In this document: positions 1 through 64,000 of the stretch, piece after piece
Position numbering within the stretch: the first letter of the stretch is position 1
Layout of the letters: each line of letters begins with the position of its first letter
From: Sphingopyxis lindanitolerans
GTDB taxonomy: Bacteria; Pseudomonadota; Alphaproteobacteria; Sphingomonadales; Sphingomonadaceae
Assembly (NCBI RefSeq): GCF_002993885.1
Contig: NZ_CM009578.1
Span: 1,367,251-1,431,250, forward strand
DNA length: 64,000 bases
Direction: 5' to 3'
Notes under the pieces: generated by a model
Databases searched by the model: none
The model's input: only the letters and a program-made list of their open reading frames with translations
What the model was told of the DNA's origin: nothing
Position numbers and translations under genes: made by a program

Positions 1-960
1 GGCGAATTGAAGGTCAGCGTCGATTGCGCGATCGGCTGTGCGATCCAGCCCGGAATCGACACCGATATCGCCGACCAGATCCGCCATGCGCAGATTGCGC
101 TGAAACGCGCCAAGCGCACCGACCGCATCGAGATCTATGAGCCCGAGGCGGCGATCCTGTCGGACAATCGCTTCGGCCTCGAGACCGAACTGAGGAGCGC
201 GATCGAGGAGGATCGGCTCCACCTCGAATTCCAGCCGCTGATCGAGCTTGCGACCGGCACCGTTGCAGGGTTCGAGGCGCTCGCGCGTTGGAACACCAGC
301 GACGGGCTTTCGATCCCGCCGACCGAATTCATCCCGATCGCCGAGGATTCGGGGCTCATCGTCCCGCTCGGCCAATGGGCGATCGGCAAGGCGGCGGCGA
401 CGCTTGCCGACTGGGACCGGGCGAACGGCGGCGTGCCGGTCGATTGCTATATCTCGGTCAATGTCTCGGCGATCCAACTGGTGCGCGACGATGTCGCGGC
501 GGTGGTGCGCGACGCGCTCGCCGCCAATGCGATCGGCGGCGAGCGGCTGATGATCGAGCTGACCGAAAGCGCGATCATCGGCGACCCCGACCTCGCCCTG
601 TCGGTGCTGAACGAATTGAAGGCGCTCGAAGCCCGTGTCGCGATGGACGATTTCGGCACCGGCTATTCCAACCTCGCCTATCTCCAGCGCCTGCCGCTCG
701 ACGTGCTCAAGATCGACCGCAGCTTCGTCGACCATATGGTCGAGGACCGCGACAAGGCGGCGATCGTCCGCACGATCCAGAGCCTCGCCGAAGTGCTGGG
801 GATGCGCACGACCGCAGAAGGCGTCGAGACCGCCGACCAGGCGCGGCTGCTGTCGGCGCTCGGCTGCGATTTCGGGCAGGGTTTCCTGTTCGCGCGGCCG
901 CTGGATACGAAGGCGGCGCTCGCCTATTGGCGTCAGTCGCTCGACCGCCCGATCATCTGA
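1..960 (+). CDS. GGDEF-EAL cyclic-di-GMP phosphodiesterase, 5' truncated
   Basis: The reading frame is open from the first base, so the start lies outside the window. The first 45 or so residues look like the tail of a GGDEF domain, followed by a full EAL domain. The signature EALARW is near residue 92, NVSA near 154, ELTES near 186, DDFGTGYS near 216, LKID near 236 and AEGVET near 273. All metal-binding and catalytic positions of an active EAL phosphodiesterase are therefore present, so hydrolysis of c-di-GMP to pGpG is likely. Whether the GGDEF part is catalytic cannot be seen. The gene ends 28 bp inside the 3' end of the convergent CCA-adding enzyme. Confidence 0.9.
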   Translation, partial: GELKVSVDCAIGCAIQPGIDTDIADQIRHAQIALKRAKRTDRIEIYEPEAAILSDNRFGLETELRSAIEEDRLHLEFQPLIELATGTVAGFEALARWNTSDGLSIPPTEFIPIAEDSGLIVPLGQWAIGKAAATLADWDRANGGVPVDCYISVNVSAIQLVRDDVAAVVRDALAANAIGGERLMIELTESAIIGDPDLALSVLNELKALEARVAMDDFGTGYSNLAYLQRLPLDVLKIDRSFVDHMVEDRDKAAIVRTIQSLAEVLGMRTTAEGVETADQARLLSALGCDFGQGFLFARPLDTKAALAYWRQSLDRPII

Positions 961-2138
961 TCGGCGAGTTCGCCGACCCGCGCGGCATCGGGATAATCCT
1001 CCGCCACCCATTGCGCCTCGATCTCACGCAGGATTCGCGCGACCTCCGGCCCCGCGGTCACGCCGCGCGCGATGATGTCGCCGCCCTTGATCGGCAGCAT
1101 CGGGATGTCCCAGCCGCGCAGCGCCTCGACCGCCGCCCTTGCCTCGGCGGATGCCGCCGCAAACAGCCAGGCATCGCGCGCCGCCTCGATCCCGATGTCG
1201 CGCGCCAGGCGGCGCGCCGGTCGCGGGGCGCCGCGATGCCCCGCGACCGCCCCCAGATGCTTGCGCTGCCGCGTCGAAAGCCGCAGCCGGCTCGCCACCT
1301 GCTCGGCGGTCGCGGCGTCGGCGGGGAGCAGCGCGGCAAGACGGCGCAGCGCAGCAGGCTCCACTACCGCCGCCGCCTCGTTGATGAGCAGCCGGTCGAG
1401 CGCCACCGCAAAACCTCCGTCGAGTTCGGGCAGGATCACCGCGAAGATGCCGTCGGCCGCCATCTGCGCCGCAATCTCGCGCGGGTCGGGCAGGGACAAT
1501 ATCTTGAGCAATTCGTCGGCGACCCGCTCGCGCGACAGGCTCTTGAGCGACTGGCGCGCGGCGATGACCGCCGCATGGCTTTCGGCTTCGAGTTCGCTCC
1601 GCCCAAAGCGCGCCGCGAACCGATAGAAGCGCAGGATGCGCAGATGATCCTCGGCGATGCGCGTCGCGGCGTCGCCGATGAAGCGCACGCAGCCGGCCTC
1701 CAGGTCGGCGATACCGCCGAAATAATCGGCCACCGCGCCGCTGTCCGGGTCGGCGTAGAGCGCGTTGATCGTAAAGTCGCGCCGCGCCGCATCGGCGCGC
1801 CAATCGTCCGCAAAGGCGATCGTCGCGCGGCGCCCGTCAGTCGCGACATCGTGGCGCAGCGTCGTGATCTCGTGACGCTCGCCGCTCGCGATCGCGGTGA
1901 CCGTGCCGTGGGCGATGCCGGTCGGGATGACCTTGATGTCCGCCGCCTCGAGGCGCCGGGTCACGTCCTGCGGCACCAGCGGGGTCGCGAGGTCGATGTC
2001 GGTCACGGCCAGCCCGAGCAATGTGTCGCGCACCGCGCCGCCGACGATCTTCACCGCGCCGCCGTCGGCACGCAGCGCCGCGACGATCCGTCGCAGGCCG
2101 GGCGCGCGCAGCCAGTCGGTGTCGGGCAGCGTCGTCAT
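933..2138 (-). CDS. cca: CCA tRNA nucleotidyltransferase
   Basis: This 401-residue class II nucleotidyltransferase adds or repairs the CCA end of tRNAs. The N-terminal head shows KIVGGAVRDTLLG followed by DIDLAT, which supplies the two metal-binding aspartates, then RRDFTINALY and the RILRFYRFAARFG region of the neck. The ATG at 2138 is preferred because it begins the conserved region and follows the stop of the NUDIX gene by one base; an in-frame ATG at 2174 would add a basic stretch overlapping that gene. It is the last gene of a minus-strand run with the NUDIX and DUF1285 genes, a common alphaproteobacterial arrangement. Confidence 0.93.
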   Translation of the reverse strand: MTTLPDTDWLRAPGLRRIVAALRADGGAVKIVGGAVRDTLLGLAVTDIDLATPLVPQDVTRRLEAADIKVIPTGIAHGTVTAIASGERHEITTLRHDVATDGRRATIAFADDWRADAARRDFTINALYADPDSGAVADYFGGIADLEAGCVRFIGDAATRIAEDHLRILRFYRFAARFGRSELEAESHAAVIAARQSLKSLSRERVADELLKILSLPDPREIAAQMAADGIFAVILPELDGGFAVALDRLLINEAAAVVEPAALRRLAALLPADAATAEQVASRLRLSTRQRKHLGAVAGHRGAPRPARRLARDIGIEAARDAWLFAAASAEARAAVEALRGWDIPMLPIKGGDIIARGVTAGPEVARILREIEAQWVAEDYPDAARVGELADQMIGRSSD

Positions 2139-2139
2139 C

Positions 2140-2727
2140 CTAGCGATGCCAGCCCGGCGGCAGGCGCCGCGCAAGGTTGATGATGATATCCGCCGTCACG
2201 CCCCAGATCCGCCGTCCCTGCCAGTCCATATCGTAATAATGGCGGTCCTGCCCCTGCCAGTTCGCATGGTGCAACTGATAATTGCCGGGGTCGAACAAGA
2301 TGTCGAGCGGCACTTCGAACCAGGCCTCGACCTCGTCGGGATTGGGATCGAGCGGCAGATCGGGCGGAATCACGCCGAGCACCGGAGTAATGTGATAGCC
2401 GCTGCCCGAGCGATAGGCGGTGGTGGCGCCCGCCACCATCACGTCGCGGCGGTCGAGCCCGATCTCCTCCTCGGCCTCGCGCAGCGCGGCATCGACCACG
2501 TCGCGGTCGCCTGGGTCGACCTTGCCGCCCGGAAAGGCGACCTGTCCAGCATGGCTGCGCAGCCATTGCGGCCTTTGGGTCAGGATCACGCCGGGGTCGG
2601 GCCGGTCGGTGAAGGCGATCAGCACCGCCGCGTCGCGCAGCGTCCGGCCGTGGAGCAGATAGGCTTCGTCCGATCCCGTATCGGGGAGCAGATTGCCCAG
2701 CGCCGCGTGCAATTTTTCGGACAGCAT
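2140..2727 (-). CDS. NUDIX hydrolase, CoA pyrophosphatase type
   Basis: A 195-residue NUDIX protein. The Nudix box spans about residues 67-90 (GGKVDPGD, then REAEEEIG). It is preceded by LTQRPQWLRSHAGQVAFPGG, the LLTxR...GQVxFPGG signature of the NudL/NUDT7 CoA-diphosphatase subfamily. Members of that subfamily cleave CoA and CoA esters to 3',5'-ADP and phosphopantetheine. The start overlaps the stop of the upstream DUF1285 gene by one base (TGATG on the minus strand), and the stop lies one base from the cca start, so the three genes are probably cotranscribed. Confidence 0.88.
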   Translation of the reverse strand: MLSEKLHAALGNLLPDTGSDEAYLLHGRTLRDAAVLIAFTDRPDPGVILTQRPQWLRSHAGQVAFPGGKVDPGDRDVVDAALREAEEEIGLDRRDVMVAGATTAYRSGSGYHITPVLGVIPPDLPLDPNPDEVEAWFEVPLDILFDPGNYQLHHANWQGQDRHYYDMDWQGRRIWGVTADIIINLARRLPPGWHR

Positions 2728-3311
2728 CAGGCGTCGACCAGCGCAAAGCGCGCGCCGTTCGACCAGATCGCGGGCGATGTCTCGCTCTCCGCCAGCGCCA
2801 TCTCGACGATCTCATAATAGAGCGCGCGGTCGATTCGCGCTTCGAGCCCGTTCCCGATCGTCCCGCGGACGTGCAGGCGCGGATCGGGATCGTCGGCGTC
2901 GGCGCCAAAGCGCAGCGGATGATCGGGGCCCGCCATCACGAGGTCGTCGGTATCGAGCCGAAAGACCAGCTTGCGCGCCTTGCCCGCGCCCTCGCTCTTC
3001 ATCTCGACCGCGCGGAAGGGCATATCCTCGACCGCGATCGCCAGTTTTTCGACAGGCGTGACGAGGACATGGCCGCCGTCGGGCTCGCGGCGCAGGATCG
3101 TCGAGAACAGCTTGACCATCGCGGGGCGGTTGATCCGGCCGCCTTCGTGAAACCAGCTTCCGTCGGCGCGAATCTCCATCGCGCTGTCGCCCGCGCGCGC
3201 CGGATGCCATTCGTCGACCGGCGGCAGTTTGCGCGCCGCGAGCAGGTCGGCGGTTTCGGCGAGCGAGAGCTGGGAAAAATCCTTGGGAAGCGAAGGCGCG
3301 GGGGTGACCAT
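2727..3311 (-). CDS. DUF1285 family protein
   Basis: A 194-residue soluble protein that fits the DUF1285 family. The visible features are DGSWFHEGGRINRPAMVKLFS near residue 50 and a VTPVEKLAIAVEDMPF stretch near 85. The biochemical function of the family is not established. The ATG at 3311 is chosen; a 19-residue upstream extension from 3368 would run into a GC-rich hairpin and lacks conserved sequence. The gene is first in the DUF1285-NUDIX-cca run, with one-base overlap to the NUDIX start. No signal peptide or membrane segment is visible. Confidence 0.8.
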   Translation of the reverse strand: MVTPAPSLPKDFSQLSLAETADLLAARKLPPVDEWHPARAGDSAMEIRADGSWFHEGGRINRPAMVKLFSTILRREPDGGHVLVTPVEKLAIAVEDMPFRAVEMKSEGAGKARKLVFRLDTDDLVMAGPDHPLRFGADADDPDPRLHVRGTIGNGLEARIDRALYYEIVEMALAESETSPAIWSNGARFALVDA

Positions 3312-3354
3312 GTCTCCGACATAGGGGGATGGGCGGTCGGTGCAAGTCCATCGA

Positions 3355-3382
3355 CGTCGCCCCCACACAGGCGGGGGCGACG
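3355..3382. repeat. GC-rich hairpin
   Basis: Perfect 10-bp arms (CGTCGCCCCC and its complement) are separated by an 8-base loop. It sits between the end of the minus-strand GNAT gene (3387) and the start of the DUF1285 gene (3311). It could weaken read-through between them, but no T-run follows on the minus strand, so it is not a classical intrinsic terminator. Confidence 0.45.
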
Positions 3383-3386
3383 GATG

Positions 3387-3890
3387 TCAGCGCGGCCCGA
3401 TCATCCCGGCACCCACCACCAGCCCATGGCCGTTCACCGCCCGCGCCAGCAGGCGGCGGCGCTCGAACGGACCCGGCAAGTCCCACGCCCCTGTCGCGTC
3501 GGCGGTGAAATCGAAGAAGCGGCCATAATATTCGGGGTCGCCGATCATCATCAGCGCGCCATCGGCGACGGTCTCGGCGGCTTCGAGCATATGCGCCATC
3601 AGCATACGGCCATGCCCGCCGCGCTGGACTCCGGGGCGCACCGCGACGGGACCGACCATCACCAGCGGCGTGGCGGCCCCGCTCGCCGCCCGATGCGCGA
3701 CCGGCCAGCATTGGATCGTGCCGATCAGCGCGCGCGCCTCGACAACCGCGAAGCTCAGCCGGGGCACCGCATCCACGCCGACGCGGATGCGATAGGCGGT
3801 TCGTCCAAAGCGATCCGTCCCGAAAGCAGCGTCGAGGAGATCCTCGACCGCCTGCGGCTCGATATCGGACAATGGAAGTAACTCGACCAA
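3387..3890 (-). CDS. GNAT family N-acetyltransferase
   Basis: A 167-residue single-domain protein with GNAT character. The central MVGPVAVRPGVQRGGHGRML segment (about residues 77-96) is motif A, with the RxxGxG/A-type acetyl-CoA pyrophosphate loop. A following GDPEYYGRFFDF resembles motif B of the YhbS-like subgroup. The acceptor substrate cannot be told. The start at 3890 has a 91-bp spacer to the divergent folB-like gene, so both may be served by that short gap. No membrane or signal segment is present. Confidence 0.82.
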   Translation of the reverse strand: MVELLPLSDIEPQAVEDLLDAAFGTDRFGRTAYRIRVGVDAVPRLSFAVVEARALIGTIQCWPVAHRAASGAATPLVMVGPVAVRPGVQRGGHGRMLMAHMLEAAETVADGALMMIGDPEYYGRFFDFTADATGAWDLPGPFERRRLLARAVNGHGLVVGAGMIGPR

Positions 3891-3980
3891 CGCGCACCCT
3901 TTCGCTAATGCGGCGGCGCTTTAGGGTCCGGGCTCGGCGATGGAAAGCCGAATGTCGCACCCGCCGAACAGGAATTTCTT

Positions 3981-4364
3981 GTGACCGATACATTGTGGCT
4001 CGAAGTCGATGGCCTGACCGCCCAGGTGCTGACCGGCATCTATTCCGAAGAAACCCACCTGCCGCAGCCGCTGCGCATTTCGGTGCGCGCGAAGCTGGTC
4101 ATCGCCGATCATTATGATCCGACCACCCCGCTCAGCCGGTCGAAGAATTACATGCACCTCAAATTCGCGGCGACCGAAGGCATTCCCAAGGACGTCCATT
4201 TCGTGCTGATCGAAAGCGTCGCCGACCATATCATCGACACGCTTCTCCTGCAGGACGAAAAGGTCGAGGAGGTCGAGGTCAAGATCGTCAAGCTCGCCAT
4301 CGCCGAGGAAGGCGAGGAGATCGGCATCACGATGCGGCGGAATCGTTTGGGGGGCCGAAAGTGA
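3981..4364 (+). CDS. folB: dihydroneopterin aldolase family protein (FolB-like)
   Basis: A 127-residue protein with the tunnelling fold of FolB. EVDGLTAQVLTGIYSEE is the N-terminal strand and active-site glutamate region, and VEEVEVKIVKLAI near residue 95 is the conserved lysine strand. FolB converts dihydroneopterin to 6-hydroxymethyl-dihydropterin plus glycolaldehyde in folate synthesis. The start is GTG at 3981; no better ATG lies upstream in frame. The stop overlaps the GTG of the next gene by four bases, so the pair is translationally coupled, which supports a shared pterin role. Confidence 0.82.
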   Translation: MTDTLWLEVDGLTAQVLTGIYSEETHLPQPLRISVRAKLVIADHYDPTTPLSRSKNYMHLKFAATEGIPKDVHFVLIESVADHIIDTLLLQDEKVEEVEVKIVKLAIAEEGEEIGITMRRNRLGGRK

Positions 4365-5167
4365 CGAAAGTGCCGCGCAGCGTGCCTTTGGCGCTGGTCA
4401 CCGGGGGGCTCCACCGGGTCGGTGCGGCGATCGCGGCGCGGCTGGTGCGTGAGGGCTATGCGCTGGCGCTGCACCGGCGGAGCGCCGCGGAAACCGACGC
4501 GATTCTGGCCGACGCGCTCGCCGAGACGGGGGCGGTGAGCCGCCATTTTCAGGCCGACCTGGCGGACCCCGCCGAAGTGGACGCGCTGATCCCGGAAGTT
4601 GTCGCCACCTTCGGCCGCGCGCCCGATCTGCTCGTCAACAATGCCGCGCTGTTCGCCGAGGGCGAGTGGCCCGACCTGTCGGCGTCCGCACTCGCGGCGA
4701 TGATGCAGGTCAATTTGTCGGCGCCGGTCATGCTTGCCACGGCGCTCGTCGCGGCGAGCGCCTCGGCTGCCTTGGCAGGCGCTCAGAATAAACGCGCACG
4801 CCCGGCGATCGTCAACATCGTCGACCAGCGCGTCCTGCACCCGGTCCCCGACCAGGTTGCCTACAGCCTGTCGAAGGCGGCGCTGTGGCAGGCGACCGCG
4901 ACGCTGGCGGTCGCGTTCGGAAACCGCGCGCGCGTCAACGCCGTCGCGCCGGGGCTGACGATGGCGACCGACGATTATTCGGCGGCGCAGGTCGAGCGGC
5001 TGGCGGACCGCATGCCGCTGGGTGCGCTGCCGACGCCCACACAGATCGCCGACGCGGTGGTCTATCTCGCGCGCGCCGAGGCGGTGACCGGGCAGACGAT
5101 CTTCGTCGACGGCGGCGCACATCTGGCGCCGATGGGACGCGATTTCGTGGCGCTGGAAAAAGACTGA
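4361..5167 (+). CDS. SDR oxidoreductase, pteridine-reductase-like
   Basis: A 268-residue short-chain dehydrogenase. The cofactor loop is TGGLHRVG: the last part of the usual TGxxxGxG motif carries an Arg, as in NADPH-dependent pteridine reductases (PTR1, FolM). NNAA and YSLSK (Tyr and Lys of the active site) are intact. The usual catalytic serine strand reads IVNIVDQR, placing Asp where PTR1 also has Asp. Together with four-base coupling to folB, reduction of a dihydropterin or dihydrofolate is the best guess. The GTG start is set by that overlap. A general SDR role remains possible. Confidence 0.8.
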   Translation: MTKVPRSVPLALVTGGLHRVGAAIAARLVREGYALALHRRSAAETDAILADALAETGAVSRHFQADLADPAEVDALIPEVVATFGRAPDLLVNNAALFAEGEWPDLSASALAAMMQVNLSAPVMLATALVAASASAALAGAQNKRARPAIVNIVDQRVLHPVPDQVAYSLSKAALWQATATLAVAFGNRARVNAVAPGLTMATDDYSAAQVERLADRMPLGALPTPTQIADAVVYLARAEAVTGQTIFVDGGAHLAPMGRDFVALEKD

Positions 5168-5182
5168 GCCCACCCAAGACCC

Positions 5183-5269
5183 GTTTGCCCTGAGCTTGTC
5201 GAAGGGCTGTTCTTTCCTTCAGCGCCGCCAAAGAGAAGAACGGTGCTTCGACAAGCTCAGCACGAACGG
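5183..5269. repeat. sphingomonad-type inverted repeat
   Basis: A perfect 15-bp inverted repeat (CTGAGCTTGTCGAAG at 5190-5204 and its complement at 5246-5260), with imperfect extension outwards towards CCGTTTG and CGAACGG. It fills the gap between the plus-strand SDR stop and the minus-strand aldehyde dehydrogenase stop, so it is placed to act as a bidirectional transcript end. Repeats of this type are common in sphingomonad genomes. Confidence 0.8.
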
Positions 5270-5282
5270 AGTTGGTTGAGCA

Positions 5283-6716
5283 TCAGTGAATATGCACCGC
5301 CTTGGTCACCAGATAGCCATCCAGCCCCTCGGGACCGCTCTCGCTGCCGAAACCCGATTCCTTGATCCCGCCGAACGGCATGTCGCTTGCCGAGATGACG
5401 AAGCTGTTGATCCCGACCATCCCGCTTTCGATGCCGTCGGCGATGCGGTTGATGCGGCGGCCATTTTCGGTGAAGGCAAAGGCGGCGAGGCCATAGGGCA
5501 GCCGGTTTGCCTGTTCGAGCGCTTCCTCCTCGGTGCCGAAGGGGCGGATCAGCGCCATCGGGCCAAAGGGTTCATTGTTCATCGCATCGGCGTCGAGCGG
5601 CACGTCGGCGAGCGCGGTCGGCTGGAAGAAATACCCCTCCCCGGTCGCCTCGCCGCCCGCGATCACCCGCGCGCCCTTCGCTTTCGCATCGGCGATCATC
5701 GCCTGTAATGCGGGCGCGCGGCGCGCGTTGGCGAGCGGTCCCATCTGGGTATCGGGGTCGAGCCCGCTGCCGACACGGACCTTTTTCGTGCGCTCGGCGA
5801 AACCCGCGACGAAAGCGTCGTAAATGCCCTGCTGGACATAGAAGCGCGTCGGCGACACGCAGACCTGCCCCGCGTTGCGGAATTTCTGCGCCACGACGCG
5901 GTCGAGCGTCGCCTGAAGGTCGCAATCGTCGAAGATCAGCACCGGCGCGTGGCCGCCAAGTTCCATCGTGATCCGCTGGACCCGGTCGGCGGCGAGCTTC
6001 ATCAGATGCTTGCCGACCGCGGTCGAGCCGGTGAAGCTGACCTTGCGGATCACTTCGCTGCCGAGCAGGTGGCGGCTGATCATGTCGGGATGGCCATAGA
6101 CGAGCTGGACGACGTCGCCGGCAATGCCCGCGTCGGCGATGCAGCGCATGATCGCGCTGGTGCAGCCCGGCGTCTCCTCGGGCGCCTTGGCGATCACGAC
6201 GCAGCCCGCGGCGAGCGCCGGGGCGATCTTTTTGACCATCAGGTTGACCGGGAAATTCCACGGACTGAACGCCGCGACCGGGCCGACCGGCTGTTTGAGC
6301 ACCATCGAACGCTGGCCCGCGGGGCGCTGGACGACGCGGCCGGTGATGCGTTTCCCTTCCTCGGCGAAATAGGCGAAGAGCGCCGCCGCCGACAGCACTT
6401 CGCCGCGCGCCTCGGCGATCGGCTTGCCCTGTTCGAGCGTCAGCAGCATCGCGATCCGGTCGGCGCGCTCGCGGATCAACCCCGCGGCCTTGTGCATCAG
6501 CGCCGCGCGCTCGTCGGGCGTCTTCGCGCGCCACACCGGCCAGCCGCGCGCGGCGGCAGCGAGCGCCTCGTCGAGATCGGCGGCCGTCGCCACCGGCAGT
6601 TCGGCGACCGTGGCGGCGGTTGCGGGGTTGAACACCGGCCGTTCCTCGCGCCCCTCGCCGCTCCGCCATGCCCCGTCGATGAAAAGCTGGAGGTCGGCGT
6701 CGTAGGTCGCGGTCAT
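5283..6716 (-). CDS. NAD(P)-dependent aldehyde dehydrogenase, succinate-semialdehyde type
   Basis: A 477-residue class-3-like ALDH of normal length. The cofactor segment FSPWNFPVNL is near residue 146, SFTGSTAVGK near 225, the general-base motif MELGGHAP near 248 and the catalytic cysteine in NAGQVCVSPTRFY near 284. The RFYVQQGIYDAF and KESGFGSESG segments are those of the succinate-semialdehyde/glutarate-semialdehyde subgroup (GabD/DavD). The ATG at 6716 matches family N-termini; the frame extends to 6791 but that part lies in an inverted repeat. It is flanked on both sides by palindromic repeats and appears monocistronic. Confidence 0.85.
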   Translation of the reverse strand: MTATYDADLQLFIDGAWRSGEGREERPVFNPATAATVAELPVATAADLDEALAAAARGWPVWRAKTPDERAALMHKAAGLIRERADRIAMLLTLEQGKPIAEARGEVLSAAALFAYFAEEGKRITGRVVQRPAGQRSMVLKQPVGPVAAFSPWNFPVNLMVKKIAPALAAGCVVIAKAPEETPGCTSAIMRCIADAGIAGDVVQLVYGHPDMISRHLLGSEVIRKVSFTGSTAVGKHLMKLAADRVQRITMELGGHAPVLIFDDCDLQATLDRVVAQKFRNAGQVCVSPTRFYVQQGIYDAFVAGFAERTKKVRVGSGLDPDTQMGPLANARRAPALQAMIADAKAKGARVIAGGEATGEGYFFQPTALADVPLDADAMNNEPFGPMALIRPFGTEEEALEQANRLPYGLAAFAFTENGRRINRIADGIESGMVGINSFVISASDMPFGGIKESGFGSESGPEGLDGYLVTKAVHIH

Positions 6717-6745
6717 GGCGGGGCCCTTCAATGCGCCCCCCGAAA

Positions 6746-6829
6746 CCCGTTCGTGTCGAGCGAAGTCGAGACACCCATCGATGTAGCGCAAGGTCGAGAG
6801 GCGTCTCGACTTCGCTCGACGCGAACGGG
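6746..6829. repeat. inverted repeat upstream of aldehyde dehydrogenase
   Basis: Two arms of 29 bp (6746-6774 and 6801-6829) pair with 27 matches, built around GTCGAGCGAAGTCGAGAC. It lies between the end of the 2OG oxygenase gene and the start of the aldehyde dehydrogenase gene, both on the minus strand. It may end the upstream transcript. The core sequence differs from the repeat at 5183-5269 but has the same layout. Confidence 0.8.
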
Positions 6830-6871
6830 AAGAGGGGCTTGGTCTAACGGTGGCGCCTATATAGGAACGCC

Positions 6872-7471
6872 TCAGCGATAGTTAAAGCTGATACTAATCC
6901 GCTCGCCCTTGCCCGCGTGCGGCATCACCTCGTGCCGGAGCCAGCTTTCCCACAGAAAGACCCGGCCGGCGGCGGGTTCGGCGTAGATGAAGGGCAGCAG
7001 ATGTTCGGGCGCATCGTCGGTGTGTCCCGGCGCCGCCATCAGCATCGGCAGGCGCGGATCCTCGAGCTTCAAGGCCCCCGATCCCGGCGGGACCGCGACG
7101 TAGAAGGTTCCCGACACGATGCTGTGCGGGTGGATATGTCCGCTGTGGGTGCCGCCGGGTTTCAGGACATTGACCCACAGGCTGTCGAGCTTCAATGGCT
7201 TGGCGAGGTCGAAATGGCACGCCCTGACGAAGGCCTTCACCTGCTTATCGAGCAGGCGCTTGAGGTCGTGGAAGGCGGGATCGCGCTCGGGCAGGTCGCC
7301 GAGGCTCGCGTAACTCGTATAGCCCTTGTAACCATGCTCGCGGCTCCACCCCCGCCCCGCGCCATCCTCCTCGGCGAACAGGCGGCAGCTTTCCTCCAGC
7401 TCCGCGAGCAATTCGGGGGTGCCGATGTCGGCTTCGTAGAAATTGGTGGCGAAGAGCGTGCGAACGGGCAT
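6872..7471 (-). CDS. putative 2OG-Fe(II) oxygenase (TIGR02466-like)
   Basis: A 199-residue protein resembling the TIGR02466 family of putative 2-oxoglutarate/iron oxygenases. GGTHSGHIHPHSIVSGTFYV (about 106-125) carries the histidine-rich metal-binding strand. The C-terminal part has RHEVMPH and ends in RISISFNY, which would supply the distal iron ligand and the 2-oxoglutarate-binding arginine. The substrate is unknown. The start at 7471 directly opens a conserved LFATNFYEADI strand. It stands alone between two inverted repeats. Confidence 0.75.
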   Translation of the reverse strand: MPVRTLFATNFYEADIGTPELLAELEESCRLFAEEDGAGRGWSREHGYKGYTSYASLGDLPERDPAFHDLKRLLDKQVKAFVRACHFDLAKPLKLDSLWVNVLKPGGTHSGHIHPHSIVSGTFYVAVPPGSGALKLEDPRLPMLMAAPGHTDDAPEHLLPFIYAEPAAGRVFLWESWLRHEVMPHAGKGERISISFNYR

Positions 7472-7534
7472 GATGGGCGCAAAGCATAGGATGCGGGCAA
7501 GCGCAAGGCGTTGAACCTGACAGGTCTCCTAAAC

Positions 7535-7637
7535 CGTCATGCTGAACTTGTTTCAGCATCCACGGCCGGGACTTGCGGCAAACGCGGCGCGGCTCGAAAG
7601 GGCAGACCATGGATGCTGAAACAAGTTCAGCATGACG
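7535..7637. repeat. long perfect inverted repeat
   Basis: Perfect 27-bp arms (7535-7561 and 7611-7637), starting CGTCATGCTGAACTTG, are separated by 49 bases. It lies in the divergent gap between the oxygenase gene and the SMP-30 gene. The right arm ends 30 bp before the SMP-30 ATG, so the hairpin could form in that leader if transcription begins upstream of it. Confidence 0.85.
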
Positions 7638-7667
7638 AAAAGAGAGTATCGAGACAGGGAGAGAAGA

Positions 7668-8588
7668 ATGGCCGAGTTTGAACTGATCGCCGACGGATTG
7701 CGCTTCCCCGAGGCGCCGGTCGTGATGGACGACGGCAGCGTCATCGTCGTCGAGATCGAGCAGGGACGGATCACGCGCTGCTGGCCCGGCGGCCGCAAAG
7801 AGGTCGTCGCGACCCCCGGCGGCGGCCCAAACGGCCTGGCGATTGGTCCCGACGGCAAGCTGTATTGCTGCAACAACGGCGGCTTTCACTATGTCGAGGC
7901 GAACGGCTATCTCGCCCCGCACGGCATCGCGAGCGACTATTCGGGCGGGCGGATCGAGCGCATCGATATCGACACCGGCGCGGTCGAAATCCTCTACAAA
8001 TCGGGCGACAATGACGTGATCCTGCGCGGCCCGAACGACATCATGTTCGACACGCATGGCGGTTTCTGGTTCACCGATCATGGCAAGGTCGATTATGCGA
8101 AGCGCGCCCACGATATCGTCGGCATCTTCTATGCCAAAGCCGACGGCAGCTTCATCGAGGAAGTGATCTTCCCAAGCAACAACCCGAACGGCGTCGGCCT
8201 GTCGCCCGACGGCAACAGTCTTTATGCCGCCGAAACCTATACCTGCCGCCTGATGAAGTTCAACATCATCGCCCCCGGCAAGGTCGATGACGCCGCAGGG
8301 CCAGGCGGTCCCGGCATCCCGCTCTATCGCCCCGCGGGCTATAAATTCTTCGACAGCCTGGCGATGGAGGCGAACGGCAATATCTGCGTCGCGACGATCG
8401 GCGAATGCGGGATCAGCGTCGTCTCGCCAGAGGGCGAGCTGGTCGAATTCGTCGCGACCGACGATATCTTCACCACCAACATCGCGTTCGGGGGGGAAGA
8501 TATGCGCGACGCCTATCTGACCCTGTCGGGCAGTGGACGGCTGGTGAAGACGCGCTGGGCGCGGCCGGGATTGAAGCTGCAATATTGA
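7668..8588 (+). CDS. SMP-30/gluconolactonase/LRE family protein
   Basis: A 306-residue six-bladed beta-propeller. LRFPEAPVVMDDGSVIVVE at the N-terminus carries the metal-binding glutamate (PEAP/PEGP motif), PNGLAIGPDGKLY supplies an Asn ligand near residue 62, and PNGVGLSPDGNSLY near 176 supplies the next ligand. Family members open lactones or hydrolyse organophosphates. The ATG at 7668 is preceded by an AGGGAGAGAAG ribosome-binding site; an ATG 36 bases upstream falls inside the inverted repeat. No signal peptide is seen, so it is probably cytoplasmic. The VIT1-like gene follows after 19 bp. Confidence 0.85.
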   Translation: MAEFELIADGLRFPEAPVVMDDGSVIVVEIEQGRITRCWPGGRKEVVATPGGGPNGLAIGPDGKLYCCNNGGFHYVEANGYLAPHGIASDYSGGRIERIDIDTGAVEILYKSGDNDVILRGPNDIMFDTHGGFWFTDHGKVDYAKRAHDIVGIFYAKADGSFIEEVIFPSNNPNGVGLSPDGNSLYAAETYTCRLMKFNIIAPGKVDDAAGPGGPGIPLYRPAGYKFFDSLAMEANGNICVATIGECGISVVSPEGELVEFVATDDIFTTNIAFGGEDMRDAYLTLSGSGRLVKTRWARPGLKLQY

Positions 8589-8607
8589 GAAGGGGCAACG
8601 GCGGATC

Positions 8608-9294
8608 ATGCACCACGAAACCCATGCCGCACAGCGCGTCGGCTGGCTGCGCGCCGCGATCCTTGGCGCCAATGACGGGATCGTCTCGACCGCCAGCCTG
8701 ATCGCGGGGGTCGCGGCGGCGGGCGCGGCACAGGGGTCGATCCTCATCACCGGCACCGCGGGGCTGGTCGCGGGCGCCATGTCGATGGCGGCGGGCGAAT
8801 ATGTTTCGGTCAGCTCGCAGCGCGACGCCGAAAAGGCCGATATCGCCACCGAAAAGCACGAACTGGCGAACGCCCCCGACCATGAGCTGGAAGAGCTGAC
8901 GCAGATTTATCAGCAGCGTGGGCTCGACCGCGCGCTCGCCGAAGAGGTTGCGCGGCAACTCACCGATCATGATGCGCTAGACAGCCATTTGCGCGACGAG
9001 CTGGGCCTGACGCACGACGCGCGGGCGCGGCCGGTCCAGGCGGCGGCGGCTTCGGCGGCGAGCTTTTCGGTCGGTGCGGCGCTGCCGCTCGCGGCTGTGT
9101 TCTTCGATCGCGGGGCTTCGCTGCCGTGGACGGTATCGGCGGCGTCGCTGGTCTTTCTGGCGCTGCTCGGCGCGCTGGGCGCCTGGGTGGGCAACGCGCC
9201 GATGCGCCGCGCCGTCGTTCGCGTGACCTTCTGGGGCGCGATGGCGATGGCGGCGACGATCGCCATCGGGTCGCTGTTCGAGGTGGTGGGCTGA
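8608..9294 (+). CDS. VIT1/CCC1 family iron/manganese transporter
   Basis: A 228-residue membrane protein of the VIT1/CCC1 group. The N-terminal GWLRAAILGANDGIVSTASL is the family signature, followed by a helix with GAMSMAAGEYVSVSSQRDAE, both metal-binding in plant VIT1. An acidic cytoplasmic stretch with HELEELTQIY comes next, and three further membrane segments fill the C-terminal third (about 150-225). The family exports Fe(II)/Mn(II) from the cytoplasm. The gene is 19 bp downstream of the SMP-30 gene and probably shares its transcript. It ends 6 bp from the convergent CocE-like gene. Confidence 0.88.
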   Translation: MHHETHAAQRVGWLRAAILGANDGIVSTASLIAGVAAAGAAQGSILITGTAGLVAGAMSMAAGEYVSVSSQRDAEKADIATEKHELANAPDHELEELTQIYQQRGLDRALAEEVARQLTDHDALDSHLRDELGLTHDARARPVQAAAASAASFSVGAALPLAAVFFDRGASLPWTVSAASLVFLALLGALGAWVGNAPMRRAVVRVTFWGAMAMAATIAIGSLFEVVG

Positions 9295-9300
9295 TAGCGC

Positions 9301-11229
9301 TCAATCGGCGGCGGCACCGACGACCGGCAGCGCGATATAGCTGCCGTCCGGCCCCGCCACGGTTATGCGCTGCGTCGCCTTCACATAATCGCCGGGCCTG
9401 GCGAACATGATGTTCGGCACGAAGCGCTGGGGATTGCGGTCATAGAGCGGGAACCAGCTCGACTGCACCTGCACCATGATGCGGTGCCCCGGCAGGAAGA
9501 CATGGTTCGCGTCGGGCAAGGCAAAGCGATAGAGGAGCGGCGTGTCGGCGGCGACCGGCTTCGCGACGCTCGGCGATTCGCGATATCGGCCGCGAAAAAT
9601 ATCCATGGCGATCGCCAGTTGATAGCCGCCCATCGCCTTGTCGCCGGCGACCTGGTCGGGATAGACGTCGATCAGTTTCACCACCCAGTCGGCGTCGGTG
9701 CCGCTGGTCGCGGCGGTCAGGTGGACCATGGGCTTGCCGCTGATCTTCACCGGCGCGGTCAGCACCGGGGTGGTGAAGCTGACGACATCGGTGCGGCCCG
9801 ACGCCTCGCGCTGGTCGTCGACGAGCCAGTTCGGCCAGGTCAGTTCGCCCTCATAGCCCACCGGCAGGATCGGGCGGGCGCGGAAGGGGACGGGTTTCGC
9901 CGGGTCGGAGACATAGTCGACCGTTTGCGCCGGGTCGGTCGCGGGGGCGAACCCCAGCGCGGCCCCAGGCTTCAGATAGAGGCGCTGCGTGGGCGCGGCT
10001 CCCCAATCCGCCAGCCGCCGCCACGCATTGGTGCCGGTCTCGAACGCGGTGACGCGGGCAAGGTCGGCCTTTGGCGCGCCGTCGACCAGATATTGCGCGA
10101 GGAACGGCGCCAGCACATGGCGGCGGAACCACAGGCCGGTGTCCTGCCCCCATTTGATCGGGCCGAGCGCGCTCGCCTCGTGAATCTGCTGGCCGTGGTT
10201 CCACGGGCCGATGGCGAGTTTCAGATTGCCGGCACCGTCCGTGTCCTTCAGCGCCTGCCAGACCGCGACCGCGCCGTGAATATCCTCCTGGTCGAACAGG
10301 CTGTGGACGAGCAGGGTCGGGACGGTCAGCGGTCGCTCGGCCAAGATTCGATCCATCGCCTGCTGCTGCCAATAATCGTCATAGGCGGGGTGCTGCGCCA
10401 CTTTGGTCCAGAAACCCGTCTGGTCGAGGCCGCGGCTTTTCGCCAGCGCGCCGGCCGACCCGGCCGACAGATAGAGGTCATATTCGTCGCGGTAGTTCGA
10501 CCACCATTTGACGCTGTTGTCGCGCGATGCCTCCTGTTCCAGCATATAGGGCAGGTTCTGCTGACGAAACGCGCCATTGTGGAACCAGTCGTCGCCGTTC
10601 CAGCCGTCGACCATCGGGTTCATCGGCACCGCGACCTTCAGCGCCGGATGGGGGTTGATCAGCGCCATCAGCGGCAGGAAACCGTCATAGCTGATGCCGA
10701 TGATGCCGACGCGGCCGTTGCTTTCGGGGACATGCTTCACCAGCCAGTCGATCGTGTCATAGGTGTCGGTGCTGTGATCGACCTTGCCGGGGTTGAGCGG
10801 CGTCCCGGCGAGCGGCCGGTTCATCACATAATCGCCCTCCGATCCATATTTGCCGCGCACGTCCTGGACGACGCGGATATAGCCGCCGCCGACCACGACG
10901 TCGGGCGCATTGTCATAGCCGTCGAGCACCGCCGCCAACGTTCCGCTGGGCGCAAGGCTGGTCATGCCGGTCGCGTCATAGGGGGTTCGGGTCAGCAATA
11001 TTCCGGCATGATGCGCGCCCTTCGGCACCAGGATGACGGTGTGCAATTTCACCCCGTCGCGCATCGGGATCATCACCTCGCGGCGCTCGTGATCGAAACC
11101 CTCGGTCGGCTGGACGAAGGCGCGCGGCGTGTCGCCCGCCGATGGCGCGCGCTTCTGCGCGGTCGCCGCGCCGGCCGTCAGCGCCAGCCCGGCCACCAGC
11201 ATGGCCGCGATCGTGATGCGAATTTTCAT
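9301..11229 (-). CDS. secreted CocE/NonD family serine hydrolase
   Basis: A 642-residue protein with a clear Sec signal (MKIRITIAAMLVAGLALTAG, cleavage near AATAQ). The alpha/beta-hydrolase part shows GIIGISYDGF, the nucleophile elbow GxSYxG of the CocE/X-Pro dipeptidyl-peptidase family. The C-terminal third is the beta-rich XPP C-domain. Family members act as glutaryl-7-ACA acylases, cocaine esterase or alpha-amino-acid ester hydrolases. The ATG at 11229 is chosen because it starts the signal peptide; earlier in-frame codons give an arginine-rich nonsense stretch. With peptide-handling genes nearby, a periplasmic amidase or esterase is plausible. Confidence 0.85.
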   Translation of the reverse strand: MKIRITIAAMLVAGLALTAGAATAQKRAPSAGDTPRAFVQPTEGFDHERREVMIPMRDGVKLHTVILVPKGAHHAGILLTRTPYDATGMTSLAPSGTLAAVLDGYDNAPDVVVGGGYIRVVQDVRGKYGSEGDYVMNRPLAGTPLNPGKVDHSTDTYDTIDWLVKHVPESNGRVGIIGISYDGFLPLMALINPHPALKVAVPMNPMVDGWNGDDWFHNGAFRQQNLPYMLEQEASRDNSVKWWSNYRDEYDLYLSAGSAGALAKSRGLDQTGFWTKVAQHPAYDDYWQQQAMDRILAERPLTVPTLLVHSLFDQEDIHGAVAVWQALKDTDGAGNLKLAIGPWNHGQQIHEASALGPIKWGQDTGLWFRRHVLAPFLAQYLVDGAPKADLARVTAFETGTNAWRRLADWGAAPTQRLYLKPGAALGFAPATDPAQTVDYVSDPAKPVPFRARPILPVGYEGELTWPNWLVDDQREASGRTDVVSFTTPVLTAPVKISGKPMVHLTAATSGTDADWVVKLIDVYPDQVAGDKAMGGYQLAIAMDIFRGRYRESPSVAKPVAADTPLLYRFALPDANHVFLPGHRIMVQVQSSWFPLYDRNPQRFVPNIMFARPGDYVKATQRITVAGPDGSYIALPVVGAAAD

Positions 11230-11324
11230 AAGGACGCCCCCTGTTACCCGTCGCCAGCGCAACACATCCATCGCCGCGAGGCAAGTGGCTGTGGGTGCCG
11301 GGCCTTTAACTATCCGGCATGGGC

Positions 11325-12293
11325 CTATCGCGCGAGCGGCCTGCCAAGCGCGTGCTTCAACCACCGCGCCGCGTCGTCGAACGCGCGATCGGCGAGCGCC
11401 GACGACGATATCGCGTCGAGAAAGCTGTGCGAGGCGCCCGGATAGACTTCGCGCCGCACCACCGTTCCGGCCGCTTCCAGTCGCTGGGCCATGTCCAGAT
11501 TCTCGTCGCGCAGCACGTCGCATTCGGCGATGCACAGGAAAGCGGGTGGCAGCGCGCCGAGCGCCGCGCGGATCGGCGCCGCGCGCGGCGGCGCGGCGGT
11601 GTCGCCGCCCAGATAATTGCGCCAGAAACCGCGCATCTCGTCGCGTCCCAGCATATAGGGCGCACCGTCGTAGCGGTGATGGGACATCCGATCGCAGCGG
11701 TCGTCATAGGCGCCATAGTTGAGCAGCAGCGCCTTGATCAGCCCCCCCTCGCCCGCGTCGCGCCGATCGATCGCCGCCGACAGCGCCAGATTCGCCCCCG
11801 CCGAATCGCCGCCGACCGCGATCCTGCCGGGATCGATGCCGACCGCGGCGCCATGGTCGCGCAGCCAGCCGATCACCGTCGCCGTTTCATCGAGCGCGCG
11901 GGGAAAGCGCGCTTCGGGCGACAGGCTGTAGTCGATGCCGGCGACGCGAAACCCGGTGCGCTGGGCATATTCGCGCATCAGCCGGTCGTGGGTGGCGATG
12001 CTGAACAGGGTCCAGCCGCCGCCGTGCAGATAGGCGAGCACCGGCCCCGCCGCGGCCGCGGACGCCGGGGTATGGAGCCGCACCCGCACCGCGCCCGCAC
12101 CGTGCGGCACCGCGATATCGTCGACCCGCGCCATGACCGTGCCACCGGCCGCCCAGGGCGCGCGCACCTGTTCGGCGATCGCCCGCGCCTGTGCGATGCC
12201 GACCGACGCAAGCGAGGGATGCCGCGCCCAGCCCGCCTGCACCGACGCGATGAACTGGCGAATCTCGGGATCGAGATCGTCGGGCCTTTGCAT
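11325..12293 (-). CDS. alpha/beta hydrolase, hormone-sensitive-lipase family
   Basis: A 322-residue esterase of the HSL (family IV) type. YLHGGGWTLFS near residue 92 is the oxyanion HGGG motif, GGDSAGANLA near 168 the nucleophile elbow, CDVLRDEN near 264 the acid and GASHSFLD near 293 the histidine, so a complete triad is seen. The lid at the N-terminus is typical. The ATG at 12293 is used; the frame is open to 12362 but without family similarity. It has no signal peptide. The divergent PepSY gene begins 155 bp away. Confidence 0.88.
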   Translation of the reverse strand: MQRPDDLDPEIRQFIASVQAGWARHPSLASVGIAQARAIAEQVRAPWAAGGTVMARVDDIAVPHGAGAVRVRLHTPASAAAAGPVLAYLHGGGWTLFSIATHDRLMREYAQRTGFRVAGIDYSLSPEARFPRALDETATVIGWLRDHGAAVGIDPGRIAVGGDSAGANLALSAAIDRRDAGEGGLIKALLLNYGAYDDRCDRMSHHRYDGAPYMLGRDEMRGFWRNYLGGDTAAPPRAAPIRAALGALPPAFLCIAECDVLRDENLDMAQRLEAAGTVVRREVYPGASHSFLDAISSSALADRAFDDAARWLKHALGRPLAR

Positions 12294-12383
12294 GCCGCCT
12301 CCCTGAAGAATGGCCCCAACCCTAGAGAGGGCGGAGGGGGCGGACGCTCTCCGGCAGGTCATTTATCTGTGCCGCCGGGCCAT

Positions 12384-12397
12384 CCCGACATATCGGG
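12384..12397. promoter_or_regulatory. small palindrome in divergent gap
   Basis: CCCGA and TCGGG arms flank CATA, giving a 14-bp dyad about 50 bp upstream of the PepSY gene and 90 bp upstream of the esterase gene. Position and symmetry suit an operator for the divergent pair. No core promoter was convincingly placed around it. Confidence 0.3.
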
Positions 12398-12448
12398 TTG
12401 TGCCGCGCGCGCGTTCGCCGTCTATTCCGGGCGGAGAAGGGAGGGGGC

Positions 12449-13582
12449 ATGATCCGCGCGCGCATTCGATCGATCCATCGCTGGGCGAGCATCGCGATGC
12501 TGGGCTTCTGGCTGGCCCAGGCGCTCACCGGGCTGCTGCTGGTGTTCCAGTGGGAGATCGACGACGCGACGGTCGCGGGGCCGCGCGTGCCCACCGACAT
12601 TGCGGCGATCGATGCCCGGCTGACCGGACTGGTCGCAGCCGATCCGGGCCTCCGCATCCGGTCGCTCAGCACCACCGGCAGCGGCCTGGATCGCTATGAC
12701 ATCGGCCTGGACGATGGCGGCGAAAGCGTCACGTTGCGCATCGATGGCGCGGGCCGACCGCTGCGCCGCCAGGGGCCGGACGACCGCGTCCGCCACGGCG
12801 CGCTGTTTGACAGCGTCTATGACCTTCACGAAAGCCTGCTGGCGGGCGACGCTGGAATGTGGATCGTCGGGATCAGCGGCCTGTTGCTGCTGTCCAACAT
12901 CATCCTGGGGCTGATCCTCGCATGGCCGGGACGACGCTGGGCGCGCTGGCGGATGGCGCTGCGCCCCACCATGGCGCGGCCGGGCCCGGCGCGGCCCTAT
13001 GGCTGGCACCGCACCGCCGGGCTGTGGATGGCGATTCCGGCATTCCTGACCATCAGTTGCGGCACCGCGCTGATCTTCATCGTCGGTATCGAGGGGCTGG
13101 CCGGGATCAGCCGGGACGAACCCGCCGCGCCCGCGCTGAAGGCCGGCCAGGCCGCGATCGCGATGCCCGACGCGGTGGCGCGCGCGCGCCGCCTCTACCC
13201 CCGGGCGACGCTGACCCGGATCGACTATCCCACCAACGATACCCCCTCCTATGCCGTGCAATTCCGCCAGCCGGGCGAGGCGGCGCTGATCTTTGGATCG
13301 ACCATCGTCTATGTCGCGGCGGCGGACGGCCGCGTCACCGGCCGGGTCGATCCGTTCACCATGCCGCTGCGCCAACGGGCGCTGGATCTGCTCTATCCCA
13401 TCCACACCGGCGAAATCGGCGGGCTGACGGGGCGGATCACGATCTTCCTGATCGGGCTGTGGCTGACGCTGATGATCGGGCTCGGCTTCTGGCTCTGGCA
13501 GTCGCGGCGCAGCGGCCGGAAAGCCCCGTCGCGGGGGACACAGCGCGCCATGCACCATCAAAACGGATCGGAAATGCGATGA
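12449..13582 (+). CDS. PepSY-associated TM helix protein
   Basis: A 377-residue inner-membrane protein. Helices lie near residues 10-30, 146-168, 194-220 and 336-360, with the large loop between the third and fourth outside the membrane. This is the PepSY_TM layout seen in PiuB-like proteins linked to iron or siderophore use and to flavin reduction. IRSIHRWASIAMLGFWLAQA is the typical first helix with its histidine, and YGWHRTAGLWMAI is the second conserved histidine helix. A GAGAAGGGAGGGG ribosome-binding site supports the ATG at 12449. Four-base overlap couples it to the amino-acid permease. Confidence 0.82.
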   Translation: MIRARIRSIHRWASIAMLGFWLAQALTGLLLVFQWEIDDATVAGPRVPTDIAAIDARLTGLVAADPGLRIRSLSTTGSGLDRYDIGLDDGGESVTLRIDGAGRPLRRQGPDDRVRHGALFDSVYDLHESLLAGDAGMWIVGISGLLLLSNIILGLILAWPGRRWARWRMALRPTMARPGPARPYGWHRTAGLWMAIPAFLTISCGTALIFIVGIEGLAGISRDEPAAPALKAGQAAIAMPDAVARARRLYPRATLTRIDYPTNDTPSYAVQFRQPGEAALIFGSTIVYVAAADGRVTGRVDPFTMPLRQRALDLLYPIHTGEIGGLTGRITIFLIGLWLTLMIGLGFWLWQSRRSGRKAPSRGTQRAMHHQNGSEMR

Positions 13583-14913
13583 CCCAGGACGGCACGACCG
13601 CGAACCCGCGCCCGCTCAAGGCCCGCCATGTCAGCATGATCTCGATCGGCGGGATCATCGGGTCGGGATTGTTCGTCGGCAGCAGCGCGGCGATCGCCGC
13701 GACCGGCCCGGCGATCGTCGTCAGCTATGCCATCGCAGGCGTGCTGATCCTGCTGGTGATGCGGATGCTTGCCGACATGGCGTTGGCGTCGCCCGGCGCG
13801 GGATCGTTCACCGAACATATCCGCATCGGCCTGGGCAATGGCGCGGGCTTCGTCGCCGGCTGGCTCTATTGGATTTTCTGGGCGCTGGCGATCGCGCTGG
13901 AGGGGCTGGCGGGGGCCAGCATCATCGTCACCTGGCTGCCGGGGACGGAGCCGTGGCAGGTCGGGCTGCTGCTGGTCGGCGGCATGACCGCGCTCAACCT
14001 GTTGTCGGTCCGCGCCTTTGGCGAATCCGAATTCTGGCTGTCGGGGATCAAGGTGGCGGCGATCCTCCTGTTCATCGGCGTCGCGGCCTTCGCGGTCGGC
14101 AAGGGCATGATCGGCGGCGGCGGCATCCCCGCGCCGCTCTATGCCTTTGGCGGCTTCGCGCCCTTTGGCGCGGCGTCGGTCTTTTCGGGCGTGACCGCGG
14201 TGATCCTGGCGCTGGTCGGGGCGGAGATCATCACGATCGCCGCCGCCGACGCGCACGAGCCGGGGCCGGTGATCGCGCGGCTGACCACGACGCTGATCAT
14301 CCGGGTCGCGCTCTTCTATCTGCTGTCGATGCTGCTGATCGTCGCGATCGTGCCGTGGACCACGATCCGTCCCGGCGCATCGCCCTTTGCCATGGCGCTC
14401 GCCGCCGTCGGCGCGCCCGGCGCGTCGCTGGTGATGAACGCGGTGATCATCGTCGCGGTGCTGTCGTGCATGAATTCGGGCGTCTATGTCTGTTCGCGGG
14501 TGCTGACGGCGCTGGCCGCGAAAGGCGAGGCGCCGGCCTGGTTCGGCAAGGCCGACGCGCGCGGCGTTCCGGTGCGCGCGATCCTCGCCGGATCGGGGGC
14601 GGCGGCGCTGGCGGTGCTGGCGTCGGTCCTGTCGGCCGAACGGCTGTTCGCGATGCTGGTCAATGCGACCGGCATGGTGATGCTGATCGTCTATCTGATG
14701 CTGGTGCTCGCCCATATGGGCTTTGTTCGCCGGGGCGGGGAAAGCCGCCTGCCGCGCGCGGCCGCCCCGATCGTCATCGCGGCGATGGTCGCGGTGATCG
14801 CGTCGATGCTGGCGACCCCCGGCCTTGCCTCGCAGGCCTGGGCCGGGCTGGCCAGCACCGCGCTGCTCGCGCTCGCCTATCGCGCCCTATCGCGCCGCCG
14901 CGCGCCGGCCTGA
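13579..14913 (+). CDS. amino-acid permease, APC superfamily (AAT type)
   Basis: A 444-residue permease with about 12 hydrophobic helices. The first helix shows SMISIGGIIGSGLFVGSS, the unwound GSG substrate-binding motif of the AAT family (GabP, AroP, ProY), followed by PGAGSFTEH and AEIITIAAADA typical of helix 6. Substrate is probably an amino acid or small amine; specificity cannot be read. It begins inside the PepSY gene stop (ATGA), so the two are cotranslated. It is the first clear uptake gene of the amino-acid/peptide island. Confidence 0.87.
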   Translation: MTQDGTTANPRPLKARHVSMISIGGIIGSGLFVGSSAAIAATGPAIVVSYAIAGVLILLVMRMLADMALASPGAGSFTEHIRIGLGNGAGFVAGWLYWIFWALAIALEGLAGASIIVTWLPGTEPWQVGLLLVGGMTALNLLSVRAFGESEFWLSGIKVAAILLFIGVAAFAVGKGMIGGGGIPAPLYAFGGFAPFGAASVFSGVTAVILALVGAEIITIAAADAHEPGPVIARLTTTLIIRVALFYLLSMLLIVAIVPWTTIRPGASPFAMALAAVGAPGASLVMNAVIIVAVLSCMNSGVYVCSRVLTALAAKGEAPAWFGKADARGVPVRAILAGSGAAALAVLASVLSAERLFAMLVNATGMVMLIVYLMLVLAHMGFVRRGGESRLPRAAAPIVIAAMVAVIASMLATPGLASQAWAGLASTALLALAYRALSRRRAPA

Positions 14914-14952
14914 GCCAGGCCCATTATGTTGGTCTTTTTACATATATTGCCA

Positions 14953-14982
14953 TTGACTGAATTTATGTCATATGTGTAATAT
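14953..14982 (+). promoter_or_regulatory. predicted sigma-70 promoter for the N-formylglutamate amidohydrolase operon
   Basis: TTGACT at 14953 and TAATAT at 14977 are separated by 18 bp in an AT-rich island within GC-rich sequence. The expected transcription start is near 14989-14990, which coincides with an in-frame ATG at 14990. A second ATG with a ribosome-binding site follows at 15023. Confidence 0.6.
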
Positions 14983-15022
14983 AGTTGCAATGGATCAGCA
15001 TGACCGATCGGCCGGAGACAAT

Positions 15023-15793
15023 ATGGACAATCTGACCGCGCCGAACCTGTCGGACTGGCCCGACCCGGTGGAATGGGTCAATCGGTCCGGACGGTCCCCC
15101 ATCATCCTGTTGTGCGAACATGCGTCGAACCATATTCCCGCCTGTTATGACGGGCTGGGGCTGAGCGAGGCCGACCGCGGCCGCCATATCGCCTGGGACA
15201 TCGGCGCGGCGGCGGTGACCCGGCGGCTGTCGGCGCTGCTCGACGCGCCGGCCGTTCTGGGCACGTATTCGCGGTTGCTGATCGACCTCAATCGCCCGCC
15301 CGACGGCGACGGGTCGATCGTCGTCCTGTCCGAAGATACGCCGATCGCGGCGAACAAGGATCTGGACGGGGCCGAACGCGCGTTGCGGCAGGCGCGGATC
15401 TTCGCGCCCTATCAGGATGCGGTGGGCGCGCTGGTCGACGCGAGGATCGCCGACGGATCGCCCGTCATCCTGGTCGCGATCCACAGTTTCAACCCGACCT
15501 TCCTCGATCAGGCGCGGCCCTGGCACGTCGGCATCCTGTTCGGCCGCGCGTCGATGCTGGGCGAACGGCTGGTCGGGCGATTGGCGGCGGATGCGGCGCT
15601 CCACATCGGCGTCAACCAACCCTATTCGGTCAGCCGCCAGGAAGATTATGCCATATTGGTCCATGGCGACGATCGCGACATTCCGGCCGTGCTGATCGAA
15701 ATCCGCAACGACGGGCTGGCGGACGCCGCGCAGGTCGAGGCGTGGGCCCGGCGCCTGGCGGCAATCCTGGCACCCGAAGCGAGCGCGCCATGA
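15023..15793 (+). CDS. N-formylglutamate amidohydrolase family protein
   Basis: A 256-residue zinc-dependent hydrolase of PF05013. ILLCEHASNHIPACYDGL near residue 29 is the family signature. LIDLNRPP, VAIHSFNP and the late LIEIRNDGL also match. The reference reaction releases formate from N-formyl-L-glutamate in histidine breakdown; no hut genes are nearby, so another N-acyl or formyl amino acid may be the substrate. The ATG at 15023 follows a GGAG at 15014; an in-frame ATG at 14990 sits on the predicted transcription start and could be a leaderless start. First gene of a plus-strand set with the RpiR, isochorismatase and GS-like genes. Confidence 0.85.
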   Translation: MDNLTAPNLSDWPDPVEWVNRSGRSPIILLCEHASNHIPACYDGLGLSEADRGRHIAWDIGAAAVTRRLSALLDAPAVLGTYSRLLIDLNRPPDGDGSIVVLSEDTPIAANKDLDGAERALRQARIFAPYQDAVGALVDARIADGSPVILVAIHSFNPTFLDQARPWHVGILFGRASMLGERLVGRLAADAALHIGVNQPYSVSRQEDYAILVHGDDRDIPAVLIEIRNDGLADAAQVEAWARRLAAILAPEASAP

Positions 15794-15931
15794 CCTCCCT
15801 CGTCTGCCCACCCCCGACGCCTATCGCGTCATCCCGCAACATGCCTTATCGTCCGCCGCGTGGCCTTTCGGACGAAAGGGCCGTGGCGCCTGTCGCGTCG
15901 CGGCGGGACGAGCTTTAGGGACAAGAGGGTT

Positions 15932-16825
15932 ATGGCGAACGACACGCAAAAGACCGAACGGATGCCGATCCGGGACATGCTGGGCCGCAGCACGGTCAGC
16001 CTGACCCGGTCCGAATCGCGGATCGTCCAATTGTTGCTCGCCGACTATCCGGTCGCGGGCCTCGGCAGCGCGTCGAGCCTCGCCAAGCGCGCGGGGGTGA
16101 GCGATCCGACCGTGGCGCGCTTCGTCACCAAATTCGGGTTCGAGAATTTCGCCGCCTTCCAGGCCGCCCTGCTTGAGGATGTCGAGGCGCGGCTGCGCTC
16201 GCCGCTGATGATGCTCGAAACCAAGCAGGCGGAGGGCGAGCATGACGCGACCGTCAATCGCTATATGGCGTCGGTCACCCAGAAATTGCGCGACGCGACC
16301 GAAGCGGCGGTGTCCGAACCCTATGACCGCGCGGTCGACCTGATCATGGGGGCAAAGGGCAGCGTGACGCTGGTCGGCGGCCGCTTCAGCCGCCACGTCG
16401 CCGGGATGCTCGCGGGCTATCTGCTGCAATTGCGGTCGGACGTGCATTCGATATCGCCGCTGACGCTGGAAAGTTTCGACCGGCTGGTCGACATCGGCCG
16501 CCGCGATACGCTGATCGTCTTCGACTATCGCCGTTACCAGACCGACGTCGTCGAATTCGCACGCCAGGCCGAAGCGCGCGGCGCGCATGTCATCCTGTTC
16601 ACCGATCCGTGGATGTCGCCGGTCGCCGAGGTCGCCGACGTCGTCATCATCGCCTCGGTCGAGGTCGATTCGCCCTATGATTCGCTGGCCCCCGCCGTGG
16701 CGCAGATGGAGGCGCTCGTCGCGCATGCCGTCGTGCGCGAAAAGCGCGTGATGGAGCGGCGCGTCGCCGATCTCGAAAAGCTGCGCAGCGCCAATGCCGT
16801 AACCGTGGATGAACCCGCCCCATGA
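15932..16825 (+). CDS. MurR/RpiR family transcriptional regulator
   Basis: A 297-residue protein with an N-terminal HTH_6 domain (about 10-90; SLAKRAGVSDPTVARFVTKF is the recognition region) and a C-terminal SIS sugar-isomerase-like domain (VTLVGGRFSRHVAGMLAGY near 145, then LIVFDYRRYQTD). Relatives respond to phosphosugars, for example MurNAc-6-phosphate for MurR, while a subgroup regulates amino-acid or opine use. The ATG at 15932 follows AGAGGG. It overlaps the isochorismatase-like gene by four bases and is the likely local regulator of the AT-rich promoters in this island. Confidence 0.87.
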   Translation: MANDTQKTERMPIRDMLGRSTVSLTRSESRIVQLLLADYPVAGLGSASSLAKRAGVSDPTVARFVTKFGFENFAAFQAALLEDVEARLRSPLMMLETKQAEGEHDATVNRYMASVTQKLRDATEAAVSEPYDRAVDLIMGAKGSVTLVGGRFSRHVAGMLAGYLLQLRSDVHSISPLTLESFDRLVDIGRRDTLIVFDYRRYQTDVVEFARQAEARGAHVILFTDPWMSPVAEVADVVIIASVEVDSPYDSLAPAVAQMEALVAHAVVREKRVMERRVADLEKLRSANAVTVDEPAP

Positions 16826-17472
16826 CGATTTTGCGTCCCGATATCCGCCGCGATGACCCCTATCCGGCGGCGGCAACCGCCTTGCTGCTGGTCGACATGC
16901 AGCGCATCTGGCTGGAACCGGGGCGCAATCCGGGGCACCCCGACTGGGACGCCGGCCATCCCTTTCACCGCGATGTCGCCGCGCGCGCCATCCCCAACCA
17001 GGCGCGACTGCTCGCCGCCGCGCGCGCCGGCGGGGTCGAGGTGATCCACACGATCATCCGCAGCCTCACCCGCGACGGGCGCGACCGCTCGCTCGACCAC
17101 AAGATGACGCCGCTGCACGTCGGCCCCGACGATCCGCTGGCGTTGCCGGTGCCCGAACTGGCGGTCGGCGCGGACGAGATATTGCTGCCCAAGACCTCGT
17201 CGGGCGTCTTCAACTCGACCAACATCGACTATGTCCTGCGCAACCTTGGCATCACCCACCTTGTCGTCGCCGGGATCATGACCGACCAGTGCGTCGATAT
17301 GGCCGTGCGCGACGCGGCCGACCGCGGCTTTGTCGTCACCTGCGTCGGCGACGCCTGCGCCGCGGCGACGGCCGAGCGCCACAGCCACGCGCTGGGCGCC
17401 TTCGGCGGCTATTGCTGGGTCGCCGATACCGACACGGTGGAGGCGCGGTTCCGGGCGATGCGTGCGCCATGA
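16822..17472 (+). CDS. isochorismatase-fold cysteine hydrolase
   Basis: A 216-residue cysteine hydrolase. The catalytic triad is visible: Asp25 in LLLVDMQRIW, Lys near 121 in LLPKTSSGVF and Cys near 156 in IMTDQCVDMAVRDA. The cis-peptide before TDQC is also typical. Family members hydrolyse nicotinamide, N-carbamoyl compounds, ureidoacrylate or isochorismate. Start and stop overlap both neighbours by four bases (RpiR upstream, GS-like downstream), so it belongs to one translation-coupled set. An amide released in the same pathway as the GS-like ligase is the likely substrate. Confidence 0.85.
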   Translation: MTILRPDIRRDDPYPAAATALLLVDMQRIWLEPGRNPGHPDWDAGHPFHRDVAARAIPNQARLLAAARAGGVEVIHTIIRSLTRDGRDRSLDHKMTPLHVGPDDPLALPVPELAVGADEILLPKTSSGVFNSTNIDYVLRNLGITHLVVAGIMTDQCVDMAVRDAADRGFVVTCVGDACAAATAERHSHALGAFGGYCWVADTDTVEARFRAMRAP

Positions 17473-18782
17473 CGATGGCGCTGACCGGGATCGTCACCAC
17501 CGACCTGGCGGCGATCACGCGCGGGCGCTGGGTATCGACCGCACGCTATGAAGCGGGGGATGACGGCGGGATCGGCTGGCTTCCCGCCAATCTGGCGCTG
17601 ACCCCGTTCGGCGGCATCGCCACCCCCAATCCGTGGGGATCGATCGGCGACCTGCGCGTCATCGCCGACCGCGCCGCGCGCTATCGCACCGCCGCCACGG
17701 GCGCCGCGACCACCTTCGACATCGTCATGGGCGACATCGTCGAGCTGGACGGCACGCCGTGGCGCTGTTGCCCGCGCACCCTGCTGCGCGACGCGGTGGC
17801 CGCCTTGCGCGCCGAGACCGGCCTGTCGCTGCGCATCGCGGTCGAGCAGGAGTTCCAGATCTTCGGCGCCGGTTTTCCGGCCGCCCACCCGCTGTCGATC
17901 ACCGCGCTGCGCCGCGCCGATCCCTTTGCCCCGCTGCTGATGGCGGCGCTCGACGAAGCCGGGGTCGATCCCGAAGTCGTGCTCGCCGAATTCGGCACCG
18001 ACCAGTTCGAGGTCACCTGCTCGCCCGCCGATCCGATCACCGCCGCCGACCGCGCCATCGCGATCCGCGAGATCGTGCGCGAGATCGTCGGGGTGCGCGG
18101 CTGGCAGGCGAGTTTCGCGCCCAAGACCGCGCCGGACGCGGTTGGCAACGGCGTCCACATCCATTTCAGCCTGACCGACGCCGAGGGCCGCCCCGCCGGT
18201 TACGACGGTGCGCAGCCCGGCGGGCTGTCGGCGCAGGGCGCGAGCTTTTGCGCAGGCGTTTTGCGCCATCTGCCGGCGCTGACGATGTTCAGCGCCCCCA
18301 GCGTCACGTCCTATTACCGGCTGCGGCCGCAGGGATGGAGCGCGTCGTGGACCTGGCTCGCCGACCGCGACCGCGAGGCGACGCTCCGCATTTGTCCGAC
18401 GACGACGGTGGGCGGCCGCGATCCGGCGCGCCAGCACAATGTCGAATATCGCGCCGCCGACGCCACCGCCAACCCCTATGTCGCGATCGCCGCGCTGATC
18501 CGTGCCGGGCTGGGCGGGCTGGTCGACGGCCTGCCGCCGCCGCCGGTCGTCGTCGAGCATCCCGATACGCTCGACCCGGCGGCCTGCGCCGCGCTCGGTC
18601 TGCGCCGCCTGCCCGAGACGCTCGCGGAGGCAATGGCGGCGTGGCAGGGCGACGCCGTCGCCCTTGGTTGGTTCGCGCCGGACTTTGCCGAGACCTGGCG
18701 CAGTGTCCGCCGGGCGGAACTGGCGCGGCTCGCCGACCTGACCCCCGACGAGGCGTGCCGGCTCTACCGCGATCTTTATTGA
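17469..18782 (+). CDS. glutamine-synthetase family ligase (PuuA-like)
   Basis: A 437-residue protein of the GS fold. The metal and substrate motifs VEQEFQIF near residue 120, EFGTDQFEVTC near 175, NGVHIHFSL near 225 and VEYRAADATANPYVAI near 325 are all present. The length and lack of an adenylylation-loop motif fit gamma-glutamyl-polyamine or other gamma-glutamyl ligases rather than housekeeping GlnA. A ligase joining glutamate to an amine agrees with the ALDH on the opposite strand, as in the Puu pathway, but no PuuB oxidase or PuuD hydrolase is nearby. The ATG at 17469 is fixed by a four-base overlap. Confidence 0.83.
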   Translation: MTMALTGIVTTDLAAITRGRWVSTARYEAGDDGGIGWLPANLALTPFGGIATPNPWGSIGDLRVIADRAARYRTAATGAATTFDIVMGDIVELDGTPWRCCPRTLLRDAVAALRAETGLSLRIAVEQEFQIFGAGFPAAHPLSITALRRADPFAPLLMAALDEAGVDPEVVLAEFGTDQFEVTCSPADPITAADRAIAIREIVREIVGVRGWQASFAPKTAPDAVGNGVHIHFSLTDAEGRPAGYDGAQPGGLSAQGASFCAGVLRHLPALTMFSAPSVTSYYRLRPQGWSASWTWLADRDREATLRICPTTTVGGRDPARQHNVEYRAADATANPYVAIAALIRAGLGGLVDGLPPPPVVVEHPDTLDPAACAALGLRRLPETLAEAMAAWQGDAVALGWFAPDFAETWRSVRRAELARLADLTPDEACRLYRDLY

Positions 18783-18785
18783 GCG

Positions 18786-19268
18786 TCAGGGGCGCAGCGC
18801 CAGCTTCATCAGGTGCAGCCGCTCGCCGTCATGATCGACGATCCGGTAGGTGCGATAGCCGAGCCGGTAATAAAGCGAATCGTCGCCCGCGGTCGAGGCG
18901 AGGAACAGCGCGGGGAAATCGAGCACCGCCGCCCGCTCCGCGACATGGTCGCACAGCCGGGCGGCGATGCCCGCGCCGCGGGCTTCGGCGGGAACATAGA
19001 CGTTGCACAGCCACGGCTCGACACCGGGATCCCAATCGACGCTGTCGCGCGCGCGCAGGCTGGCGACGCCCAGCGGGATCGCCCCATCGAGCGCGACATA
19101 GGAGCGCGGCAGGAGCGCGGCTTCGTCCTCGGTAAAGCGCGCGCGCGTATCGGCGAGGGTGCGTCCGCTGAACGCGCCCCATTCGGCGTCGATCCATCGG
19201 ACCACCGCATCGATCGCGGCCGGATGGTCGAGCAGGGGTATGATGCGCAGGGCCGCCACGCCGCTCAT
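18786..19268 (-). CDS. GNAT family N-acetyltransferase
   Basis: A 160-residue acetyltransferase. CNVYVPAEARGAGIAARLCD near residue 89 is motif A with the RGxGxA pyrophosphate loop, and LYYRLGYRTY near 133 is motif B. It resembles the small GNATs that acetylate amino groups of amino acids or polyamines. The ATG at 19268 overlaps the stop of the aldehyde dehydrogenase by four bases, so it is the last gene of a three-gene operon. Acetylating an amine intermediate would fit the neighbourhood. The substrate is not known. The end lies 3 bp from the convergent GS-like gene. Confidence 0.85.
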   Translation of the reverse strand: MSGVAALRIIPLLDHPAAIDAVVRWIDAEWGAFSGRTLADTRARFTEDEAALLPRSYVALDGAIPLGVASLRARDSVDWDPGVEPWLCNVYVPAEARGAGIAARLCDHVAERAAVLDFPALFLASTAGDDSLYYRLGYRTYRIVDHDGERLHLMKLALRP

Positions 19269-20755
19269 CCGGTGATGATCTGGACGGATTTCAGCCGCTG
19301 ATAGGCGCGCATCCCCTGTTGCCCGCCCAGCACGCCATGACCCGACCCGCCAAAAGGTTCGGCGGGCATCAGGTGCAGCGGCGCGCCCATGGCGGCGCTG
19401 GCGCGGATGTCGATCCGCCCGGCGTCGATATCGCGCGCCATCCGCCGCGCGCGGCCGATGTCGCGGGTCCACAGCGTCGCCGCCAGCCCGTGCGGCGTGT
19501 CGTTGGCGATCCGCACCGCATCGGCCTCGTCCGAAAAGGGGATCAGCGCGATCAGCGGGCCGAAAATTTCCTCGCGCGCGACGCGCATCGCACCCGACGC
19601 GGCGGCGAAGATGCCGGGCGGCACGAAATAGCCCTTCTCCGGCATCGTCCCACCCGTCGCGATCACCCGATGGTCCGCCTTTTCGGCGGCGCCGATGTCG
19701 AGATAGGATTGCACCCGCCCCTGCTGCGCGCGGCTGGCGAGCGGGCCATAGCTGACGAGGGGGTCGAGCGGATCGCCGACGGTGAACAGCCGCGCGGTGG
19801 CTTCGCGCACCCAATCGATCAGCGCGTCGGCGATGCCGCGCTCGACCAGCAGGCGGGTGCGCGCGACGCAGATCTGGCCCGAATTGGCGAAGGCCGACGC
19901 GGCAATCGAATCGGCCAGTCCGTCCAGACCCACGGCATCGGCAAAGACGATCTGCGGCGATTTGCCGCCGCCCTCCAGCATCACCGGCTTGCCGTTCGAC
20001 TGGCCCGCGGCGACCATGATCCGCCGCCCGGTCGCCGCCGATCCAACAAAGCCGATCTGATCGACATCATCATGGCCGGCCAGCGCCGCGCCGGTTTCGC
20101 CGCCGCCCGCCACCGCGTTGATCACGCCGGGCGGCAGTCCCGCCTCGGCCGCGATCCGCGCCAGCGCCAGCACCGAGGACGGCGCGACCGGCGACGGCTT
20201 GGCGACCACCGTATTGCCCGCCGCGATGGCGGGAGCGATCGCCGCGACCGCGACCAGCAAGGGGAAATTCCACGACGATATGATGCCGACGACGCCGCGC
20301 GGCTCATACCAGTTCATCGCCAGCACATGCGCGGCGTCGGCATGGACGACCTCGCCGCGCGGCTGGTCGATCGCGGCGGCATAATAGCGGGTGAAGCGCA
20401 CCGCCTCGTCGACCGCGCCGAGCGCGTTGCTGATCGGCATCCCCATTTCGAGGCAGTCCATCAGCGCCAGCCTGTCGCGTGCGGCATGGATGCCGTCGGC
20501 CAGCGCGTGAAGATGCGCCTGCCGCTGGTCCGGGGCGATCGACCGCCAGCCATCGGCGAAGCAGTGCCGCGCCGCGGAGACGGCGCGGTCGATATCCTCG
20601 GCATTGCCGTCGGCGATCATCGCCAGCGACTGCTCTGTGAAGGGACAGTCGGTGGCAAAACTGGCCCGCGATCGCGGCGCGCGGGCGTCACCGCCGATGA
20701 ACGGGCGGCCGTCGAACGCGATGCGCCGCGCCGCTGCGTGCCAGTCGGTCGTCAT
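19265..20755 (-). CDS. aldehyde dehydrogenase
   Basis: A 496-residue ALDH of normal length. SSWNFPLLVAV near residue 160, VGSAATGRRI near 238, MLEGGGKSPQ near 258 (general base Glu) and NSGQICVARTR near 293 (catalytic Cys) are intact. The C-terminal PFGGSGHGVLGG segment is that of the PuuC/betaine-type subgroup. With the GS-like gene on the opposite strand, oxidation of a gamma-glutamylamino-aldehyde is possible, but general amine-derived aldehydes are equally so. The start is fixed by the four-base overlap with the acetoacetate-decarboxylase-like gene. Confidence 0.88.
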   Translation of the reverse strand: MTTDWHAAARRIAFDGRPFIGGDARAPRSRASFATDCPFTEQSLAMIADGNAEDIDRAVSAARHCFADGWRSIAPDQRQAHLHALADGIHAARDRLALMDCLEMGMPISNALGAVDEAVRFTRYYAAAIDQPRGEVVHADAAHVLAMNWYEPRGVVGIISSWNFPLLVAVAAIAPAIAAGNTVVAKPSPVAPSSVLALARIAAEAGLPPGVINAVAGGGETGAALAGHDDVDQIGFVGSAATGRRIMVAAGQSNGKPVMLEGGGKSPQIVFADAVGLDGLADSIAASAFANSGQICVARTRLLVERGIADALIDWVREATARLFTVGDPLDPLVSYGPLASRAQQGRVQSYLDIGAAEKADHRVIATGGTMPEKGYFVPPGIFAAASGAMRVAREEIFGPLIALIPFSDEADAVRIANDTPHGLAATLWTRDIGRARRMARDIDAGRIDIRASAAMGAPLHLMPAEPFGGSGHGVLGGQQGMRAYQRLKSVQIITG

Positions 20756-21573
20756 GACAGGATGCGCTGGTCGCTGAGGTCCTTCGCGCCCCGCGTCACG
20801 CTGACCGAGGCGGCAAGGCATGGCCCCAGCGGCACATCGGCCAGCGCCTCGACGATATGATGGAGCGTCGGCAATTGCTCCCAACTCGACCGCTGCCAGT
20901 CGAGCGTCGCCCCCGCCGCCGCCTGCGTGGTTTCGACCCGCAAATGCCCGCCCGTCGCCGGGGTCAGCACCGCATATTCGGCGTCGGCCACGCCGGGCGC
21001 GCCGGTGCGTGGGATATATTTATAATGCAGCAGGCCCTGCGACGGCGGCGGATCGCCCTGCCCCTCCCCATCGCCCAGCCCGTCCAGCCTGAGCGCCGCG
21101 AAACCGCAGCCGTCCCAGCTTGCCCGGCAGGTGATCCCCCGCGACGTTTCCATCGGCGGCGGCAAGTCGCAATAGAGTTTGGAGAAGCCCAGTTCCTCGC
21201 GCCCGCTGATGATCGGGTCAGCCATATTTTCCCACAATATCAGCATCAGGTCACCGGCGATCCGCTCGCTCGTGCCCGCATATGTGGCGGGAATGGTGAC
21301 GCCGAAAGTGTTGTAACCGCGCCCCGCCAGCCAGGCGATTTCGGTCATGTAGCAAAAACTGACGTGCAGTTCGCCGCGCGCCACCGCGAAGCCCGGCGGC
21401 ATGAACGCCGCCAGCCGGTCGGCCGGGGCGGCGAAGGCGGCGTGGACGATATGCTGGCGCGGATCGTTCCGGCATTCGTAGCGCTCGCCCGCCGGCCCCT
21501 GGCGCGGACCGGGCATCGGGCCGAAATGGGTGGGCATGCGATAGCGCATGGCGGGAAGGAAGGCGTAGGACAT
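20752..21573 (-). CDS. acetoacetate decarboxylase-like protein
   Basis: A 273-residue member of the acetoacetate decarboxylase (ADC) superfamily. The core ILWENMADPIISGREELGFS near residue 113 is the ADC motif, followed by a single Lys and YCDLP; classical ADC uses paired lysines (Lys115 Schiff base, Lys116). The N-terminal 30 residues are extra. Members also act as decarboxylases or aldolase-dehydratases on other keto acids. It leads a minus-strand operon with the ALDH and GNAT genes and is divergent from the penicillin acylase gene, with a palindrome in its predicted promoter. Confidence 0.75.
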   Translation of the reverse strand: MSYAFLPAMRYRMPTHFGPMPGPRQGPAGERYECRNDPRQHIVHAAFAAPADRLAAFMPPGFAVARGELHVSFCYMTEIAWLAGRGYNTFGVTIPATYAGTSERIAGDLMLILWENMADPIISGREELGFSKLYCDLPPPMETSRGITCRASWDGCGFAALRLDGLGDGEGQGDPPPSQGLLHYKYIPRTGAPGVADAEYAVLTPATGGHLRVETTQAAAGATLDWQRSSWEQLPTLHHIVEALADVPLGPCLAASVSVTRGAKDLSDQRILS

Positions 21574-21599
21574 GGATGCCTCCGGCTGAATCGGACGCT

Positions 21600-21628
21600 A
21601 TCATCCGGGTTGTGACCCGGTATGTCAA
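21600..21628 (-). promoter_or_regulatory. predicted promoter with spacer palindrome (ADC operon)
   Basis: On the minus strand a consensus TTGACA (21628-21623) is followed after 17 bp by GATGAT (21605-21600), about 27 bp from the ADC-like start codon. A perfect dyad, CCGGGT-TGTG-ACCCGG at 21605-21620, lies between the two boxes. A protein bound there would block the promoter, so this is a strong candidate operator. Confidence 0.5.
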
Positions 21629-21638
21629 ATATTATTCA

Positions 21639-21668
21639 TAGACTATTATTATTCAAATAATGTAAGAT
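21639..21668 (+). promoter_or_regulatory. possible promoter of the penicillin acylase operon
   Basis: TAGACT at 21639 and TAAGAT at 21663 are 18 bp apart in the AT-rich part of the divergent gap. The dyad ATTATT-CA-AATAAT (21648-21661) fills the spacer, mirroring the layout of the opposite promoter. The box matches are only moderate. Confidence 0.35.
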
Positions 21669-21712
21669 GAAAAACATAGGGTCGGAACGGCCCGCCATGG
21701 GGAGAAGCTTCG

Positions 21713-24058
21713 ATGCGCAAAAGAACCGGCCTTGGCCTGTTGCTGGGTCTGTGGGCCGTGGCCGAAACATCGGCGCTTGCCGCCGGTTCGCCGCACTATA
21801 CCGCCGAAATCCGCCGCACGAGCTTTGGCATCCCACATATCAAGGCGGCCGATGAAGCGAGCCTGGGTTTCGGTCTCGGCTATGCCTATGCGCAGGATAA
21901 TTTCTGCATGTTCGCCGAGGAAATGGTGACCGTGGCGGGCGAACGCTCGCGCTATTTCGCGCCCGAGGCGACCGGCGGACCCGACATCGATTCGGGCTCG
22001 GTCCGCGCCGACAACCGGACATCGGATTATTATTTCCGGCTGGTCAACGAACCGGCCGAAGTGGCGGCCGCATGGAACGGGCAACCGGCGCCGGTGAAGG
22101 CGCGGGTGACGGGCTATGTCGCGGGCATCAACCGCTATCTCGCCGATACCGGCGCCGCGGCGCTGCCCGTCGCCTGCCGGTCGAAGCCGTGGGTGCGGCC
22201 GCTGACGACCGACGATATCATGCGGTTGATGCGGCGCTATGCGCTGGAGGGCAGCTCGCTGCAATTCGTCAACGAACTGATCGGCGCCAGGCCGCCCGCG
22301 CCCGGCGCGGCGGGCGCGGAGGTCGCGGCCGATTTCAGCGCCCTCGCGCGGCGAACCGCATCCTATGGCGTCGGCAGCAATGCCGTCGCGCTGGGCAAGG
22401 ATGCGACGAGCGACGGGCGCGGGCTGCTGCTCGGCAATCCGCATTATCCGTGGCAGGGCATCTTGCGCTTCTATCAGTTCCACCTGACGATGCCGGGCCA
22501 GCTCGACGTGATGGGCGCGGCGCTTGCCGGGCTGCCGGTGGTCAATATCGGCTTTACCCGCGACATCGCGTGGAGCCACACGGTCAACACGTCGGCGCAT
22601 TTCACCCTCCATGCGCTCACGCTCGATCCGGCCGACCCGACCCGTTACCGCGTCGGCGACCGCTGGTTGACGATGGAGAAGAAGGCCGTTTCGATCGCGG
22701 TCGGCGACAAGGCCGAAAGCCATGATTTCTGGCAGACCATCTATGGCCCCGTCGTCGCAAAGCCGGGGGCGTTCGAATGGAGCGCGACCACGGCCTATGC
22801 GCTGGGCGACGCCAATGCCGACAACAACCGGATGATCGAGATGTGGCACGCGATGGACAGCGCGCCGACGCTCGCGGTCCTTGCCAGCCGGGTCCAGTCG
22901 GTGCTCGGCCTGCCGTGGGTCAATACGATCGCCGCCGACCGCGACGGCCGCGCGCTCTATCTGGGGGTCACCGTCGTCCCCAACATCTCGGCCGAAAAAC
23001 AGGCGCGCTGCGTCGCCGAACCCTATCGCGCGCTGGTCGCGTCGGGGGTGATGGTACTCGACGGCAGCGATCCCGCCTGCGGGTGGGATCAGGTGTCCGG
23101 CCTGCGCCAGTCCGGCGTCGTTCCGGGCGACCGGCTGCCGCTGCTGTGGCGCAGCGATTATGTCCAGAATTCCAACGACAGCGCCTGGCTGACCAATGCC
23201 CGGACGCCGCTGACCGGCTATCCCGAGATCGTCAGCGCGCAGGATGTCGCGCAGGGCGGCCGCACCCGCATGGGCATCGAACAGATCGACGCGCGGCTGG
23301 CCGGAACCGACGGACGGCCGGGCAAGCGTTTCGACGCCCGGTCGCTCCACGATATCGCGTTCAGCAACCGGGTTTTCTATGGCGGCCTGCTGCATGGCGA
23401 TATCAAGCGGCTGTGCGCCGAACCCGGTTCGGTGGTCGTCGAGGGCGAGACGATCGACCTTGCCGCCCCTTGCGCGACCTTGACCGCGTGGGACGGCACC
23501 GCCAGCCCGGCCAGCATCGGCTATCCGCTGTTCGCGGCGTGGTGGAATCCGCTGGAGGGCACGCCGGGGCTTTGGACGGTGCCGTTCGATGCGCACCATC
23601 CGGTGACGACGCCGCACGGGCTGAAGCTGGACGATCCCGCGATACGGACGCAGCTTCGCGAAGGGCTCGGCAAGGCGGTGGTGGCGCAGCGCAAGAACGG
23701 GATCGACTGGACCCGCCCGTGGGGCGACATCCAATATATCGACACCCGCGCCGGCCGCGTGCCGGTGCCCGGCGGCGCGGGGGGCGACGTCTATAACAGC
23801 ATGTACAGCGTGCTGGCGCCGGGCGGCGGCCATATGGTGCCGACACTGGGCAGCAGCTATATCCAGATCGTCGGCTTCGACGACGACGGCCCGGTCGCGA
23901 AGGCGCTGCTCGCCTATTCGAATTCGTCCGATCCGGCGTCGCCGCATTCGGACGACCAGGCGGCAAGCTTCGCGGTCGGCGAACTGAAACCGCAGCCATT
24001 CACCGATGCGCAGATAAAGGCCGATCCCGCCTATCGCACGATGACGGTCGCGCAATGA
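21713..24058 (+). CDS. penicillin acylase family Ntn-hydrolase
   Basis: A 781-residue precursor with a signal peptide (about residues 1-24). The N-terminal alpha chain starts with TAEIRRTSFGIPHIKA, and YGVGSNAVALG carries the autocleavage site: Gly221 followed by the nucleophile Ser222. The beta chain has WSHTVNTSAHF and GGGHMVPTLGSSYIQIV near the end. Family members deacylate penicillin G, cephalosporins or N-acyl homoserine lactones in the periplasm. The alpha chain ends with a short spacer. Stop overlaps the next gene by four bases. Substrate here is unknown; an N-acylated amino acid or peptide fits the surroundings. Confidence 0.87.
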   Translation: MRKRTGLGLLLGLWAVAETSALAAGSPHYTAEIRRTSFGIPHIKAADEASLGFGLGYAYAQDNFCMFAEEMVTVAGERSRYFAPEATGGPDIDSGSVRADNRTSDYYFRLVNEPAEVAAAWNGQPAPVKARVTGYVAGINRYLADTGAAALPVACRSKPWVRPLTTDDIMRLMRRYALEGSSLQFVNELIGARPPAPGAAGAEVAADFSALARRTASYGVGSNAVALGKDATSDGRGLLLGNPHYPWQGILRFYQFHLTMPGQLDVMGAALAGLPVVNIGFTRDIAWSHTVNTSAHFTLHALTLDPADPTRYRVGDRWLTMEKKAVSIAVGDKAESHDFWQTIYGPVVAKPGAFEWSATTAYALGDANADNNRMIEMWHAMDSAPTLAVLASRVQSVLGLPWVNTIAADRDGRALYLGVTVVPNISAEKQARCVAEPYRALVASGVMVLDGSDPACGWDQVSGLRQSGVVPGDRLPLLWRSDYVQNSNDSAWLTNARTPLTGYPEIVSAQDVAQGGRTRMGIEQIDARLAGTDGRPGKRFDARSLHDIAFSNRVFYGGLLHGDIKRLCAEPGSVVVEGETIDLAAPCATLTAWDGTASPASIGYPLFAAWWNPLEGTPGLWTVPFDAHHPVTTPHGLKLDDPAIRTQLREGLGKAVVAQRKNGIDWTRPWGDIQYIDTRAGRVPVPGGAGGDVYNSMYSVLAPGGGHMVPTLGSSYIQIVGFDDDGPVAKALLAYSNSSDPASPHSDDQAASFAVGELKPQPFTDAQIKADPAYRTMTVAQ

Positions 24059-25449
24059 CGGTCACGCGCCGGGGGGTGATCGGCGGGGCGCTGGGCGTCG
24101 GCGTATCGCTGGCCGCCAGCCATGCCGGCGCCGCCCCGGCCGCCGACGCCGATCTCGATCGCTGGTTTCGCGAGCGGCTGGCTGCCGAGGGCCTGCCGGG
24201 CGGGGCGGCGGCGATCGTGCGGGCGGGCCAGCCGCCGCGCTTCCTGACCGCGGGCCGGGCCAGCCTGCCGTTCGGGGTCGCGGTCGGTGCGGGAACCTTG
24301 TTCCACATCGGATCGGTCGGCAAGCATGTCACCGCCGCCGCCGTCCTTCGCCTCGTTGATGCCGGGCGGGTGGACCTGGATGCCGGGATCGGCCGCTATG
24401 TCGCCGGGCTTCCGCAGGGCTGGCAGGGGGCGCCGGTCGCGACCATCCTGAACCACAGCAGCGGCATTCCCGACTGGGACAGCATCGTCTGGGACCGGCC
24501 GTGGGCGCGCGGCGACGTGCTGGCGTGGGCCAAGGGCCGCTCGCTCGATTTCGCGCCGGGGGCGGCGTGGTGCTATTCGAACGCCGCCTTCACTCTACTC
24601 GGCTATCTGATCGAGGATGTGACCGGCGCACCCTATGCCGCGGCGGTCCATGCCATGTTCCACGCGGCGGGCCTGCGCGATGCGCGGGTCGATGACGGCG
24701 AAGCGGTGATCGCGGGCCGCGCCGAACCCTATACGAGGACCGATGGCGCGGTCCGCCATGCGACACCGATGTCGTCGACCATATCGTCGGTCGCCGCGGG
24801 CGGGGTGCTGATGTCGGCGCGCGACGTGCCCGGCTGGTCCGCCGCGCTGTGGAACGGAACCCTGCTGTCGGCCGCGTCGATGCGGCGAATGCAGACGCCG
24901 ACCCGGCTGAGCAGCGGGCGGGCCTGCTATTACAATATGGGCTGGGTCATCGATCGCCTGCCCGGCCGCCCGCCCTATCTGTGGCACACCGGCAGCGTAT
25001 CGGGGTTTCGCGCCTGCCATTATCACGACCCCGCCAGCGGCCTGACGATGATGATGGCCGTGAACCTCGACAGCGACGCGATCGGAGCGATCGGCCTCGA
25101 TCTGGTCGAACAGGTCGCGCCGGGCAGCACGCCCGCATCGCTGCCGGTCATCGCCGACCGCAGGCCCGAGCTGACGGCGCTGCTGCGCGCCCTGATGCGG
25201 CGCGAGCGCCCAGCCCATCCCGCGCTGTTCGCGCCCGAAATGCAGGTGCTGGTCGATCGGTTCGGCGACGACGCGCTCGACGATTACAGCCAGGACACGC
25301 CGCCGCTGACCGCCGTCGATCTGGTGCAGGAAAGCCGCGCGGGCGGCGACCTGCGCCGCCGTTATCGCCTGACCGTCGCGGGGCGGCATGATTTCGTCAC
25401 CGTCGGCTATACGCAGGGCGGCCTGATCTATGAGATCAGCGCCCTTTGA
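24055..25449 (+). CDS. exported serine hydrolase, beta-lactamase/DD-peptidase fold
   Basis: A 464-residue protein of the class C beta-lactamase/esterase family. The active-site SxxK is Ser87-Lys90 in HIGSVGKHVTA, YSN is at 174-176 and HTGS near 316 stands for the KTG motif. MTVTRRGVIGGALGVG at the N-terminus has twin arginines followed by a hydrophobic segment, so Tat or Sec export is expected. The C-terminal 110 residues form an extra domain. Relatives cleave D-amino-acid amides, D,D-peptides and esters. The ATGA overlap with the acylase suggests both act one after the other in the periplasm. Confidence 0.85.
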   Translation: MTVTRRGVIGGALGVGVSLAASHAGAAPAADADLDRWFRERLAAEGLPGGAAAIVRAGQPPRFLTAGRASLPFGVAVGAGTLFHIGSVGKHVTAAAVLRLVDAGRVDLDAGIGRYVAGLPQGWQGAPVATILNHSSGIPDWDSIVWDRPWARGDVLAWAKGRSLDFAPGAAWCYSNAAFTLLGYLIEDVTGAPYAAAVHAMFHAAGLRDARVDDGEAVIAGRAEPYTRTDGAVRHATPMSSTISSVAAGGVLMSARDVPGWSAALWNGTLLSAASMRRMQTPTRLSSGRACYYNMGWVIDRLPGRPPYLWHTGSVSGFRACHYHDPASGLTMMMAVNLDSDAIGAIGLDLVEQVAPGSTPASLPVIADRRPELTALLRALMRRERPAHPALFAPEMQVLVDRFGDDALDDYSQDTPPLTAVDLVQESRAGGDLRRRYRLTVAGRHDFVTVGYTQGGLIYEISAL

Positions 25450-26437
25450 CCCCCAGCCGGTCAACGATCGCCGCGACCCCGGTGCGAACCGGATCGACGC
25501 AAGGCAGGCCGAGCCGATCCTCGGTCCGCGCGATCAGCGCCGCCGCCTCCCCTTCGCCGAACGACGAGCTGTTCAGGCTGATCCCGACCACCCGCGCATC
25601 CGGGTTCGTCAGCCGGGCGCAATCGGTATAGAGGGCGATGCACTCGGCCAGGTCGGGCTGCGGATAGGCGTCGAAATCGCCGAGCGCGGTGCGCGACGGA
25701 TCGGCGCACAGCACCATCGCGTCGGGCTGGCTGCCGTGGAGCAGTCCCAGCGTGACCCCGGCATAGGCGGGGTGGAACAGCGACCCCTGCCCCTCGACCA
25801 CGTCCCAATGATCGTCCGCGGCGGCGGGCGACAGGGCGGCCGCGGCGGCAGCGACGAAATCGGAGATCACCGCATCGACCGACACGCCGCTGCCGACGAT
25901 CAAGATGCCGGTCTGGCCGGTGGCGCGGAAATCGGCGGCGACCCCGCGCGCGCGCAGTTCGCGTTCGATGGCGAGGGCGGTGTACATCTTGCCCACCGCG
26001 CAGTCGGCGCCGACGGTCAGCAGACGCTTGCCGGGGCGGCGCTCGAAGCCGCCGATGGTGAAATTTTCGGTCGGGTGGCGAACATCGTGGAGCCGACGTC
26101 CCGCCGCCTTCGCGGCGGCGACGAGTTCGGGCACGTCGGTCAGTCGGGCGTGGAGCCCGCTGGCGATGTCCATCCCGGCGCGGATCGCCGCGACCAGATC
26201 GCCGACCCAGCGATCGGGCAACATCCCGCCCGCCGGGGCGGCGCCGATCAGCAACGTCTTCACCCCCGCCGCCGCCGCTTGATCGGGCGTCATCTCGGGC
26301 AGGCCGAGGTCGAGCGTCGAGCCCGGATAGCGGAATTGCGCGGCGCAGGCGTCGGGCCGCCAGTGGCGCACGCCGAACGCGGTCTTGGCGTGCGGCGCGT
26401 CGGCGAGGAAGAGCAGATAAGGCTGGGCAATGGTCAT
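25436..26437 (-). CDS. dgcN: DUF1611 protein, D-glutamate N-acetyltransferase DgcN type
   Basis: A 333-residue DUF1611 protein. The N-terminal domain has TLLIGAAPAGG. The second domain carries a P-loop-like VGADCAVGKMYTA at about 142-154 and VEGQGSLFHPAYAGVTLGLL near 214. Next to an enolase-superfamily racemase, as here, such proteins have been described as DgcN, which N-acetylates D-glutamate before DgcA racemises it. The assignment rests on family and on this pairing. The start overlaps the dgcA stop by four bases; the 3' end overlaps the convergent beta-lactamase-fold gene by 14 bp. Confidence 0.75.
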   Translation of the reverse strand: MTIAQPYLLFLADAPHAKTAFGVRHWRPDACAAQFRYPGSTLDLGLPEMTPDQAAAAGVKTLLIGAAPAGGMLPDRWVGDLVAAIRAGMDIASGLHARLTDVPELVAAAKAAGRRLHDVRHPTENFTIGGFERRPGKRLLTVGADCAVGKMYTALAIERELRARGVAADFRATGQTGILIVGSGVSVDAVISDFVAAAAAALSPAAADDHWDVVEGQGSLFHPAYAGVTLGLLHGSQPDAMVLCADPSRTALGDFDAYPQPDLAECIALYTDCARLTNPDARVVGISLNSSSFGEGEAAALIARTEDRLGLPCVDPVRTGVAAIVDRLGVKGR

Positions 26438-27450
26438 AGCATATCCGTTTCGGTGGTGAAGGGGCAGCCCCAGAGGCCGGGGGCGGGCGGATCGATCCAG
26501 CCGCCGCGATAGGTCAGCGCCGGCACGCGGTCGCAGCCCATCAGCAAGGGCGCATCGAGATCGACGAAGCGGCAGGCAGGGGCGATCAGCATCGCGGGCG
26601 CCATCGCCAGCGAGGTGCCGAGCATGCAGCCGACCATCGTGTCCAGCCCGGCCGCCTGCGCGGCATGGAGCAGGCGGACGGCCTCGGTCAGCCCCCCGGT
26701 CTTGTCGAGCTTGATGTTGATCACGTCATAGAGGCTCGCGAGCTCGGCGATATCGGCCGCGACGTGGCAGGATTCGTCGGCGCCGATCGGCAACGGACGA
26801 TCGCAATCGGCGAGCAGGGCATCCATCCCGGCCCGGAACGGTTGCTCGACCATCTCGATCCCGGCCGCCGCCATCGCGGGCATGTGGCGGGCGAAATCGG
26901 TGGGCGACCAGCCTTCGTTGATGTCGGCGATCAGTCGCTTGTCGGGCACCGCGGCGCGGATCGCGGCGATGCGGGCGCTGTCGTCGGCGCCGCCCAGCTT
27001 CAGCTTCAACAGGGCGTGATCAGTCGCCGCCTGCGCCGCCGCCGCCATCGCTTGCGGCGTGTCTATGCTGATCGTGAACACCGTCTCCACCCGCTCGGGC
27101 CGAGGCAGGTCGAGCAGCGCCCAGACCGGCGTATCGTCTTGCCGCGCGCGCAGATCCCAGACCGCGCAGTCGACGGCGTTGCGTGCGGCGCCGGGCGGGA
27201 ATGCGTCGTGGATGTCAGCCCAGGCGGCCCCGGCGCGCAAGGCGCCAAGCATCGTGTCCACCTGCGCCAGGACGCCGTCGGGGGTCTCGCCATAATGGCC
27301 GACCGGGCACGATTCGCCCCGCCCCCGGTGGCGGCCGTCGTCGAGCGTCACCAGCACCACCGCGACATCGTCGAACCGCTCGCGCGAGATGGTGAACGGG
27401 GTCGCCAGCGCCCAGCGCTCGATCACCGCATTGGCGCGCAGGCCGGTCAT
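26434..27450 (-). CDS. dgcA: enolase-superfamily epimerase, N-acetyl-D-glutamate racemase DgcA type
   Basis: A 338-residue member of the muconate-lactonizing/dipeptide-epimerase subgroup. Catalytic lysines are Lys149/Lys151 (LKLKL) and Lys247 (INIKLDK), and the metal ligands are Asp176, Glu202 (VEQPF) and Asp225 (GADES). Close relatives are L-Ala-D/L-Glu epimerases of muropeptide recycling, and DgcA interconverts N-acetyl-D- and L-glutamate. Its partner DUF1611 gene favours the DgcA role. The ATG at 27450 overlaps the permease stop by four bases; the frame is open further upstream, but that reads inside the permease gene. Confidence 0.78.
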   Translation of the reverse strand: MTGLRANAVIERWALATPFTISRERFDDVAVVLVTLDDGRHRGRGESCPVGHYGETPDGVLAQVDTMLGALRAGAAWADIHDAFPPGAARNAVDCAVWDLRARQDDTPVWALLDLPRPERVETVFTISIDTPQAMAAAAQAATDHALLKLKLGGADDSARIAAIRAAVPDKRLIADINEGWSPTDFARHMPAMAAAGIEMVEQPFRAGMDALLADCDRPLPIGADESCHVAADIAELASLYDVINIKLDKTGGLTEAVRLLHAAQAAGLDTMVGCMLGTSLAMAPAMLIAPACRFVDLDAPLLMGCDRVPALTYRGGWIDPPAPGLWGCPFTTETDML

Positions 27451-28976
27451 TGGGCGCCCGGCCCAAGGCCCTGGCCCAGCCGCGAATGCCTGCGGCCATA
27501 CAGCATATAGATCGCCGCCCCCGCCAGCGCATGACCGCCCAGCAGCATCGCCGGAACCGGGTTGCCCGCCCCGATCTTTTGCACGACGTCGAACAGCAAT
27601 GGCCCCGCCATCGCGCTGCACAAGAGGATGCCGGCGAGCGGGGTGACGCCGATCCAGATGCCGCGCACCCGGAACCCGCCCAGCGGCACACGGAATGGCC
27701 GTTCGATCTCGGGATGGAGATTGCGCAGCCAGATCACCGTGAAGCAGATGATCGCAAAGGAGATCGCAGTGCCCAGGCTGACCAGATCGCCGAGCAGGGT
27801 GATTGGCAGGAAGGCGGCGGCGATCGCCATTCCCAGCCCCAGCGCGATCGTCCCGCCCCACGGCGTGCAGTATTTTGGATGCAGGCGCGCGAACAGCGGC
27901 GGCATCAACCCGTCGCGCGACATGGCAAAGAACACCCGCGACTGGCCGTAGGACAGCACGAGCAGCACCGAGGTCAGCCCGATCACCGCGCCCAGCTTGA
28001 TGACCAGCGCGAACCAGGGCTTGTGCATCGCCTCGACCGCGACCCCCAGCGGATCGGGAACGCCGAGTTCGCGGAACGGCACCACCCCGGTCAGCACCGC
28101 GGCGACGCTGATGTAAAGCAAGGTGCAGATGGTCAGCGCGCCGAGGATGCCGATCGGCAGGTCGCGCTGCGGGTTGCGCGCCTCGGCCCCGGCGGTCGAG
28201 ACGGTCTCGAATCCGATATAGGCGAAAAAGATCACCGACGCCGCGCGGAACACCCCGGGCCAGCCATAGCTGAAACCGCCCTCATTGGCCGGGATGAACG
28301 GCACCCAGTTGGCGGGGTCGATCGCGCCGACCCCGATCGCGACGAAGGCGACCAATATGCCCGCCTTGATCGTCACGATGACGCTGTTCACCGCCGCCGA
28401 TTGCGACACGCCGAACAACAGCGGGACCGTCACCAGCAGGATGATCGCGGCGGCGACCAGATTGACCGACCCGTCGATCGAGACATGGCCGGTTCCGGCG
28501 TCGGCGACATGGATCAGCGGGGTCGTCAGCACGGCGGGGATGTGGATGCCGAAATCGCCGAACAGGCTGGTGAAATAGCCCGAAAAGCCGACCGCGACGG
28601 TCGCCCCGGCAACGCCATATTCAAGCACGATCAGCCACCCCATCGTCCACGCCGCCACTTCGCCCAGCGTTGCATAGGCATAGGTGTAGGACGATCCCGA
28701 CACCGGCATCGTCGACGCCAGTTCGGCATAGCAGAGCGCGGCGAAAGCGCAGGCGAAGCCGGCGATGACGAAGGAGATCAGCACCGCCGGCCCTGCGAAG
28801 GTGGCCGCCGCGGTTCCGGTCATCACATAGATGCCCGCGCCGATCGTCGACCCGACGCCGAGGAACATCAGGTCGATCGGGCCGAGCGATCGTTTCAGTC
28901 CATGATCGACCGATTCGATGCGGACCTGATCGACGCTCTTGCGAACGAACAGGCCATTTTTTCTGTCGCATGTCAT
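27447..28976 (-). CDS. amino-acid permease, APC superfamily (CAT type)
   Basis: A 509-residue permease with about 12-14 membrane helices. The first helix shows FLGVGSTIGAGIYVMTGTAA, the GxG unwound motif of cationic amino-acid transporter (CAT)-like proteins. FFAYIGFETVSTAGAEARNP near residue 255 is the conserved helix 6-7 region. It leads the minus-strand operon permease-dgcA-dgcN, so D-glutamate or an N-acetyl/dipeptide form may be its cargo. Fixed by overlap at its 3' end. The start at 28976 is the only suitable ATG before the conserved part. Confidence 0.86.
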   Translation of the reverse strand: MTCDRKNGLFVRKSVDQVRIESVDHGLKRSLGPIDLMFLGVGSTIGAGIYVMTGTAAATFAGPAVLISFVIAGFACAFAALCYAELASTMPVSGSSYTYAYATLGEVAAWTMGWLIVLEYGVAGATVAVGFSGYFTSLFGDFGIHIPAVLTTPLIHVADAGTGHVSIDGSVNLVAAAIILLVTVPLLFGVSQSAAVNSVIVTIKAGILVAFVAIGVGAIDPANWVPFIPANEGGFSYGWPGVFRAASVIFFAYIGFETVSTAGAEARNPQRDLPIGILGALTICTLLYISVAAVLTGVVPFRELGVPDPLGVAVEAMHKPWFALVIKLGAVIGLTSVLLVLSYGQSRVFFAMSRDGLMPPLFARLHPKYCTPWGGTIALGLGMAIAAAFLPITLLGDLVSLGTAISFAIICFTVIWLRNLHPEIERPFRVPLGGFRVRGIWIGVTPLAGILLCSAMAGPLLFDVVQKIGAGNPVPAMLLGGHALAGAAIYMLYGRRHSRLGQGLGPGAQ

Positions 28977-29091
28977 GGTCCGGCTCCCTTGTCCCGATTA
29001 TGGCGGGGCGGACGGAAGCGCGCCTTTCCTATCGGGATCAAACCCGACTGGGATCGGGCCAGACTTGTTCCAAAACCGGCGAATTCCCGCC

Positions 29092-29156
29092 CTTTCAAAA
29101 ATGATGGAAATCTTTCAAAATATCATCATTGACGAATTTTGAAGAAATTATATAGT
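29092..29156 (+). promoter_or_regulatory. promoter and operator-like repeats of the TonB receptor gene
   Basis: TTGACG (29129) and TATAGT (29151) are 16 bp apart. Two exact CTTTCAAAA copies start at 29092 and 29112, one 20-bp period (two helical turns) apart. A perfect 8-bp dyad TTCAAAAT/ATTTTGAA (29114-29121 and 29136-29143) brackets the -35 box. A repressor or activator bound here could control the receptor. The AraC-type gene downstream or the RpiR gene are candidates. Confidence 0.55.
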
Positions 29157-29236
29157 CAGCGTGAAGCCGGGGAGAGGGCAGCGACCGCACAGGATAAAGC
29201 GCGGCGATGTCCCCGAGCGTTTCGGGAGGCAAAAGG

Positions 29237-31495
29237 ATGGCTGGCAACATGAACAGGACCGCAACGATCAGATTGGCCGCGATGGCCGGCGTGGGCATGC
29301 TCGCCCTCGCGCTGCCGCAGGGCGCGTTCGCGCAGGAGGCGAAACCCGCCGCGGACCGTGACGACAACACCATCATCGTCACCGCCAACAAACGCGCCGA
29401 GGCGCTGACCTCGGTCGCGATGGCGATCAGCGTCGAGACCGGCGAAAAGCTCGACCGCCAGAACGCCAACGGCCTGATGGACTATCTGGGCAATATGCCG
29501 AACGTGTCCATGCAGACCTTCGGCTCGCCGGGTCTGGCCAAGGTCGTTATTCGCGGCATCAACAGCGTCACCTTCAACGCCACCACCGGCACCTATATCG
29601 ACGATGTGCCGTTCGGATCGTCGACGCTGTTCGCCGGGGGCGCGCTGCTCACCCCCGATCTCGATCCCAGCATCCTCGAGCGGGTCGAGGTGCTGAAGGG
29701 GCCGCAAGGCACGCTCTATGGCGCCAGCGCCCCCGGCGGGGTGCTGAAATTCGTCACCAAGGCACCCGACACGCGCGAATTTTCGTTCGGCGCGAAACAG
29801 GAATTATCGTCGGTCCGTCATGGCGAGGCCGGCTTTTCGCTGCGCGCCAACGTCAACCTCCCGATCGCGGCGGATCGGCTCGCGCTTCGCGTCAGCGGCT
29901 TCTACCGCCGCGATCCGGGCTATCTGGACAATGGGTTCGACGGCGAAAAGGACGTCAACCGCGTGGTGTCGAGGGGTATCAACGCATCCTTGCTGTGGAC
30001 ACCCACCGACGCGCTCTCGATCCGGCTGGGCGCCATCTATCAACAGCTGAACAGCCACGGCATCAACGGCGTTGCCGTGGACCAGGCGGCGTTCTTTGGT
30101 TTCATCCCCGATGAACCGCGCGCCATCATCCCGACCTATGGCCGCTACGACAGCGAATTCACCACGCCCGAATGGAACCACACCAACACCCGCGTCGCGT
30201 CGGCGACGATCACCTATGATCTCGGCTCGGATATCTCGCTGGTCTCGGCGACCAGCTATTCGCAAGCGCGCAACCGCAAGCGCGCGGACTATACGCCGGA
30301 TTATGTCGACCTGGTGCCCGCCGGGGACCGCGTGCAATTTCTCTACGGTCTCGAAACCAAGAAACTGACGCAGGAACTGCGCCTTTCGTCGACCGGGGAC
30401 GGGCCGCTGCAATGGCTGGTGGGTGGTTTCTACACCAAGGAGAAATCGGACTTCATTTCGATCTTTCAGCCGATCCTGCCCAGCGACGCCTTCGATACCT
30501 CGACGGTGCGCGTCTATGACGGGCATGAATTCACCAAATATCGCGAATATGCCCTTTTCGGCAATCTCACTTACTATCTGACCCCCAAGCTCGATGCGAC
30601 GGTCGGGCTGCGTTACGCGCACAACAAGACCAGCCTGCGCGGCCGCGACCTGGGTCTGATCGGCAATCCCGACGATCCGACGGTGCCGCTCGCCTATGCG
30701 CTGCCGACATCGAGCGAAGGCGTCGTCAGCTATCTCGCCAACCTGCGCTGGCAACCCAGTGACAAGCTGATGTTCTATGCGCGCGCCGCCAGCGGCTATC
30801 GCCCGGGCGGCCCGCGGACCTTGCCGGAGGGCGTTCCGACGCCTCCCGGCTTCACCGACCAGTTCGGATCGGAAACGCTATGGAACTACGAGGTCGGCGC
30901 GCGCGCCAGCTTGCTGGACAAGCGCCTGACGCTCAGCGGCGCGCTTTATTATATCGACTGGACCAATATCCAGGGCTTCGTCGCCTTTGGCGCGTTCGGG
31001 GCCTTCGGCAACGCCGGTGACGCCGAGAGCAAGGGGTTCGAACTCGAAGTGACCGCACGGCCGATCGACGGCCTGTCGATTTCGGGCGGCGTTGGCTATT
31101 CCGATGCGACGCTGACCCGTTCGGACCCGACATTCGGCGGCACGGTGGGCGGCGCGTTGCCCTTTGCGCCGAAATGGACGTTCAGCGCCAACCCCGAATA
31201 TGAATGGAGCGTAGGCGGCGACTGGCGCGCCTTTGTCGGCGGCAACATCCAATATCAGTCGCAGCGCTGGTCGAACATCGAAGGCGTGTTCCTGTCGGTT
31301 CCGCTGGAGGCGTATGAAACGGTCGATGTCCATCTGGGCCTGCGGTCGGAGAAGTTCGACATCACGCTGTTCGCGAAGAATATCTTCGATGTCTATGCGG
31401 GCATCGCGGACAACAGCACGATGTTCTTCGCACCCGCCAAATTGGGGATCAACACCCCGCGCACGATCGGCATCAGCTTCAGCCAGAATTTCTGA
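29237..31495 (+). CDS. TonB-dependent outer-membrane receptor
   Basis: A 752-residue receptor. A signal peptide (to about GAFAQ) is followed by a TonB-box-like DDNTIIVTANKR, a plug domain (VVIRGIN, VEVLKGPQGTLYGASAPGG) and a beta-barrel ending in the terminal phenylalanine of GISFSQNF. The start at 29237 follows GGGAGG at 29224; ATGs at 29207 and 29249 are alternatives. The size and plug type fit the large sphingomonad receptor families that take up oligopeptides, sugars or siderophores. No FecA-type N-terminal signalling domain is seen. Placement beside amino-acid genes suggests a peptide or amino-acid conjugate as ligand. Confidence 0.9.
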   Translation: MAGNMNRTATIRLAAMAGVGMLALALPQGAFAQEAKPAADRDDNTIIVTANKRAEALTSVAMAISVETGEKLDRQNANGLMDYLGNMPNVSMQTFGSPGLAKVVIRGINSVTFNATTGTYIDDVPFGSSTLFAGGALLTPDLDPSILERVEVLKGPQGTLYGASAPGGVLKFVTKAPDTREFSFGAKQELSSVRHGEAGFSLRANVNLPIAADRLALRVSGFYRRDPGYLDNGFDGEKDVNRVVSRGINASLLWTPTDALSIRLGAIYQQLNSHGINGVAVDQAAFFGFIPDEPRAIIPTYGRYDSEFTTPEWNHTNTRVASATITYDLGSDISLVSATSYSQARNRKRADYTPDYVDLVPAGDRVQFLYGLETKKLTQELRLSSTGDGPLQWLVGGFYTKEKSDFISIFQPILPSDAFDTSTVRVYDGHEFTKYREYALFGNLTYYLTPKLDATVGLRYAHNKTSLRGRDLGLIGNPDDPTVPLAYALPTSSEGVVSYLANLRWQPSDKLMFYARAASGYRPGGPRTLPEGVPTPPGFTDQFGSETLWNYEVGARASLLDKRLTLSGALYYIDWTNIQGFVAFGAFGAFGNAGDAESKGFELEVTARPIDGLSISGGVGYSDATLTRSDPTFGGTVGGALPFAPKWTFSANPEYEWSVGGDWRAFVGGNIQYQSQRWSNIEGVFLSVPLEAYETVDVHLGLRSEKFDITLFAKNIFDVYAGIADNSTMFFAPAKLGINTPRTIGISFSQNF

Positions 31496-31530
31496 CCAGC
31501 GGGCGCCGACCAGGCGGGAAGGAAGGTCGA

Positions 31531-32286
31531 ATGTTCCAGCGCCGTTGCAGCCTGCCCGGCCCCGACAATTTGTTTCCGCGCAGCGACCGGCGCGGGGGCG
31601 AAGGGCGAATCCTGTTCACCCTGTCGGGGATCGTCGTGGTCAGCGTCGACAATGGCAGTTGGGTGCTGCCGCCGCAGCGCGCGCTGTGGGTGCCCGCCGA
31701 CGTCGATTACAGCAGCTTCGCCCGCAAGTCGGGCGCGCTGCGCAGCTTTGCGCTGGCCGGGACCGATACCATGGCGGTGCCGGACGCGGTGCGCCTGCTG
31801 AACCTTTCCCCATTTTTCCGCGAATTGCTGATCGAGGCGTCGCGCAGCGAGGATCTGGCCGGGCAGACGGTACGGAGCACCTGCCTGAAGTCCTTGATCC
31901 TCAGCGAATTCGAGGGGAAGCTGCATCCGGCGGGCCGGATGGTCGCGCCCAGCGATAGCCGCCTGCTCAACATCTGCCAGGCGATCCTCGCCGACCCCTC
32001 GGACAATCGCACCATTGATGAATGGGCGCACACCGTGGGCATGAGCCGGCGCGCGCTGACGCGCAATTTCCGCCAGCAGACCGGGCTGAGCCTGGCGGTC
32101 TGGCGGCAGCAGGCGCGACTCGAGGAAGCGACGGCGCGGCTGCGGATGGGCGAATCGGTGACGCGCGTCGCCTATGAGGTCGGCTATGAAAGCATCGCGA
32201 CCTTCAGCATGATCTTTCGCCAGAATTTCGGCATGTCGCCGTCGCGCTACGCCCGTTCGGACGCGGCGGTCGGCCTGCATGGCTAG
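31531..32286 (+). CDS. AraC family transcriptional regulator
   Basis: A 251-residue regulator. The N-terminal half is cupin-like (GRILFTLSGIVVVSVDNGSW, PQRALWVPADV), and the C-terminal 100 residues carry two HTH units: TIDEWAHTVGMSRRALTRNF near residue 165 and VTRVAYEVGYESIATFSMIF near 212. This is the size and layout of the AraC/RhaS subgroup that senses small ligands through the cupin. It follows the TonB receptor by 35 bp and overlaps the lipoprotein amidohydrolase by 8 bp, so it may control this receptor-hydrolase set. Confidence 0.87.
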   Translation: MFQRRCSLPGPDNLFPRSDRRGGEGRILFTLSGIVVVSVDNGSWVLPPQRALWVPADVDYSSFARKSGALRSFALAGTDTMAVPDAVRLLNLSPFFRELLIEASRSEDLAGQTVRSTCLKSLILSEFEGKLHPAGRMVAPSDSRLLNICQAILADPSDNRTIDEWAHTVGMSRRALTRNFRQQTGLSLAVWRQQARLEEATARLRMGESVTRVAYEVGYESIATFSMIFRQNFGMSPSRYARSDAAVGLHG

Positions 32287-33970
32287 CCACGCGCGCCGGT
32301 TGATCCCGGCGTTGGTCGCGATGTTGCTGGCCGGGTGCGTAACGCGGCCTTCCTTCGATGTGGTGATCCGGCACGGGACGATCTACGACGGATCGGGCGC
32401 CGCGCCTGTCGTCGGCGACGTCGCCATTCGGGGCGGCCGCATCGCCTATGTCGGCGCGCATGCGCCGGGCACCGCGCGGCGGACGATCGACGCGACGGGC
32501 AAGGCGGTGGCGCCGGGCTTCATCAACATGCTGAGCTGGGCAACCGAATCGCTGCTGGTCGACGGGCGAGGCCTGAGCGACCTGCGCCAGGGCGTGACGC
32601 TGGAGGTGATGGGCGAAGGCAGCTCGATGGGACCACTGACCCCGATGATGGCGAAGGCGCTGGTCGCCCAGCAGGAGGAGGGCATCCGCTACCCGGTGCG
32701 CTGGACCACATTGGGCGGATATCTCGATCATGTCGCGGCAAAGGGGATCGCGCCCAATATCGCCTCCTTCGTCGGCGCCGCGACGGCGCGCGAGATGGTG
32801 CTGGGCGAAGCCGCCGTCGATCCCGATCCGGCGCAGCTTGACGCGATGCGCGGCGTCGTCCGGCAGGCGATGGACGAAGGCGCGATGGGGGTCGCCTCGG
32901 CGCTGATCTATCCCCCCGGCGCCTTTGCCAAGACCCCCGAACTGACGGCGCTCGCCGAGGCGGCGGCACGTTGCGGCGGTATCTACGCAACCCATCTGCG
33001 CAGCGAGGGCGACCGTTTCCTCGAAAGCGTCGATGAAGCGATCGCGATCGGGCGCGCCGCCGATGTTCCCGTCCATTTCTATCATCTGAAGGTCGGCGGG
33101 CGCGACAATTGGCCGAAGATGGCGACCGCGATCGCGCGGATCGAGGCGGCGCGCGTTGCGGGGCTTCGGGTGAGCGCCGATGTCTATCCCTATATCGCCT
33201 CGGGAACCGGGCTCGACGCATCGATGCCGCCCTGGCTGTTCGACGGCGGCATCGACGCCGCGATCGCGCGGCTGAACGATCCCGCCACGCGCCGCCGCGT
33301 CATCGCCGAAATGCAGGGCAAGGGGGACTGGGAAAATGTGCTGCGCATGGCCGGCCCCGACAAGGCGGTTATCGCCGGCGTCCGCACCATCGCGCTCCAG
33401 CCGCTGGTCGGCCGGACCCTGGCCGATATCGCGCGCGAGCGCGGGGTGTCGCCCGAGGAAGCGGCGATCGAGCTCGTCGTCGCCGACCACGGCCGGGTCG
33501 ACACCATCTATGAGACGATGAGCGAGGACAATCTGCGCGCCGCGATCGCCTGGCCGTTCACCGCGATCGGATCCGACGCACCCGCGATCGCGACCGAGGG
33601 CGCGTTCCTGGGCAGCCGGGTCCATCCGCGCACCTATGGCAGCTTCGCGCGCGTGCTGGGGCGCTACACCCGCGACGAGAAACGGCTGTCGCTGGCCGAG
33701 GTGGTGCGGCGGATGAGCGGCCTGCCCGCGTCGATCCTCGGACTTGCCGATCGCGGCCTGCTGCGCACCGGCTATCATGCCGACATCGTCCTGTTCGATC
33801 CGCGGGCGATTGCCGATCATGCCAGCTTCGCCGACCCGCATCATTATGCGACCGGAGTATCCGACGTGTTCGTCAACGGCATCGCGGCGCTCGCGGACGG
33901 AAAGCCCACCGGCGCGGCGTCGGGCCGCGTGGTGCGCGGGCGCGGGTGGAAGGCATGCCCCGCGCGTTGA
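32279..33970 (+). CDS. lipoprotein amidohydrolase, N-acyl-D-amino-acid deacylase family
   Basis: A 563-residue protein with a lipobox (MLLAGC, Cys20), so it should be anchored in the outer or inner membrane facing the periplasm. The body matches the D-aminoacylase family: VIRHGTIYDGSG, ATHLRSEG, FYHLKVGG, SADVYPYIASGTG and IGSDAPA. The usual PGFIDxHxH metal motif reads PGFINMLSW (79-87), so both HxH histidines are missing. That replacement may define a subfamily; activity as a deacylase is uncertain. It starts inside the AraC gene. The frame is intact with no sign of decay. Confidence 0.8.
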   Translation: MASHARRLIPALVAMLLAGCVTRPSFDVVIRHGTIYDGSGAAPVVGDVAIRGGRIAYVGAHAPGTARRTIDATGKAVAPGFINMLSWATESLLVDGRGLSDLRQGVTLEVMGEGSSMGPLTPMMAKALVAQQEEGIRYPVRWTTLGGYLDHVAAKGIAPNIASFVGAATAREMVLGEAAVDPDPAQLDAMRGVVRQAMDEGAMGVASALIYPPGAFAKTPELTALAEAAARCGGIYATHLRSEGDRFLESVDEAIAIGRAADVPVHFYHLKVGGRDNWPKMATAIARIEAARVAGLRVSADVYPYIASGTGLDASMPPWLFDGGIDAAIARLNDPATRRRVIAEMQGKGDWENVLRMAGPDKAVIAGVRTIALQPLVGRTLADIARERGVSPEEAAIELVVADHGRVDTIYETMSEDNLRAAIAWPFTAIGSDAPAIATEGAFLGSRVHPRTYGSFARVLGRYTRDEKRLSLAEVVRRMSGLPASILGLADRGLLRTGYHADIVLFDPRAIADHASFADPHHYATGVSDVFVNGIAALADGKPTGAASGRVVRGRGWKACPAR

Positions 33971-33974
33971 TCGC

Positions 33975-36095
33975 TCAATCGGCGTCCGACTGGATCAACG
34001 CCCCGCAATCGGCGGCGACATTGTCCGCCGCCCACGCCGCCGCCCCGTCGATCGCGCGGCGATAGACCGGCATCGCCGCCGCCATCGCCGCGTCCTGATA
34101 GGATCGGCGCGTGGGCGACGCCGCCTCGCGCAGATAGCGCATCGCCATCTGCCCCGCCGCGCCGCGATGTTCGCGGTTCGCGAACAGCCAGCGCTCCCAC
34201 ATCGTCGTCCGCGTGTCGGGCTCGGGCGAGTGGATGAAGGCGTCGGGATCGCAGCAGAATTCGATCAGCGCACCGGCGAGGTCGGTCGTCGGCGCCAGCG
34301 CGCGGCGCAGGCCCCACATGATGACGCCATGATGGTGCGGGCGGCGCTGCGACGTGCCGCTGGCCCATTGGGCATCGACCGTGGCGGGGTCGAGCACGTT
34401 TTCGCCCCACCATGATCCCGCCCGCCGGTGCAGCGCGCCGCCGCCCGTATCGAAGCCAACGAAGATCAGGCGGCCATCGCCGATCGGGATCAGGCTGTGC
34501 CAGTCGATATAGGCGACATGACGCGCGCGCGCGCATCGCCGGGTGACGATGCCGGTCACGATCCGCGACGACCATTGCAATTCGTCGCCGCCATATTCGA
34601 CCCCGTGCGGGTCGATATATTGGCCGCAGCTCAGCGCGTTGGCGACCGCCCAGTCGCCGTGGACCCGGTTCGCATCTGCGACCGCCGCGTCCCATTCGCC
34701 GACCAGCGCCTCGTCGAGCCCGGTGCGCTGTGGCAGAGCGTCCCGGATCGCCGCATAGACCGGATTGGCGGGCGGCGCCGCGCCGAAATCGATGAAATTG
34801 CGATTGAGATCGACATTATTCTCGTTGACCCGCAGCATATGGGCAAAGCCGAACGGATTGACCGCATGCACGAACAGTATCGCGACCCCCTTGGGCAACG
34901 CTTGCCCGGCGTGCCCGGTCAGCCAATGGACCTGCGCCGCCGATCCGTTGAAGCCTTCGGCGCCGTGCGTGCCGCACAGCGACAGGACGACGACATCGGC
35001 ATCCTCGGGCCCCAGCCAGGCGGCGTCGATGAACAAAGGTTCGCCGCCGGGTCCGTCATGGCCGGGCAGTCGATGCGCCTCGACCTCGGCGCCGGCGCGC
35101 TGCGCGGCATCGCGAAACTTGCCGCGCGCCGCGCTGTAATCCTCGGCAAAGGCGGGATGCGGATCGGCAGCGGCGGGGCGATCCTCGTGCAGCGCCGCGA
35201 TCCGCACCGCCATATGATCGCGCCGGTCGCGCAAGGCGGCCGCGCCCGGATCGGCGAGGCGCGCGCGCCATTCGGCAGCGACCCGATCGCGCAGTTCGGG
35301 GGTCCACGCCGGAAACGGATCGCGGTGGACCAGTTCTTCGCCAAAATCGAACGCGGCGATATGGTCGAGCCACGCCGCCGGATCGGCATCGCGGATGTTG
35401 AGCGCATAGCCGCCGAACAGCCCGACCGCGGCGGTGCGTGGGCCGATGCCGTGCATCAGCGCCTCGTCGACCTGCGTCACCGTCGCCTCGCCCCGCGCGA
35501 TCATCTGAAGCGCTTCGCGCGCGACCGCCATCTGCAGCCGGTTGGCGAGGAAGCCGGTGACTTCGCGGTCAAGCCGCAGCGGATGCTTGCCCACCGACCG
35601 ATAGAAAGCGCAGGCGCGCTCGATCGCCGCTTCGCTGGTCGCCGGGCTGCCCACCACCTCGACCAGCGGGATCGCATAGGGCGGGTTGATGGGGTGGCCG
35701 ATCAACAGCCGTTCGGGATGGCGGCATTGCGGCTGGAACAGCGAGATCGGGAAATCGGAGGTGCTCGACGCGACGACGACATCGGCGGGCGCGATGCGGT
35801 CGATGTCGAGGAACAGCCGCCGCTTGAGCTCGAGCGATTCGGGCGCGCTTTCCTGCACGAACATCGCGTCGGCCAGCGCGGTTTCGAGGCGATCGGTAAA
35901 GGACAGGCGGGCGCGGATGTCGCCGACCGCGACGCCCAGCACCATCGCGACGCGGATCGCCATGGCGTCGAGCGCCGCTGCCGCCGCCGGATCGGGATCC
36001 TGCACCTGGACCCGGTATCCGCGCGCCGCGAACAGCGCCGCCCAGGCGTTGCCGATCACCCCGGCGCCGATGCAGGCCACCGTTTCTTCTTGCAT
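33975..36095 (-). CDS. fusion: 3-hydroxyacyl-CoA dehydrogenase-like domain plus DUF2817 carboxypeptidase-like domain
   Basis: One uninterrupted 706-residue frame. Residues 1-300 are an NAD-binding dehydrogenase of the L-carnitine/L-gulonate 3-dehydrogenase type (CIGAGVIGNA at 8-17, SSTSDFPIS near 110, GHPINPPYAIPLVEVV near 133, GFLANRLQ near 181). After a linker (about 300-315) comes a DUF2817 domain of the M14 metallopeptidase group: GTHGAEGFNGS with His377 and Glu380, NENNVDLNRNF, and His533 in YIDWHSLI. The ATG at 36095 has an AGGGG site and fits the predicted promoter; one at 36116 lacks a site. The two domains are normally separate proteins. Confidence 0.82.
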   Translation of the reverse strand: MQEETVACIGAGVIGNAWAALFAARGYRVQVQDPDPAAAAALDAMAIRVAMVLGVAVGDIRARLSFTDRLETALADAMFVQESAPESLELKRRLFLDIDRIAPADVVVASSTSDFPISLFQPQCRHPERLLIGHPINPPYAIPLVEVVGSPATSEAAIERACAFYRSVGKHPLRLDREVTGFLANRLQMAVAREALQMIARGEATVTQVDEALMHGIGPRTAAVGLFGGYALNIRDADPAAWLDHIAAFDFGEELVHRDPFPAWTPELRDRVAAEWRARLADPGAAALRDRRDHMAVRIAALHEDRPAAADPHPAFAEDYSAARGKFRDAAQRAGAEVEAHRLPGHDGPGGEPLFIDAAWLGPEDADVVVLSLCGTHGAEGFNGSAAQVHWLTGHAGQALPKGVAILFVHAVNPFGFAHMLRVNENNVDLNRNFIDFGAAPPANPVYAAIRDALPQRTGLDEALVGEWDAAVADANRVHGDWAVANALSCGQYIDPHGVEYGGDELQWSSRIVTGIVTRRCARARHVAYIDWHSLIPIGDGRLIFVGFDTGGGALHRRAGSWWGENVLDPATVDAQWASGTSQRRPHHHGVIMWGLRRALAPTTDLAGALIEFCCDPDAFIHSPEPDTRTTMWERWLFANREHRGAAGQMAMRYLREAASPTRRSYQDAAMAAAMPVYRRAIDGAAAWAADNVAADCGALIQSDAD

Positions 36096-36130
36096 ATCCG
36101 CCCCTGCCCGCTCCATTCGTCAATGTTATA

Positions 36131-36158
36131 ACTATATCAAAAAATCATGGATTGACAA
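36131..36158 (-). promoter_or_regulatory. predicted promoter of the fusion gene
   Basis: On the minus strand TTGTCA (36158-36153) and TATAGT (36136-36131) are 16 bp apart in an AT-rich island. The -10 box is identical to that of the TonB receptor promoter. The expected transcript start near 36124 leaves a leader of about 30 bases to the ATG at 36095. A plus-strand TTGACA at 36152 overlaps it and may serve the POT transporter, though no good -10 box was found for that. Confidence 0.5.
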
Positions 36159-36215
36159 CTTTTGTAATTTCTAGATCATCGGCCGCACGGCATTTGGCCG
36201 ACGGGGGCGATCGCG

Positions 36216-37484
36216 ATGACGGCAGAGGCGGAAAAGAGCTGGTTCGGTCACCCCGCGGGGCTGACCATCCTGTTCCTGACGCAGACGTGGGAACAGTTTT
36301 CCTATTACGGCATGCGCGCGATCGTCGTCTATTACATGGTGACCGACCTGATGATGAGTCAGGCGAAAAGCTCGATGATCTTCGGGGTCTATGTCGCCTT
36401 CTTCTATCTGACGCCGATGCTGGGCGGGGTCATCACCGATCGCTGGCTGGGGCGGCGGCGCGCGATCATCCTCGGTGGGGCGATCATGGCGCTCGGCCAT
36501 TTCCTGCTGACCTTCGAACCCTTTTTCTATGCCGGGCTCGCCGTGATCGTGGTCGGCAACGGATTCTTCCTGCCCGCGATCCCGGCGCAGATCGGCGACC
36601 TCTACCAACCCGGCGACCCGCGCCACGCCGGCGCCTATAATATCTATTATGTCGGCATCAACATCGGCGGCTTCCTCGCGCCCTTCGTCTGCGGCACTTT
36701 GGGCGAGCTTTATGGCTGGCACTGGGGGTTCGGCGCGGCGGGGGTCGGTATGCTCGCCGGGCTGCTGCTCTATATCCTCGGCGGCAAATATCTGCCCGCC
36801 GAGCCTGTCCGCCAGCCCGCCGTCAAGACCGCGCGGACACGCTTTTCGCGCCGGATCATCCTGCTGATGCTGGCGGTCGGCTTTGCCACCACCCTGTTTC
36901 GCGGCGCCTATCAACAGGTCGGCAACACGGTGGCGATCTGGCTGGAAAGCGGGGTCGACCGCGGCATCGGCGACCTTTCGATCCCGATGACCTGGTTCCA
37001 GGCACTCAATCCGCTGTTCGTCTTCGCGCTGACCCCCTTGCTGCTGGGCCATTGGCGGCGACGCGCCGCGGCGGGACGCGAGCGCCCGGCAATCGGCCGG
37101 ATGGCGCTCGGCGCGGCGCTGGTCGCGCTGTCCTTCGCGATGCTGGCGGCGCTGGCCGCGATCGCCCACGGTCAGCCGATCCTGTGGCCGTGGCTGGTCG
37201 CCTTCTTCGCGGTGCTGACGCTCGGCGAGCTTTATATCCTGCCCACCGGCCTCTATCTGTTCGATCGCCTCGCGCCGCCCGGATCGAGCGCCTTCGCAAT
37301 CGCCGCCTGGTATGGCACCATCTTTACCGGCAGCCTGTTTTCGGGCTGGGTCGGCACCGCCTGGTCGGCGATGAGCCCCCCGGCCTTTTTCCTGCTGCTC
37401 GCCGGATGCGCGCTGGCCGGGGCCGCGATATTGGGGCTGCTCGGCCGGTCCGATCACTCGCGTCCGGAGAGCAGCGCCTTGTAG
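36216..37484 (+). CDS. POT/PTR family oligopeptide transporter
   Basis: A 422-residue MFS-type peptide transporter with about 12 helices. QTWEQFSYYGMRAIVVYYM at 23-41 is the helix-1 signature, YYVGINIGGFLAPFVCGTLG near 148 the second. The proton-coupling ExxER motif reads Gln23-xx-Glu26-Gln27, so the first Glu and the Arg are replaced. Peptide import linked to protons is the family role; coupling may differ here. A CGGGGGC site precedes the ATG at 36216. It is divergent from the fusion gene and its end overlaps a convergent amidohydrolase by 31 bp. Confidence 0.84.
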   Translation: MTAEAEKSWFGHPAGLTILFLTQTWEQFSYYGMRAIVVYYMVTDLMMSQAKSSMIFGVYVAFFYLTPMLGGVITDRWLGRRRAIILGGAIMALGHFLLTFEPFFYAGLAVIVVGNGFFLPAIPAQIGDLYQPGDPRHAGAYNIYYVGINIGGFLAPFVCGTLGELYGWHWGFGAAGVGMLAGLLLYILGGKYLPAEPVRQPAVKTARTRFSRRIILLMLAVGFATTLFRGAYQQVGNTVAIWLESGVDRGIGDLSIPMTWFQALNPLFVFALTPLLLGHWRRRAAAGRERPAIGRMALGAALVALSFAMLAALAAIAHGQPILWPWLVAFFAVLTLGELYILPTGLYLFDRLAPPGSSAFAIAAWYGTIFTGSLFSGWVGTAWSAMSPPAFFLLLAGCALAGAAILGLLGRSDHSRPESSAL

Positions 37485-38680
37485 CGTTCGGCGAGCAGGG
37501 TCTGGCGCGTGTCCATCGGCATCTGGCGACCCGCGATGAACACCGCCGCCGGTCCGTCGCCGATCTCGAGCGGATCGCCCTGCCAGACGACGATATCGGC
37601 GAGCTTGCCTGGCTCGATCGACCCGAGCCGGTCCGCCACGCCAAAAATGATCGCAGGGTTCAGCGTCACCGCCTTCAGCGCCTCGGCCCATGGCAGACCG
37701 TTGCCGACCGCATTGCCGGCATAAAGCGCGACCAGCCGGGCATCGTGCGGCGCCCCGGCGCTGAACCGATTGAGCGGCGCGATCGCGATCATCACCCCCG
37801 CCTTGGCCAGCCGCGTCGCATTTTCCTGCGTCGCCGCCATCGTCTCGAAATCGACGGGCAGATTGGCGTAGCTGTCGACGATCACCGGGATTTTCGCCGC
37901 CGCGATGCGGTCCGCCACCGTCCAGCCTTCGGTCGCCCCCATCATGATGACGCGGATCGTCGGGTGGCGCGCGGCAAAGGCGATCAATTCCTCGATATCG
38001 GGCGCGCGTTCGACATGCGCCACGATCGGCAACTTGCCCGCGAGCATCGCCCGCAGCGCTTCGCCGTCCGGCCCCTCGGTCTCGGGCGCGGTGCGCAGCG
38101 CTTCTTCCAGCGTGATCCACGCCGCGCCGCGCGCGCCGCCGGCGGCGGCGGCGCCCACCGACCCCAGTTCGACGAGCGCCAGCGCGCGAGGCTGGAACAG
38201 CGGGGCGGCGGCGTCGCCGGTCTGGATCAGCGCGCCGATGCCGCCGAAGATCGACCGGCTCGCCATCGGAAAGATCGCGCCGCGCGTCACCCCCTCGACC
38301 CGCGCCGTCGGGATGATGGTCGAGGCCGGGTTGATCCCGTAACGCACGTCGAAACCGGCGGCGAAGGGCGCGCCCGGCGCCGACTGGTCCTGCGTCGAGG
38401 GCACGGTTTCGACCTCGACCAGCCCAAGCTGGCTATAGGCGCTGAACAGGCCGGGCGTCACCGGCTGCCCCTTGGCATCGATGACGCGCGCATCGGCGGG
38501 GACGGCGACCGCATCGCCGACCGCGACGATGCGGTCGCCCCGGATCAGCACCGTCCCCTTGTCGATTACCCCGCGCGCCGACAGGCTGTGAATCTGGCCG
38601 TTGACGATCGCCACGGTCTCGGCCGCGGCGGGCATGGGAAGCAGCGCGAGCATCAGCGCCATCGCCCGCCCCGCCCTCAT
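37454..38680 (-). CDS. exported amidohydrolase-fold protein lacking HxH
   Basis: A 408-residue protein with a signal peptide (about 1-20) and an amidohydrolase frame: AIVNGQIHSLSARGVIDKGT, then PIVAHVERAPDI near 219 and LNPAIIFGVADRLGSIEPGK near 350. In place of the PGLIDxHxH zinc motif it has PGLFSAYSQ (76-84), with Tyr82 and Gln84 where histidines are expected. It may be a catalytically altered or non-metal partner. The ATG at 38680 overlaps the stop of the upstream complete amidohydrolase by four bases, and tandem pairs like this suggest a heteromer. Confidence 0.8.
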   Translation of the reverse strand: MRAGRAMALMLALLPMPAAAETVAIVNGQIHSLSARGVIDKGTVLIRGDRIVAVGDAVAVPADARVIDAKGQPVTPGLFSAYSQLGLVEVETVPSTQDQSAPGAPFAAGFDVRYGINPASTIIPTARVEGVTRGAIFPMASRSIFGGIGALIQTGDAAAPLFQPRALALVELGSVGAAAAGGARGAAWITLEEALRTAPETEGPDGEALRAMLAGKLPIVAHVERAPDIEELIAFAARHPTIRVIMMGATEGWTVADRIAAAKIPVIVDSYANLPVDFETMAATQENATRLAKAGVMIAIAPLNRFSAGAPHDARLVALYAGNAVGNGLPWAEALKAVTLNPAIIFGVADRLGSIEPGKLADIVVWQGDPLEIGDGPAAVFIAGRQMPMDTRQTLLAERYKALLSGRE

Positions 38681-40158
38681 TTCATGTCTCCTGCGCCCGA
38701 TTGGCCGAGCTCGAAATCGCTCACCCAGCGCGACGCCGGGTTGCTGCGGTCATAAACGATTGCGCCATCGACGAAGACCTTTTCGCTGTGGGTATAGATG
38801 GAAAAGGGATCGCCGCTCCACAGCACCACATCCGCCATCTTGCCCGGCTCGAGCGATCCGGTGCGATCGGCGATGCCGAGCGCGGTCGCCGGATTGTACG
38901 ACATCCATGTCCAGGCGTCGGCTTTGGAAATGTCGATGCCCAGCCGATGCGCGGCGGCGCGCGCCTTGGCGCCTTCCTGGTTCAGATGCTGGATGGTGAC
39001 GCTGTGATCCGAATGGATCATCGCGCAGCCGCCCGCGCGGTGGACGAGGCCGATATTCTGCTGCACCCCGTCATAGGATTCCATATTATACCCCCACCAG
39101 TCGGACCACATCGCCGCGCAGGTGCCTTCCTTCTTCAGCAGGTCGGGGATTTTATAGGCCTCGACCGCATGGTGGAAGGCGCTGACATGATAGCCGAATT
39201 CGCGCGCCATGCTTAGCACCATCGCCATTTCGTCGGCGCGGTGGCAGTGCATATGGACGCGGATATCGCCATCGAGCACGCCCGCCAGCGTCTCGAGCGT
39301 CAGGTCGCGGTCGGGGGCGACCAGCCCCGTCGCACCCGCCGCCTTCGCCTTGTCATAGGCGGCCCAAGCCGCGCGATATTTCTGCGCCTTGATCCAGGTC
39401 GCGCGATAGATGGCGAAATTGCCCATCCGCGTCGCCGGGCGCTCGCCCTTGGTGCCATAGGGATGATTGGCCGCATTATACGACATGGTCGGAATCTCGC
39501 CGCACGCCATCTTGAGCCCATAGGGCGCACCGGGAAATTTCATGGCCTGCGCGGTGCGCGCCGGCACCGTTTTCAGCACCGCCGTCCGCCCGCCGAACAA
39601 ATTGCCCGATCCGGGCAATATCTGCTGGGTGGTGACGCCCCCCGCGGCGGCGCGGCTGAACGCCGGGTCCTGGACCAGCACGCCATGTTCGACCCACACT
39701 TCGGCGGTCACCGGCCCCACGAACTCGTTGACGCTGTCGGCGCCGACCACTTCGGGCATCGGGCCATTGCCGACATGGCTGTGGACGTCGATGATCCCCG
39801 GAGTCACCCATTTGCCGGTGCCGTCGATCACCTCGGCATCGGCCGGAGCTATAATGTCGCGCCCGACCGCGACGATCTTGCCGCCCGCCAGCAGGATCGA
39901 ACCGCCGTCGATCTGCTGTCCCCGCCCGTCGAGCAGCGTGGCGCCGGTGATCATCACGGTGCGCGACGGCAAGGGCCGATAGGTCGACGAATAGGGGTCC
40001 TTGATCGACGGCGCGCGATCGGACGCCGCCCCGACCAGCAGCAGAGCCGCCGCCAGCGCCCCGGCACAGCGGCCGATCGAAAATCCCCCGGCGCCCTGCT
40101 CGATCATCCTCTGGCGCATCCTAATCCTTTCGGATCGTCCCGCCCGTTCTACGCTCAT
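38677..40158 (-). CDS. exported amidohydrolase with intact metal site
   Basis: A 493-residue amidohydrolase. A hydrophobic segment (about 30-46) acts as signal or anchor. The metal site is intact: PGIIDVHSHVG (His126, His128), VHMHCHRADEM near 305 and IHSDHSVTI near 388, with the catalytic Asp in HSDH. TALGIADRTGSLEPGKMADV is the usual C-terminal part. Relatives cleave dipeptides, imides or N-acyl amino acids. Two starts are possible: ATG 40158 (AGGGGG site, four-base overlap with the PaiB-like gene) and ATG 40119 (AAAGGATTAGG site). It is paired with the HxH-less protein downstream. Confidence 0.84.
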   Translation of the reverse strand: MSVERAGRSERIRMRQRMIEQGAGGFSIGRCAGALAAALLLVGAASDRAPSIKDPYSSTYRPLPSRTVMITGATLLDGRGQQIDGGSILLAGGKIVAVGRDIIAPADAEVIDGTGKWVTPGIIDVHSHVGNGPMPEVVGADSVNEFVGPVTAEVWVEHGVLVQDPAFSRAAAGGVTTQQILPGSGNLFGGRTAVLKTVPARTAQAMKFPGAPYGLKMACGEIPTMSYNAANHPYGTKGERPATRMGNFAIYRATWIKAQKYRAAWAAYDKAKAAGATGLVAPDRDLTLETLAGVLDGDIRVHMHCHRADEMAMVLSMAREFGYHVSAFHHAVEAYKIPDLLKKEGTCAAMWSDWWGYNMESYDGVQQNIGLVHRAGGCAMIHSDHSVTIQHLNQEGAKARAAAHRLGIDISKADAWTWMSYNPATALGIADRTGSLEPGKMADVVLWSGDPFSIYTHSEKVFVDGAIVYDRSNPASRWVSDFELGQSGAGDMK

Positions 40159-40754
40159 GTCCGCCCCCTGTCGAAACGCTGCATCCAGGCCACCATGTCG
40201 GCGTCGGGCAGCGAGCCGATGATCGACGCCCGCGTTTGCTGGCGCTCGTCCTGCCCCAGCTTGAACTTGCCGGTGAGTCCCGTCACCACCGCCCGGAATC
40301 CGACGATGTGGCCGAGCATGTCCCGATAGCGATCGCCCAGCTCGGCGATCGTCCAGGGCCTCAGCCTCCCCTTCTCCATCGCCTCGACCAGTCTTTCGAG
40401 CGCATATTCGGTGAGCGCCGCGTCGAACCGCACATCGGCGCGGACCCGAAGCTGCGCATAATTCCAGGTCGGAGCCCAGTCGCGCATGCCGGCATGGTCG
40501 GGGCTGATATAGCTGTCGGGCCCCTCGAACAGGATCGTCGCGCGCGGATCGGCGGTCAGCGCCGCGCGAAGCGGGTTCGACCGCGCCAGATGACCGATCA
40601 GTTCGACCAGCGCCCCATCTTCGTCGAAACGGCCGATAAGCGGCAGGAGGCTCGCCTCCATCGCCGCCGCGCCGCCGCCGCAAACCCAGGCGAGCGGATA
40701 ATCCTCGATCAGCTTGCGCACGTCGGCTCCGTCAAATCGCTCGAAAAGCGTCAC
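40155..40754 (-). CDS. FMN-binding split-barrel protein, PaiB family
   Basis: A 199-residue protein matching the PaiB-type FMN-binding split barrel: EDYPLAWVCGGG, PLIGRFDEDGALVELIGHLARSNP, ILFEGPDSYISPDHAG and WNYAQLRVRADV. Members are described as negative regulators or protease-synthesis factors, but FMN-dependent oxidoreductase or FMN-binding storage roles are also possible. The start is the GTG at 40754, placed five bases after AAGGGGG; the frame is open to 40796 without family similarity. It heads the operon with the two amidohydrolases and is divergent from the MocR regulator. Confidence 0.8.
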   Translation of the reverse strand: MTLFERFDGADVRKLIEDYPLAWVCGGGAAAMEASLLPLIGRFDEDGALVELIGHLARSNPLRAALTADPRATILFEGPDSYISPDHAGMRDWAPTWNYAQLRVRADVRFDAALTEYALERLVEAMEKGRLRPWTIAELGDRYRDMLGHIVGFRAVVTGLTGKFKLGQDERQQTRASIIGSLPDADMVAWMQRFDRGRT

Positions 40755-40959
40755 ACCGCCCCCTTCAGATCCCGTTGCGCCTCGCGCCGCCGCCAACGGG
40801 CGAAGGCGGAGCGCCTGTCGCTTTCTTCCACCCTCTCTGGCCCTCCCACAAGCGCCAAAAAAAGAAAATCGGAGGGACCACTTGTGCGTTGTGGCGGTGC
40901 ATTGCGGCCATTAGGATTGGTTCCGGCTTATAAGTTTGTTGGCGAGAAGGACCGGTCCA

Positions 40960-42426
40960 ATGCTCCGCCCCTGGCAACTCAGCCTCAGCGACCGCATCGA
41001 CGCTACGCGCGACACGCCGATCTATATGCAGATTATCGAAGCGCTCGTTCGCGATATCGAGCGCGGCAGGCTGACCGCGGGCAGCTATTTGCCGAGCAGC
41101 CGCGAACTGGCGAAAACTTTGGGCGTCAACCGAAAGACCGTGGTCATCGCCTATGAGGATCTGATCGCGCAGGGCTGGCTCGAATCGGCCGCGACGCGCG
41201 GGACGATGGTGGCGACGGCGCTGCCCGATCCGGTGAAGCGGCAGCACGCCGACCCCGAACCCACGATGAGCAGCGTCGCGGTCGACTATCGCTATGCCGC
41301 GCCGCCCGCGCGCCCGATCGCGCTGCCGGGGGGAAGCGGGCTCAAGATCGACGAGGGCGCGCCCGACGGGCGGCTTTTCCCCGCCGAACTTCTCGCCCGG
41401 GCCTATCGCGCCGCCACGAACCGGGCGGCGGAAACCAACGGCTTTCAATATCGCGACCCGCGCGGATCGGCGGCGCTGCGCGACGGCATCGCGTCGATGC
41501 TGCGCGGACAGCGCGGATTGTTGGTCACGGCCGACAATATCTGCATCACGCGCGGCAGCCAGAACGGCCTCTTCCTCGCCGCGCAGATCCTTCTGAAACC
41601 CGGCGACGCGGTGGTCGTCGAGGCGCTGACCTATGAGCCCGCCGTTGCCGCCGTTCGCGCGCTTGGCGCGCAGATCGTCCCGGTCGGCCTCGACGAGGGC
41701 GGGATCGATATCGACGCGGTCGAACATGCCTGCCGCCGCAACGCCGTGCGGGCGGTCTTCGTCACCCCGCACCATCAGTTTCCGACCACCGTCTCGCTGC
41801 GCCCCGGACGGCGCCTCCGGCTCATCGAACTGGCCCGCCTCTTCGGCTTTGCGATCATCGAGGATGATTATGACCATGAGTTTCATTTCCAGTCGCAGCC
41901 GCTGCTGCCGCTCGCAAGCTATGGGCCGGGCCAGACCATCTATGTCGGATCGATGTCGAAACTGCTGCTACCGGCGCTTCGCGTCGGCTATATCGCCGCG
42001 CCGCCCGCGGTCATCGACGCGATCGCGCACCGCGTATCGCTGACCGACGGCATGGGCAATGCGCTGACCGAGGATGCGGCCGCCGCGCTCATCGAAACGG
42101 GCGAACTGCGTCGTCACGCGCGCAAGGCCTGGCAGGTCTATGCCGAGCGGCGCCGGAATTTCGCCGCCGAACTCGACGAGGCGCTCGGCGATATCGCGGA
42201 TTACAAGATGCCCGATGGCGGGCTCGCCTTCTGGTTGCGCTTTCCCGGCAGCGACCTCGACGCGATGGAGGCGCGCGCAGCGGCGCTGGGCCTGCGCTTT
42301 GCCTCGTCGCGCTCGTTCATGACGCATGACGAGGCCCCGCGCGGCCTGCGGATCGGCTTCGCCAGCCTCAACGCCCATGAGGCGCGGATCGCGCTGGCGG
42401 GACTTCGCGAAGCGGCGGGAGGCTGA
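40960..42426 (+). CDS. MocR-type regulator (GntR HTH plus aminotransferase domain)
   Basis: A 488-residue PLP-binding regulator. The N-terminal GntR winged helix (about 15-85) shows LPSSRELAKTLGVNRKTVVI. The C-terminal fold-type I aminotransferase domain has TRGSQNGLFLAAQILLKPGD near 190, EDDYDHEFHF near 300 and the PLP-lysine region GSMSKLLLPALRVGY near 330. MocR proteins usually control a divergent gene; here that is the PaiB-amidohydrolase operon. A plus-strand promoter TTGTGG (40889) - 17 bp - TAGGAT is possible. AGAAGG precedes the ATG at 40960. Confidence 0.87.
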   Translation: MLRPWQLSLSDRIDATRDTPIYMQIIEALVRDIERGRLTAGSYLPSSRELAKTLGVNRKTVVIAYEDLIAQGWLESAATRGTMVATALPDPVKRQHADPEPTMSSVAVDYRYAAPPARPIALPGGSGLKIDEGAPDGRLFPAELLARAYRAATNRAAETNGFQYRDPRGSAALRDGIASMLRGQRGLLVTADNICITRGSQNGLFLAAQILLKPGDAVVVEALTYEPAVAAVRALGAQIVPVGLDEGGIDIDAVEHACRRNAVRAVFVTPHHQFPTTVSLRPGRRLRLIELARLFGFAIIEDDYDHEFHFQSQPLLPLASYGPGQTIYVGSMSKLLLPALRVGYIAAPPAVIDAIAHRVSLTDGMGNALTEDAAAALIETGELRRHARKAWQVYAERRRNFAAELDEALGDIADYKMPDGGLAFWLRFPGSDLDAMEARAAALGLRFASSRSFMTHDEAPRGLRIGFASLNAHEARIALAGLREAAGG

Positions 42427-42496
42427 CGCCTTGGTCCCATAGTCAGTCCCATTATTGGATGTTTTGCGAACCAGCTGGCTGCGGAAAGCTGCGACC

Positions 42497-43723
42497 ATGC
42501 GAATATCCGCCCTGCTGCTCGCCGTCCCCGCGCTCGGCTCGTCCTTCGCGGCGCATGCCGAGGACGACAGGATCGGCGTGCTCGAACGCCAGCTCGCCGA
42601 CCAGCAGGCGCGGATTCAGGCGCTGGAAGCGATGGTCGCCGCGCAAAGCCAAAGGCTCAGGCAGGCCGACACACCCGCTCCGACCGCCAATGCGCCGTCA
42701 AAAGACACCCGCATCCCCGGCCTGAAAGTCAGCGGCGACGTGCGCGTTCGCCAGGAATGGAACAGCGTGCCGGGCCGCGACCGATCGCGCACCGCGCTTC
42801 GCGCGCGGCTGCGGGCAAACTATAAGGTCGGCGACCATTTCGCGGTCGGAACGCAGATCGCCACCGGCGATCCCGACGACCCCAATTCGGCCGATGTGAC
42901 GCTCGGCAATTTCGTCGACGATCTGGCCGTATCGCTCGACCAGGCCTGGATCCGCTACACCAACGGCGGTTTGACCGCCTATGCTGGCAAATTCCCGCAG
43001 ATCGTCCAGCGCACCGACATGGTCTGGGACGGCGATGTGTCGCCGCAAGGTATCGCGGTCGCCTATGGGTCCGACCTCGGCGGGCTGCGCATCGACGGCC
43101 GCGGCCTTTATTTCGTGATCGACGAGGCCGCCGTCGCGCGCGACAGCGACATGCTCGGCGGTCAGATCGCTCTGTCCGCACCGCTTGCGCCGGACATCAA
43201 GGCGGGCCTCACCGGCAGCTATTACCACTATCGGCTCGGCGCGGTGGCGGGCGCCGACGCCGGCGATTTTCGCGGCAATCTTCGGTCCGGCGGCCGCTAT
43301 CTTTCCGACTTCCATCTGCTCGAAACCATCGTGACGCTCGGCTGGAGCGGCCTCTCGCCGCGCTGGCCGATCGGCGTCACCGCCGATTATGTCCGCAACC
43401 TCGGCGCGGCGGTATCTGGCGACACGGCCTACAACCTCGAACTGGCGGCGGGGCGGACATCGACGCCCGGCGACTGGCGCATCGCCTATCAATATTCGAA
43501 GGTCGAGGTCGACGCGGTGCTGGCCGCGTTCAGCCACGACAATATCGACCTGTCGACCAACTACCGGCTGCACGGACTGGGCCTGTCGCACGTCCCGGCG
43601 CGCCATTTACAGCTCGACCTGCTCTGGTATCATTACCGGCCGCTCGATCCGCTCTATGCGGGCGCCTCTTCCCCGACCGGGTGGCTCGACCGCGTCCGCC
43701 TCGCGTTCATGGTGAGCTTCTGA
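42497..43723 (+). CDS. putative outer-membrane porin with coiled-coil N-terminus
   Basis: A 408-residue exported protein. After a signal peptide (about 1-21, cleavage near AHAED) comes a short coiled coil with heptads (RIGVLERQLADQQARIQALE, residues 24-60) and then a beta-barrel rich in alternating aromatic strands, ending in phenylalanine. This is the layout of trimeric putative porins that carry an N-terminal coiled coil. The ATG at 42497 starts the signal peptide. A one-base overlap (TGATG) couples it to the next porin. Substrate unknown; peptide or amino-acid diffusion would fit the island. Confidence 0.75.
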   Translation: MRISALLLAVPALGSSFAAHAEDDRIGVLERQLADQQARIQALEAMVAAQSQRLRQADTPAPTANAPSKDTRIPGLKVSGDVRVRQEWNSVPGRDRSRTALRARLRANYKVGDHFAVGTQIATGDPDDPNSADVTLGNFVDDLAVSLDQAWIRYTNGGLTAYAGKFPQIVQRTDMVWDGDVSPQGIAVAYGSDLGGLRIDGRGLYFVIDEAAVARDSDMLGGQIALSAPLAPDIKAGLTGSYYHYRLGAVAGADAGDFRGNLRSGGRYLSDFHLLETIVTLGWSGLSPRWPIGVTADYVRNLGAAVSGDTAYNLELAAGRTSTPGDWRIAYQYSKVEVDAVLAAFSHDNIDLSTNYRLHGLGLSHVPARHLQLDLLWYHYRPLDPLYAGASSPTGWLDRVRLAFMVSF

Positions 43724-44931
43724 TGCTCGCCCCGGCCGCGCTCCTCGCGCTTGCCGCCGTGCCGGCGGCGGCCACGCACCCCGAACGGGCCGGTCCCGCG
43801 CCGCACAGCCATATCCATGCGGCCGAGGAGATGGACGAGGACCAGGGTCCGCTTCTGCTCCGGCTCACCTACACCGGCGAGGTCATGGGCAATGCGGCGG
43901 GCGGCATCCGGCGCGGCGCGCGCTATCTCGACAATCTCGACATATTGTTTGAAGCCGACATGGAGCGTATCGCGGGCTGGGGCGGCGCCCAGATCCATGT
44001 CTATGGCCTCTACAACAACGGGCGCTCGATCAGCCGCCTCGCCGGGGACACCCAGGCGGTCAGCAATATCGAGACCGGCGTTTCGGCCTTGCGCCTTTAC
44101 GAAGCGTGGATCGACCAGAAAATCGGCCAGCATGTCTCGCTGCGCGTCGGCCTCTATGACCTTAATTCGGAGTTCGACTCGATCGAAGCGGCCGACCTGT
44201 TCGTCGGCAGCGCGCACGGGATGGGCACCGACATCGCGCAGAGCGGGCGCAATGGCCCCTCGATCTTTCCATCCACCTCGCTCGCCGCGCGCCTGCACGT
44301 CGCACCGGCTCCGGGCTGGGTGCTGCGCGCCGCGCTGCTTGACGGCGTTCCCGGCGACCCCGATCATCCCCGCCGCACCGCCATCCGGCTCGGCGGCGGC
44401 GATGGCGCGCTGATGATCGGAGAGGTTCAGGCGCCGCTGGGCGAAGGGAAATTATGGCTCGGCCATTGGCGCTACACGGCGCGCTTCGACCTAGGCGACG
44501 GCGGCATCGGCAACAGTAAGGGCAAGGGCAATGCCGGTTCCTACATACGCGGTGCCTTTCCGCTTGCCGCGCGCGACGATCGCCGGCTGGATGGCTTTCT
44601 GCGGCTCGGCACCGCAAGCGGCCGCTTCAACATGTTCGACCGTTTCGCCAGCATCGGGCTCAAATTCAGCGGCTGGGTTCCCGGCCGCGACAAGGACGAA
44701 TTCGGCTTTGCCCTGGCCGCAGCCTTCACCGCCGACAGCCATCGCTCCGCAACGGGCGCCGGACCGTCGGAACTGGCGATCGAGGCAAGCTACCGCGCGC
44801 GATTGGGCGACGGGCTATGGGTCCAGCCGAGCCTTCACTATGTCCGCAATCCCTCCGCCGATCGCGCCATCGCCGATGCGCTGCTGCTCGGCCTGCGGTT
44901 CGAGGCGAGCCACAGCCTGTTCGGCCTTTAG
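43723..44931 (+). CDS. carbohydrate-selective porin, OprB family
   Basis: A 402-residue porin with a signal peptide (about 1-18), then a barrel. LDNLDILFEADMERIAGWGG near residue 75, EAWIDQKIGQHVSLRVGLYDLNSEFD spread over about 126-151 and FPSTSLAARLHVAPAPGWVL near 186 fit the OprB family; the C-terminal strand ends in FGL rather than the usual aromatic residue. The start overlaps the upstream porin stop by one base. His-rich APHSHIHAAEE lies after the signal and may bind metal. OprB porins take up glucose and other sugars in Pseudomonas, but sphingomonad members are broader. The pair may form the outer-membrane entry for island substrates. Confidence 0.78.
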   Translation: MLAPAALLALAAVPAAATHPERAGPAPHSHIHAAEEMDEDQGPLLLRLTYTGEVMGNAAGGIRRGARYLDNLDILFEADMERIAGWGGAQIHVYGLYNNGRSISRLAGDTQAVSNIETGVSALRLYEAWIDQKIGQHVSLRVGLYDLNSEFDSIEAADLFVGSAHGMGTDIAQSGRNGPSIFPSTSLAARLHVAPAPGWVLRAALLDGVPGDPDHPRRTAIRLGGGDGALMIGEVQAPLGEGKLWLGHWRYTARFDLGDGGIGNSKGKGNAGSYIRGAFPLAARDDRRLDGFLRLGTASGRFNMFDRFASIGLKFSGWVPGRDKDEFGFALAAAFTADSHRSATGAGPSELAIEASYRARLGDGLWVQPSLHYVRNPSADRAIADALLLGLRFEASHSLFGL

Positions 44932-44954
44932 AGGGTGGAGACCCTGGATGGCGG

Positions 44955-45344
44955 CTATTTCGGTCGCCGCTCCAGCCACTCGCGCAAAGCGACGGCGTTG
45001 TTTCGCGCTTCGTCCTTCGCGGCATAGAGCAAGGTCACCGGCCCGGTCTTCGCCGCCGCGTCGAGTTCGGCCAGCGCCGCCGCGACGGCGTCACCCCCGG
45101 CGTCGAGCGCGGCGAAATATTCGTTGCGAAAGGCCGCCCAAGCCGCGTCCGACTGCGCGGTCGCGTGGTGGAATTCCTCGCGCATCGCATCGCTCGGCGA
45201 CAGGATTTTCAGCCACGCGGTCAGCGCCGCCTTCTCCTTCGACACGCCGCGCGGCCACAGCCGATCGACGAGGAAGCGCGCGCCATCCTTGGCCTCGGGC
45301 GCGTCATAGATGCGCTTGACCGCGATTGTCAGGGACTTCGTCAT
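44955..45344 (-). CDS. DUF488 family protein
   Basis: A 129-residue small protein of the DUF488/YeaO group. VKRIYDAPEAKDGARFLVDR followed by LWPRGVSKEKA and the C-terminal GPVTLLYAAKDEARNNAVAL are the family signature. No function is established for the family. The ATG at 45344 is preferred because it opens the conserved part; the frame runs on as a shadow of the DUF2855 gene on the other strand. It is convergent with the OprB porin (24 bp between stops) and divergent from the DUF2855 gene. Confidence 0.85.
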   Translation of the reverse strand: MTKSLTIAVKRIYDAPEAKDGARFLVDRLWPRGVSKEKAALTAWLKILSPSDAMREEFHHATAQSDAAWAAFRNEYFAALDAGGDAVAAALAELDAAAKTGPVTLLYAAKDEARNNAVALREWLERRPK

Positions 45345-45398
45345 CTGCGAGACTATCGGCCAAGACCGCGCGCGCGGCAAGCCACAAGGAGAAAGAAG

Positions 45399-46517
45399 AT
45401 GACCGACGCCTGGGCGATCGACGTCGACCGCGACGATATCGCAAAGGCGGCGCTGGTCGCCGCGCCCGCGCCGCCGCTCGCCCCCGGCCAGCTCCGCGTC
45501 GCGCTCGACAGCTATGCGATGACCGCGAACAACATCACCTATGCCGTGTTCGGCAAGCCGTCGGGCCTGTTCGGCGCAGATAAGGATGGGGGGGATCAAG
45601 GCTATTGGGATTTCTTCGCCGAGCGGGGCGAGCCGGGTCGCCTCCCCGTCTGGGGTTTCGCGACCGTCACCGAAAGCGCCGCCGACGGCATCGCGGCCGG
45701 CGACCGCTTCTATGGCTATTATCCGATGGCGAGCGCGGCGGTGCTGACCGCGGGCAAGGCCGGCCCCGGCGGCTTTACCGATGCGACGCCGCGACGCACC
45801 ACGCTGCCGCCGATCTACAATCACTATCAGCGGATCGAGACGCTGGAGGGCTATCGCACCGCCGACCATGATTATTGGCCGGTCTTTCGCCCGCTCTTCC
45901 TCACCGGCTGGCTGATCGCCGACCAGTTCGAGGATGAGGGCGATTATGGCGCCGAACAGATATTGATCGCGAGCGCGTCGAGCAAGACCGCGATCGGCCT
46001 CGGCTTTTCGCTCGCACGGCGGCAAGGGCAGCGCCCGCAAACGATCGGGCTGACCAGCCAGGCCCATGTCGAGGCGCTCGCCGCACAGGCCATCTATGAC
46101 CGCGTGATCGCCTATGACGATATCGCGACGCTCGACGCCGGGGTTCGCTCGGCGTTCGTCGACATGGCGGGCAATGGCGCGGTGACGCACGCGGTGCACA
46201 GCCATTTCAAGGACCATCTCAAGGCCTCGATCATCGTCGGCAAGTCGCATTGGGATGCCGATGCCGGTGCAGCGGCGCTTCCCGGTCCCGAGCGGCAGGG
46301 CTTCTTCGCCCCCGGCCGCAGCCAGAAGCGCATCGCCGGCTGGGGCGGAGCGGCGTTCGGGCAGAAGGTCGCCGAGGCCTGGCTCGCCTTCATGGAGGTC
46401 GCGCCGCGCCTCGCGCGCATCGACCGGCGCCGCGGCGGCGACGCCGCGCTTGGCGCCTACCGCGACATGCTCGCGGGCCGCGCCGATCCCAAGGCGGGGA
46501 TCGTCGTCGAACCCTGA
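45399..46517 (+). CDS. DUF2855 family protein
   Basis: A 372-residue protein of DUF2855, a relative of MDR/zinc-free alcohol dehydrogenases. The N-terminal ALDSYAMTANNITYAVFG, the central SASSKTAIGLGFSLARRQG and HAVHSHFKDHLKASIIVG fit. The SxTAxGL motif marks the nucleotide-binding region of the quinone-oxidoreductase fold. Function is not known. AAGGAGAAAGAAG precedes the ATG at 45399. It is alone, with the HAD hydrolase following after 44 bp under its own operator-like palindrome. Confidence 0.82.
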   Translation: MTDAWAIDVDRDDIAKAALVAAPAPPLAPGQLRVALDSYAMTANNITYAVFGKPSGLFGADKDGGDQGYWDFFAERGEPGRLPVWGFATVTESAADGIAAGDRFYGYYPMASAAVLTAGKAGPGGFTDATPRRTTLPPIYNHYQRIETLEGYRTADHDYWPVFRPLFLTGWLIADQFEDEGDYGAEQILIASASSKTAIGLGFSLARRQGQRPQTIGLTSQAHVEALAAQAIYDRVIAYDDIATLDAGVRSAFVDMAGNGAVTHAVHSHFKDHLKASIIVGKSHWDADAGAAALPGPERQGFFAPGRSQKRIAGWGGAAFGQKVAEAWLAFMEVAPRLARIDRRRGGDAALGAYRDMLAGRADPKAGIVVEP

Positions 46518-46526
46518 CCAGACCGG

Positions 46527-46555
46527 TTGACGTTAACGTCAATCTGCGCTCTAGC
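46527..46555 (+). promoter_or_regulatory. promoter with perfect 16-bp palindrome, likely leaderless transcript
   Basis: TTGACGTTAACGTCAA at 46527-46542 is a perfect dyad whose first half supplies a TTGACG -35 box. TCTAGC 17 bp later (46550) is a possible -10 box. The expected transcription start falls on the HAD gene ATG at 46562, and no ribosome-binding site precedes it. The dyad resembles MerR-family operators used in acyl-CoA catabolism, but this is a guess from its shape. Confidence 0.5.
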
Positions 46556-46561
46556 CGCGCC

Positions 46562-47212
46562 ATGTCTCGCTATACCCATGTCATCTTCGACTTCGGCGGC
46601 GTCATCACCGCTTCGCCGTTCGAGGCCTTCAACCGGCTCGAACAGGAACGCGGCCTGCCGCGCGACTTCATCCGCCGCGTCAACAGCGCCGACCCCGACG
46701 GCAATGCCTGGGCGAAATTCGAGCGGGCCGAGATCGACGCCGCGGCATTCGACAGCCTGTTCGCCGCCGAAGCCCGCGCGCTGGGGCATGAACTCGAAGG
46801 CGAAGCGGTGCTGGCGGTGCTGGCGGGCGCGGTGCGCCCGGCGATGGTCGCCGCGCTCGACACGCTGAAGGCCAGGGGGTTCACGATCGGCTGCATCACC
46901 AACAATGTGCCGTCGGGAAAGGGCGCGGGCATGGCGCGCAGCGAAGCGATGGCGGCCGAGGTCGCCGCGATCATGGCGCGCTTCGACCATGTCGTCGAAT
47001 CGAGCAAGGCCGGGGTTCGCAAACCCGATCCCGCCATCTATCGGATGATGTGCGAGGCGCTGGACGTCGCGCCCGAAAACTGCGTCTATCTCGACGATCT
47101 CGGCATCAACTGCAAACCCGCAAGCGTGCTGGGCATGCACGCGATCAAGGTGACGAGCGGCGAGCAGGCGCTCGCCGATCTGTCGGCGGTGCTGGGAACC
47201 GTGCTGCCCTAA
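46562..47212 (+). CDS. HAD-IA family hydrolase
   Basis: A 216-residue haloacid-dehalogenase-like phosphatase. Motif I is VIFDFGGVI with nucleophile Asp10; the usual second Asp is Gly12, as in the DxG subgroup that includes soluble epoxide hydrolase N-domain relatives and ACAD10. Motif II is CITNN, motif [17 protein letters not shown] near 145, motif [11 protein letters not shown] near 178. It may act on acyl-phosphates or phospho-sugars. No ribosome-binding site is visible, and the ATG coincides with the predicted transcript start. The 3' end overlaps queA by four bases (convergent). Confidence 0.87.
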
Positions 47213-48249
47213 GGCAGCAACAGGCTGGCGTCCCCGTAACTGTAGAAGCGGTAGCCTTCCCCTATGGCGTGCCCATAGGCCGATTGCATGGTTTCCAACC
47301 CCATCAGCGCGCTGACCAGCATGAACAGGGTCGATCGCGGCAGGTGGAAATTGGTCATCAGCCCGTCGATCGCCCTGAAGCGATAGCCCGGCGTGATGAA
47401 AATCGCGGTGTCGCCCTCGAACGGCGCGATCCGGCCGTCTTCGCGTGCCGCGCTTTCGAGGAGGCGCAGGCTGGTGGTGCCGACCGCGATCACCCGGCCG
47501 CCGCGCGCGCGCACCGCGTTCAGCCGCCCGGCGGTCGCGGCATCGATGCGGCCCCATTCGGCGTGCATGACATGGTCCGCGGTGTCGTCGGACTTCACCG
47601 GCAGGAAGGTGCCGGCGCCGACATGCAAGGTCAGCATTTCGGTGGCGACGCCCGCCGCGGTGAGCGCCGCGAGCAGGTCGGGGGTGAAATGCAGCGCCGC
47701 GGTCGGCGCCGCGACCGCGCCGTCCTTGTCGGCGAACATCGTCTGATAATCGGCGCGATCTTCGTCGTCGGTCGCGCGCTTGCCCGCGATATAGGGCGGC
47801 AACGGCATCGTCCCCGCGCGTTCGAGCAATATCTCGACCGGTTCGTCGCCGCCAAAGGCGAGGATGAAACTGCCGTCGGCCAGCCGCTGCTCGGCCAGCG
47901 CCGCGACCCCCGAACCGAAATCGACCGTCTCGCCGACGCGCAGCCGCTTGGCGTTGCGGACGAAAGCCTGCCAGCGGCGCAGGTCGACACGCTTGTGGAG
48001 CGTCGCGCCGATTTTTGCGTCTCCGCGCTTTCCCTCAAGCTGCGCCGGGATCACGCGCGTGTCGTTGAACACCAGGCAATCACCCGCGCGCAGCAGCGCC
48101 GGGAGATCGCGCACGCCCCGGTCGCTCATTTTGGCGTCGCTGATAGAGCCGCCCTCGACCACGAGCATCCGCGCCGCATCGCGCGGCCGCGCGGGGCGGA
48201 GCGCAATGCGCTCGGACGGCAGATCGAAATCGAAGGCGTCGACGCGCAT
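47209..48249 (-). CDS. queA: tRNA preQ1(34) S-adenosylmethionine ribosyltransferase-isomerase
   Basis: A 346-residue QueA. It transfers the ribose of SAM to preQ1 in tRNA to make epoxyqueuosine. The N-terminal [20 protein letters not shown] and the central [13 protein letters not shown] followed by MHAEWG are family signatures, and [17 protein letters not shown] near 300 ends the conserved core. The start at 48249 is the only one in frame. The gene is 25 bp downstream of the cyclophilin gene on the same strand, probably cotranscribed. Confidence 0.95.
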
Positions 48250-48274
48250 GACGGGTTCGCGCGTCCTTTCGGGC

Positions 48275-49081
<807 letters not shown>

Positions 49082-49177
49082 GCTGGATCGGCCTCTTGTC
49101 GAATCTGAATATGCGCCCCGATGGGGCGACCTAGCGGGAAAAAGCTGAACGCTCAATGATTGCGATCACGGGCGCGA

Positions 49178-49684
49178 TCAGCTGTCGCCCTGCCGAAGGC
49201 CGCGTTCGTCGATCCGCGACACCACCGCATCGCGCACCGCGGGGGTCACGAACTTGTGGATGTCGCCGCCGAAGATCGCGATTTCCTTGACGAGGCGCGA
49301 GGCGATCGGCTGCAAGCCGACGTCGGCCATCAGAAAGACCGTCTCGATCCGGTCGTTGAGTTGCTGGTTCATCCCCGCCATCTGATATTCATATTCGAAA
49401 TCGGCGACCGCGCGCAGTCCGCGCACGATAACGCTGGCGCCTTCGCGCTCGGCGAAATCCATCAGCAGCGCGTTGAAGCCGACCACGCGGATGTCGCCGT
49501 CGATCGACGCGACCTCGGCCTTTACCATGGCGATGCGTTCGTCGTCGTCGAACAGCGGCGATTTGGTGATGTTCGTCGTCACGCCGATCACCAGCCGGTC
49601 GACGAGCTTCGCGCCGCGCCGGATGATATCCATATGGCCGAGCGTGATCGGATCGAACGTCCCCGGATAAACCCCCACCCGCAT
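49178..49684 (-). CDS. coaD: pantetheine-phosphate adenylyltransferase
   Basis: A 168-residue CoaD, which makes dephospho-CoA from phosphopantetheine and ATP. GVYPGTFDPITLGH at 4-17 holds the TxGH nucleotide-binding motif, and IASRLVKEIAIFGGDIHKFV near 130 is the conserved C-terminal motif. The ATG at 49684 shares one base with the stop of the polyprenyl synthase gene. It is the last gene of a xseB-ispA-coaD operon. Confidence 0.95.
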   Translation of the reverse strand: MRVGVYPGTFDPITLGHMDIIRRGAKLVDRLVIGVTTNITKSPLFDDDERIAMVKAEVASIDGDIRVVGFNALLMDFAEREGASVIVRGLRAVADFEYEYQMAGMNQQLNDRIETVFLMADVGLQPIASRLVKEIAIFGGDIHKFVTPAVRDAVVSRIDERGLRQGDS

Positions 49685-50604
49685 CAATGGTCCCTTTCCA
49701 CCACATAGCGCGCGATCGCGCGCAGCAGCGCCGCCTCATCGCCGAAACCGGCGAGATGCGCAATCGCCTGATCGACGAGCAGTCGCGCCTGTTCGCGCGC
49801 GCGGTCGAGCCCCATCAAGGTAACGAAGGTCGCCTTGCCCGCCGCATCGTCCTTGTGCAGCGCCTTGCCCGCGAGCGCTTCGTCGCCTTCGACGTCCAAT
49901 ATGTCGTCGGCGATCTGGAAGGCGAGCCCGATGTCGCGCGCATAGCCGCGCAGCGGGCGGCGCCCTTCGGCGGGTATCCGCGCGAGGATCGCCCCCGCCT
50001 CGACCGAAAAGCCGATCAGCGCGCCCGTCTTGAGTTGCTGGAGCCGGGTGACGGTCGGCAGGTCGAAATCGGCGGTTTCGGCAACCAGGTCCATCATCTG
50101 CCCGCCCGCCATGCCCGTCGGCCCCGCGGCGCGCGCCAGTTCGCAGCAGAGTTCGGCGCGCACGAACGGATCGCCGTGCGTCGCGGGATCGCACAGCCAT
50201 TCAAAAGCGAGCGCGTGGAGCGAATCGCCCGCGAGCACCGCGGTCGATTCGTCATAGGCGCGGTGGACCGTCGGCTTGCCACGGCGCATGTCGTCGTCGT
50301 CCATGCACGGCAGATCGTCGTGGATCAGCGAATAGACGTGCATCGCCTCGACCGCCGCGCCGACGCGCAGGCCGATCGTGCGGTCGACATGGAACAGGTC
50401 GCCCGCGGCGCGCACCAGCAGCGGGCGCAGCCGCTTGCCGCCGGCGATCGCGGCGTGGCGCATCGCCTCGTACAGCCGCGCGCGCGGATCGGCGGGGACG
50501 GCGAGCAGGCGGTCGAACAGCGCGTCGATCCCGGCGGCGACCTCGTCCTGCGCGGCGTGCAGCAGATGCTCCGCCTGGTCGATATCGCCGTCGGCGAGGG
50601 CCAC
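49684..50604 (-). CDS. ispA: polyprenyl synthetase (FPP synthase type)
   Basis: A 306-residue trans-prenyltransferase. GGKRLRPLLVRA near residue 55, the first Asp-rich motif LIHDDLPCMDDDDMRRG near 94-110 and the second FQIADDILD near 228 are present. The residues before the first motif (EAMHVYSLIHDD) fit a farnesyl-diphosphate synthase. It makes FPP for ubiquinone, carotenoids and hopanoids. The start is the GTG at 50604, five bases after the xseB stop. xseB-ispA order is the usual one in proteobacteria, but dxs is absent here. Confidence 0.9.
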   Translation of the reverse strand: MALADGDIDQAEHLLHAAQDEVAAGIDALFDRLLAVPADPRARLYEAMRHAAIAGGKRLRPLLVRAAGDLFHVDRTIGLRVGAAVEAMHVYSLIHDDLPCMDDDDMRRGKPTVHRAYDESTAVLAGDSLHALAFEWLCDPATHGDPFVRAELCCELARAAGPTGMAGGQMMDLVAETADFDLPTVTRLQQLKTGALIGFSVEAGAILARIPAEGRRPLRGYARDIGLAFQIADDILDVEGDEALAGKALHKDDAAGKATFVTLMGLDRAREQARLLVDQAIAHLAGFGDEAALLRAIARYVVERDH

Positions 50605-50609
50605 CCGGC

Positions 50610-50873
50610 TCAGCTTTCGCCGAAGGGCGTGGTTCCCGCCGGCTGGCCGTCGGCGCCCAGGCTGACCTGCTCGATCCGCGCCTGCGCCGCGGCGAGCCGC
50701 GCCTCGCAATGGGCGCGGAGCGCATGGCCGCGTTCGTAGAGCGCGACCGATTCCTCGAGGCTGACGTCGCCGCTTTCGAGCCGGCGGACGATGGTTTCGA
50801 GCTCGCCCATCGCGGCCTCGAACGACATGGTGGCGATCGGGGCCGAAATCGGGGGTGCGGGGGTATCCGTCAT
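50610..50873 (-). CDS. xseB: exodeoxyribonuclease VII small subunit
   Basis: An 87-residue XseB. SFEAAMGELETIVRRLESGD at 17-36 is the family signature, followed by SLEESVALYERG. It forms the active exonuclease VII with XseA, which is not in this window. The ATG at 50873 gives the usual length. It is five bases upstream of the ispA GTG. Confidence 0.92.
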   Translation of the reverse strand: MTDTPAPPISAPIATMSFEAAMGELETIVRRLESGDVSLEESVALYERGHALRAHCEARLAAAQARIEQVSLGADGQPAGTTPFGES

Positions 50874-50955
50874 GCGCCTGCTTTGGCCCCTTCGCCCCCC
50901 CATGGTCAAGTGCGGTCGAGCTTGACCTCCTCTCCCAAAGCGATAGCATCGCCTT

Positions 50956-51621
50956 ATGTTCATCGGCCACTTCGCTCCTGCATTGGTCGCCGCGACGCGG
51001 CCACAGGCCGCCGGGCTGGGCACGCTGTTCGTCGCGGCGCAACTCGTCGACATCGGCTTCGCCGCGCTGCTGATCCCAGGGGTCGAGGCGATGCGGATCG
51101 TCCCCGGCATCAGCGCGATGAACCCGATGGACCTTTACCACATGCCCTATACGCACAGCCTGCTCGGCGCCGCGCTCTGGGCCGCGATCTTTGGCCTGCT
51201 CGTCGGGTTCGGCACCGGGCGACGCGAAGCGGCGATCGGCGCCGCGATCGTCGTCGTGTCGCACTGGTTCCTCGACCTGATCGTCCATATCCCCGACCTC
51301 ACCCTGCTCGGCGCGCCGCCAAAGATCGGGCTAGCGCTGTGGAACCACCCGCTCGTCGCGATGCCGCTCGAAATCGCGCTGATCGGCGGCGCGCTCGTCT
51401 ATTATGCCCGGCGCACGCGGGCGTCCGCGGGCCATCTGCGGCTATGGCTGCTCGCCGGGCTGCTCGCGCTGGTCCAGGCGATCGACTGGTTCGGGCCGAA
51501 GGAGCCGGTCTATTCGCTCGCGATTCCGGCAACGATGCTCGCCGCCTATGCGGTGCTGACCGCCGCCGCGGGTTGGGCGGGCGCGAACCGGCGGCCGATT
51601 ACCCTCCCTTACCGGCCATAA
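50956..51621 (+). CDS. membrane-bound metal-dependent hydrolase-like protein (DUF457 type)
   Basis: A 221-residue membrane protein with about six hydrophobic segments. Histidines and acids at MFIGHFAPAL, YTHSLLGA and SHWFLDLIVHIPD resemble the YdjM/DUF457 putative hydrolases. Function is not known. It runs divergently from xseB with an 82-bp gap and is followed by the inverted repeat upstream of purL. The ATG at 50956 starts the conserved N-terminus. Confidence 0.72.
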   Translation: MFIGHFAPALVAATRPQAAGLGTLFVAAQLVDIGFAALLIPGVEAMRIVPGISAMNPMDLYHMPYTHSLLGAALWAAIFGLLVGFGTGRREAAIGAAIVVVSHWFLDLIVHIPDLTLLGAPPKIGLALWNHPLVAMPLEIALIGGALVYYARRTRASAGHLRLWLLAGLLALVQAIDWFGPKEPVYSLAIPATMLAAYAVLTAAAGWAGANRRPITLPYRP

Positions 51622-51660
51622 AAGCCATCAAGGGTCTGTTCCTAACGCGCGCGCGGCAAG

Positions 51661-51751
51661 AGAGCCTCCCCTCCCGAATTGGAAACACCGTGATCGCGCC
51701 GGGGCGTTCGCTGGCAAGGAGTGGTGCTTCCAATTCGGGAGGGGAGGCTCT
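51661..51751. repeat. 24-bp perfect inverted repeat in the purL leader region
   Basis: Perfect arms at 51661-51684 and 51728-51751 (core CTCCCCTCCCGAATTGGAA), with partial extension into the 43-base loop. It ends 11 bp before the purL ATG, so the ribosome-binding site region lies in or next to the stem. Its sequence differs from the other repeats in the window. Confidence 0.8.
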
Positions 51752-51762
51752 AAAGGCGCGCC

Positions 51763-54018
51763 ATGACCCAGACAGCACCCGCGCCCGCCTCCGTCATCAC
51801 CCACGAGATCGTCGCCGAACACGGCCTCTCGCCAGAAGAATATGACCGCGTCCTCGCCGCGCTCGGTCGCGAGCCGAACCTTGTCGAGCTGGGTATCTTC
51901 TCGGTCATGTGGTCCGAGCATTGCAGCTATAAAAGCTCGCGCCTTCACCTCAAGAAACTGCCGACCGAGGCGCCGTGGGTGATCTGCGGCCCCGGCGAGA
52001 ATGCCGGCGTCATCGACATCGGCACCGGCGAAGGCGGCAAGAAGCTCGCCGCGATCTTCAAGATGGAGAGCCACAACCACCCGTCGTATATCGAACCCTA
52101 TCAGGGCGCGGCGACCGGGGTCGGCGGCATTTTGCGCGATGTCTTCACGATGGGCGCGCGCCCGGTCGCGAACCTCAACGCGCTGCGCTTCGGCCGCCCC
52201 GACCATCCGAAGATGAAGCACCTCATCTCGGGCGTCGTCCACGGGATCGGCGGATATGGCAATTGCGTCGGCGTCCCCACCGTCGGCGGCGAGGTCAATT
52301 TCCACACCGCCTATGACGGCAATATCCTCGTCAATGCGATGACCGTCGGCGTCGCCGAACAGGACAAGATCTTCTATTCGGCCGCGAGCGGCGTCGGCAA
52401 TCCGATCGTCTATGTCGGGTCGAAAACCGGCCGCGACGGCATCCACGGCGCGACGATGGCATCGGCCGACTTCGGCGAGGATGCCGAGGAAAAGCGCCCG
52501 ACGGTGCAGGTCGGCGATCCCTTTACCGAGAAATTGCTGATCGAGGCGTGCCTCGAACTGATGGCGTCGGACGCGATCGTCGCGATTCAGGACATGGGCG
52601 CCGCGGGCCTCACCTCCTCGTCGGTCGAAATGGCGTCGAAGGGCGGCGTCGGCCTCCACCTCAAGATGGACGACGTGCCGCAACGCGAGACCGGCATGAC
52701 GGCGTATGAGATGATGCTGTCCGAATCGCAGGAACGCATGTTGATGGTGCTCAAACCCGGCCGCGAAGATTTCGCCGCCGCGATTTTCCACAAATGGGAG
52801 CTCGATTTCGCGGTCATCGGCACCGTCACCGACACCGGGCGCATGGTCCTCGAACATCATGGCGAGATCGTCTGCGACATCCCGCTCGCCCCGCTCGCCG
52901 ACGACGCGCCGCTCTATGATCGCCCGCACGTCCCGACCCCGAAGCAGCCCGAACTGACGAACGTCCCCGAGACGAAGGACGTCGCCGCCGACCTCAAGAC
53001 CTTGATGGGCACCCCCGACATCGCGTCGCGCCGCTGGATCTGGGAACAATATGACAGCCAGGTCGGCGCCGACACGGTGCAGACCGGCGGCGACGCCGCG
53101 CTCGTTCGCATCCACGGCACCAGCCGCGCGCTCGCGATGACGACCGACTGCACCCCGCGCTATTGCTACGCCGACCCGGTCGAGGGCGGCAAGCAGGCGG
53201 TCGCCGAGACGTGGCGCAACATCAGCGCGGTCGGCGCGACGCCGCTCGCGATCACCAACTGCCTCAATTTCGCCAACCCGCAACGTCCCGAAATCATGGG
53301 CCAGATCGTCGGCTGTCTCGACGGCATGGCGCAGGCGTGCCGCGCGCTCGACTATCCGATCGTGTCGGGCAACGTCAGCCTCTACAATGAATCGAAGGCA
53401 ACCGGCGGCGGCAGCGCGATCCTGCCGACCCCCGCGATCGGCGGCGTCGGCGTGATCGAGGATCTGAACAAGGCGGTCGGCATCGGCTTCCAGCAGACCG
53501 GCGACATCGTCCTCGCGGTCGGCGAACGCGCCGGGCATCTCGGCCAGTCGATCTGGCTGCGCGAAATCCACGGTCGCGAGGAAGGGCCGCCGCCCGAGGT
53601 TAACCTGCGCTGCGAAAAGCGCACCGGCGATTTCATCCGCCATGCGATCAATGCCGGATGGATCACCGCGTGCCACGACGTGTCGGACGGCGGCGTCGCG
53701 GTGACGCTCGCCGAAATGGCGCTCAAATCGAACATCGGCGTACTGGTCAGCGAAGAACAGCCCTTCGGCATCGCCGAGAGCTTTTTCGGCGAGGATCAGG
53801 GGCTGTATCTGGTCACCGTCTGCGACACCTGCCTCGCCGATTTCCTCGACGCCGCGGGCCGCGCCGACGTGCCGGTCGATCCGATCGGCCGCACGATCAG
53901 GGACCGCATCGTCTTCGAATTGCCGGGCAGCGACCATCAGGTGACGCTCGCCGAACTTCGCGAAGCGCATGAGGGCTTTTTCCCCACCTTGATGGGGGCC
54001 GACGCGGCGCTCGCATGA
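51763..54018 (+). CDS. purL: phosphoribosylformylglycinamidine synthase subunit PurL
   Basis: A 751-residue small PurL, which with PurS and PurQ makes FGAM in purine synthesis. [19 protein letters not shown] near residue 50, [20 protein letters not shown] near 102 and [20 protein letters not shown] near 283 are PurL signatures; the second half has the ATP-binding [19 protein letters not shown]. Length fits the PurSQL type. The ATG at 51763 follows the inverted repeat closely, with no clear SD. The stop overlaps the next gene by four bases. Confidence 0.95.
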
Positions 54019-54572
54019 TGCGCGGTGCGCTGACCGCCCTCGCCCTGCTCTCGCTCGGGGCGCCGGCGTGGGCCGCGCCGCTGGTCGTGACATCGCCGCA
54101 GCAATGGCCCGCCGACCATGATCGGCCGCGCATCTTCCTCGGCGGCAGCATCGACATGGGCCGCGCGGCCGACTGGCAGGCCGATCTGACCCAGGCGCTC
54201 GGCGATCTCGACGTCGTGATCCTCAATCCGCGGCGGCCCGACTGGAATCCGGACTGGAAGCCGGTCGCGGAAGAGCCCGAATTCCGCCGCCAGGTCGAAT
54301 GGGAACTGGCGGCGCTCGAATCGGCCGATATCATCGTCATGTATCTGGCGCCGGGGTCGCAAAGCCCGATCAGCCTGCTCGAAACGGGGTTGCATGCACG
54401 CGGCGGAAAGCTGATCCTGCTCTGCCCCGAGGGCTTTTGGCGCAAGGGCAATGTCGATATCACCGCCGCGCGCTATGGCATCGAGCAGGTCGCGACGATG
54501 GACGCACTCGCCGCGGCGGTGCGGCAACGGGTGGCGGACTGGACGATGCCGAAACCCTCTTCCGAGGAGTGA
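54015..54572 (+). CDS. nucleoside 2-deoxyribosyltransferase-like protein with N-terminal hydrophobic segment
   Basis: A 185-residue protein of the Nuc_deoxyri_tr2 type. [20 protein letters not shown] near 39, LNPRRPDWN near 70, [20 protein letters not shown] near 94 and SLLETGLHA near 119 supply the nucleotide-binding and Glu/Asp active-site residues. Unusually it starts with [20 protein letters not shown], which looks like a cleaved signal peptide. The family is normally cytoplasmic. ATGA overlap with purL. Alternative ATG at 54018. If exported, it may act on periplasmic nucleosides or be an altered enzyme. Confidence 0.72.
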
Positions 54573-54579
54573 CGAGGCC

Positions 54580-55314
54580 ATGAGCATCCATATCGGCATC
54601 GGCGGCTGGACCTATGAGCCGTGGCGCGGCCCCTTTTATCCGGCCGGGCATCCGCAAAAACGCGAACTCGAATATGCCGGTCAGCATCTGACCGGGATCG
54701 AGATCAACGGCACCTATTATGGCAGCCAGAAACCCGAGACCTTCGCCAATTGGGCGGAGGCGGTTCCCGACGGCTTCCGGTTCAGCGTCAAGGCGTCGCG
54801 TTTTGCCACCAACCGCAAGATACTGGCCGACGGCGCGGCGTCGATCGAAAAATTCCTGACGCAGGGGCTGACGCGGCTCGGCGACCGGCTCGGTCCGATT
54901 CTGTGGCAGTTCATGGCGACGAAAAAGTTCGACCGCGACGATTTCGCGGGCTTCCTCGATTTGCTTCCCGAAACGCAGGACAGCCTCCCGCTGCGCCACG
55001 CGATTGAGGTGCGGGACGAAAGCTTCCGCGATCCCGCGTTCATCGACATGGTGCGCGCGCGGAATATGGCGATCGTCTATGCCGACAGCGACGAATTTCC
55101 GTGCATCGACGAGCAGACCGCCGATTTCACCTATGCCCGCCTCCAGCGTACCCAAGAGGATGTCGAAACCGGCTACGACGACAAGGCGCTCGATGGATGG
55201 GCCAACCGCGCGCGCGACTGGGCCAAGGGCGACCGCGACGTCTATCTCTTCTTCATCGCGGGCGCGAAGGTCCGCAATCCGGCGGCGGCGCAGGCGTTGA
55301 TCACGCGGCTATGA
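54580..55314 (+). CDS. DUF72 family protein
   Basis: A 244-residue TIM-barrel-like protein of the DUF72/YecE group. IGIGGWTYEPWRGPFYPAG at 5-23, EINGTYYGSQKPETFANWAE near 40, FSVKASRF near 69 and AIEVRDESF near 144 are the family motifs. The role is not established. GAGGAG and GACGAGG lie upstream of the ATG at 54580, 7 bp after the previous stop. It probably belongs to the purL transcript. Confidence 0.87.
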   Translation: MSIHIGIGGWTYEPWRGPFYPAGHPQKRELEYAGQHLTGIEINGTYYGSQKPETFANWAEAVPDGFRFSVKASRFATNRKILADGAASIEKFLTQGLTRLGDRLGPILWQFMATKKFDRDDFAGFLDLLPETQDSLPLRHAIEVRDESFRDPAFIDMVRARNMAIVYADSDEFPCIDEQTADFTYARLQRTQEDVETGYDDKALDGWANRARDWAKGDRDVYLFFIAGAKVRNPAAAQALITRL

Positions 55315-55352
55315 CCATGGGCTATTCGGGAACAGCAGCGGTTGGGTTATGA

Positions 55353-55415
55353 AAGATCCTCCCCTTCGCGAAGCGTTGGGGAGGGGGACCGCGCCCGAAG
55401 GGCGTGGTGGAGGGG
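55353..55415. repeat. left flanking repeat of the DUF559 unit
   Basis: A 63-bp GC-rich repeat beginning AAGATCCTCCCC and ending GTGGTGGAGGGG. The reverse complement of the right flank (55775-55833) aligns along nearly its whole length. It contains its own weak inverted repeats (TTCGCGAA, GCCCGAAGGGC). It lies seven bases before the DUF559 start codon. Confidence 0.8.
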
Positions 55416-55421
55416 TAGAGC

Positions 55422-55772
55422 GTGCCGGCAAGCGATCACGCCTATAAACATGCCCGGCGACTGCGCCGTAAGATGTCGCTCCCCGAAGTGCTGCTGTGGC
55501 AGATTCTGAGGAAGCAACCGGGCCATATCAAATTCAGGCGCCAGCACCCGATCCATCGATATGTGCTGGACTTCTATGTGCCGGAATGGAAGCTCGCGAT
55601 CGAAATCGACGGCATCGCTCACGACATGGGAGATCGTCCCGAGCGCGACGACGCACGGGACCAATGGCTCGCCTCACAAGGGATACGAACATTGCGAATC
55701 GCCGCCCGAGAGGTTCTGGCCGACCCCGCCGCCGTCGCGGACGGCATCGTCCGCTTTTGCACTGCGAGGTAA
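55422..55772 (+). CDS. DUF559 Vsr-like endonuclease domain protein
   Basis: A 116-residue protein that is all DUF559 (PD-(D/E)xK, Vsr-like). MSLPEVLLWQILRKQPGHIK near 19, FRRQHPIHRYVLDFYVP near 38-54 with the catalytic Asp in LDFY, and LAIEIDGIAH near 58 with Glu and Asp, then a C-terminal GIRTLRIAAREVL strand. It may cut or nick DNA, but targets of the family are unknown. A seven-base gap follows the left repeat, and the right repeat starts two bases after its stop codon. No good ribosome-binding site is seen, only AGGGG in the repeat. Confidence 0.82.
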   Translation: MPASDHAYKHARRLRRKMSLPEVLLWQILRKQPGHIKFRRQHPIHRYVLDFYVPEWKLAIEIDGIAHDMGDRPERDDARDQWLASQGIRTLRIAAREVLADPAAVADGIVRFCTAR

Positions 55773-55774
55773 AA

Positions 55775-55833
55775 CCCCTCCACCACCCTGCGGGCGGTCC
55801 CCCTCCCCATGGCTTCGCCACGGGGAGGATCTT
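55775..55833. repeat. right flanking repeat of the DUF559 unit
   Basis: A 59-bp repeat from CCCCTCCACCACC to GGGGAGGATCTT, inverted relative to 55353-55415 and differing mainly in the small central hairpins. It lies between the DUF559 stop and the minus-strand coq4 stop at 55839. Confidence 0.8.
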
Positions 55834-55838
55834 AAAAG

Positions 55839-56615
55839 TCAGGCCACCGCCTGCGATGCCAGGAAGTTGTACGGGTCGATGCCGCGGCTGCGATAGGTGC
55901 GGTGCGCTTCTTCGTAGAGCGTCGGCTTGCCGATGCCGAGGCGCGCGCGCGCCGCTTCGAGCGGTTCGGCGAGGAGCGAACGGATATCCTGTTCGATGAT
56001 CGCCTGCGATACCTTGCCGTGGCGCTGGCCCTGGCGGATCGCGCCCATCACCGGCGCATCGCCCTTGACACCGCGCTTCAGTTCATAGCCGCCGGCATAG
56101 GCGATGAAGAAATTGCCGTAATTGCCGGTCTGGCCATAAGTGAAGCCGAGCACGCATTGTTCGCCGAGCGCGTCGCGGCCATAGCCGGTCAGGATGTGGA
56201 ACAGGTCGTGCGTGTCGCGCAGGCGGTTCGAATACCATTGCACCTGGTCGTCGAACTGCGGACGGCCCATCTTGTCGGCCTCGGCCACCAGACCCGCGGC
56301 CGACAGGCCTTCGCGGCGCATGAAGGTGACATAGGCGTGGCCGACGCTGCCTTCGGGAAGCTGGTCGATCCAGTCATGATCGTCGAGCAGGTCGGGCAGA
56401 TAGGGCTCGCTTTCCATCAACCGCTTGCCGCGCTCGCTTTCCACGAACGCGCGCGCGTCATCGACGAAGCCCTTGCGCGGCAGATTCTCGAAGATGTGAA
56501 ACACCTGTTCGGTGTCTTCCTTGTCCTTGATCAGCTTGCGGAAGTGCGACAGCGCCTTCAGCGGGCGGAACTTCGCGGGGACGCGGTCGGGGTGGGAGAA
56601 GATGGTCGGGGTCAT
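55839..56615 (-). CDS. ubiquinone biosynthesis protein Coq4
   Basis: A 258-residue Coq4 homologue. The HDxxH-type zinc motif is in LRDTHDLFHILTGYGRD near residue 134, and ENLPRKGFVDDARAF and DPYNFLASQ also match. Coq4 acts in ubiquinone synthesis, recently described as decarboxylating and hydroxylating C1 of the ring. The ATG at 56615 begins the conserved part; the frame extends to 56801 through a repeat. A promoter with a perfect palindrome lies upstream. It is single-cistron between repeats. Confidence 0.88.
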   Translation of the reverse strand: MTPTIFSHPDRVPAKFRPLKALSHFRKLIKDKEDTEQVFHIFENLPRKGFVDDARAFVESERGKRLMESEPYLPDLLDDHDWIDQLPEGSVGHAYVTFMRREGLSAAGLVAEADKMGRPQFDDQVQWYSNRLRDTHDLFHILTGYGRDALGEQCVLGFTYGQTGNYGNFFIAYAGGYELKRGVKGDAPVMGAIRQGQRHGKVSQAIIEQDIRSLLAEPLEAARARLGIGKPTLYEEAHRTYRSRGIDPYNFLASQAVA

Positions 56616-56647
56616 GGCGGCTCTCTCGCGAATCATTTGATAGGGAG

Positions 56648-56675
56648 GAGATAGCATTACTGACATATATGTCAA
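56648..56675 (-). promoter_or_regulatory. coq4 promoter with TGACATATATGTCA palindrome
   Basis: On the minus strand TTGACA (56675-56670) and TATCTC (56653-56648) are 16 bp apart. The perfect 14-bp dyad TGACATATATGTCA at 56661-56674 covers the -35 box and part of the spacer. That position suits a TetR- or MarR-type repressor. No such regulator gene is adjacent. Confidence 0.55.
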
Positions 56676-56715
56676 TAGTGGGTTGGATGTGACCGACTTT
56701 GGGAGAAACACCAGC

Positions 56716-56799
56716 GTGTCCCCGCGAAGGCGGGGGCCCATCTCCCGCCGATTAAAACTGGCACCGTCAGGAGATGGGCTCCCGCCTTCGCGGGAGCAC
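56716..56799. repeat. inverted repeat left of DUF418 gene
   Basis: Arms of 30 bp (56716-56745 and 56770-56799) with a core CCCGCGAAGGCGGG and GCCCATCTCC. The 24-base loop holds ATTAAAACTGG. The reverse-complement sequence resembles the repeat at 58147-58245, so the two form a pair round the DUF418 gene. Confidence 0.8.
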
Positions 56800-56888
56800 A
56801 CGGCTTTTTACGCAAAGTCGATCCCGCGCTAACAGGCTGGACGCCCCCTCCCCGCCACCGTAACGGACGCATCATACAGCGAGGGTCC

Positions 56889-58145
56889 ATGGGCGACGAC
56901 GGCAGAACGGAAAACGCAAGGCTGGTCACGCTCGACGCGCTGCGCGGCTTTGCGGTGATGGGCATATTGGCGATGAACATCGTCGCCTTTGCCATGCCCG
57001 AAATGGCCTATGTCTCGCCGCGCGCCTATGGCGGCGACTCGGCCGCCGATGTGGCCGCGTGGGCGCTGTCCTTCCTGTTGGTCGACGGCAAGATGCGCGG
57101 GCTCTTCTCGATCCTGTTCGGGGCGAGCCTGCTGCTGATCGTCGATCGCGCCGAAAAATCGGGGCAAAACCCCGCATCGGTGCATTATCGCCGCATGGCG
57201 TGGCTCGCGATCTTCGGCCTTTGCCATTTCTTCTTCCTGTGGTGGGGCGACATATTGTTCCTCTACGCCGCGGTCGGCTGCATCGCCTTCCTGTTCCGGG
57301 GCTGGGAGGCGCGGCGGCTGATCCGATGGGCGGCGGGGCTGTTCACGCTGGGCGTCCTGCTGATGACCTTGCTGTTCGGCGGCCAGCTTTTCCTCGCATC
57401 GTCGGCGGGCGATCCCGGCGCCGCACCGTCGCGGGTCACGGCGGGCGAAGCGATCCGCGATGAATATGCCAAGATCGACACCGAAGTGCGGGACGAACTG
57501 GCGCTGTATCGCGGTGGCTATCTGCCGATCCTCGACCATCGGCTCGACGATGCCGCCGCCCCCTTCGCGATGGTGCTCGTCAACCTGCTCGAAACGCTGC
57601 CGCTGATGATGATCGGCATGGCGCTGTTCCGCAACGGCTTCCTGACCGGGGCGTGGGAGCCGCGCGCCTATCGCCGCACCGCCTGGCGCTGGCTGCCGCC
57701 GGGGTTGCTGCTGACGTTGTTTCTCTGCTGGCTCATGGGAAATGCCGGATTCGACTATCTGCTGTCGCTTACGGTCTTTCTGGCGTGGGCGCAGCCGGGA
57801 CGGCTGATGATGACGATCGGCTATGCCGCGCTGCTCGTCCTGCTCATCCAGCGCCACGCCGCCGCGCCCTGGGTCGGGCGCGTCGCGGCGGCGGGCCGCG
57901 CCGCCTTTTCCAACTATCTGGGCACGAGCGTCGTGATGACGACGATCTTCTATGGCTATGGGCTGGGCCAGTTCGGCGCGATCGGGCGCGCGCCGCTCTA
58001 TCTGTTCGTCGTCGGCGCGTGGGCGCTCATGCTGCTCTGGTCGAAACCGTGGCTCGACCGGTTCCGCTATGGGCCGTTCGAATGGCTATGGCGCAGCCTC
58101 GCGCGCGGCGCGATGCAGCCGATGCGGAAAGACGAGGCAGGTTAG
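56889..58145 (+). CDS. DUF418 family membrane protein
   Basis: A 418-residue membrane protein with about ten hydrophobic segments. RLVTLDALRGFAVMGILAMN at 11-30 is the DUF418/acyltransferase-3-like start, GKMRGLFSILFGASLLLI near 67 and GRAAFSNYLGTSVVMTTIFY near 339 are further family motifs. Roles are unknown; a transport or acyl-transfer activity is assumed for the group. The start at 56889 is the only ATG close to the conserved N-terminus. Repeats of one family flank the gene on both sides. Confidence 0.84.
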   Translation: MGDDGRTENARLVTLDALRGFAVMGILAMNIVAFAMPEMAYVSPRAYGGDSAADVAAWALSFLLVDGKMRGLFSILFGASLLLIVDRAEKSGQNPASVHYRRMAWLAIFGLCHFFFLWWGDILFLYAAVGCIAFLFRGWEARRLIRWAAGLFTLGVLLMTLLFGGQLFLASSAGDPGAAPSRVTAGEAIRDEYAKIDTEVRDELALYRGGYLPILDHRLDDAAAPFAMVLVNLLETLPLMMIGMALFRNGFLTGAWEPRAYRRTAWRWLPPGLLLTLFLCWLMGNAGFDYLLSLTVFLAWAQPGRLMMTIGYAALLVLLIQRHAAAPWVGRVAAAGRAAFSNYLGTSVVMTTIFYGYGLGQFGAIGRAPLYLFVVGAWALMLLWSKPWLDRFRYGPFEWLWRSLARGAMQPMRKDEAG

Positions 58146-58146
58146 A

Positions 58147-58245
58147 AAAGCCTGTTCCCCCGCGCAGGCGGGGTCCATCACCGGACGGCGCTATCTTGAA
58201 CCGACGGGAGATGGGCCCCCGCCTGCGCGGGGGAACAGAGGCTTT
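58147..58245. repeat. inverted repeat right of DUF418 gene
   Basis: Arms (58147-58179 and 58210-58245) share a core CCCCCGCGCAGGCGGGG and the flank AAAGCC.TGTT. The loop contains CTATCTTGAACCGACGG. It lies between the DUF418 stop and the minus-strand HPt stop, so it is placed as a two-way transcript end. Confidence 0.8.
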
Positions 58246-58258
58246 AATCGGATAGGAC

Positions 58259-58663
58259 TTAATAACCGGCCGCGCGGCCGAAACTCGCGGGCTTGCGCTG
58301 GACGAGCGGGTTCGCCTCGCGCTCGAGCGCCGCGAGGGTTTCCTCGAACAGCGCACGCAGGGTGACAACGCGCGGCAGATATTCCTCGGGGCTTAGCTGC
58401 GCCTCGACGCAATGCCGCGCGAACATCTCGATATCCTCGGCGAGCGCGCCGAGCCGCTCGGCGCCGAATTGGCGCGCTTCGCTCTTCAGCGTGTGCGCGG
58501 GCATGACAAGGCCGCGCGCATCGCGGGCGCGCATCGCCTCTTCGATCACGGCGACCGACTTGGTGCCGTCCTCGCGAAAATAGCCCAATATCCGGACGAA
58601 CGCCGCCCCCAACTGGGTGCGGGTCGCGCGGAATTCATCCCAATCGACCAGGATCTCGTCCAA
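58259..58663 (-). CDS. HPt domain phosphotransfer protein
   Basis: A 134-residue protein with one histidine-phosphotransfer domain. His57 in PAHTLKSEARQFGAERL is the phospho-acceptor, with the lysine/serine context of HPt proteins. No receiver or kinase domain is present. Likely partners are hybrid histidine kinases elsewhere on the chromosome. Single cistron; the start at 58663 lies 115 bp downstream of tusA on the same strand. Confidence 0.88.
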   Translation of the reverse strand: MDEILVDWDEFRATRTQLGAAFVRILGYFREDGTKSVAVIEEAMRARDARGLVMPAHTLKSEARQFGAERLGALAEDIEMFARHCVEAQLSPEEYLPRVVTLRALFEETLAALEREANPLVQRKPASFGRAAGY

Positions 58664-58778
58664 TGCCCTGTCCCTCGGTGTTCAAATCGGTCGGTGGTCC
58701 CGATGCCGCCATGCCCGAAGTCGGTAAAAAAGAGGTTACGATGGCCGGGGGGCGCGACGAAAGCCGCCCCATTTCGGG

Positions 58779-59018
58779 TCAGTCGCGGCGAACGCGCCAG
58801 CGGCCTTCGCCCGCGGCCCCGGACTCGCCCGTCAGTCGCCAGCCCTGTTCGCTCGCCAGCGCGGCGACTTCGCGGCCCGCCTGCGGATCGTCGGCAAGCA
58901 GCAGGACGTCGCGCGCGCCGCGCATCGCGCGCGCCAGCCGCAGCGCCGGCCATGGGCAGCGCATGCCGCGCGCATCGACGACCAGCCCCGCCGACGCCGC
59001 GCCCGGATCATTCGTCAT
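58779..59018 (-). CDS. TusA-family sulfur carrier protein
   Basis: A 79-residue SirA/TusA-like protein. VVDARGMRCPWPALRLARAM holds the CPxP motif with the sulfur-carrying Cys21. Such proteins carry persulfide for tRNA thiolation or sulfur metabolism. The start overlaps the end of der by 11 bp, so it is translated from the der transcript. Confidence 0.88.
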   Translation of the reverse strand: MTNDPGAASAGLVVDARGMRCPWPALRLARAMRGARDVLLLADDPQAGREVAALASEQGWRLTGESGAAGEGRWRVRRD

Positions 59019-60384
59019 AGGGGTTGCGCGTATTGCGGAAATTGATGCGGATCGGCACGCCCTGGAACCCCAGTTCCTTGCGCATGCCGTTCATCAGATA
59101 GCGCTGATAGCTCGCCGGAAGCGCGTCGGTGCGGCTGCCGAAAACGACGAAGGTCGGCGGCCGCGTGCGCGCCTGCGTCATATAGCGCAGCTTGATCCGC
59201 TTGCCCCCCGGCGCCGGCGGCGGATTGGCCTCGACCGCGCGCTCGAACCAGCGGTTGAGCTTCGCGGTCGAAACGCGGTTGGTCCAGATCGCGCGCTGTT
59301 CAAAGGCCACGCGGACCAGCGTGTCGATTCCCTTGCCCGTCGCGCCCGAAATGCTGAGCACCGGGACGCCCTTGATCTGCGACAGCCCGTCCTCGAGCGC
59401 CGCGCGCACGCCGTTGAACAGCGAAGAGGGATCTTCGGCGACGTCCCATTTGTTGAGCGCGACGATCAACGCGCGCCCTTCGTCGAGCACCCGGTCGGCG
59501 ATGCGCAGATCCTGTGCCTCCAGCCCCTTGGTCGCGTCGAGCAGCAGCACGACGACCTCGGCGAAGTCGACCGCGTGCATCGCATCGGCGACCGACAATT
59601 TCTCGAGCTTGTCCTGCACCTTGGCGCGCTTGCGCATCCCCGCGGTGTCGAACAGCTGGATCGGATGGACCTCGCCATCCTGTTCCCATTGCCAATCGAC
59701 GCGGATCGAATCGCGCGTGATCCCCGCCTCGGGCCCGGTGATCAGCCGATCCTCGCCGATCATGCGGTTGATGAGCGTCGACTTGCCGGCGTTCGGACGC
59801 CCGACGATCGCGAGCTTGAGCGGGCCGAGCGGTTCGTCTTCGCCCGCTTCGGCCTCCACAATGTCTTCGGCGGCCTCCATGAAAGGCTCGACGATCGGGC
59901 GCAGCGCGTCGAACAGGTCGACCAGCCCCTCGCCATGCTCGGCGCTGAACGCGAACACCGTGTCGAAACCCAGGCTATAGGCCTCCATCAGCCCCGCCTC
60001 GCCCTGCTTGCCCTCGGCCTTGTTCGCGCAGAGGATGACCGGCGTATCCTCGCTGCGCAGCCAGCGCGCGATTTCCTCGTCGAGCGGCACCACCCCCGCG
60101 CGCGCATCGATCATGAACAGCGCGGCGTCGGCCTCGCGCACCGCCTTCTCGGTCTGGACGCGCATCCGGCCCGGCAGCGTCGCGGCGTCCTGATCCTCGA
60201 ACCCTGCGGTATCGACGATCAGGAATTCGAGGCCGAGCAGCTTGCCGTCGCCCTCGCGCCGGTCGCGCGTCACCCCCGGCTGATCGTCGACGAGCGCCAG
60301 GCGCTTGCCGACCAGCCGGTTGAACAGCGTCGATTTGCCGACATTGGGCCGACCGACAATGGCGATCGTCGCGGATCGCGCCAT
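59008..60384 (-). CDS. der: ribosome biogenesis GTPase Der
   Basis: A 458-residue double-GTPase (EngA). First G domain: GRPNVGKSTLFNRLVG near 10, DTAGFED near 57, NKAEG near 119. Second: GRPNAGKSTLINRMIGED near 192, DTAGMRKRA near 241, NKWD near 307. The KH-like domain forms the end (FVVFGSRTDALPASYQRYL). It helps assemble the 50S subunit. ATG at 60384; a long open frame continues upstream only as a shadow of the bamB gene. It follows bamB by 47 bp. Confidence 0.95.
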   Translation of the reverse strand: MARSATIAIVGRPNVGKSTLFNRLVGKRLALVDDQPGVTRDRREGDGKLLGLEFLIVDTAGFEDQDAATLPGRMRVQTEKAVREADAALFMIDARAGVVPLDEEIARWLRSEDTPVILCANKAEGKQGEAGLMEAYSLGFDTVFAFSAEHGEGLVDLFDALRPIVEPFMEAAEDIVEAEAGEDEPLGPLKLAIVGRPNAGKSTLINRMIGEDRLITGPEAGITRDSIRVDWQWEQDGEVHPIQLFDTAGMRKRAKVQDKLEKLSVADAMHAVDFAEVVVLLLDATKGLEAQDLRIADRVLDEGRALIVALNKWDVAEDPSSLFNGVRAALEDGLSQIKGVPVLSISGATGKGIDTLVRVAFEQRAIWTNRVSTAKLNRWFERAVEANPPPAPGGKRIKLRYMTQARTRPPTFVVFGSRTDALPASYQRYLMNGMRKELGFQGVPIRINFRNTRNPYDE

Positions 60385-60431
60385 GGCTTGGTTTCCTGTT
60401 TCTATCCGGGCCGCCCCGGCCCGGACGCTTG

Positions 60432-61766
60432 TCAGCGCCAGGCCGTGATGGTTCCGTCGTCTGCCAAAATATACAGAATATTGTTCGCGACCACCGGTGC
60501 CTGCGACAGCGACGTCTTGAACTCGGTCGTCGCGAGCGTCGAGCCGTCGGTGGGCGAGAATTCGACGAGATGGCCTTCGCTGTTCACCGCGATCAGCCGC
60601 CCGCCGGCCAGAATCGGCCCGGTCCAGCGGATCGGATCCTTCTTCTTCTTTTCGGTTTCGACGCGGAAGCGTGCGAGCTGCTGAAGCCAGCGCACCTTGC
60701 CGCTGGTGCGGGCGACGCACAGCAGCTTGCCGTCGTCGGTCATCGCATAGACCCACTCGCCAACCACATAAGGGGTCGAGATGCCCGCGATCGAGATTTC
60801 CCAAGTACGCTGGCCGGTCAAAAGCTCGTAGCTCGCCATGCGGCCGCCCTGGCCAAGCGCGAAGACACGTCCGCGGTCGATCACCGGATCGGCGTCGACA
60901 TCCGACAGCGTCGAGACCGACAGCGCCATCGAGGTGCGCGCGAGCGCATCCTCCCACAGGTCGCGGCCGTTCTCGTAGCGATAGGCCTGGACCTCGCCCG
61001 ACGAAAAGCCCGCGACGATCGTGCCCTGCCCCGCCGCCGGCGACGCCGCGCCAAAGACGCTGCCCGCCTCGAGCGAAGCGGTCGCCTGCCACTGCACCGC
61101 GCCACTCGCCTGGTTGAGCGCGAAAATCTGATTGTCCTGGCTGATCACATAGACGCCGCCGAACGCGATCGTCGGCGCGCCGCGCAGCGGCCCCGCGGGC
61201 TTCGCCTTCCACACGATGCTGCCGTCGGCGACGTTGAGCGCCGCGACGTCGCCCGATCCGGTCGTCGCATAGACGACATCGCCATCGACCCCGGCGCCGC
61301 CGCCGAACAGCGAATCGCGATAATCCTTGGCCGTGCTGCCGATCGGGACGCTCCACAGCTTCGTGCCCGTATCCGCCGCATAGGCGGTGACGACCGCGTC
61401 GGTATCGACGACGAACAGGCGGTTGTCGGCGATCACCGGCGACGACGCGAGGCGCTGTTTCTTGGTGCTGCCCGCGACCTGCGCTTCCCACAGCTTCGTT
61501 CGCGCCGCGCCGAGCGCGGGGTGACCCATCGATTTCGACGCATTGCCGCCCGATTGCGCCCAGGCGGCGTTGACCGCCGGTTCGGGCAGCACGACCGCGA
61601 CCGCCGCGATCGCCGGATCGACCTTGACGCTGTTGTCGTTCGACAGGATCGACACGCGCTGGCCGACCGTCGGCGTCTTGGGCCCACCGTTGCCCTTGAA
61701 CACGCCGCAGCCGGCCAGCGGCAATGCGAGCAGCGCCGCGCAAATCACATAATGGCGTTTCCGCAT
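60432..61766 (-). CDS. bamB: BamB-like PQQ-repeat lipoprotein
   Basis: A 444-residue lipoprotein with signal and lipobox LPLAGC (Cys20) and PQQ-type beta-propeller repeats such as DVAALNVADGSIVWKAK, QIFALNQASGAVQW and LYILADDGTITAW. BamB assists outer-membrane protein folding in the BAM complex. Its place between a YfgM-like gene and der is the conserved yfgM-bamB-der order, which strengthens the call. The ATG at 61766 is one base from the upstream stop. Confidence 0.9.
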   Translation of the reverse strand: MRKRHYVICAALLALPLAGCGVFKGNGGPKTPTVGQRVSILSNDNSVKVDPAIAAVAVVLPEPAVNAAWAQSGGNASKSMGHPALGAARTKLWEAQVAGSTKKQRLASSPVIADNRLFVVDTDAVVTAYAADTGTKLWSVPIGSTAKDYRDSLFGGGAGVDGDVVYATTGSGDVAALNVADGSIVWKAKPAGPLRGAPTIAFGGVYVISQDNQIFALNQASGAVQWQATASLEAGSVFGAASPAAGQGTIVAGFSSGEVQAYRYENGRDLWEDALARTSMALSVSTLSDVDADPVIDRGRVFALGQGGRMASYELLTGQRTWEISIAGISTPYVVGEWVYAMTDDGKLLCVARTSGKVRWLQQLARFRVETEKKKKDPIRWTGPILAGGRLIAVNSEGHLVEFSPTDGSTLATTEFKTSLSQAPVVANNILYILADDGTITAWR

Positions 61767-61767
61767 G

Positions 61768-62595
61768 TTACCTGGCTTCCTCATTTTTCGCGGCCGCCGC
61801 TGTCCCCGGCGTGCCTTTCTGGTCCCCGGCGGCTGGAGCCGCGTTGGCTGCGCTTGCGGCGGCGCGCGCACCCTCCACTTCCGCCTTCAGGCTTTCCGCC
61901 GCGCGATCGTCGACGGCATCGACGCCCAGCATCCCCGCCATCTGAACGGCGCGCGACTGGAGCGTCTTGGCGACGTCGGGCAGCTTCGCGATCCGGCCGT
62001 AAAGCTGGCCGGCCTGATCATATTTTCCCTGGCTGTAATAAGCGGCGGCGCTGAGTTCGGCGGCGCTCGCGAACCAGCTCGACGCCGGAGCCTTGGCATC
62101 GACGATCGGCTTCAGCCGCGCGATGACGGCGTCGGGTTTCAGCGTGTCATATTCGAGCGCGGTCTGGCGGATCAGCGCCATGTCGCGCAGCGACTGGTCG
62201 AGCTTGGGATCGGCCGCGACCTTCGCGATCAGCGCGGCCGCCGCCTTGAGGTCGCCGGTCTTCGCCTTGAGGTTCGACTGCTCGATCAGCGCCGCGGCGC
62301 GATAGGCGGGGCTGCCCCCGCCTTCGAGCGCCTTGAGGTCGGCGGTCGCCGCGGTCGGCTGCCCCGCCTTCACCTTGTCGAACGCGGCGATCAGCGCCTC
62401 GGCCTTTTCGCCGCGCGCGATTTCCTGCCGGTGTCCCCAATAGAGATAGCCGCCGAAAGCGAGCAGCGCGGCGACGGCCCCGCCGAGGATCCACAGCCCA
62501 TAGCGCTGCATGATGCTGTCCAGCCGGTCCTTGCGGACGGCTTCGTCGACTTCCTGCAAAAACACGTCGTTGCTGTTCGTCGGGCTCAGCGCCAA
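61768..62595 (-). CDS. YfgM-like tetratricopeptide membrane protein
   Basis: A 275-residue protein with one N-terminal membrane helix (about 33-52, YGLWILGGAVAALLAFGGYL) and a periplasmic TPR-like domain of helical repeats. The C-terminal tail is Ala-rich. YfgM interacts with SecYEG and chaperones in E. coli. It precedes bamB by one base, and the operon order yfgM-bamB-der is conserved. Start at 62595 is the only ATG before the FLQEVDEAVRKDR motif. Confidence 0.87.
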   Translation of the reverse strand: MALSPTNSNDVFLQEVDEAVRKDRLDSIMQRYGLWILGGAVAALLAFGGYLYWGHRQEIARGEKAEALIAAFDKVKAGQPTAATADLKALEGGGSPAYRAAALIEQSNLKAKTGDLKAAAALIAKVAADPKLDQSLRDMALIRQTALEYDTLKPDAVIARLKPIVDAKAPASSWFASAAELSAAAYYSQGKYDQAGQLYGRIAKLPDVAKTLQSRAVQMAGMLGVDAVDDRAAESLKAEVEGARAAASAANAAPAAGDQKGTPGTAAAAKNEEAR

Positions 62596-62706
62596 TCAAA
62601 CCTCCATCACATTCCATTGGCCCCGGACGATATCGGCTGGCCGGCCGCTTCCTTAGCGACGGCGCCGGAAAACGCCAAGCGATTCACTTGCGCGCACCGC
62701 CGACCG

Positions 62707-63570
62707 TCACCCGGCGTAGATCTGATCCTTTGTCGGGAATGAACGGGCCCTGACTTCGTCGGCATAATCCTGGACCGCGCCGCTGACGACGCCCGCCATG
62801 TCCTGATAGCGTTTCACGAATTTGGGCACCCGTTCGAACATGCCGAGCATGTCGTCGGTCACCAGCACCTGGCCGTCGCACTGCGCCGATGCGCCGATGC
62901 CGATCGTCGGGCAGGCGACCTTTTCGGTGATCTCGATCGCGATCGATTCGAGCACGCCCTCGATCACGATCGAAAAGGCGCCGGCCTGCGCGACCGCGAC
63001 CGCATCCTCGACGATCGAGCGCGCTTCGGCGTCGCTCTTGCCGCGCACGCCATAGCCGCCGAGGATGTTCACCGCCTGCGGCGTCAGCCCGACATGCCCC
63101 ATCACCGGAATGCCGCGTTGGGTCAGGAATTCGATCGTCGGCGCCAGCACCTTGCCGCCCTCGACCTTCACCGCCGCGGCGCCGGTTTCCTTGAGCAGCC
63201 GCGCGGCGTTGTCGAACGCCTGCTGCGGGCTGCCCTCATAGCTGCCGAAGGGCATGTCGACGATGACCGCGGCGTGATAGCTGCCGCGCACCACCGCGGC
63301 GCCGTGCAGCGCCATCATCTCCATCGTCACCCCGACCGTGTGCGGCAGGCCGTAAATCACCTGCGCGAGCGAATCGCCGACGAGCAGCATGTCGCAATGC
63401 GGGTCGAGCAGCTGCGCCATGCGCACGGTATAGGCCGTGAGCATCACGAGCGGTTCGCCGCCCTTGCGCTGGCGGATGCGCGGCACCGTCAGGCGTTTCA
63501 TCAGCTGCGGCATCGGGTTGGCGCGGCTGGTGGATGTGTCGAGGGTGAGGGTCTTGGGGAGCGTGGACAT
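62707..63570 (-). CDS. panB: 3-methyl-2-oxobutanoate hydroxymethyltransferase
   Basis: A 287-residue PanB, the first enzyme of pantothenate synthesis, which makes ketopantoate from 2-oxoisovalerate and methylene-[23 protein letters not shown] near 43, [11 protein letters not shown] near 64, [11 protein letters not shown] near 104 and VKVEGG near 135 are family motifs. The N-terminal 20 residues are an extension. It is 111 bp upstream of the yfgM-like gene and divergent from the last gene of the window. Confidence 0.94.
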
Positions 63571-63646
63571 GGCGCGGGGGTCTAGCCCGTCCCGATCGCG
63601 AGCGAAAGGTCGAACTCCGCCGCGGCCGCATCATTGTATAATTTTC

Positions 63647-63674
63647 TTGACTCAATGTTCGATATTTTTAACAT
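63647..63674 (+). promoter_or_regulatory. predicted promoter of the last gene
   Basis: TTGACT at 63647 and TAACAT at 63669 are 16 bp apart in an AT-rich stretch between panB and the final gene. The expected transcript start near 63681 leaves a leader of about 30 bases with GAGGAG at 63696. Confidence 0.5.
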
Positions 63675-63710
63675 TACGTCATATATAACGAACATGAGGA
63701 GATTCGCACC

Positions 63711-64000
63711 ATGGCCTTTCGCGAAAAGACCGCCTGGCTGACGCTGATCAGCATGCTGGTCGCCTATACGCTCTATTTCGGGCTCATCGTCGGGGGCCAT
63801 CCCGCCGGATACGAGCTGTTTGCGATGCTGTGGCTGTTCGGCGCGATCTCGCTGACCCAGCTCGTCGTCGTGATCGCCGGTTCGCTCTATCTGACGGCGC
63901 GCACGCCAAAGGAAGAACGCGCGCGGCCCGACGAGCGCGACCGCGCGATCGGTCGCCGCGGCGCCGCCGCGGGCTATTATGTGCTGCTGATCGGGACGAT
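63711..64000 (+). CDS. small membrane protein, 3' truncated
   Basis: The frame opens at ATG 63711 after a GAGGAG site and is still open at the window end (about 97 residues). Two hydrophobic helices (about 9-30 and 36-60) flank a GGHPAGYE loop, then a charged TPKEERARPDERDRAIGRRG segment precedes another hydrophobic start (GYYVLLIGT). It looks like a small integral membrane protein. Such genes often precede an HTH regulator, but that cannot be seen here. No family was recognised. Confidence 0.7.
   Translation, partial: MAFREKTAWLTLISMLVAYTLYFGLIVGGHPAGYELFAMLWLFGAISLTQLVVVIAGSLYLTARTPKEERARPDERDRAIGRRGAAAGYYVLLIGT

Follow-up and report, generated by a model that had tools for sequence, protein, structure and literature searches.

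We identified a conserved unit of 23 genes (g12–g34), about 31 kb at 9301–40107 of the window, the 64,000-nucleotide stretch of Sphingopyxis lindanitolerans DNA analysed here. The block is probably an accessory catabolic island that takes up and dismantles an N-acylated, D-glutamate-containing peptide or amide, a reading in which we infer the substrate and all of the activities. All 23 genes are collinear and in the same orientation in Sphingomonas sp. SCN 67-18 (G067), a member of a different genus, with 72–94% amino acid identity between the proteins and a nearly continuous DNA-level match from 9300 to 40075. The SCN 67-18 copy is flanked by flagellar and inositol genes, which are unrelated to the window's flanks. 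Because the 23 genes keep their order and orientation in another genus between unrelated flanks, this conservation exceeds chance. In a control that is one-sided since the G067 contig stops just past purL, the 16 kb before purL shares no purL neighbour with the window apart from a g01-like protein. The shared stretch begins at the g12 stop codon (9301) and ends at the g34 start (~40107), which places g12 and g13 inside the block and g35–g38 outside. A sequence-only reading had drawn the edges wrongly, at 12449–44931, and had included two porins (g37, g38) and three regulators. The porins exist but lie beyond the stretch shared with the other genus; the RpiR (g17), AraC (g29) and MocR (g36) regulators are likewise all present, but g36 falls outside. 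The same reading's proposal of a single accessory unit is supported by the collinearity across two genera. The genes of the block are:

g12, 9301..11229, minus strand: CocE/NonD (S15/PepX) family hydrolase (PF02129; TIGR00976, 240.2 bits, above the cut-off of 66.3)
g13, 11325..12293, minus strand: alpha/beta hydrolase, HSL/LipP1-like esterase (PF07859; 78% in G067)
g14, 12449..13582, plus strand: PepSY-associated TM protein (PF03929)
g15, 13579..14913, plus strand: amino-acid/GABA-type APC permease (PF00324; GABAperm 350.2 bits, below the cut-off of 678)
g16, 15023..15793, plus strand: FGase-family (N-formylglutamate amidohydrolase-like) hydrolase (PF05013; only 22.1 bits to the HutG equivalog, cut-off 278.75)
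g17, 15932..16825, plus strand: RpiR-family regulator, HTH_6 and SIS (PF01418, PF01380)
g18, 16822..17472, plus strand: isochorismatase-like cysteine hydrolase (PF00857), with the D/K/C motifs that we take to mark cysteine hydrolases
g19, 17469..18782, plus strand: GS-like ligase (PF00120, PF16952; under the NCBIfam cut-off for PuuA, gamma-glutamylputrescine synthetase, at 216.7 versus 650 bits); closest solved structure 4hpp (E 8.3e-102), presumably PA5508
g20, 18786..19268, minus strand: GNAT acetyltransferase (PF00583; 40% to the GNAT of an Agrobacterium plasmid module)
g21, 19265..20755, minus strand: aldehyde dehydrogenase (PF00171; best NCBIfam match PuuC, NF007352, 375 bits versus a cut-off of 850)
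g22, 20752..21573, minus strand: acetoacetate-decarboxylase-family protein (PF06314; 3cmb structure match), with ELGFSK, presumably the Lys motif of that family
g23, 21713..24058, plus strand: Ntn acylase, termed PvdQ-like because its 796.2 bits to NF051460 fall under the PvdQ equivalog cut-off of 950
g24, 24055..25449, plus strand: S12 serine hydrolase (PF00144)
g25, 25436..26437, minus strand: DgcN-like protein (PF07755, PF17396; full-length match to NF041892, 471 bits versus a cut-off of 480)
g26, 26434..27450, minus strand: DgcA, N-acetyl-D-Glu racemase family (NF042940, 416.6 bits, above the cut-off of 400)
g27, 27447..28976, minus strand: APC permease of the DgcN/DgcA operon (PF13520)
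g28, 29207..31495, plus strand: TonB-dependent receptor (PF00593, PF07715); the gene call starts at 29273, and the ORF from the ATG at 29207 is likelier
g29, 31531..32286, plus strand: AraC-family regulator (PF12833)
g30, 32279..33970, plus strand: D-aminoacylase-like amidohydrolase (aligned to 1m7j; 31 relatives compared)
g31, 33975..36095, minus strand: dehydrogenase/M14-fold fusion (PF02737, PF00725, PF10994; folds and motifs)
g32, 36216..37484, plus strand: POT-family peptide transporter (TIGR00924, 253.6 bits, above the cut-off of 130.2)
g33, 37454..38662, minus strand: amidohydrolase (PF01979)
g34, 38677..40107, minus strand: amidohydrolase (PF01979), forming the right edge of the block (DNA match to 40075)

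The transporters and receptor (g15, g27, g32, g28), the Ntn acylase, the beta-lactamase-fold hydrolase (g24), the amidohydrolases (g30, g33, g34), the DgcN/DgcA-like pair and the GS-like ligase had been recognized beforehand and are present as claimed. Left unnamed at that stage were g14, g16, g18, g20, g21, g22, g31 and, outside the block, the FMN-binding g35.

The full-length g31 fusion, used as a marker, occurs in 2 of 80 genomes of the genus and 3 of 397 of the family; the full block is held by G067 and G260 besides the window's own genome (G000). Identity to G067 at 4-fold sites is 0.66 for the block and 0.61 for purL; with the block about as diverged as this core gene, we do not claim a recent joint transfer. 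There is no tRNA in the window and no Rfam match across 9000–45000; repeats across 8900–40700 are imperfect as well as short, and none brackets the block. At the DNA level, 9301–34000 matches 21 plasmid records, with a best coverage of 2%.

The right half of the block carries the link to D-glutamate. In PMC12363236 and PMC10845958, dgcN and dgcA of the D-glutamate pathway lie adjacent, together with a permease gene. The block too has neighbouring dgcN- and dgcA-like genes and a permease gene, set here within a cluster for peptide and N-acyl uptake and hydrolysis. g25 covers DgcN model positions 1–326 with both DUF1611 domains above cut-off, and is termed DgcN-like because its score is below the equivalog cut-off. 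Of the 397 family genomes, 110 have a DgcN match, and in 51 of these it likewise stays under that cut-off. The types of gene found in this half (S12, Ntn acylase, DgcN/DgcA, TonB, D-aminoacylase-like and POT) recur, reordered, around DgcN and POT genes of other sphingomonads. Among 42 DgcN neighbourhoods, which are not independent since several were drawn from the same genomes (G163 three times; G085, G329 and G352 twice each; second clusters of G000 and G067), D-aminoacylase-like genes lie near DgcN in 28, Ntn acylase genes in 13, TonB genes in 15 and S12 genes in 11, compared with 0, 0, 2 and 1, respectively, of 18 controls taken beside queA in one genus only (one from the block holder G260), whereas the DgcN neighbourhoods span the whole family. 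Forty of the neighbourhoods were hand-picked from the 110-genome list, to which L094 and L102 were added; some are shorter than 20 kb, and matches covering under 30–50% of a gene were dropped from the counts. Around POT genes of the genus, 7 of 8 loci have a DgcA-like gene adjoining POT and all 8 have a g24-, g26- or g30-type gene, the loci having been picked among the best matches, with G264, G220 and lower-scoring ones left out.

Several hydrolases have features suggestive of export. By eye, signal-like N-termini were read on g12, g23 and g33, a Tat-like signal on g24 and a hydrophobic N-terminus on g34, while g30 from its start at 32279 has a lipoprotein-like signal (LAGC). Ser222 of g23 lies at the predicted start of its beta chain, opposite residue 1 of the PvdQ beta chain in the alignment. 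g24 has SVGK 87, YSN 174 and HTG 311, corresponding to SxxK, YxN and HxG, which we take to be the S12 motifs, and its matches include alkaline D-peptidase, DD-peptidase and ClbP. g30 is more diverged: aligned to D-aminoacylase 1m7j, HTH falls on LSW, so that HxH is lost, and NCG on EGS, so that the Cys is replaced, whereas the equivalents of His220, His250 and Asp366 are kept (YATHLR, FYHLK and GSD). We presume the 1m7j-type metal site to comprise HxH, Cys96, His220, His250 and Asp366, and because the ligands HxH and Cys96 are not retained we call g30 D-aminoacylase-like; HxH is missing from 1/31 compared relatives (L135), and the Cys is present in 0/31.

These observations suggest how the island might work. 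The TonB receptor g28 would carry the substrate into the periplasm, where exported hydrolases (g24, g23, g30, g33/g34 and g12) may cleave bonds at D-residues and strip an acyl cap, and POT g32 and the APC permeases g15/g27 would bring the fragments in. D-Glu could then be converted to N-acetyl-L-Glu by DgcN acetylation and DgcA racemization. In the accessory module g16–g19 the GS-like ligase would gamma-glutamylate an amine ahead of hydrolysis, and the M14-type domain of g31 may free a hydroxyacid to be oxidized to a beta-keto acid, which g22 would decarboxylate or split by retro-aldol cleavage to give an aldehyde for oxidation by g21. The D-glutamate-peptide reading draws on the collinearity in the other genus, the enrichment of g30, g23, g24 and g28 types near DgcN, the POT loci with DgcA-like neighbours, a DgcA above cut-off and the signal-like N-termini. 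It draws also on the recurring acetoacetate-decarboxylase (ADC)/GNAT/aldehyde dehydrogenase (ALDH)/dehydrogenase set, including the one beside DgcN in G352, and on the enzyme kinds of the mlr cluster. We count against it that g30 lacks an HxH present in 30/31 relatives, that DgcN falls short of its cut-off, that the block is broken into strand runs and that g12–g22 types are scarce near DgcN. The earlier suggestion that D-Glu-containing non-ribosomal peptides are the target is plausible, since DgcN and POT neighbourhoods carry the same gene types.

The block may be one pathway or several. Read by strand, its 23 genes fall into 9 runs (11 if gaps of >100 bases also count as breaks), and with conserved stretches between several of these the block need not be a single pathway. 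Tentatively, the whole block could serve one D-Glu-containing natural product, such as a lipopeptide with a 3-hydroxyacyl group, each building block having its own module: g23 for the acyl cap, g24/g30 for D-residue bonds, g25–g26 for D-Glu, g31/g22/g21/g20 for a hydroxyacid piece and g15–g19 for an amine piece. It is possible to a similarly limited degree that the block is a cluster of clusters, in which at least three independent operons, for amine gamma-glutamylation, hydroxyacid oxidation and D-Glu/D-peptide salvage, act on different substrates. Several strand switches favour such independence, as does the occurrence of the RpiR/cysteine hydrolase/GS-like/FGase module (g16–g19) without the rest of the block on Ensifer, Roseomonas mucosa, Shinella and Phyllobacterium plasmids; judged by annotation, this accessory module is absent from the Paracoccus, Croceicoccus and Roseomonas marmotae neighbourhoods, while two further plasmid regions carry no annotation. 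Its GS-like ligase resembles the glutamyl-organic-amine synthetases (GoaS) in its best solved match and in recurring as part of a module. PMC11335346 describes GoaS enzymes PA5508 and NpaA1; the block differs in that its Pfam hits include no amine oxidase family.

The hydroxyacid module bears on both possibilities. Residues ~1–305 of g31 are a lambda-crystallin-type 3-hydroxyacid dehydrogenase, and residues ~312–706 are a DUF2817 domain that has the M14 carboxypeptidase fold and its presumed catalytic residues. The second half was folded separately because a fold search with whole g31 had the dehydrogenase half alone among the matches listed. Full-length fusions account for 9 of 77 homologue matches, the window's own counted, in a search limited to scoring the 7991 candidates with the most words in common; a literature search on DUF2817 found only unrelated work. 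An ADC/ALDH/GNAT/hydroxyacid dehydrogenase set also occurs on two Agrobacterium plasmids, pAtl-11c and pAt1D1609b, in favour of separate operons. There, g20, g22 and the dehydrogenase part of g31 have homologues at 40–45% identity and g21 has an ALDH counterpart at 35%, but the dehydrogenase is unfused and stands next to an ABC importer whose parts resemble PotA/PhnT2 and PotB, whereas that of the block is fused to the M14-fold domain. Distant ADC homologues match in 20 of 397 family genomes; outside the holders, the full g20–g22/g31 set was found in 0/15 examined ADC-matching genomes (G455 and G025 left out), with partial sets in L160 (a 27% dehydrogenase) and L171 (ALDH). Against a cluster of clusters, G352 again pairs g31 itself and the ADC/GNAT/ALDH set with DgcN and with DgcA-, D-aminoacylase (g30)- and TonB-like genes, and the collinearity of all 23 genes extends to two genera whose flanking genes differ. 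Thus, on the conserved-neighbourhood comparison proposed earlier, two modules do occur alone elsewhere, and here everything is kept together across genera. Since g12–g22-type genes each occur in at most 2/42 DgcN neighbourhoods, their link to D-Glu rests on the block and G352.

Salvage of muropeptides from peptidoglycan, also proposed in the sequence-only reading, is improbable. D-Glu, a POT transporter and an RpiR regulator would suit it, a Sphingobium plasmid DgcN cluster carries dacB, and g31 and g26 give weak matches to MpaA, the murein tripeptide amidase (19.8 bits, cut-off 157), and to the L-Ala-D/L-Glu epimerase model (282.9, below 343). However, the supposed MurR/RpiR-type regulator g17 is of the RpiR family and not MurR (22.1 bits to the NCBIfam MurR equivalog versus a cut-off of 408), and its relatives accompany GS-like and FGase genes. 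No muropeptide-specific family, whether NagZ, MurNAc-processing or LD-carboxypeptidase, is among the Pfam families matched by the 23 genes, and a PvdQ-type acylase would have no obvious role.

Microcystin and nodularin are themselves D-Glu-containing substrates. The microcystin (mlr) cluster is the closest known system, compared by enzyme kind rather than sequence: in PMC4520899 and PMC6256522, which cover mlrA–F of Sphingopyxis sp. C-1 and Sphingosinicella microcystinivorans B-9, sphingomonad clusters join a serine protease, transporter, dipeptidase and D-aminoacylase. Degradation of these toxins by a diverged mlr pathway, despite the same genus and the common enzyme kinds (serine hydrolase, transporter, D-aminoacylase), is very improbable, as MlrC_C (PF07171) is matched by none of the 23 genes in Pfam and is missing from genomes G260 and G067, which also hold the block (0 in each); the one PF07171 gene of G000 lies ~1.2 Mb from the block. 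The block moreover adds DgcN/DgcA, an Ntn acylase, a TonB receptor, two APC permeases and the g16–g19 and g20–g22/g31 modules. Literature searches found nothing joining penicillin acylase, Sphingomonadaceae and D-amino acid, or lipopeptide, Sphingomonas and D-aminoacylase.

A high content of D-amino acids is considered to make peptides and lipopeptides difficult to degrade, and a conserved, self-contained cluster for such a peptide would help explain how environmental sphingomonads use these compounds as food. The block offers testable enzymes, among them the M14-fold/hydroxyacid-dehydrogenase fusion and a D-aminoacylase relative with a partly lost metal site, and clusters built around DgcN or POT genes occur in enough sphingomonads for them to be mined collectively. 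If the one-pathway reading is true, the block would represent an mlr-type catabolic cluster, spanning outer membrane to cytosol, that acts on a new class of compound.

Genes g01 to g58 of the window (contig 1, 1367251-1431250) were called from codon statistics and their domains named with Pfam and NCBIfam; active-site motifs were read by their usual meanings. Gene order in another sphingomonad supported the sequence-only reading's proposal of one accessory island. A tblastn search of all window genes against 80 kb of contig 16 of Sphingomonas sp. SCN 67-18 (G067; E 1e-10, 40% coverage) recovered all 23 genes of a block, in reverse order from g34 to g12, with relative orientation preserved and at 72–94% protein identity, and no other window gene matched in that 80 kb at these thresholds. 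Four DNA pieces of 79.9–85.2% identity span window 9300-40075 nearly gap-free, and a unit of 9301-40107 replaces the earlier edges, 12449..44931. In G067 the block is flanked past g34 by flagellar genes (cut-offs exceeded by FliP and FliR but not reached by FliM and FliD) and past g12 by an inositol cluster (IolG, IolC, IolD, IolE and IolB at or above cut-offs). As a control, one-sided since the contig stops just past purL, the window's purL neighbours were absent from the 16 kb that precede this gene in G067, where a g01-like protein (34%) was the sole match. Mean protein and 4-fold-site identities are 0.835 and 0.66 for the block versus 0.81 and 0.61 for purL, and therefore we do not claim recent transfer. 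The AT-rich intergenic stretches upstream of g16 (14914-15022) and g28 (28977-29206) are strongly conserved, and are possibly promoters or operators.

By tblastn, g10-g41 is complete in the near relative Sphingopyxis sp. bin C_3_2, and therefore g35-g41 is common only to that relative. Porins g37-g38 and the MocR regulator g36, previously counted as island members, fall outside the shared block, as does FMN-binding g35. The g35 and g36 genes are divergent (40155-42426), and g36 barely exceeds the PdxR cut-off (320.9 versus 320); the pair is perhaps vitamin B6-related. Of 80 genus genomes, 2 carry full-length g31, a dehydrogenase–DUF2817 fusion, as do 3 of 397 family genomes, a family sample in which bin C_3_2 gave no row; such patchiness implies that there was loss or transfer, or both. 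The third genome with g31, G352, belongs to another genus and is 83% complete; its set is rearranged and more distant, with g25-, TonB-, g26-, g30- and g14-like genes, g31, then g20, g21 and g22.

DgcN matched in 110 of 397 family genomes (E 1e-60), 59 above the curated cut-off. We compared 42 DgcN neighbourhoods, which are non-independent, with 18 queA controls, all from one genus.

Genes of each type near DgcN and near queA
g26 (DgcA): 38/42, 0/18
g30 (D-aminoacylase-like): 28/42, 0/18
g28 (TonB receptor): 15/42, 2/18
g23 (Ntn acylase): 13/42, 0/18
g24 (S12 hydrolase): 11/42, 1/18

Eight fetched genus loci carry g32-type POT genes (41–57% identity), adjoined in seven by a DgcA-like gene (38–46%); in its place the eighth (L191, G256) has MlrC-like, D-aminoacylase-like, S12 and TonB-like genes. 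Together, these neighbourhoods indicate that DgcN, DgcA, D-aminoacylase-like, S12, Ntn acylase, POT and TonB genes recur as a set, in varying orders and subsets. Sphingobium yanoikuyae plasmid p-A-Sy carries DgcA, DgcN, amidohydrolase, TonB receptor, penicillin acylase, DacB and two serine hydrolases, adjoining plasmid replication and integrase genes. A second DgcN/DgcA cluster, with D-aminoacylase-like, APC, TonB- and RpiR-like genes, lies at 2719171-2728236 of the window's own contig and has a counterpart in G067. In G352, another locus (L192) has an MlrC-like gene beside S12, TonB-like and DgcN genes; L191 and L192 are candidate mlr-like clusters.

RpiR, cysteine hydrolase, GS-like and FGase genes (g16-g19 types) recur on Ensifer, Roseomonas mucosa, Shinella and Phyllobacterium plasmids (31–62% identity), partnered by aminotransferase, ABC importer, deacylase or oxidoreductase genes. 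The closest solved structure to g19 is 4hpp, which we take to be PA5508. An eLife paper describes PA5508 as GoaS, an enzyme glutamylating amines (PMC11335346). A Terrarubrum plasmid (L155) encodes, at 6041-8302, what is apparently a fused regulator and ligase: it has a SIS domain, and its second part matches g19. Two Agrobacterium plasmids carry ABC permease genes, then ADC (44–45% identity to the window protein) and 3HCDH (44%), with GNAT (40%), ALDH (35%) and PotA/PhnT2-like ATPase genes divergent; this ALDH scores higher against the window's other ALDH, g08, than against g21. Rhizobial DUF2817 genes neighbour genes for M20 aminoacylase, Xaa-Pro peptidase and amidohydrolase. In Mesorhizobium, a relative of the g31 dehydrogenase adjoins a dipeptidase gene. 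These surroundings are consistent with a substrate that is an amide or a peptide. Elsewhere this dehydrogenase domain is fused to GNAT and to PF05853 (P0028, P0032).

Because the module types recur, a D-Glu-peptide substrate is supported as the predicted role of g23-g34; g12-g22 would join the pathway because the block is conserved, and partly because of G352. The Sphingopyxis C-1 mlr cluster comprises mlrA-D, the dipeptidase mlrE and the D-aminoacylase mlrF (PMC4520899, PMC6256522). Pfam hits of the 23 block genes included no MlrC_C gene, so the block is not a member of the mlr cluster, which is nonetheless what it would work most like, and its parts could form a line from the outer membrane to the cytosol.
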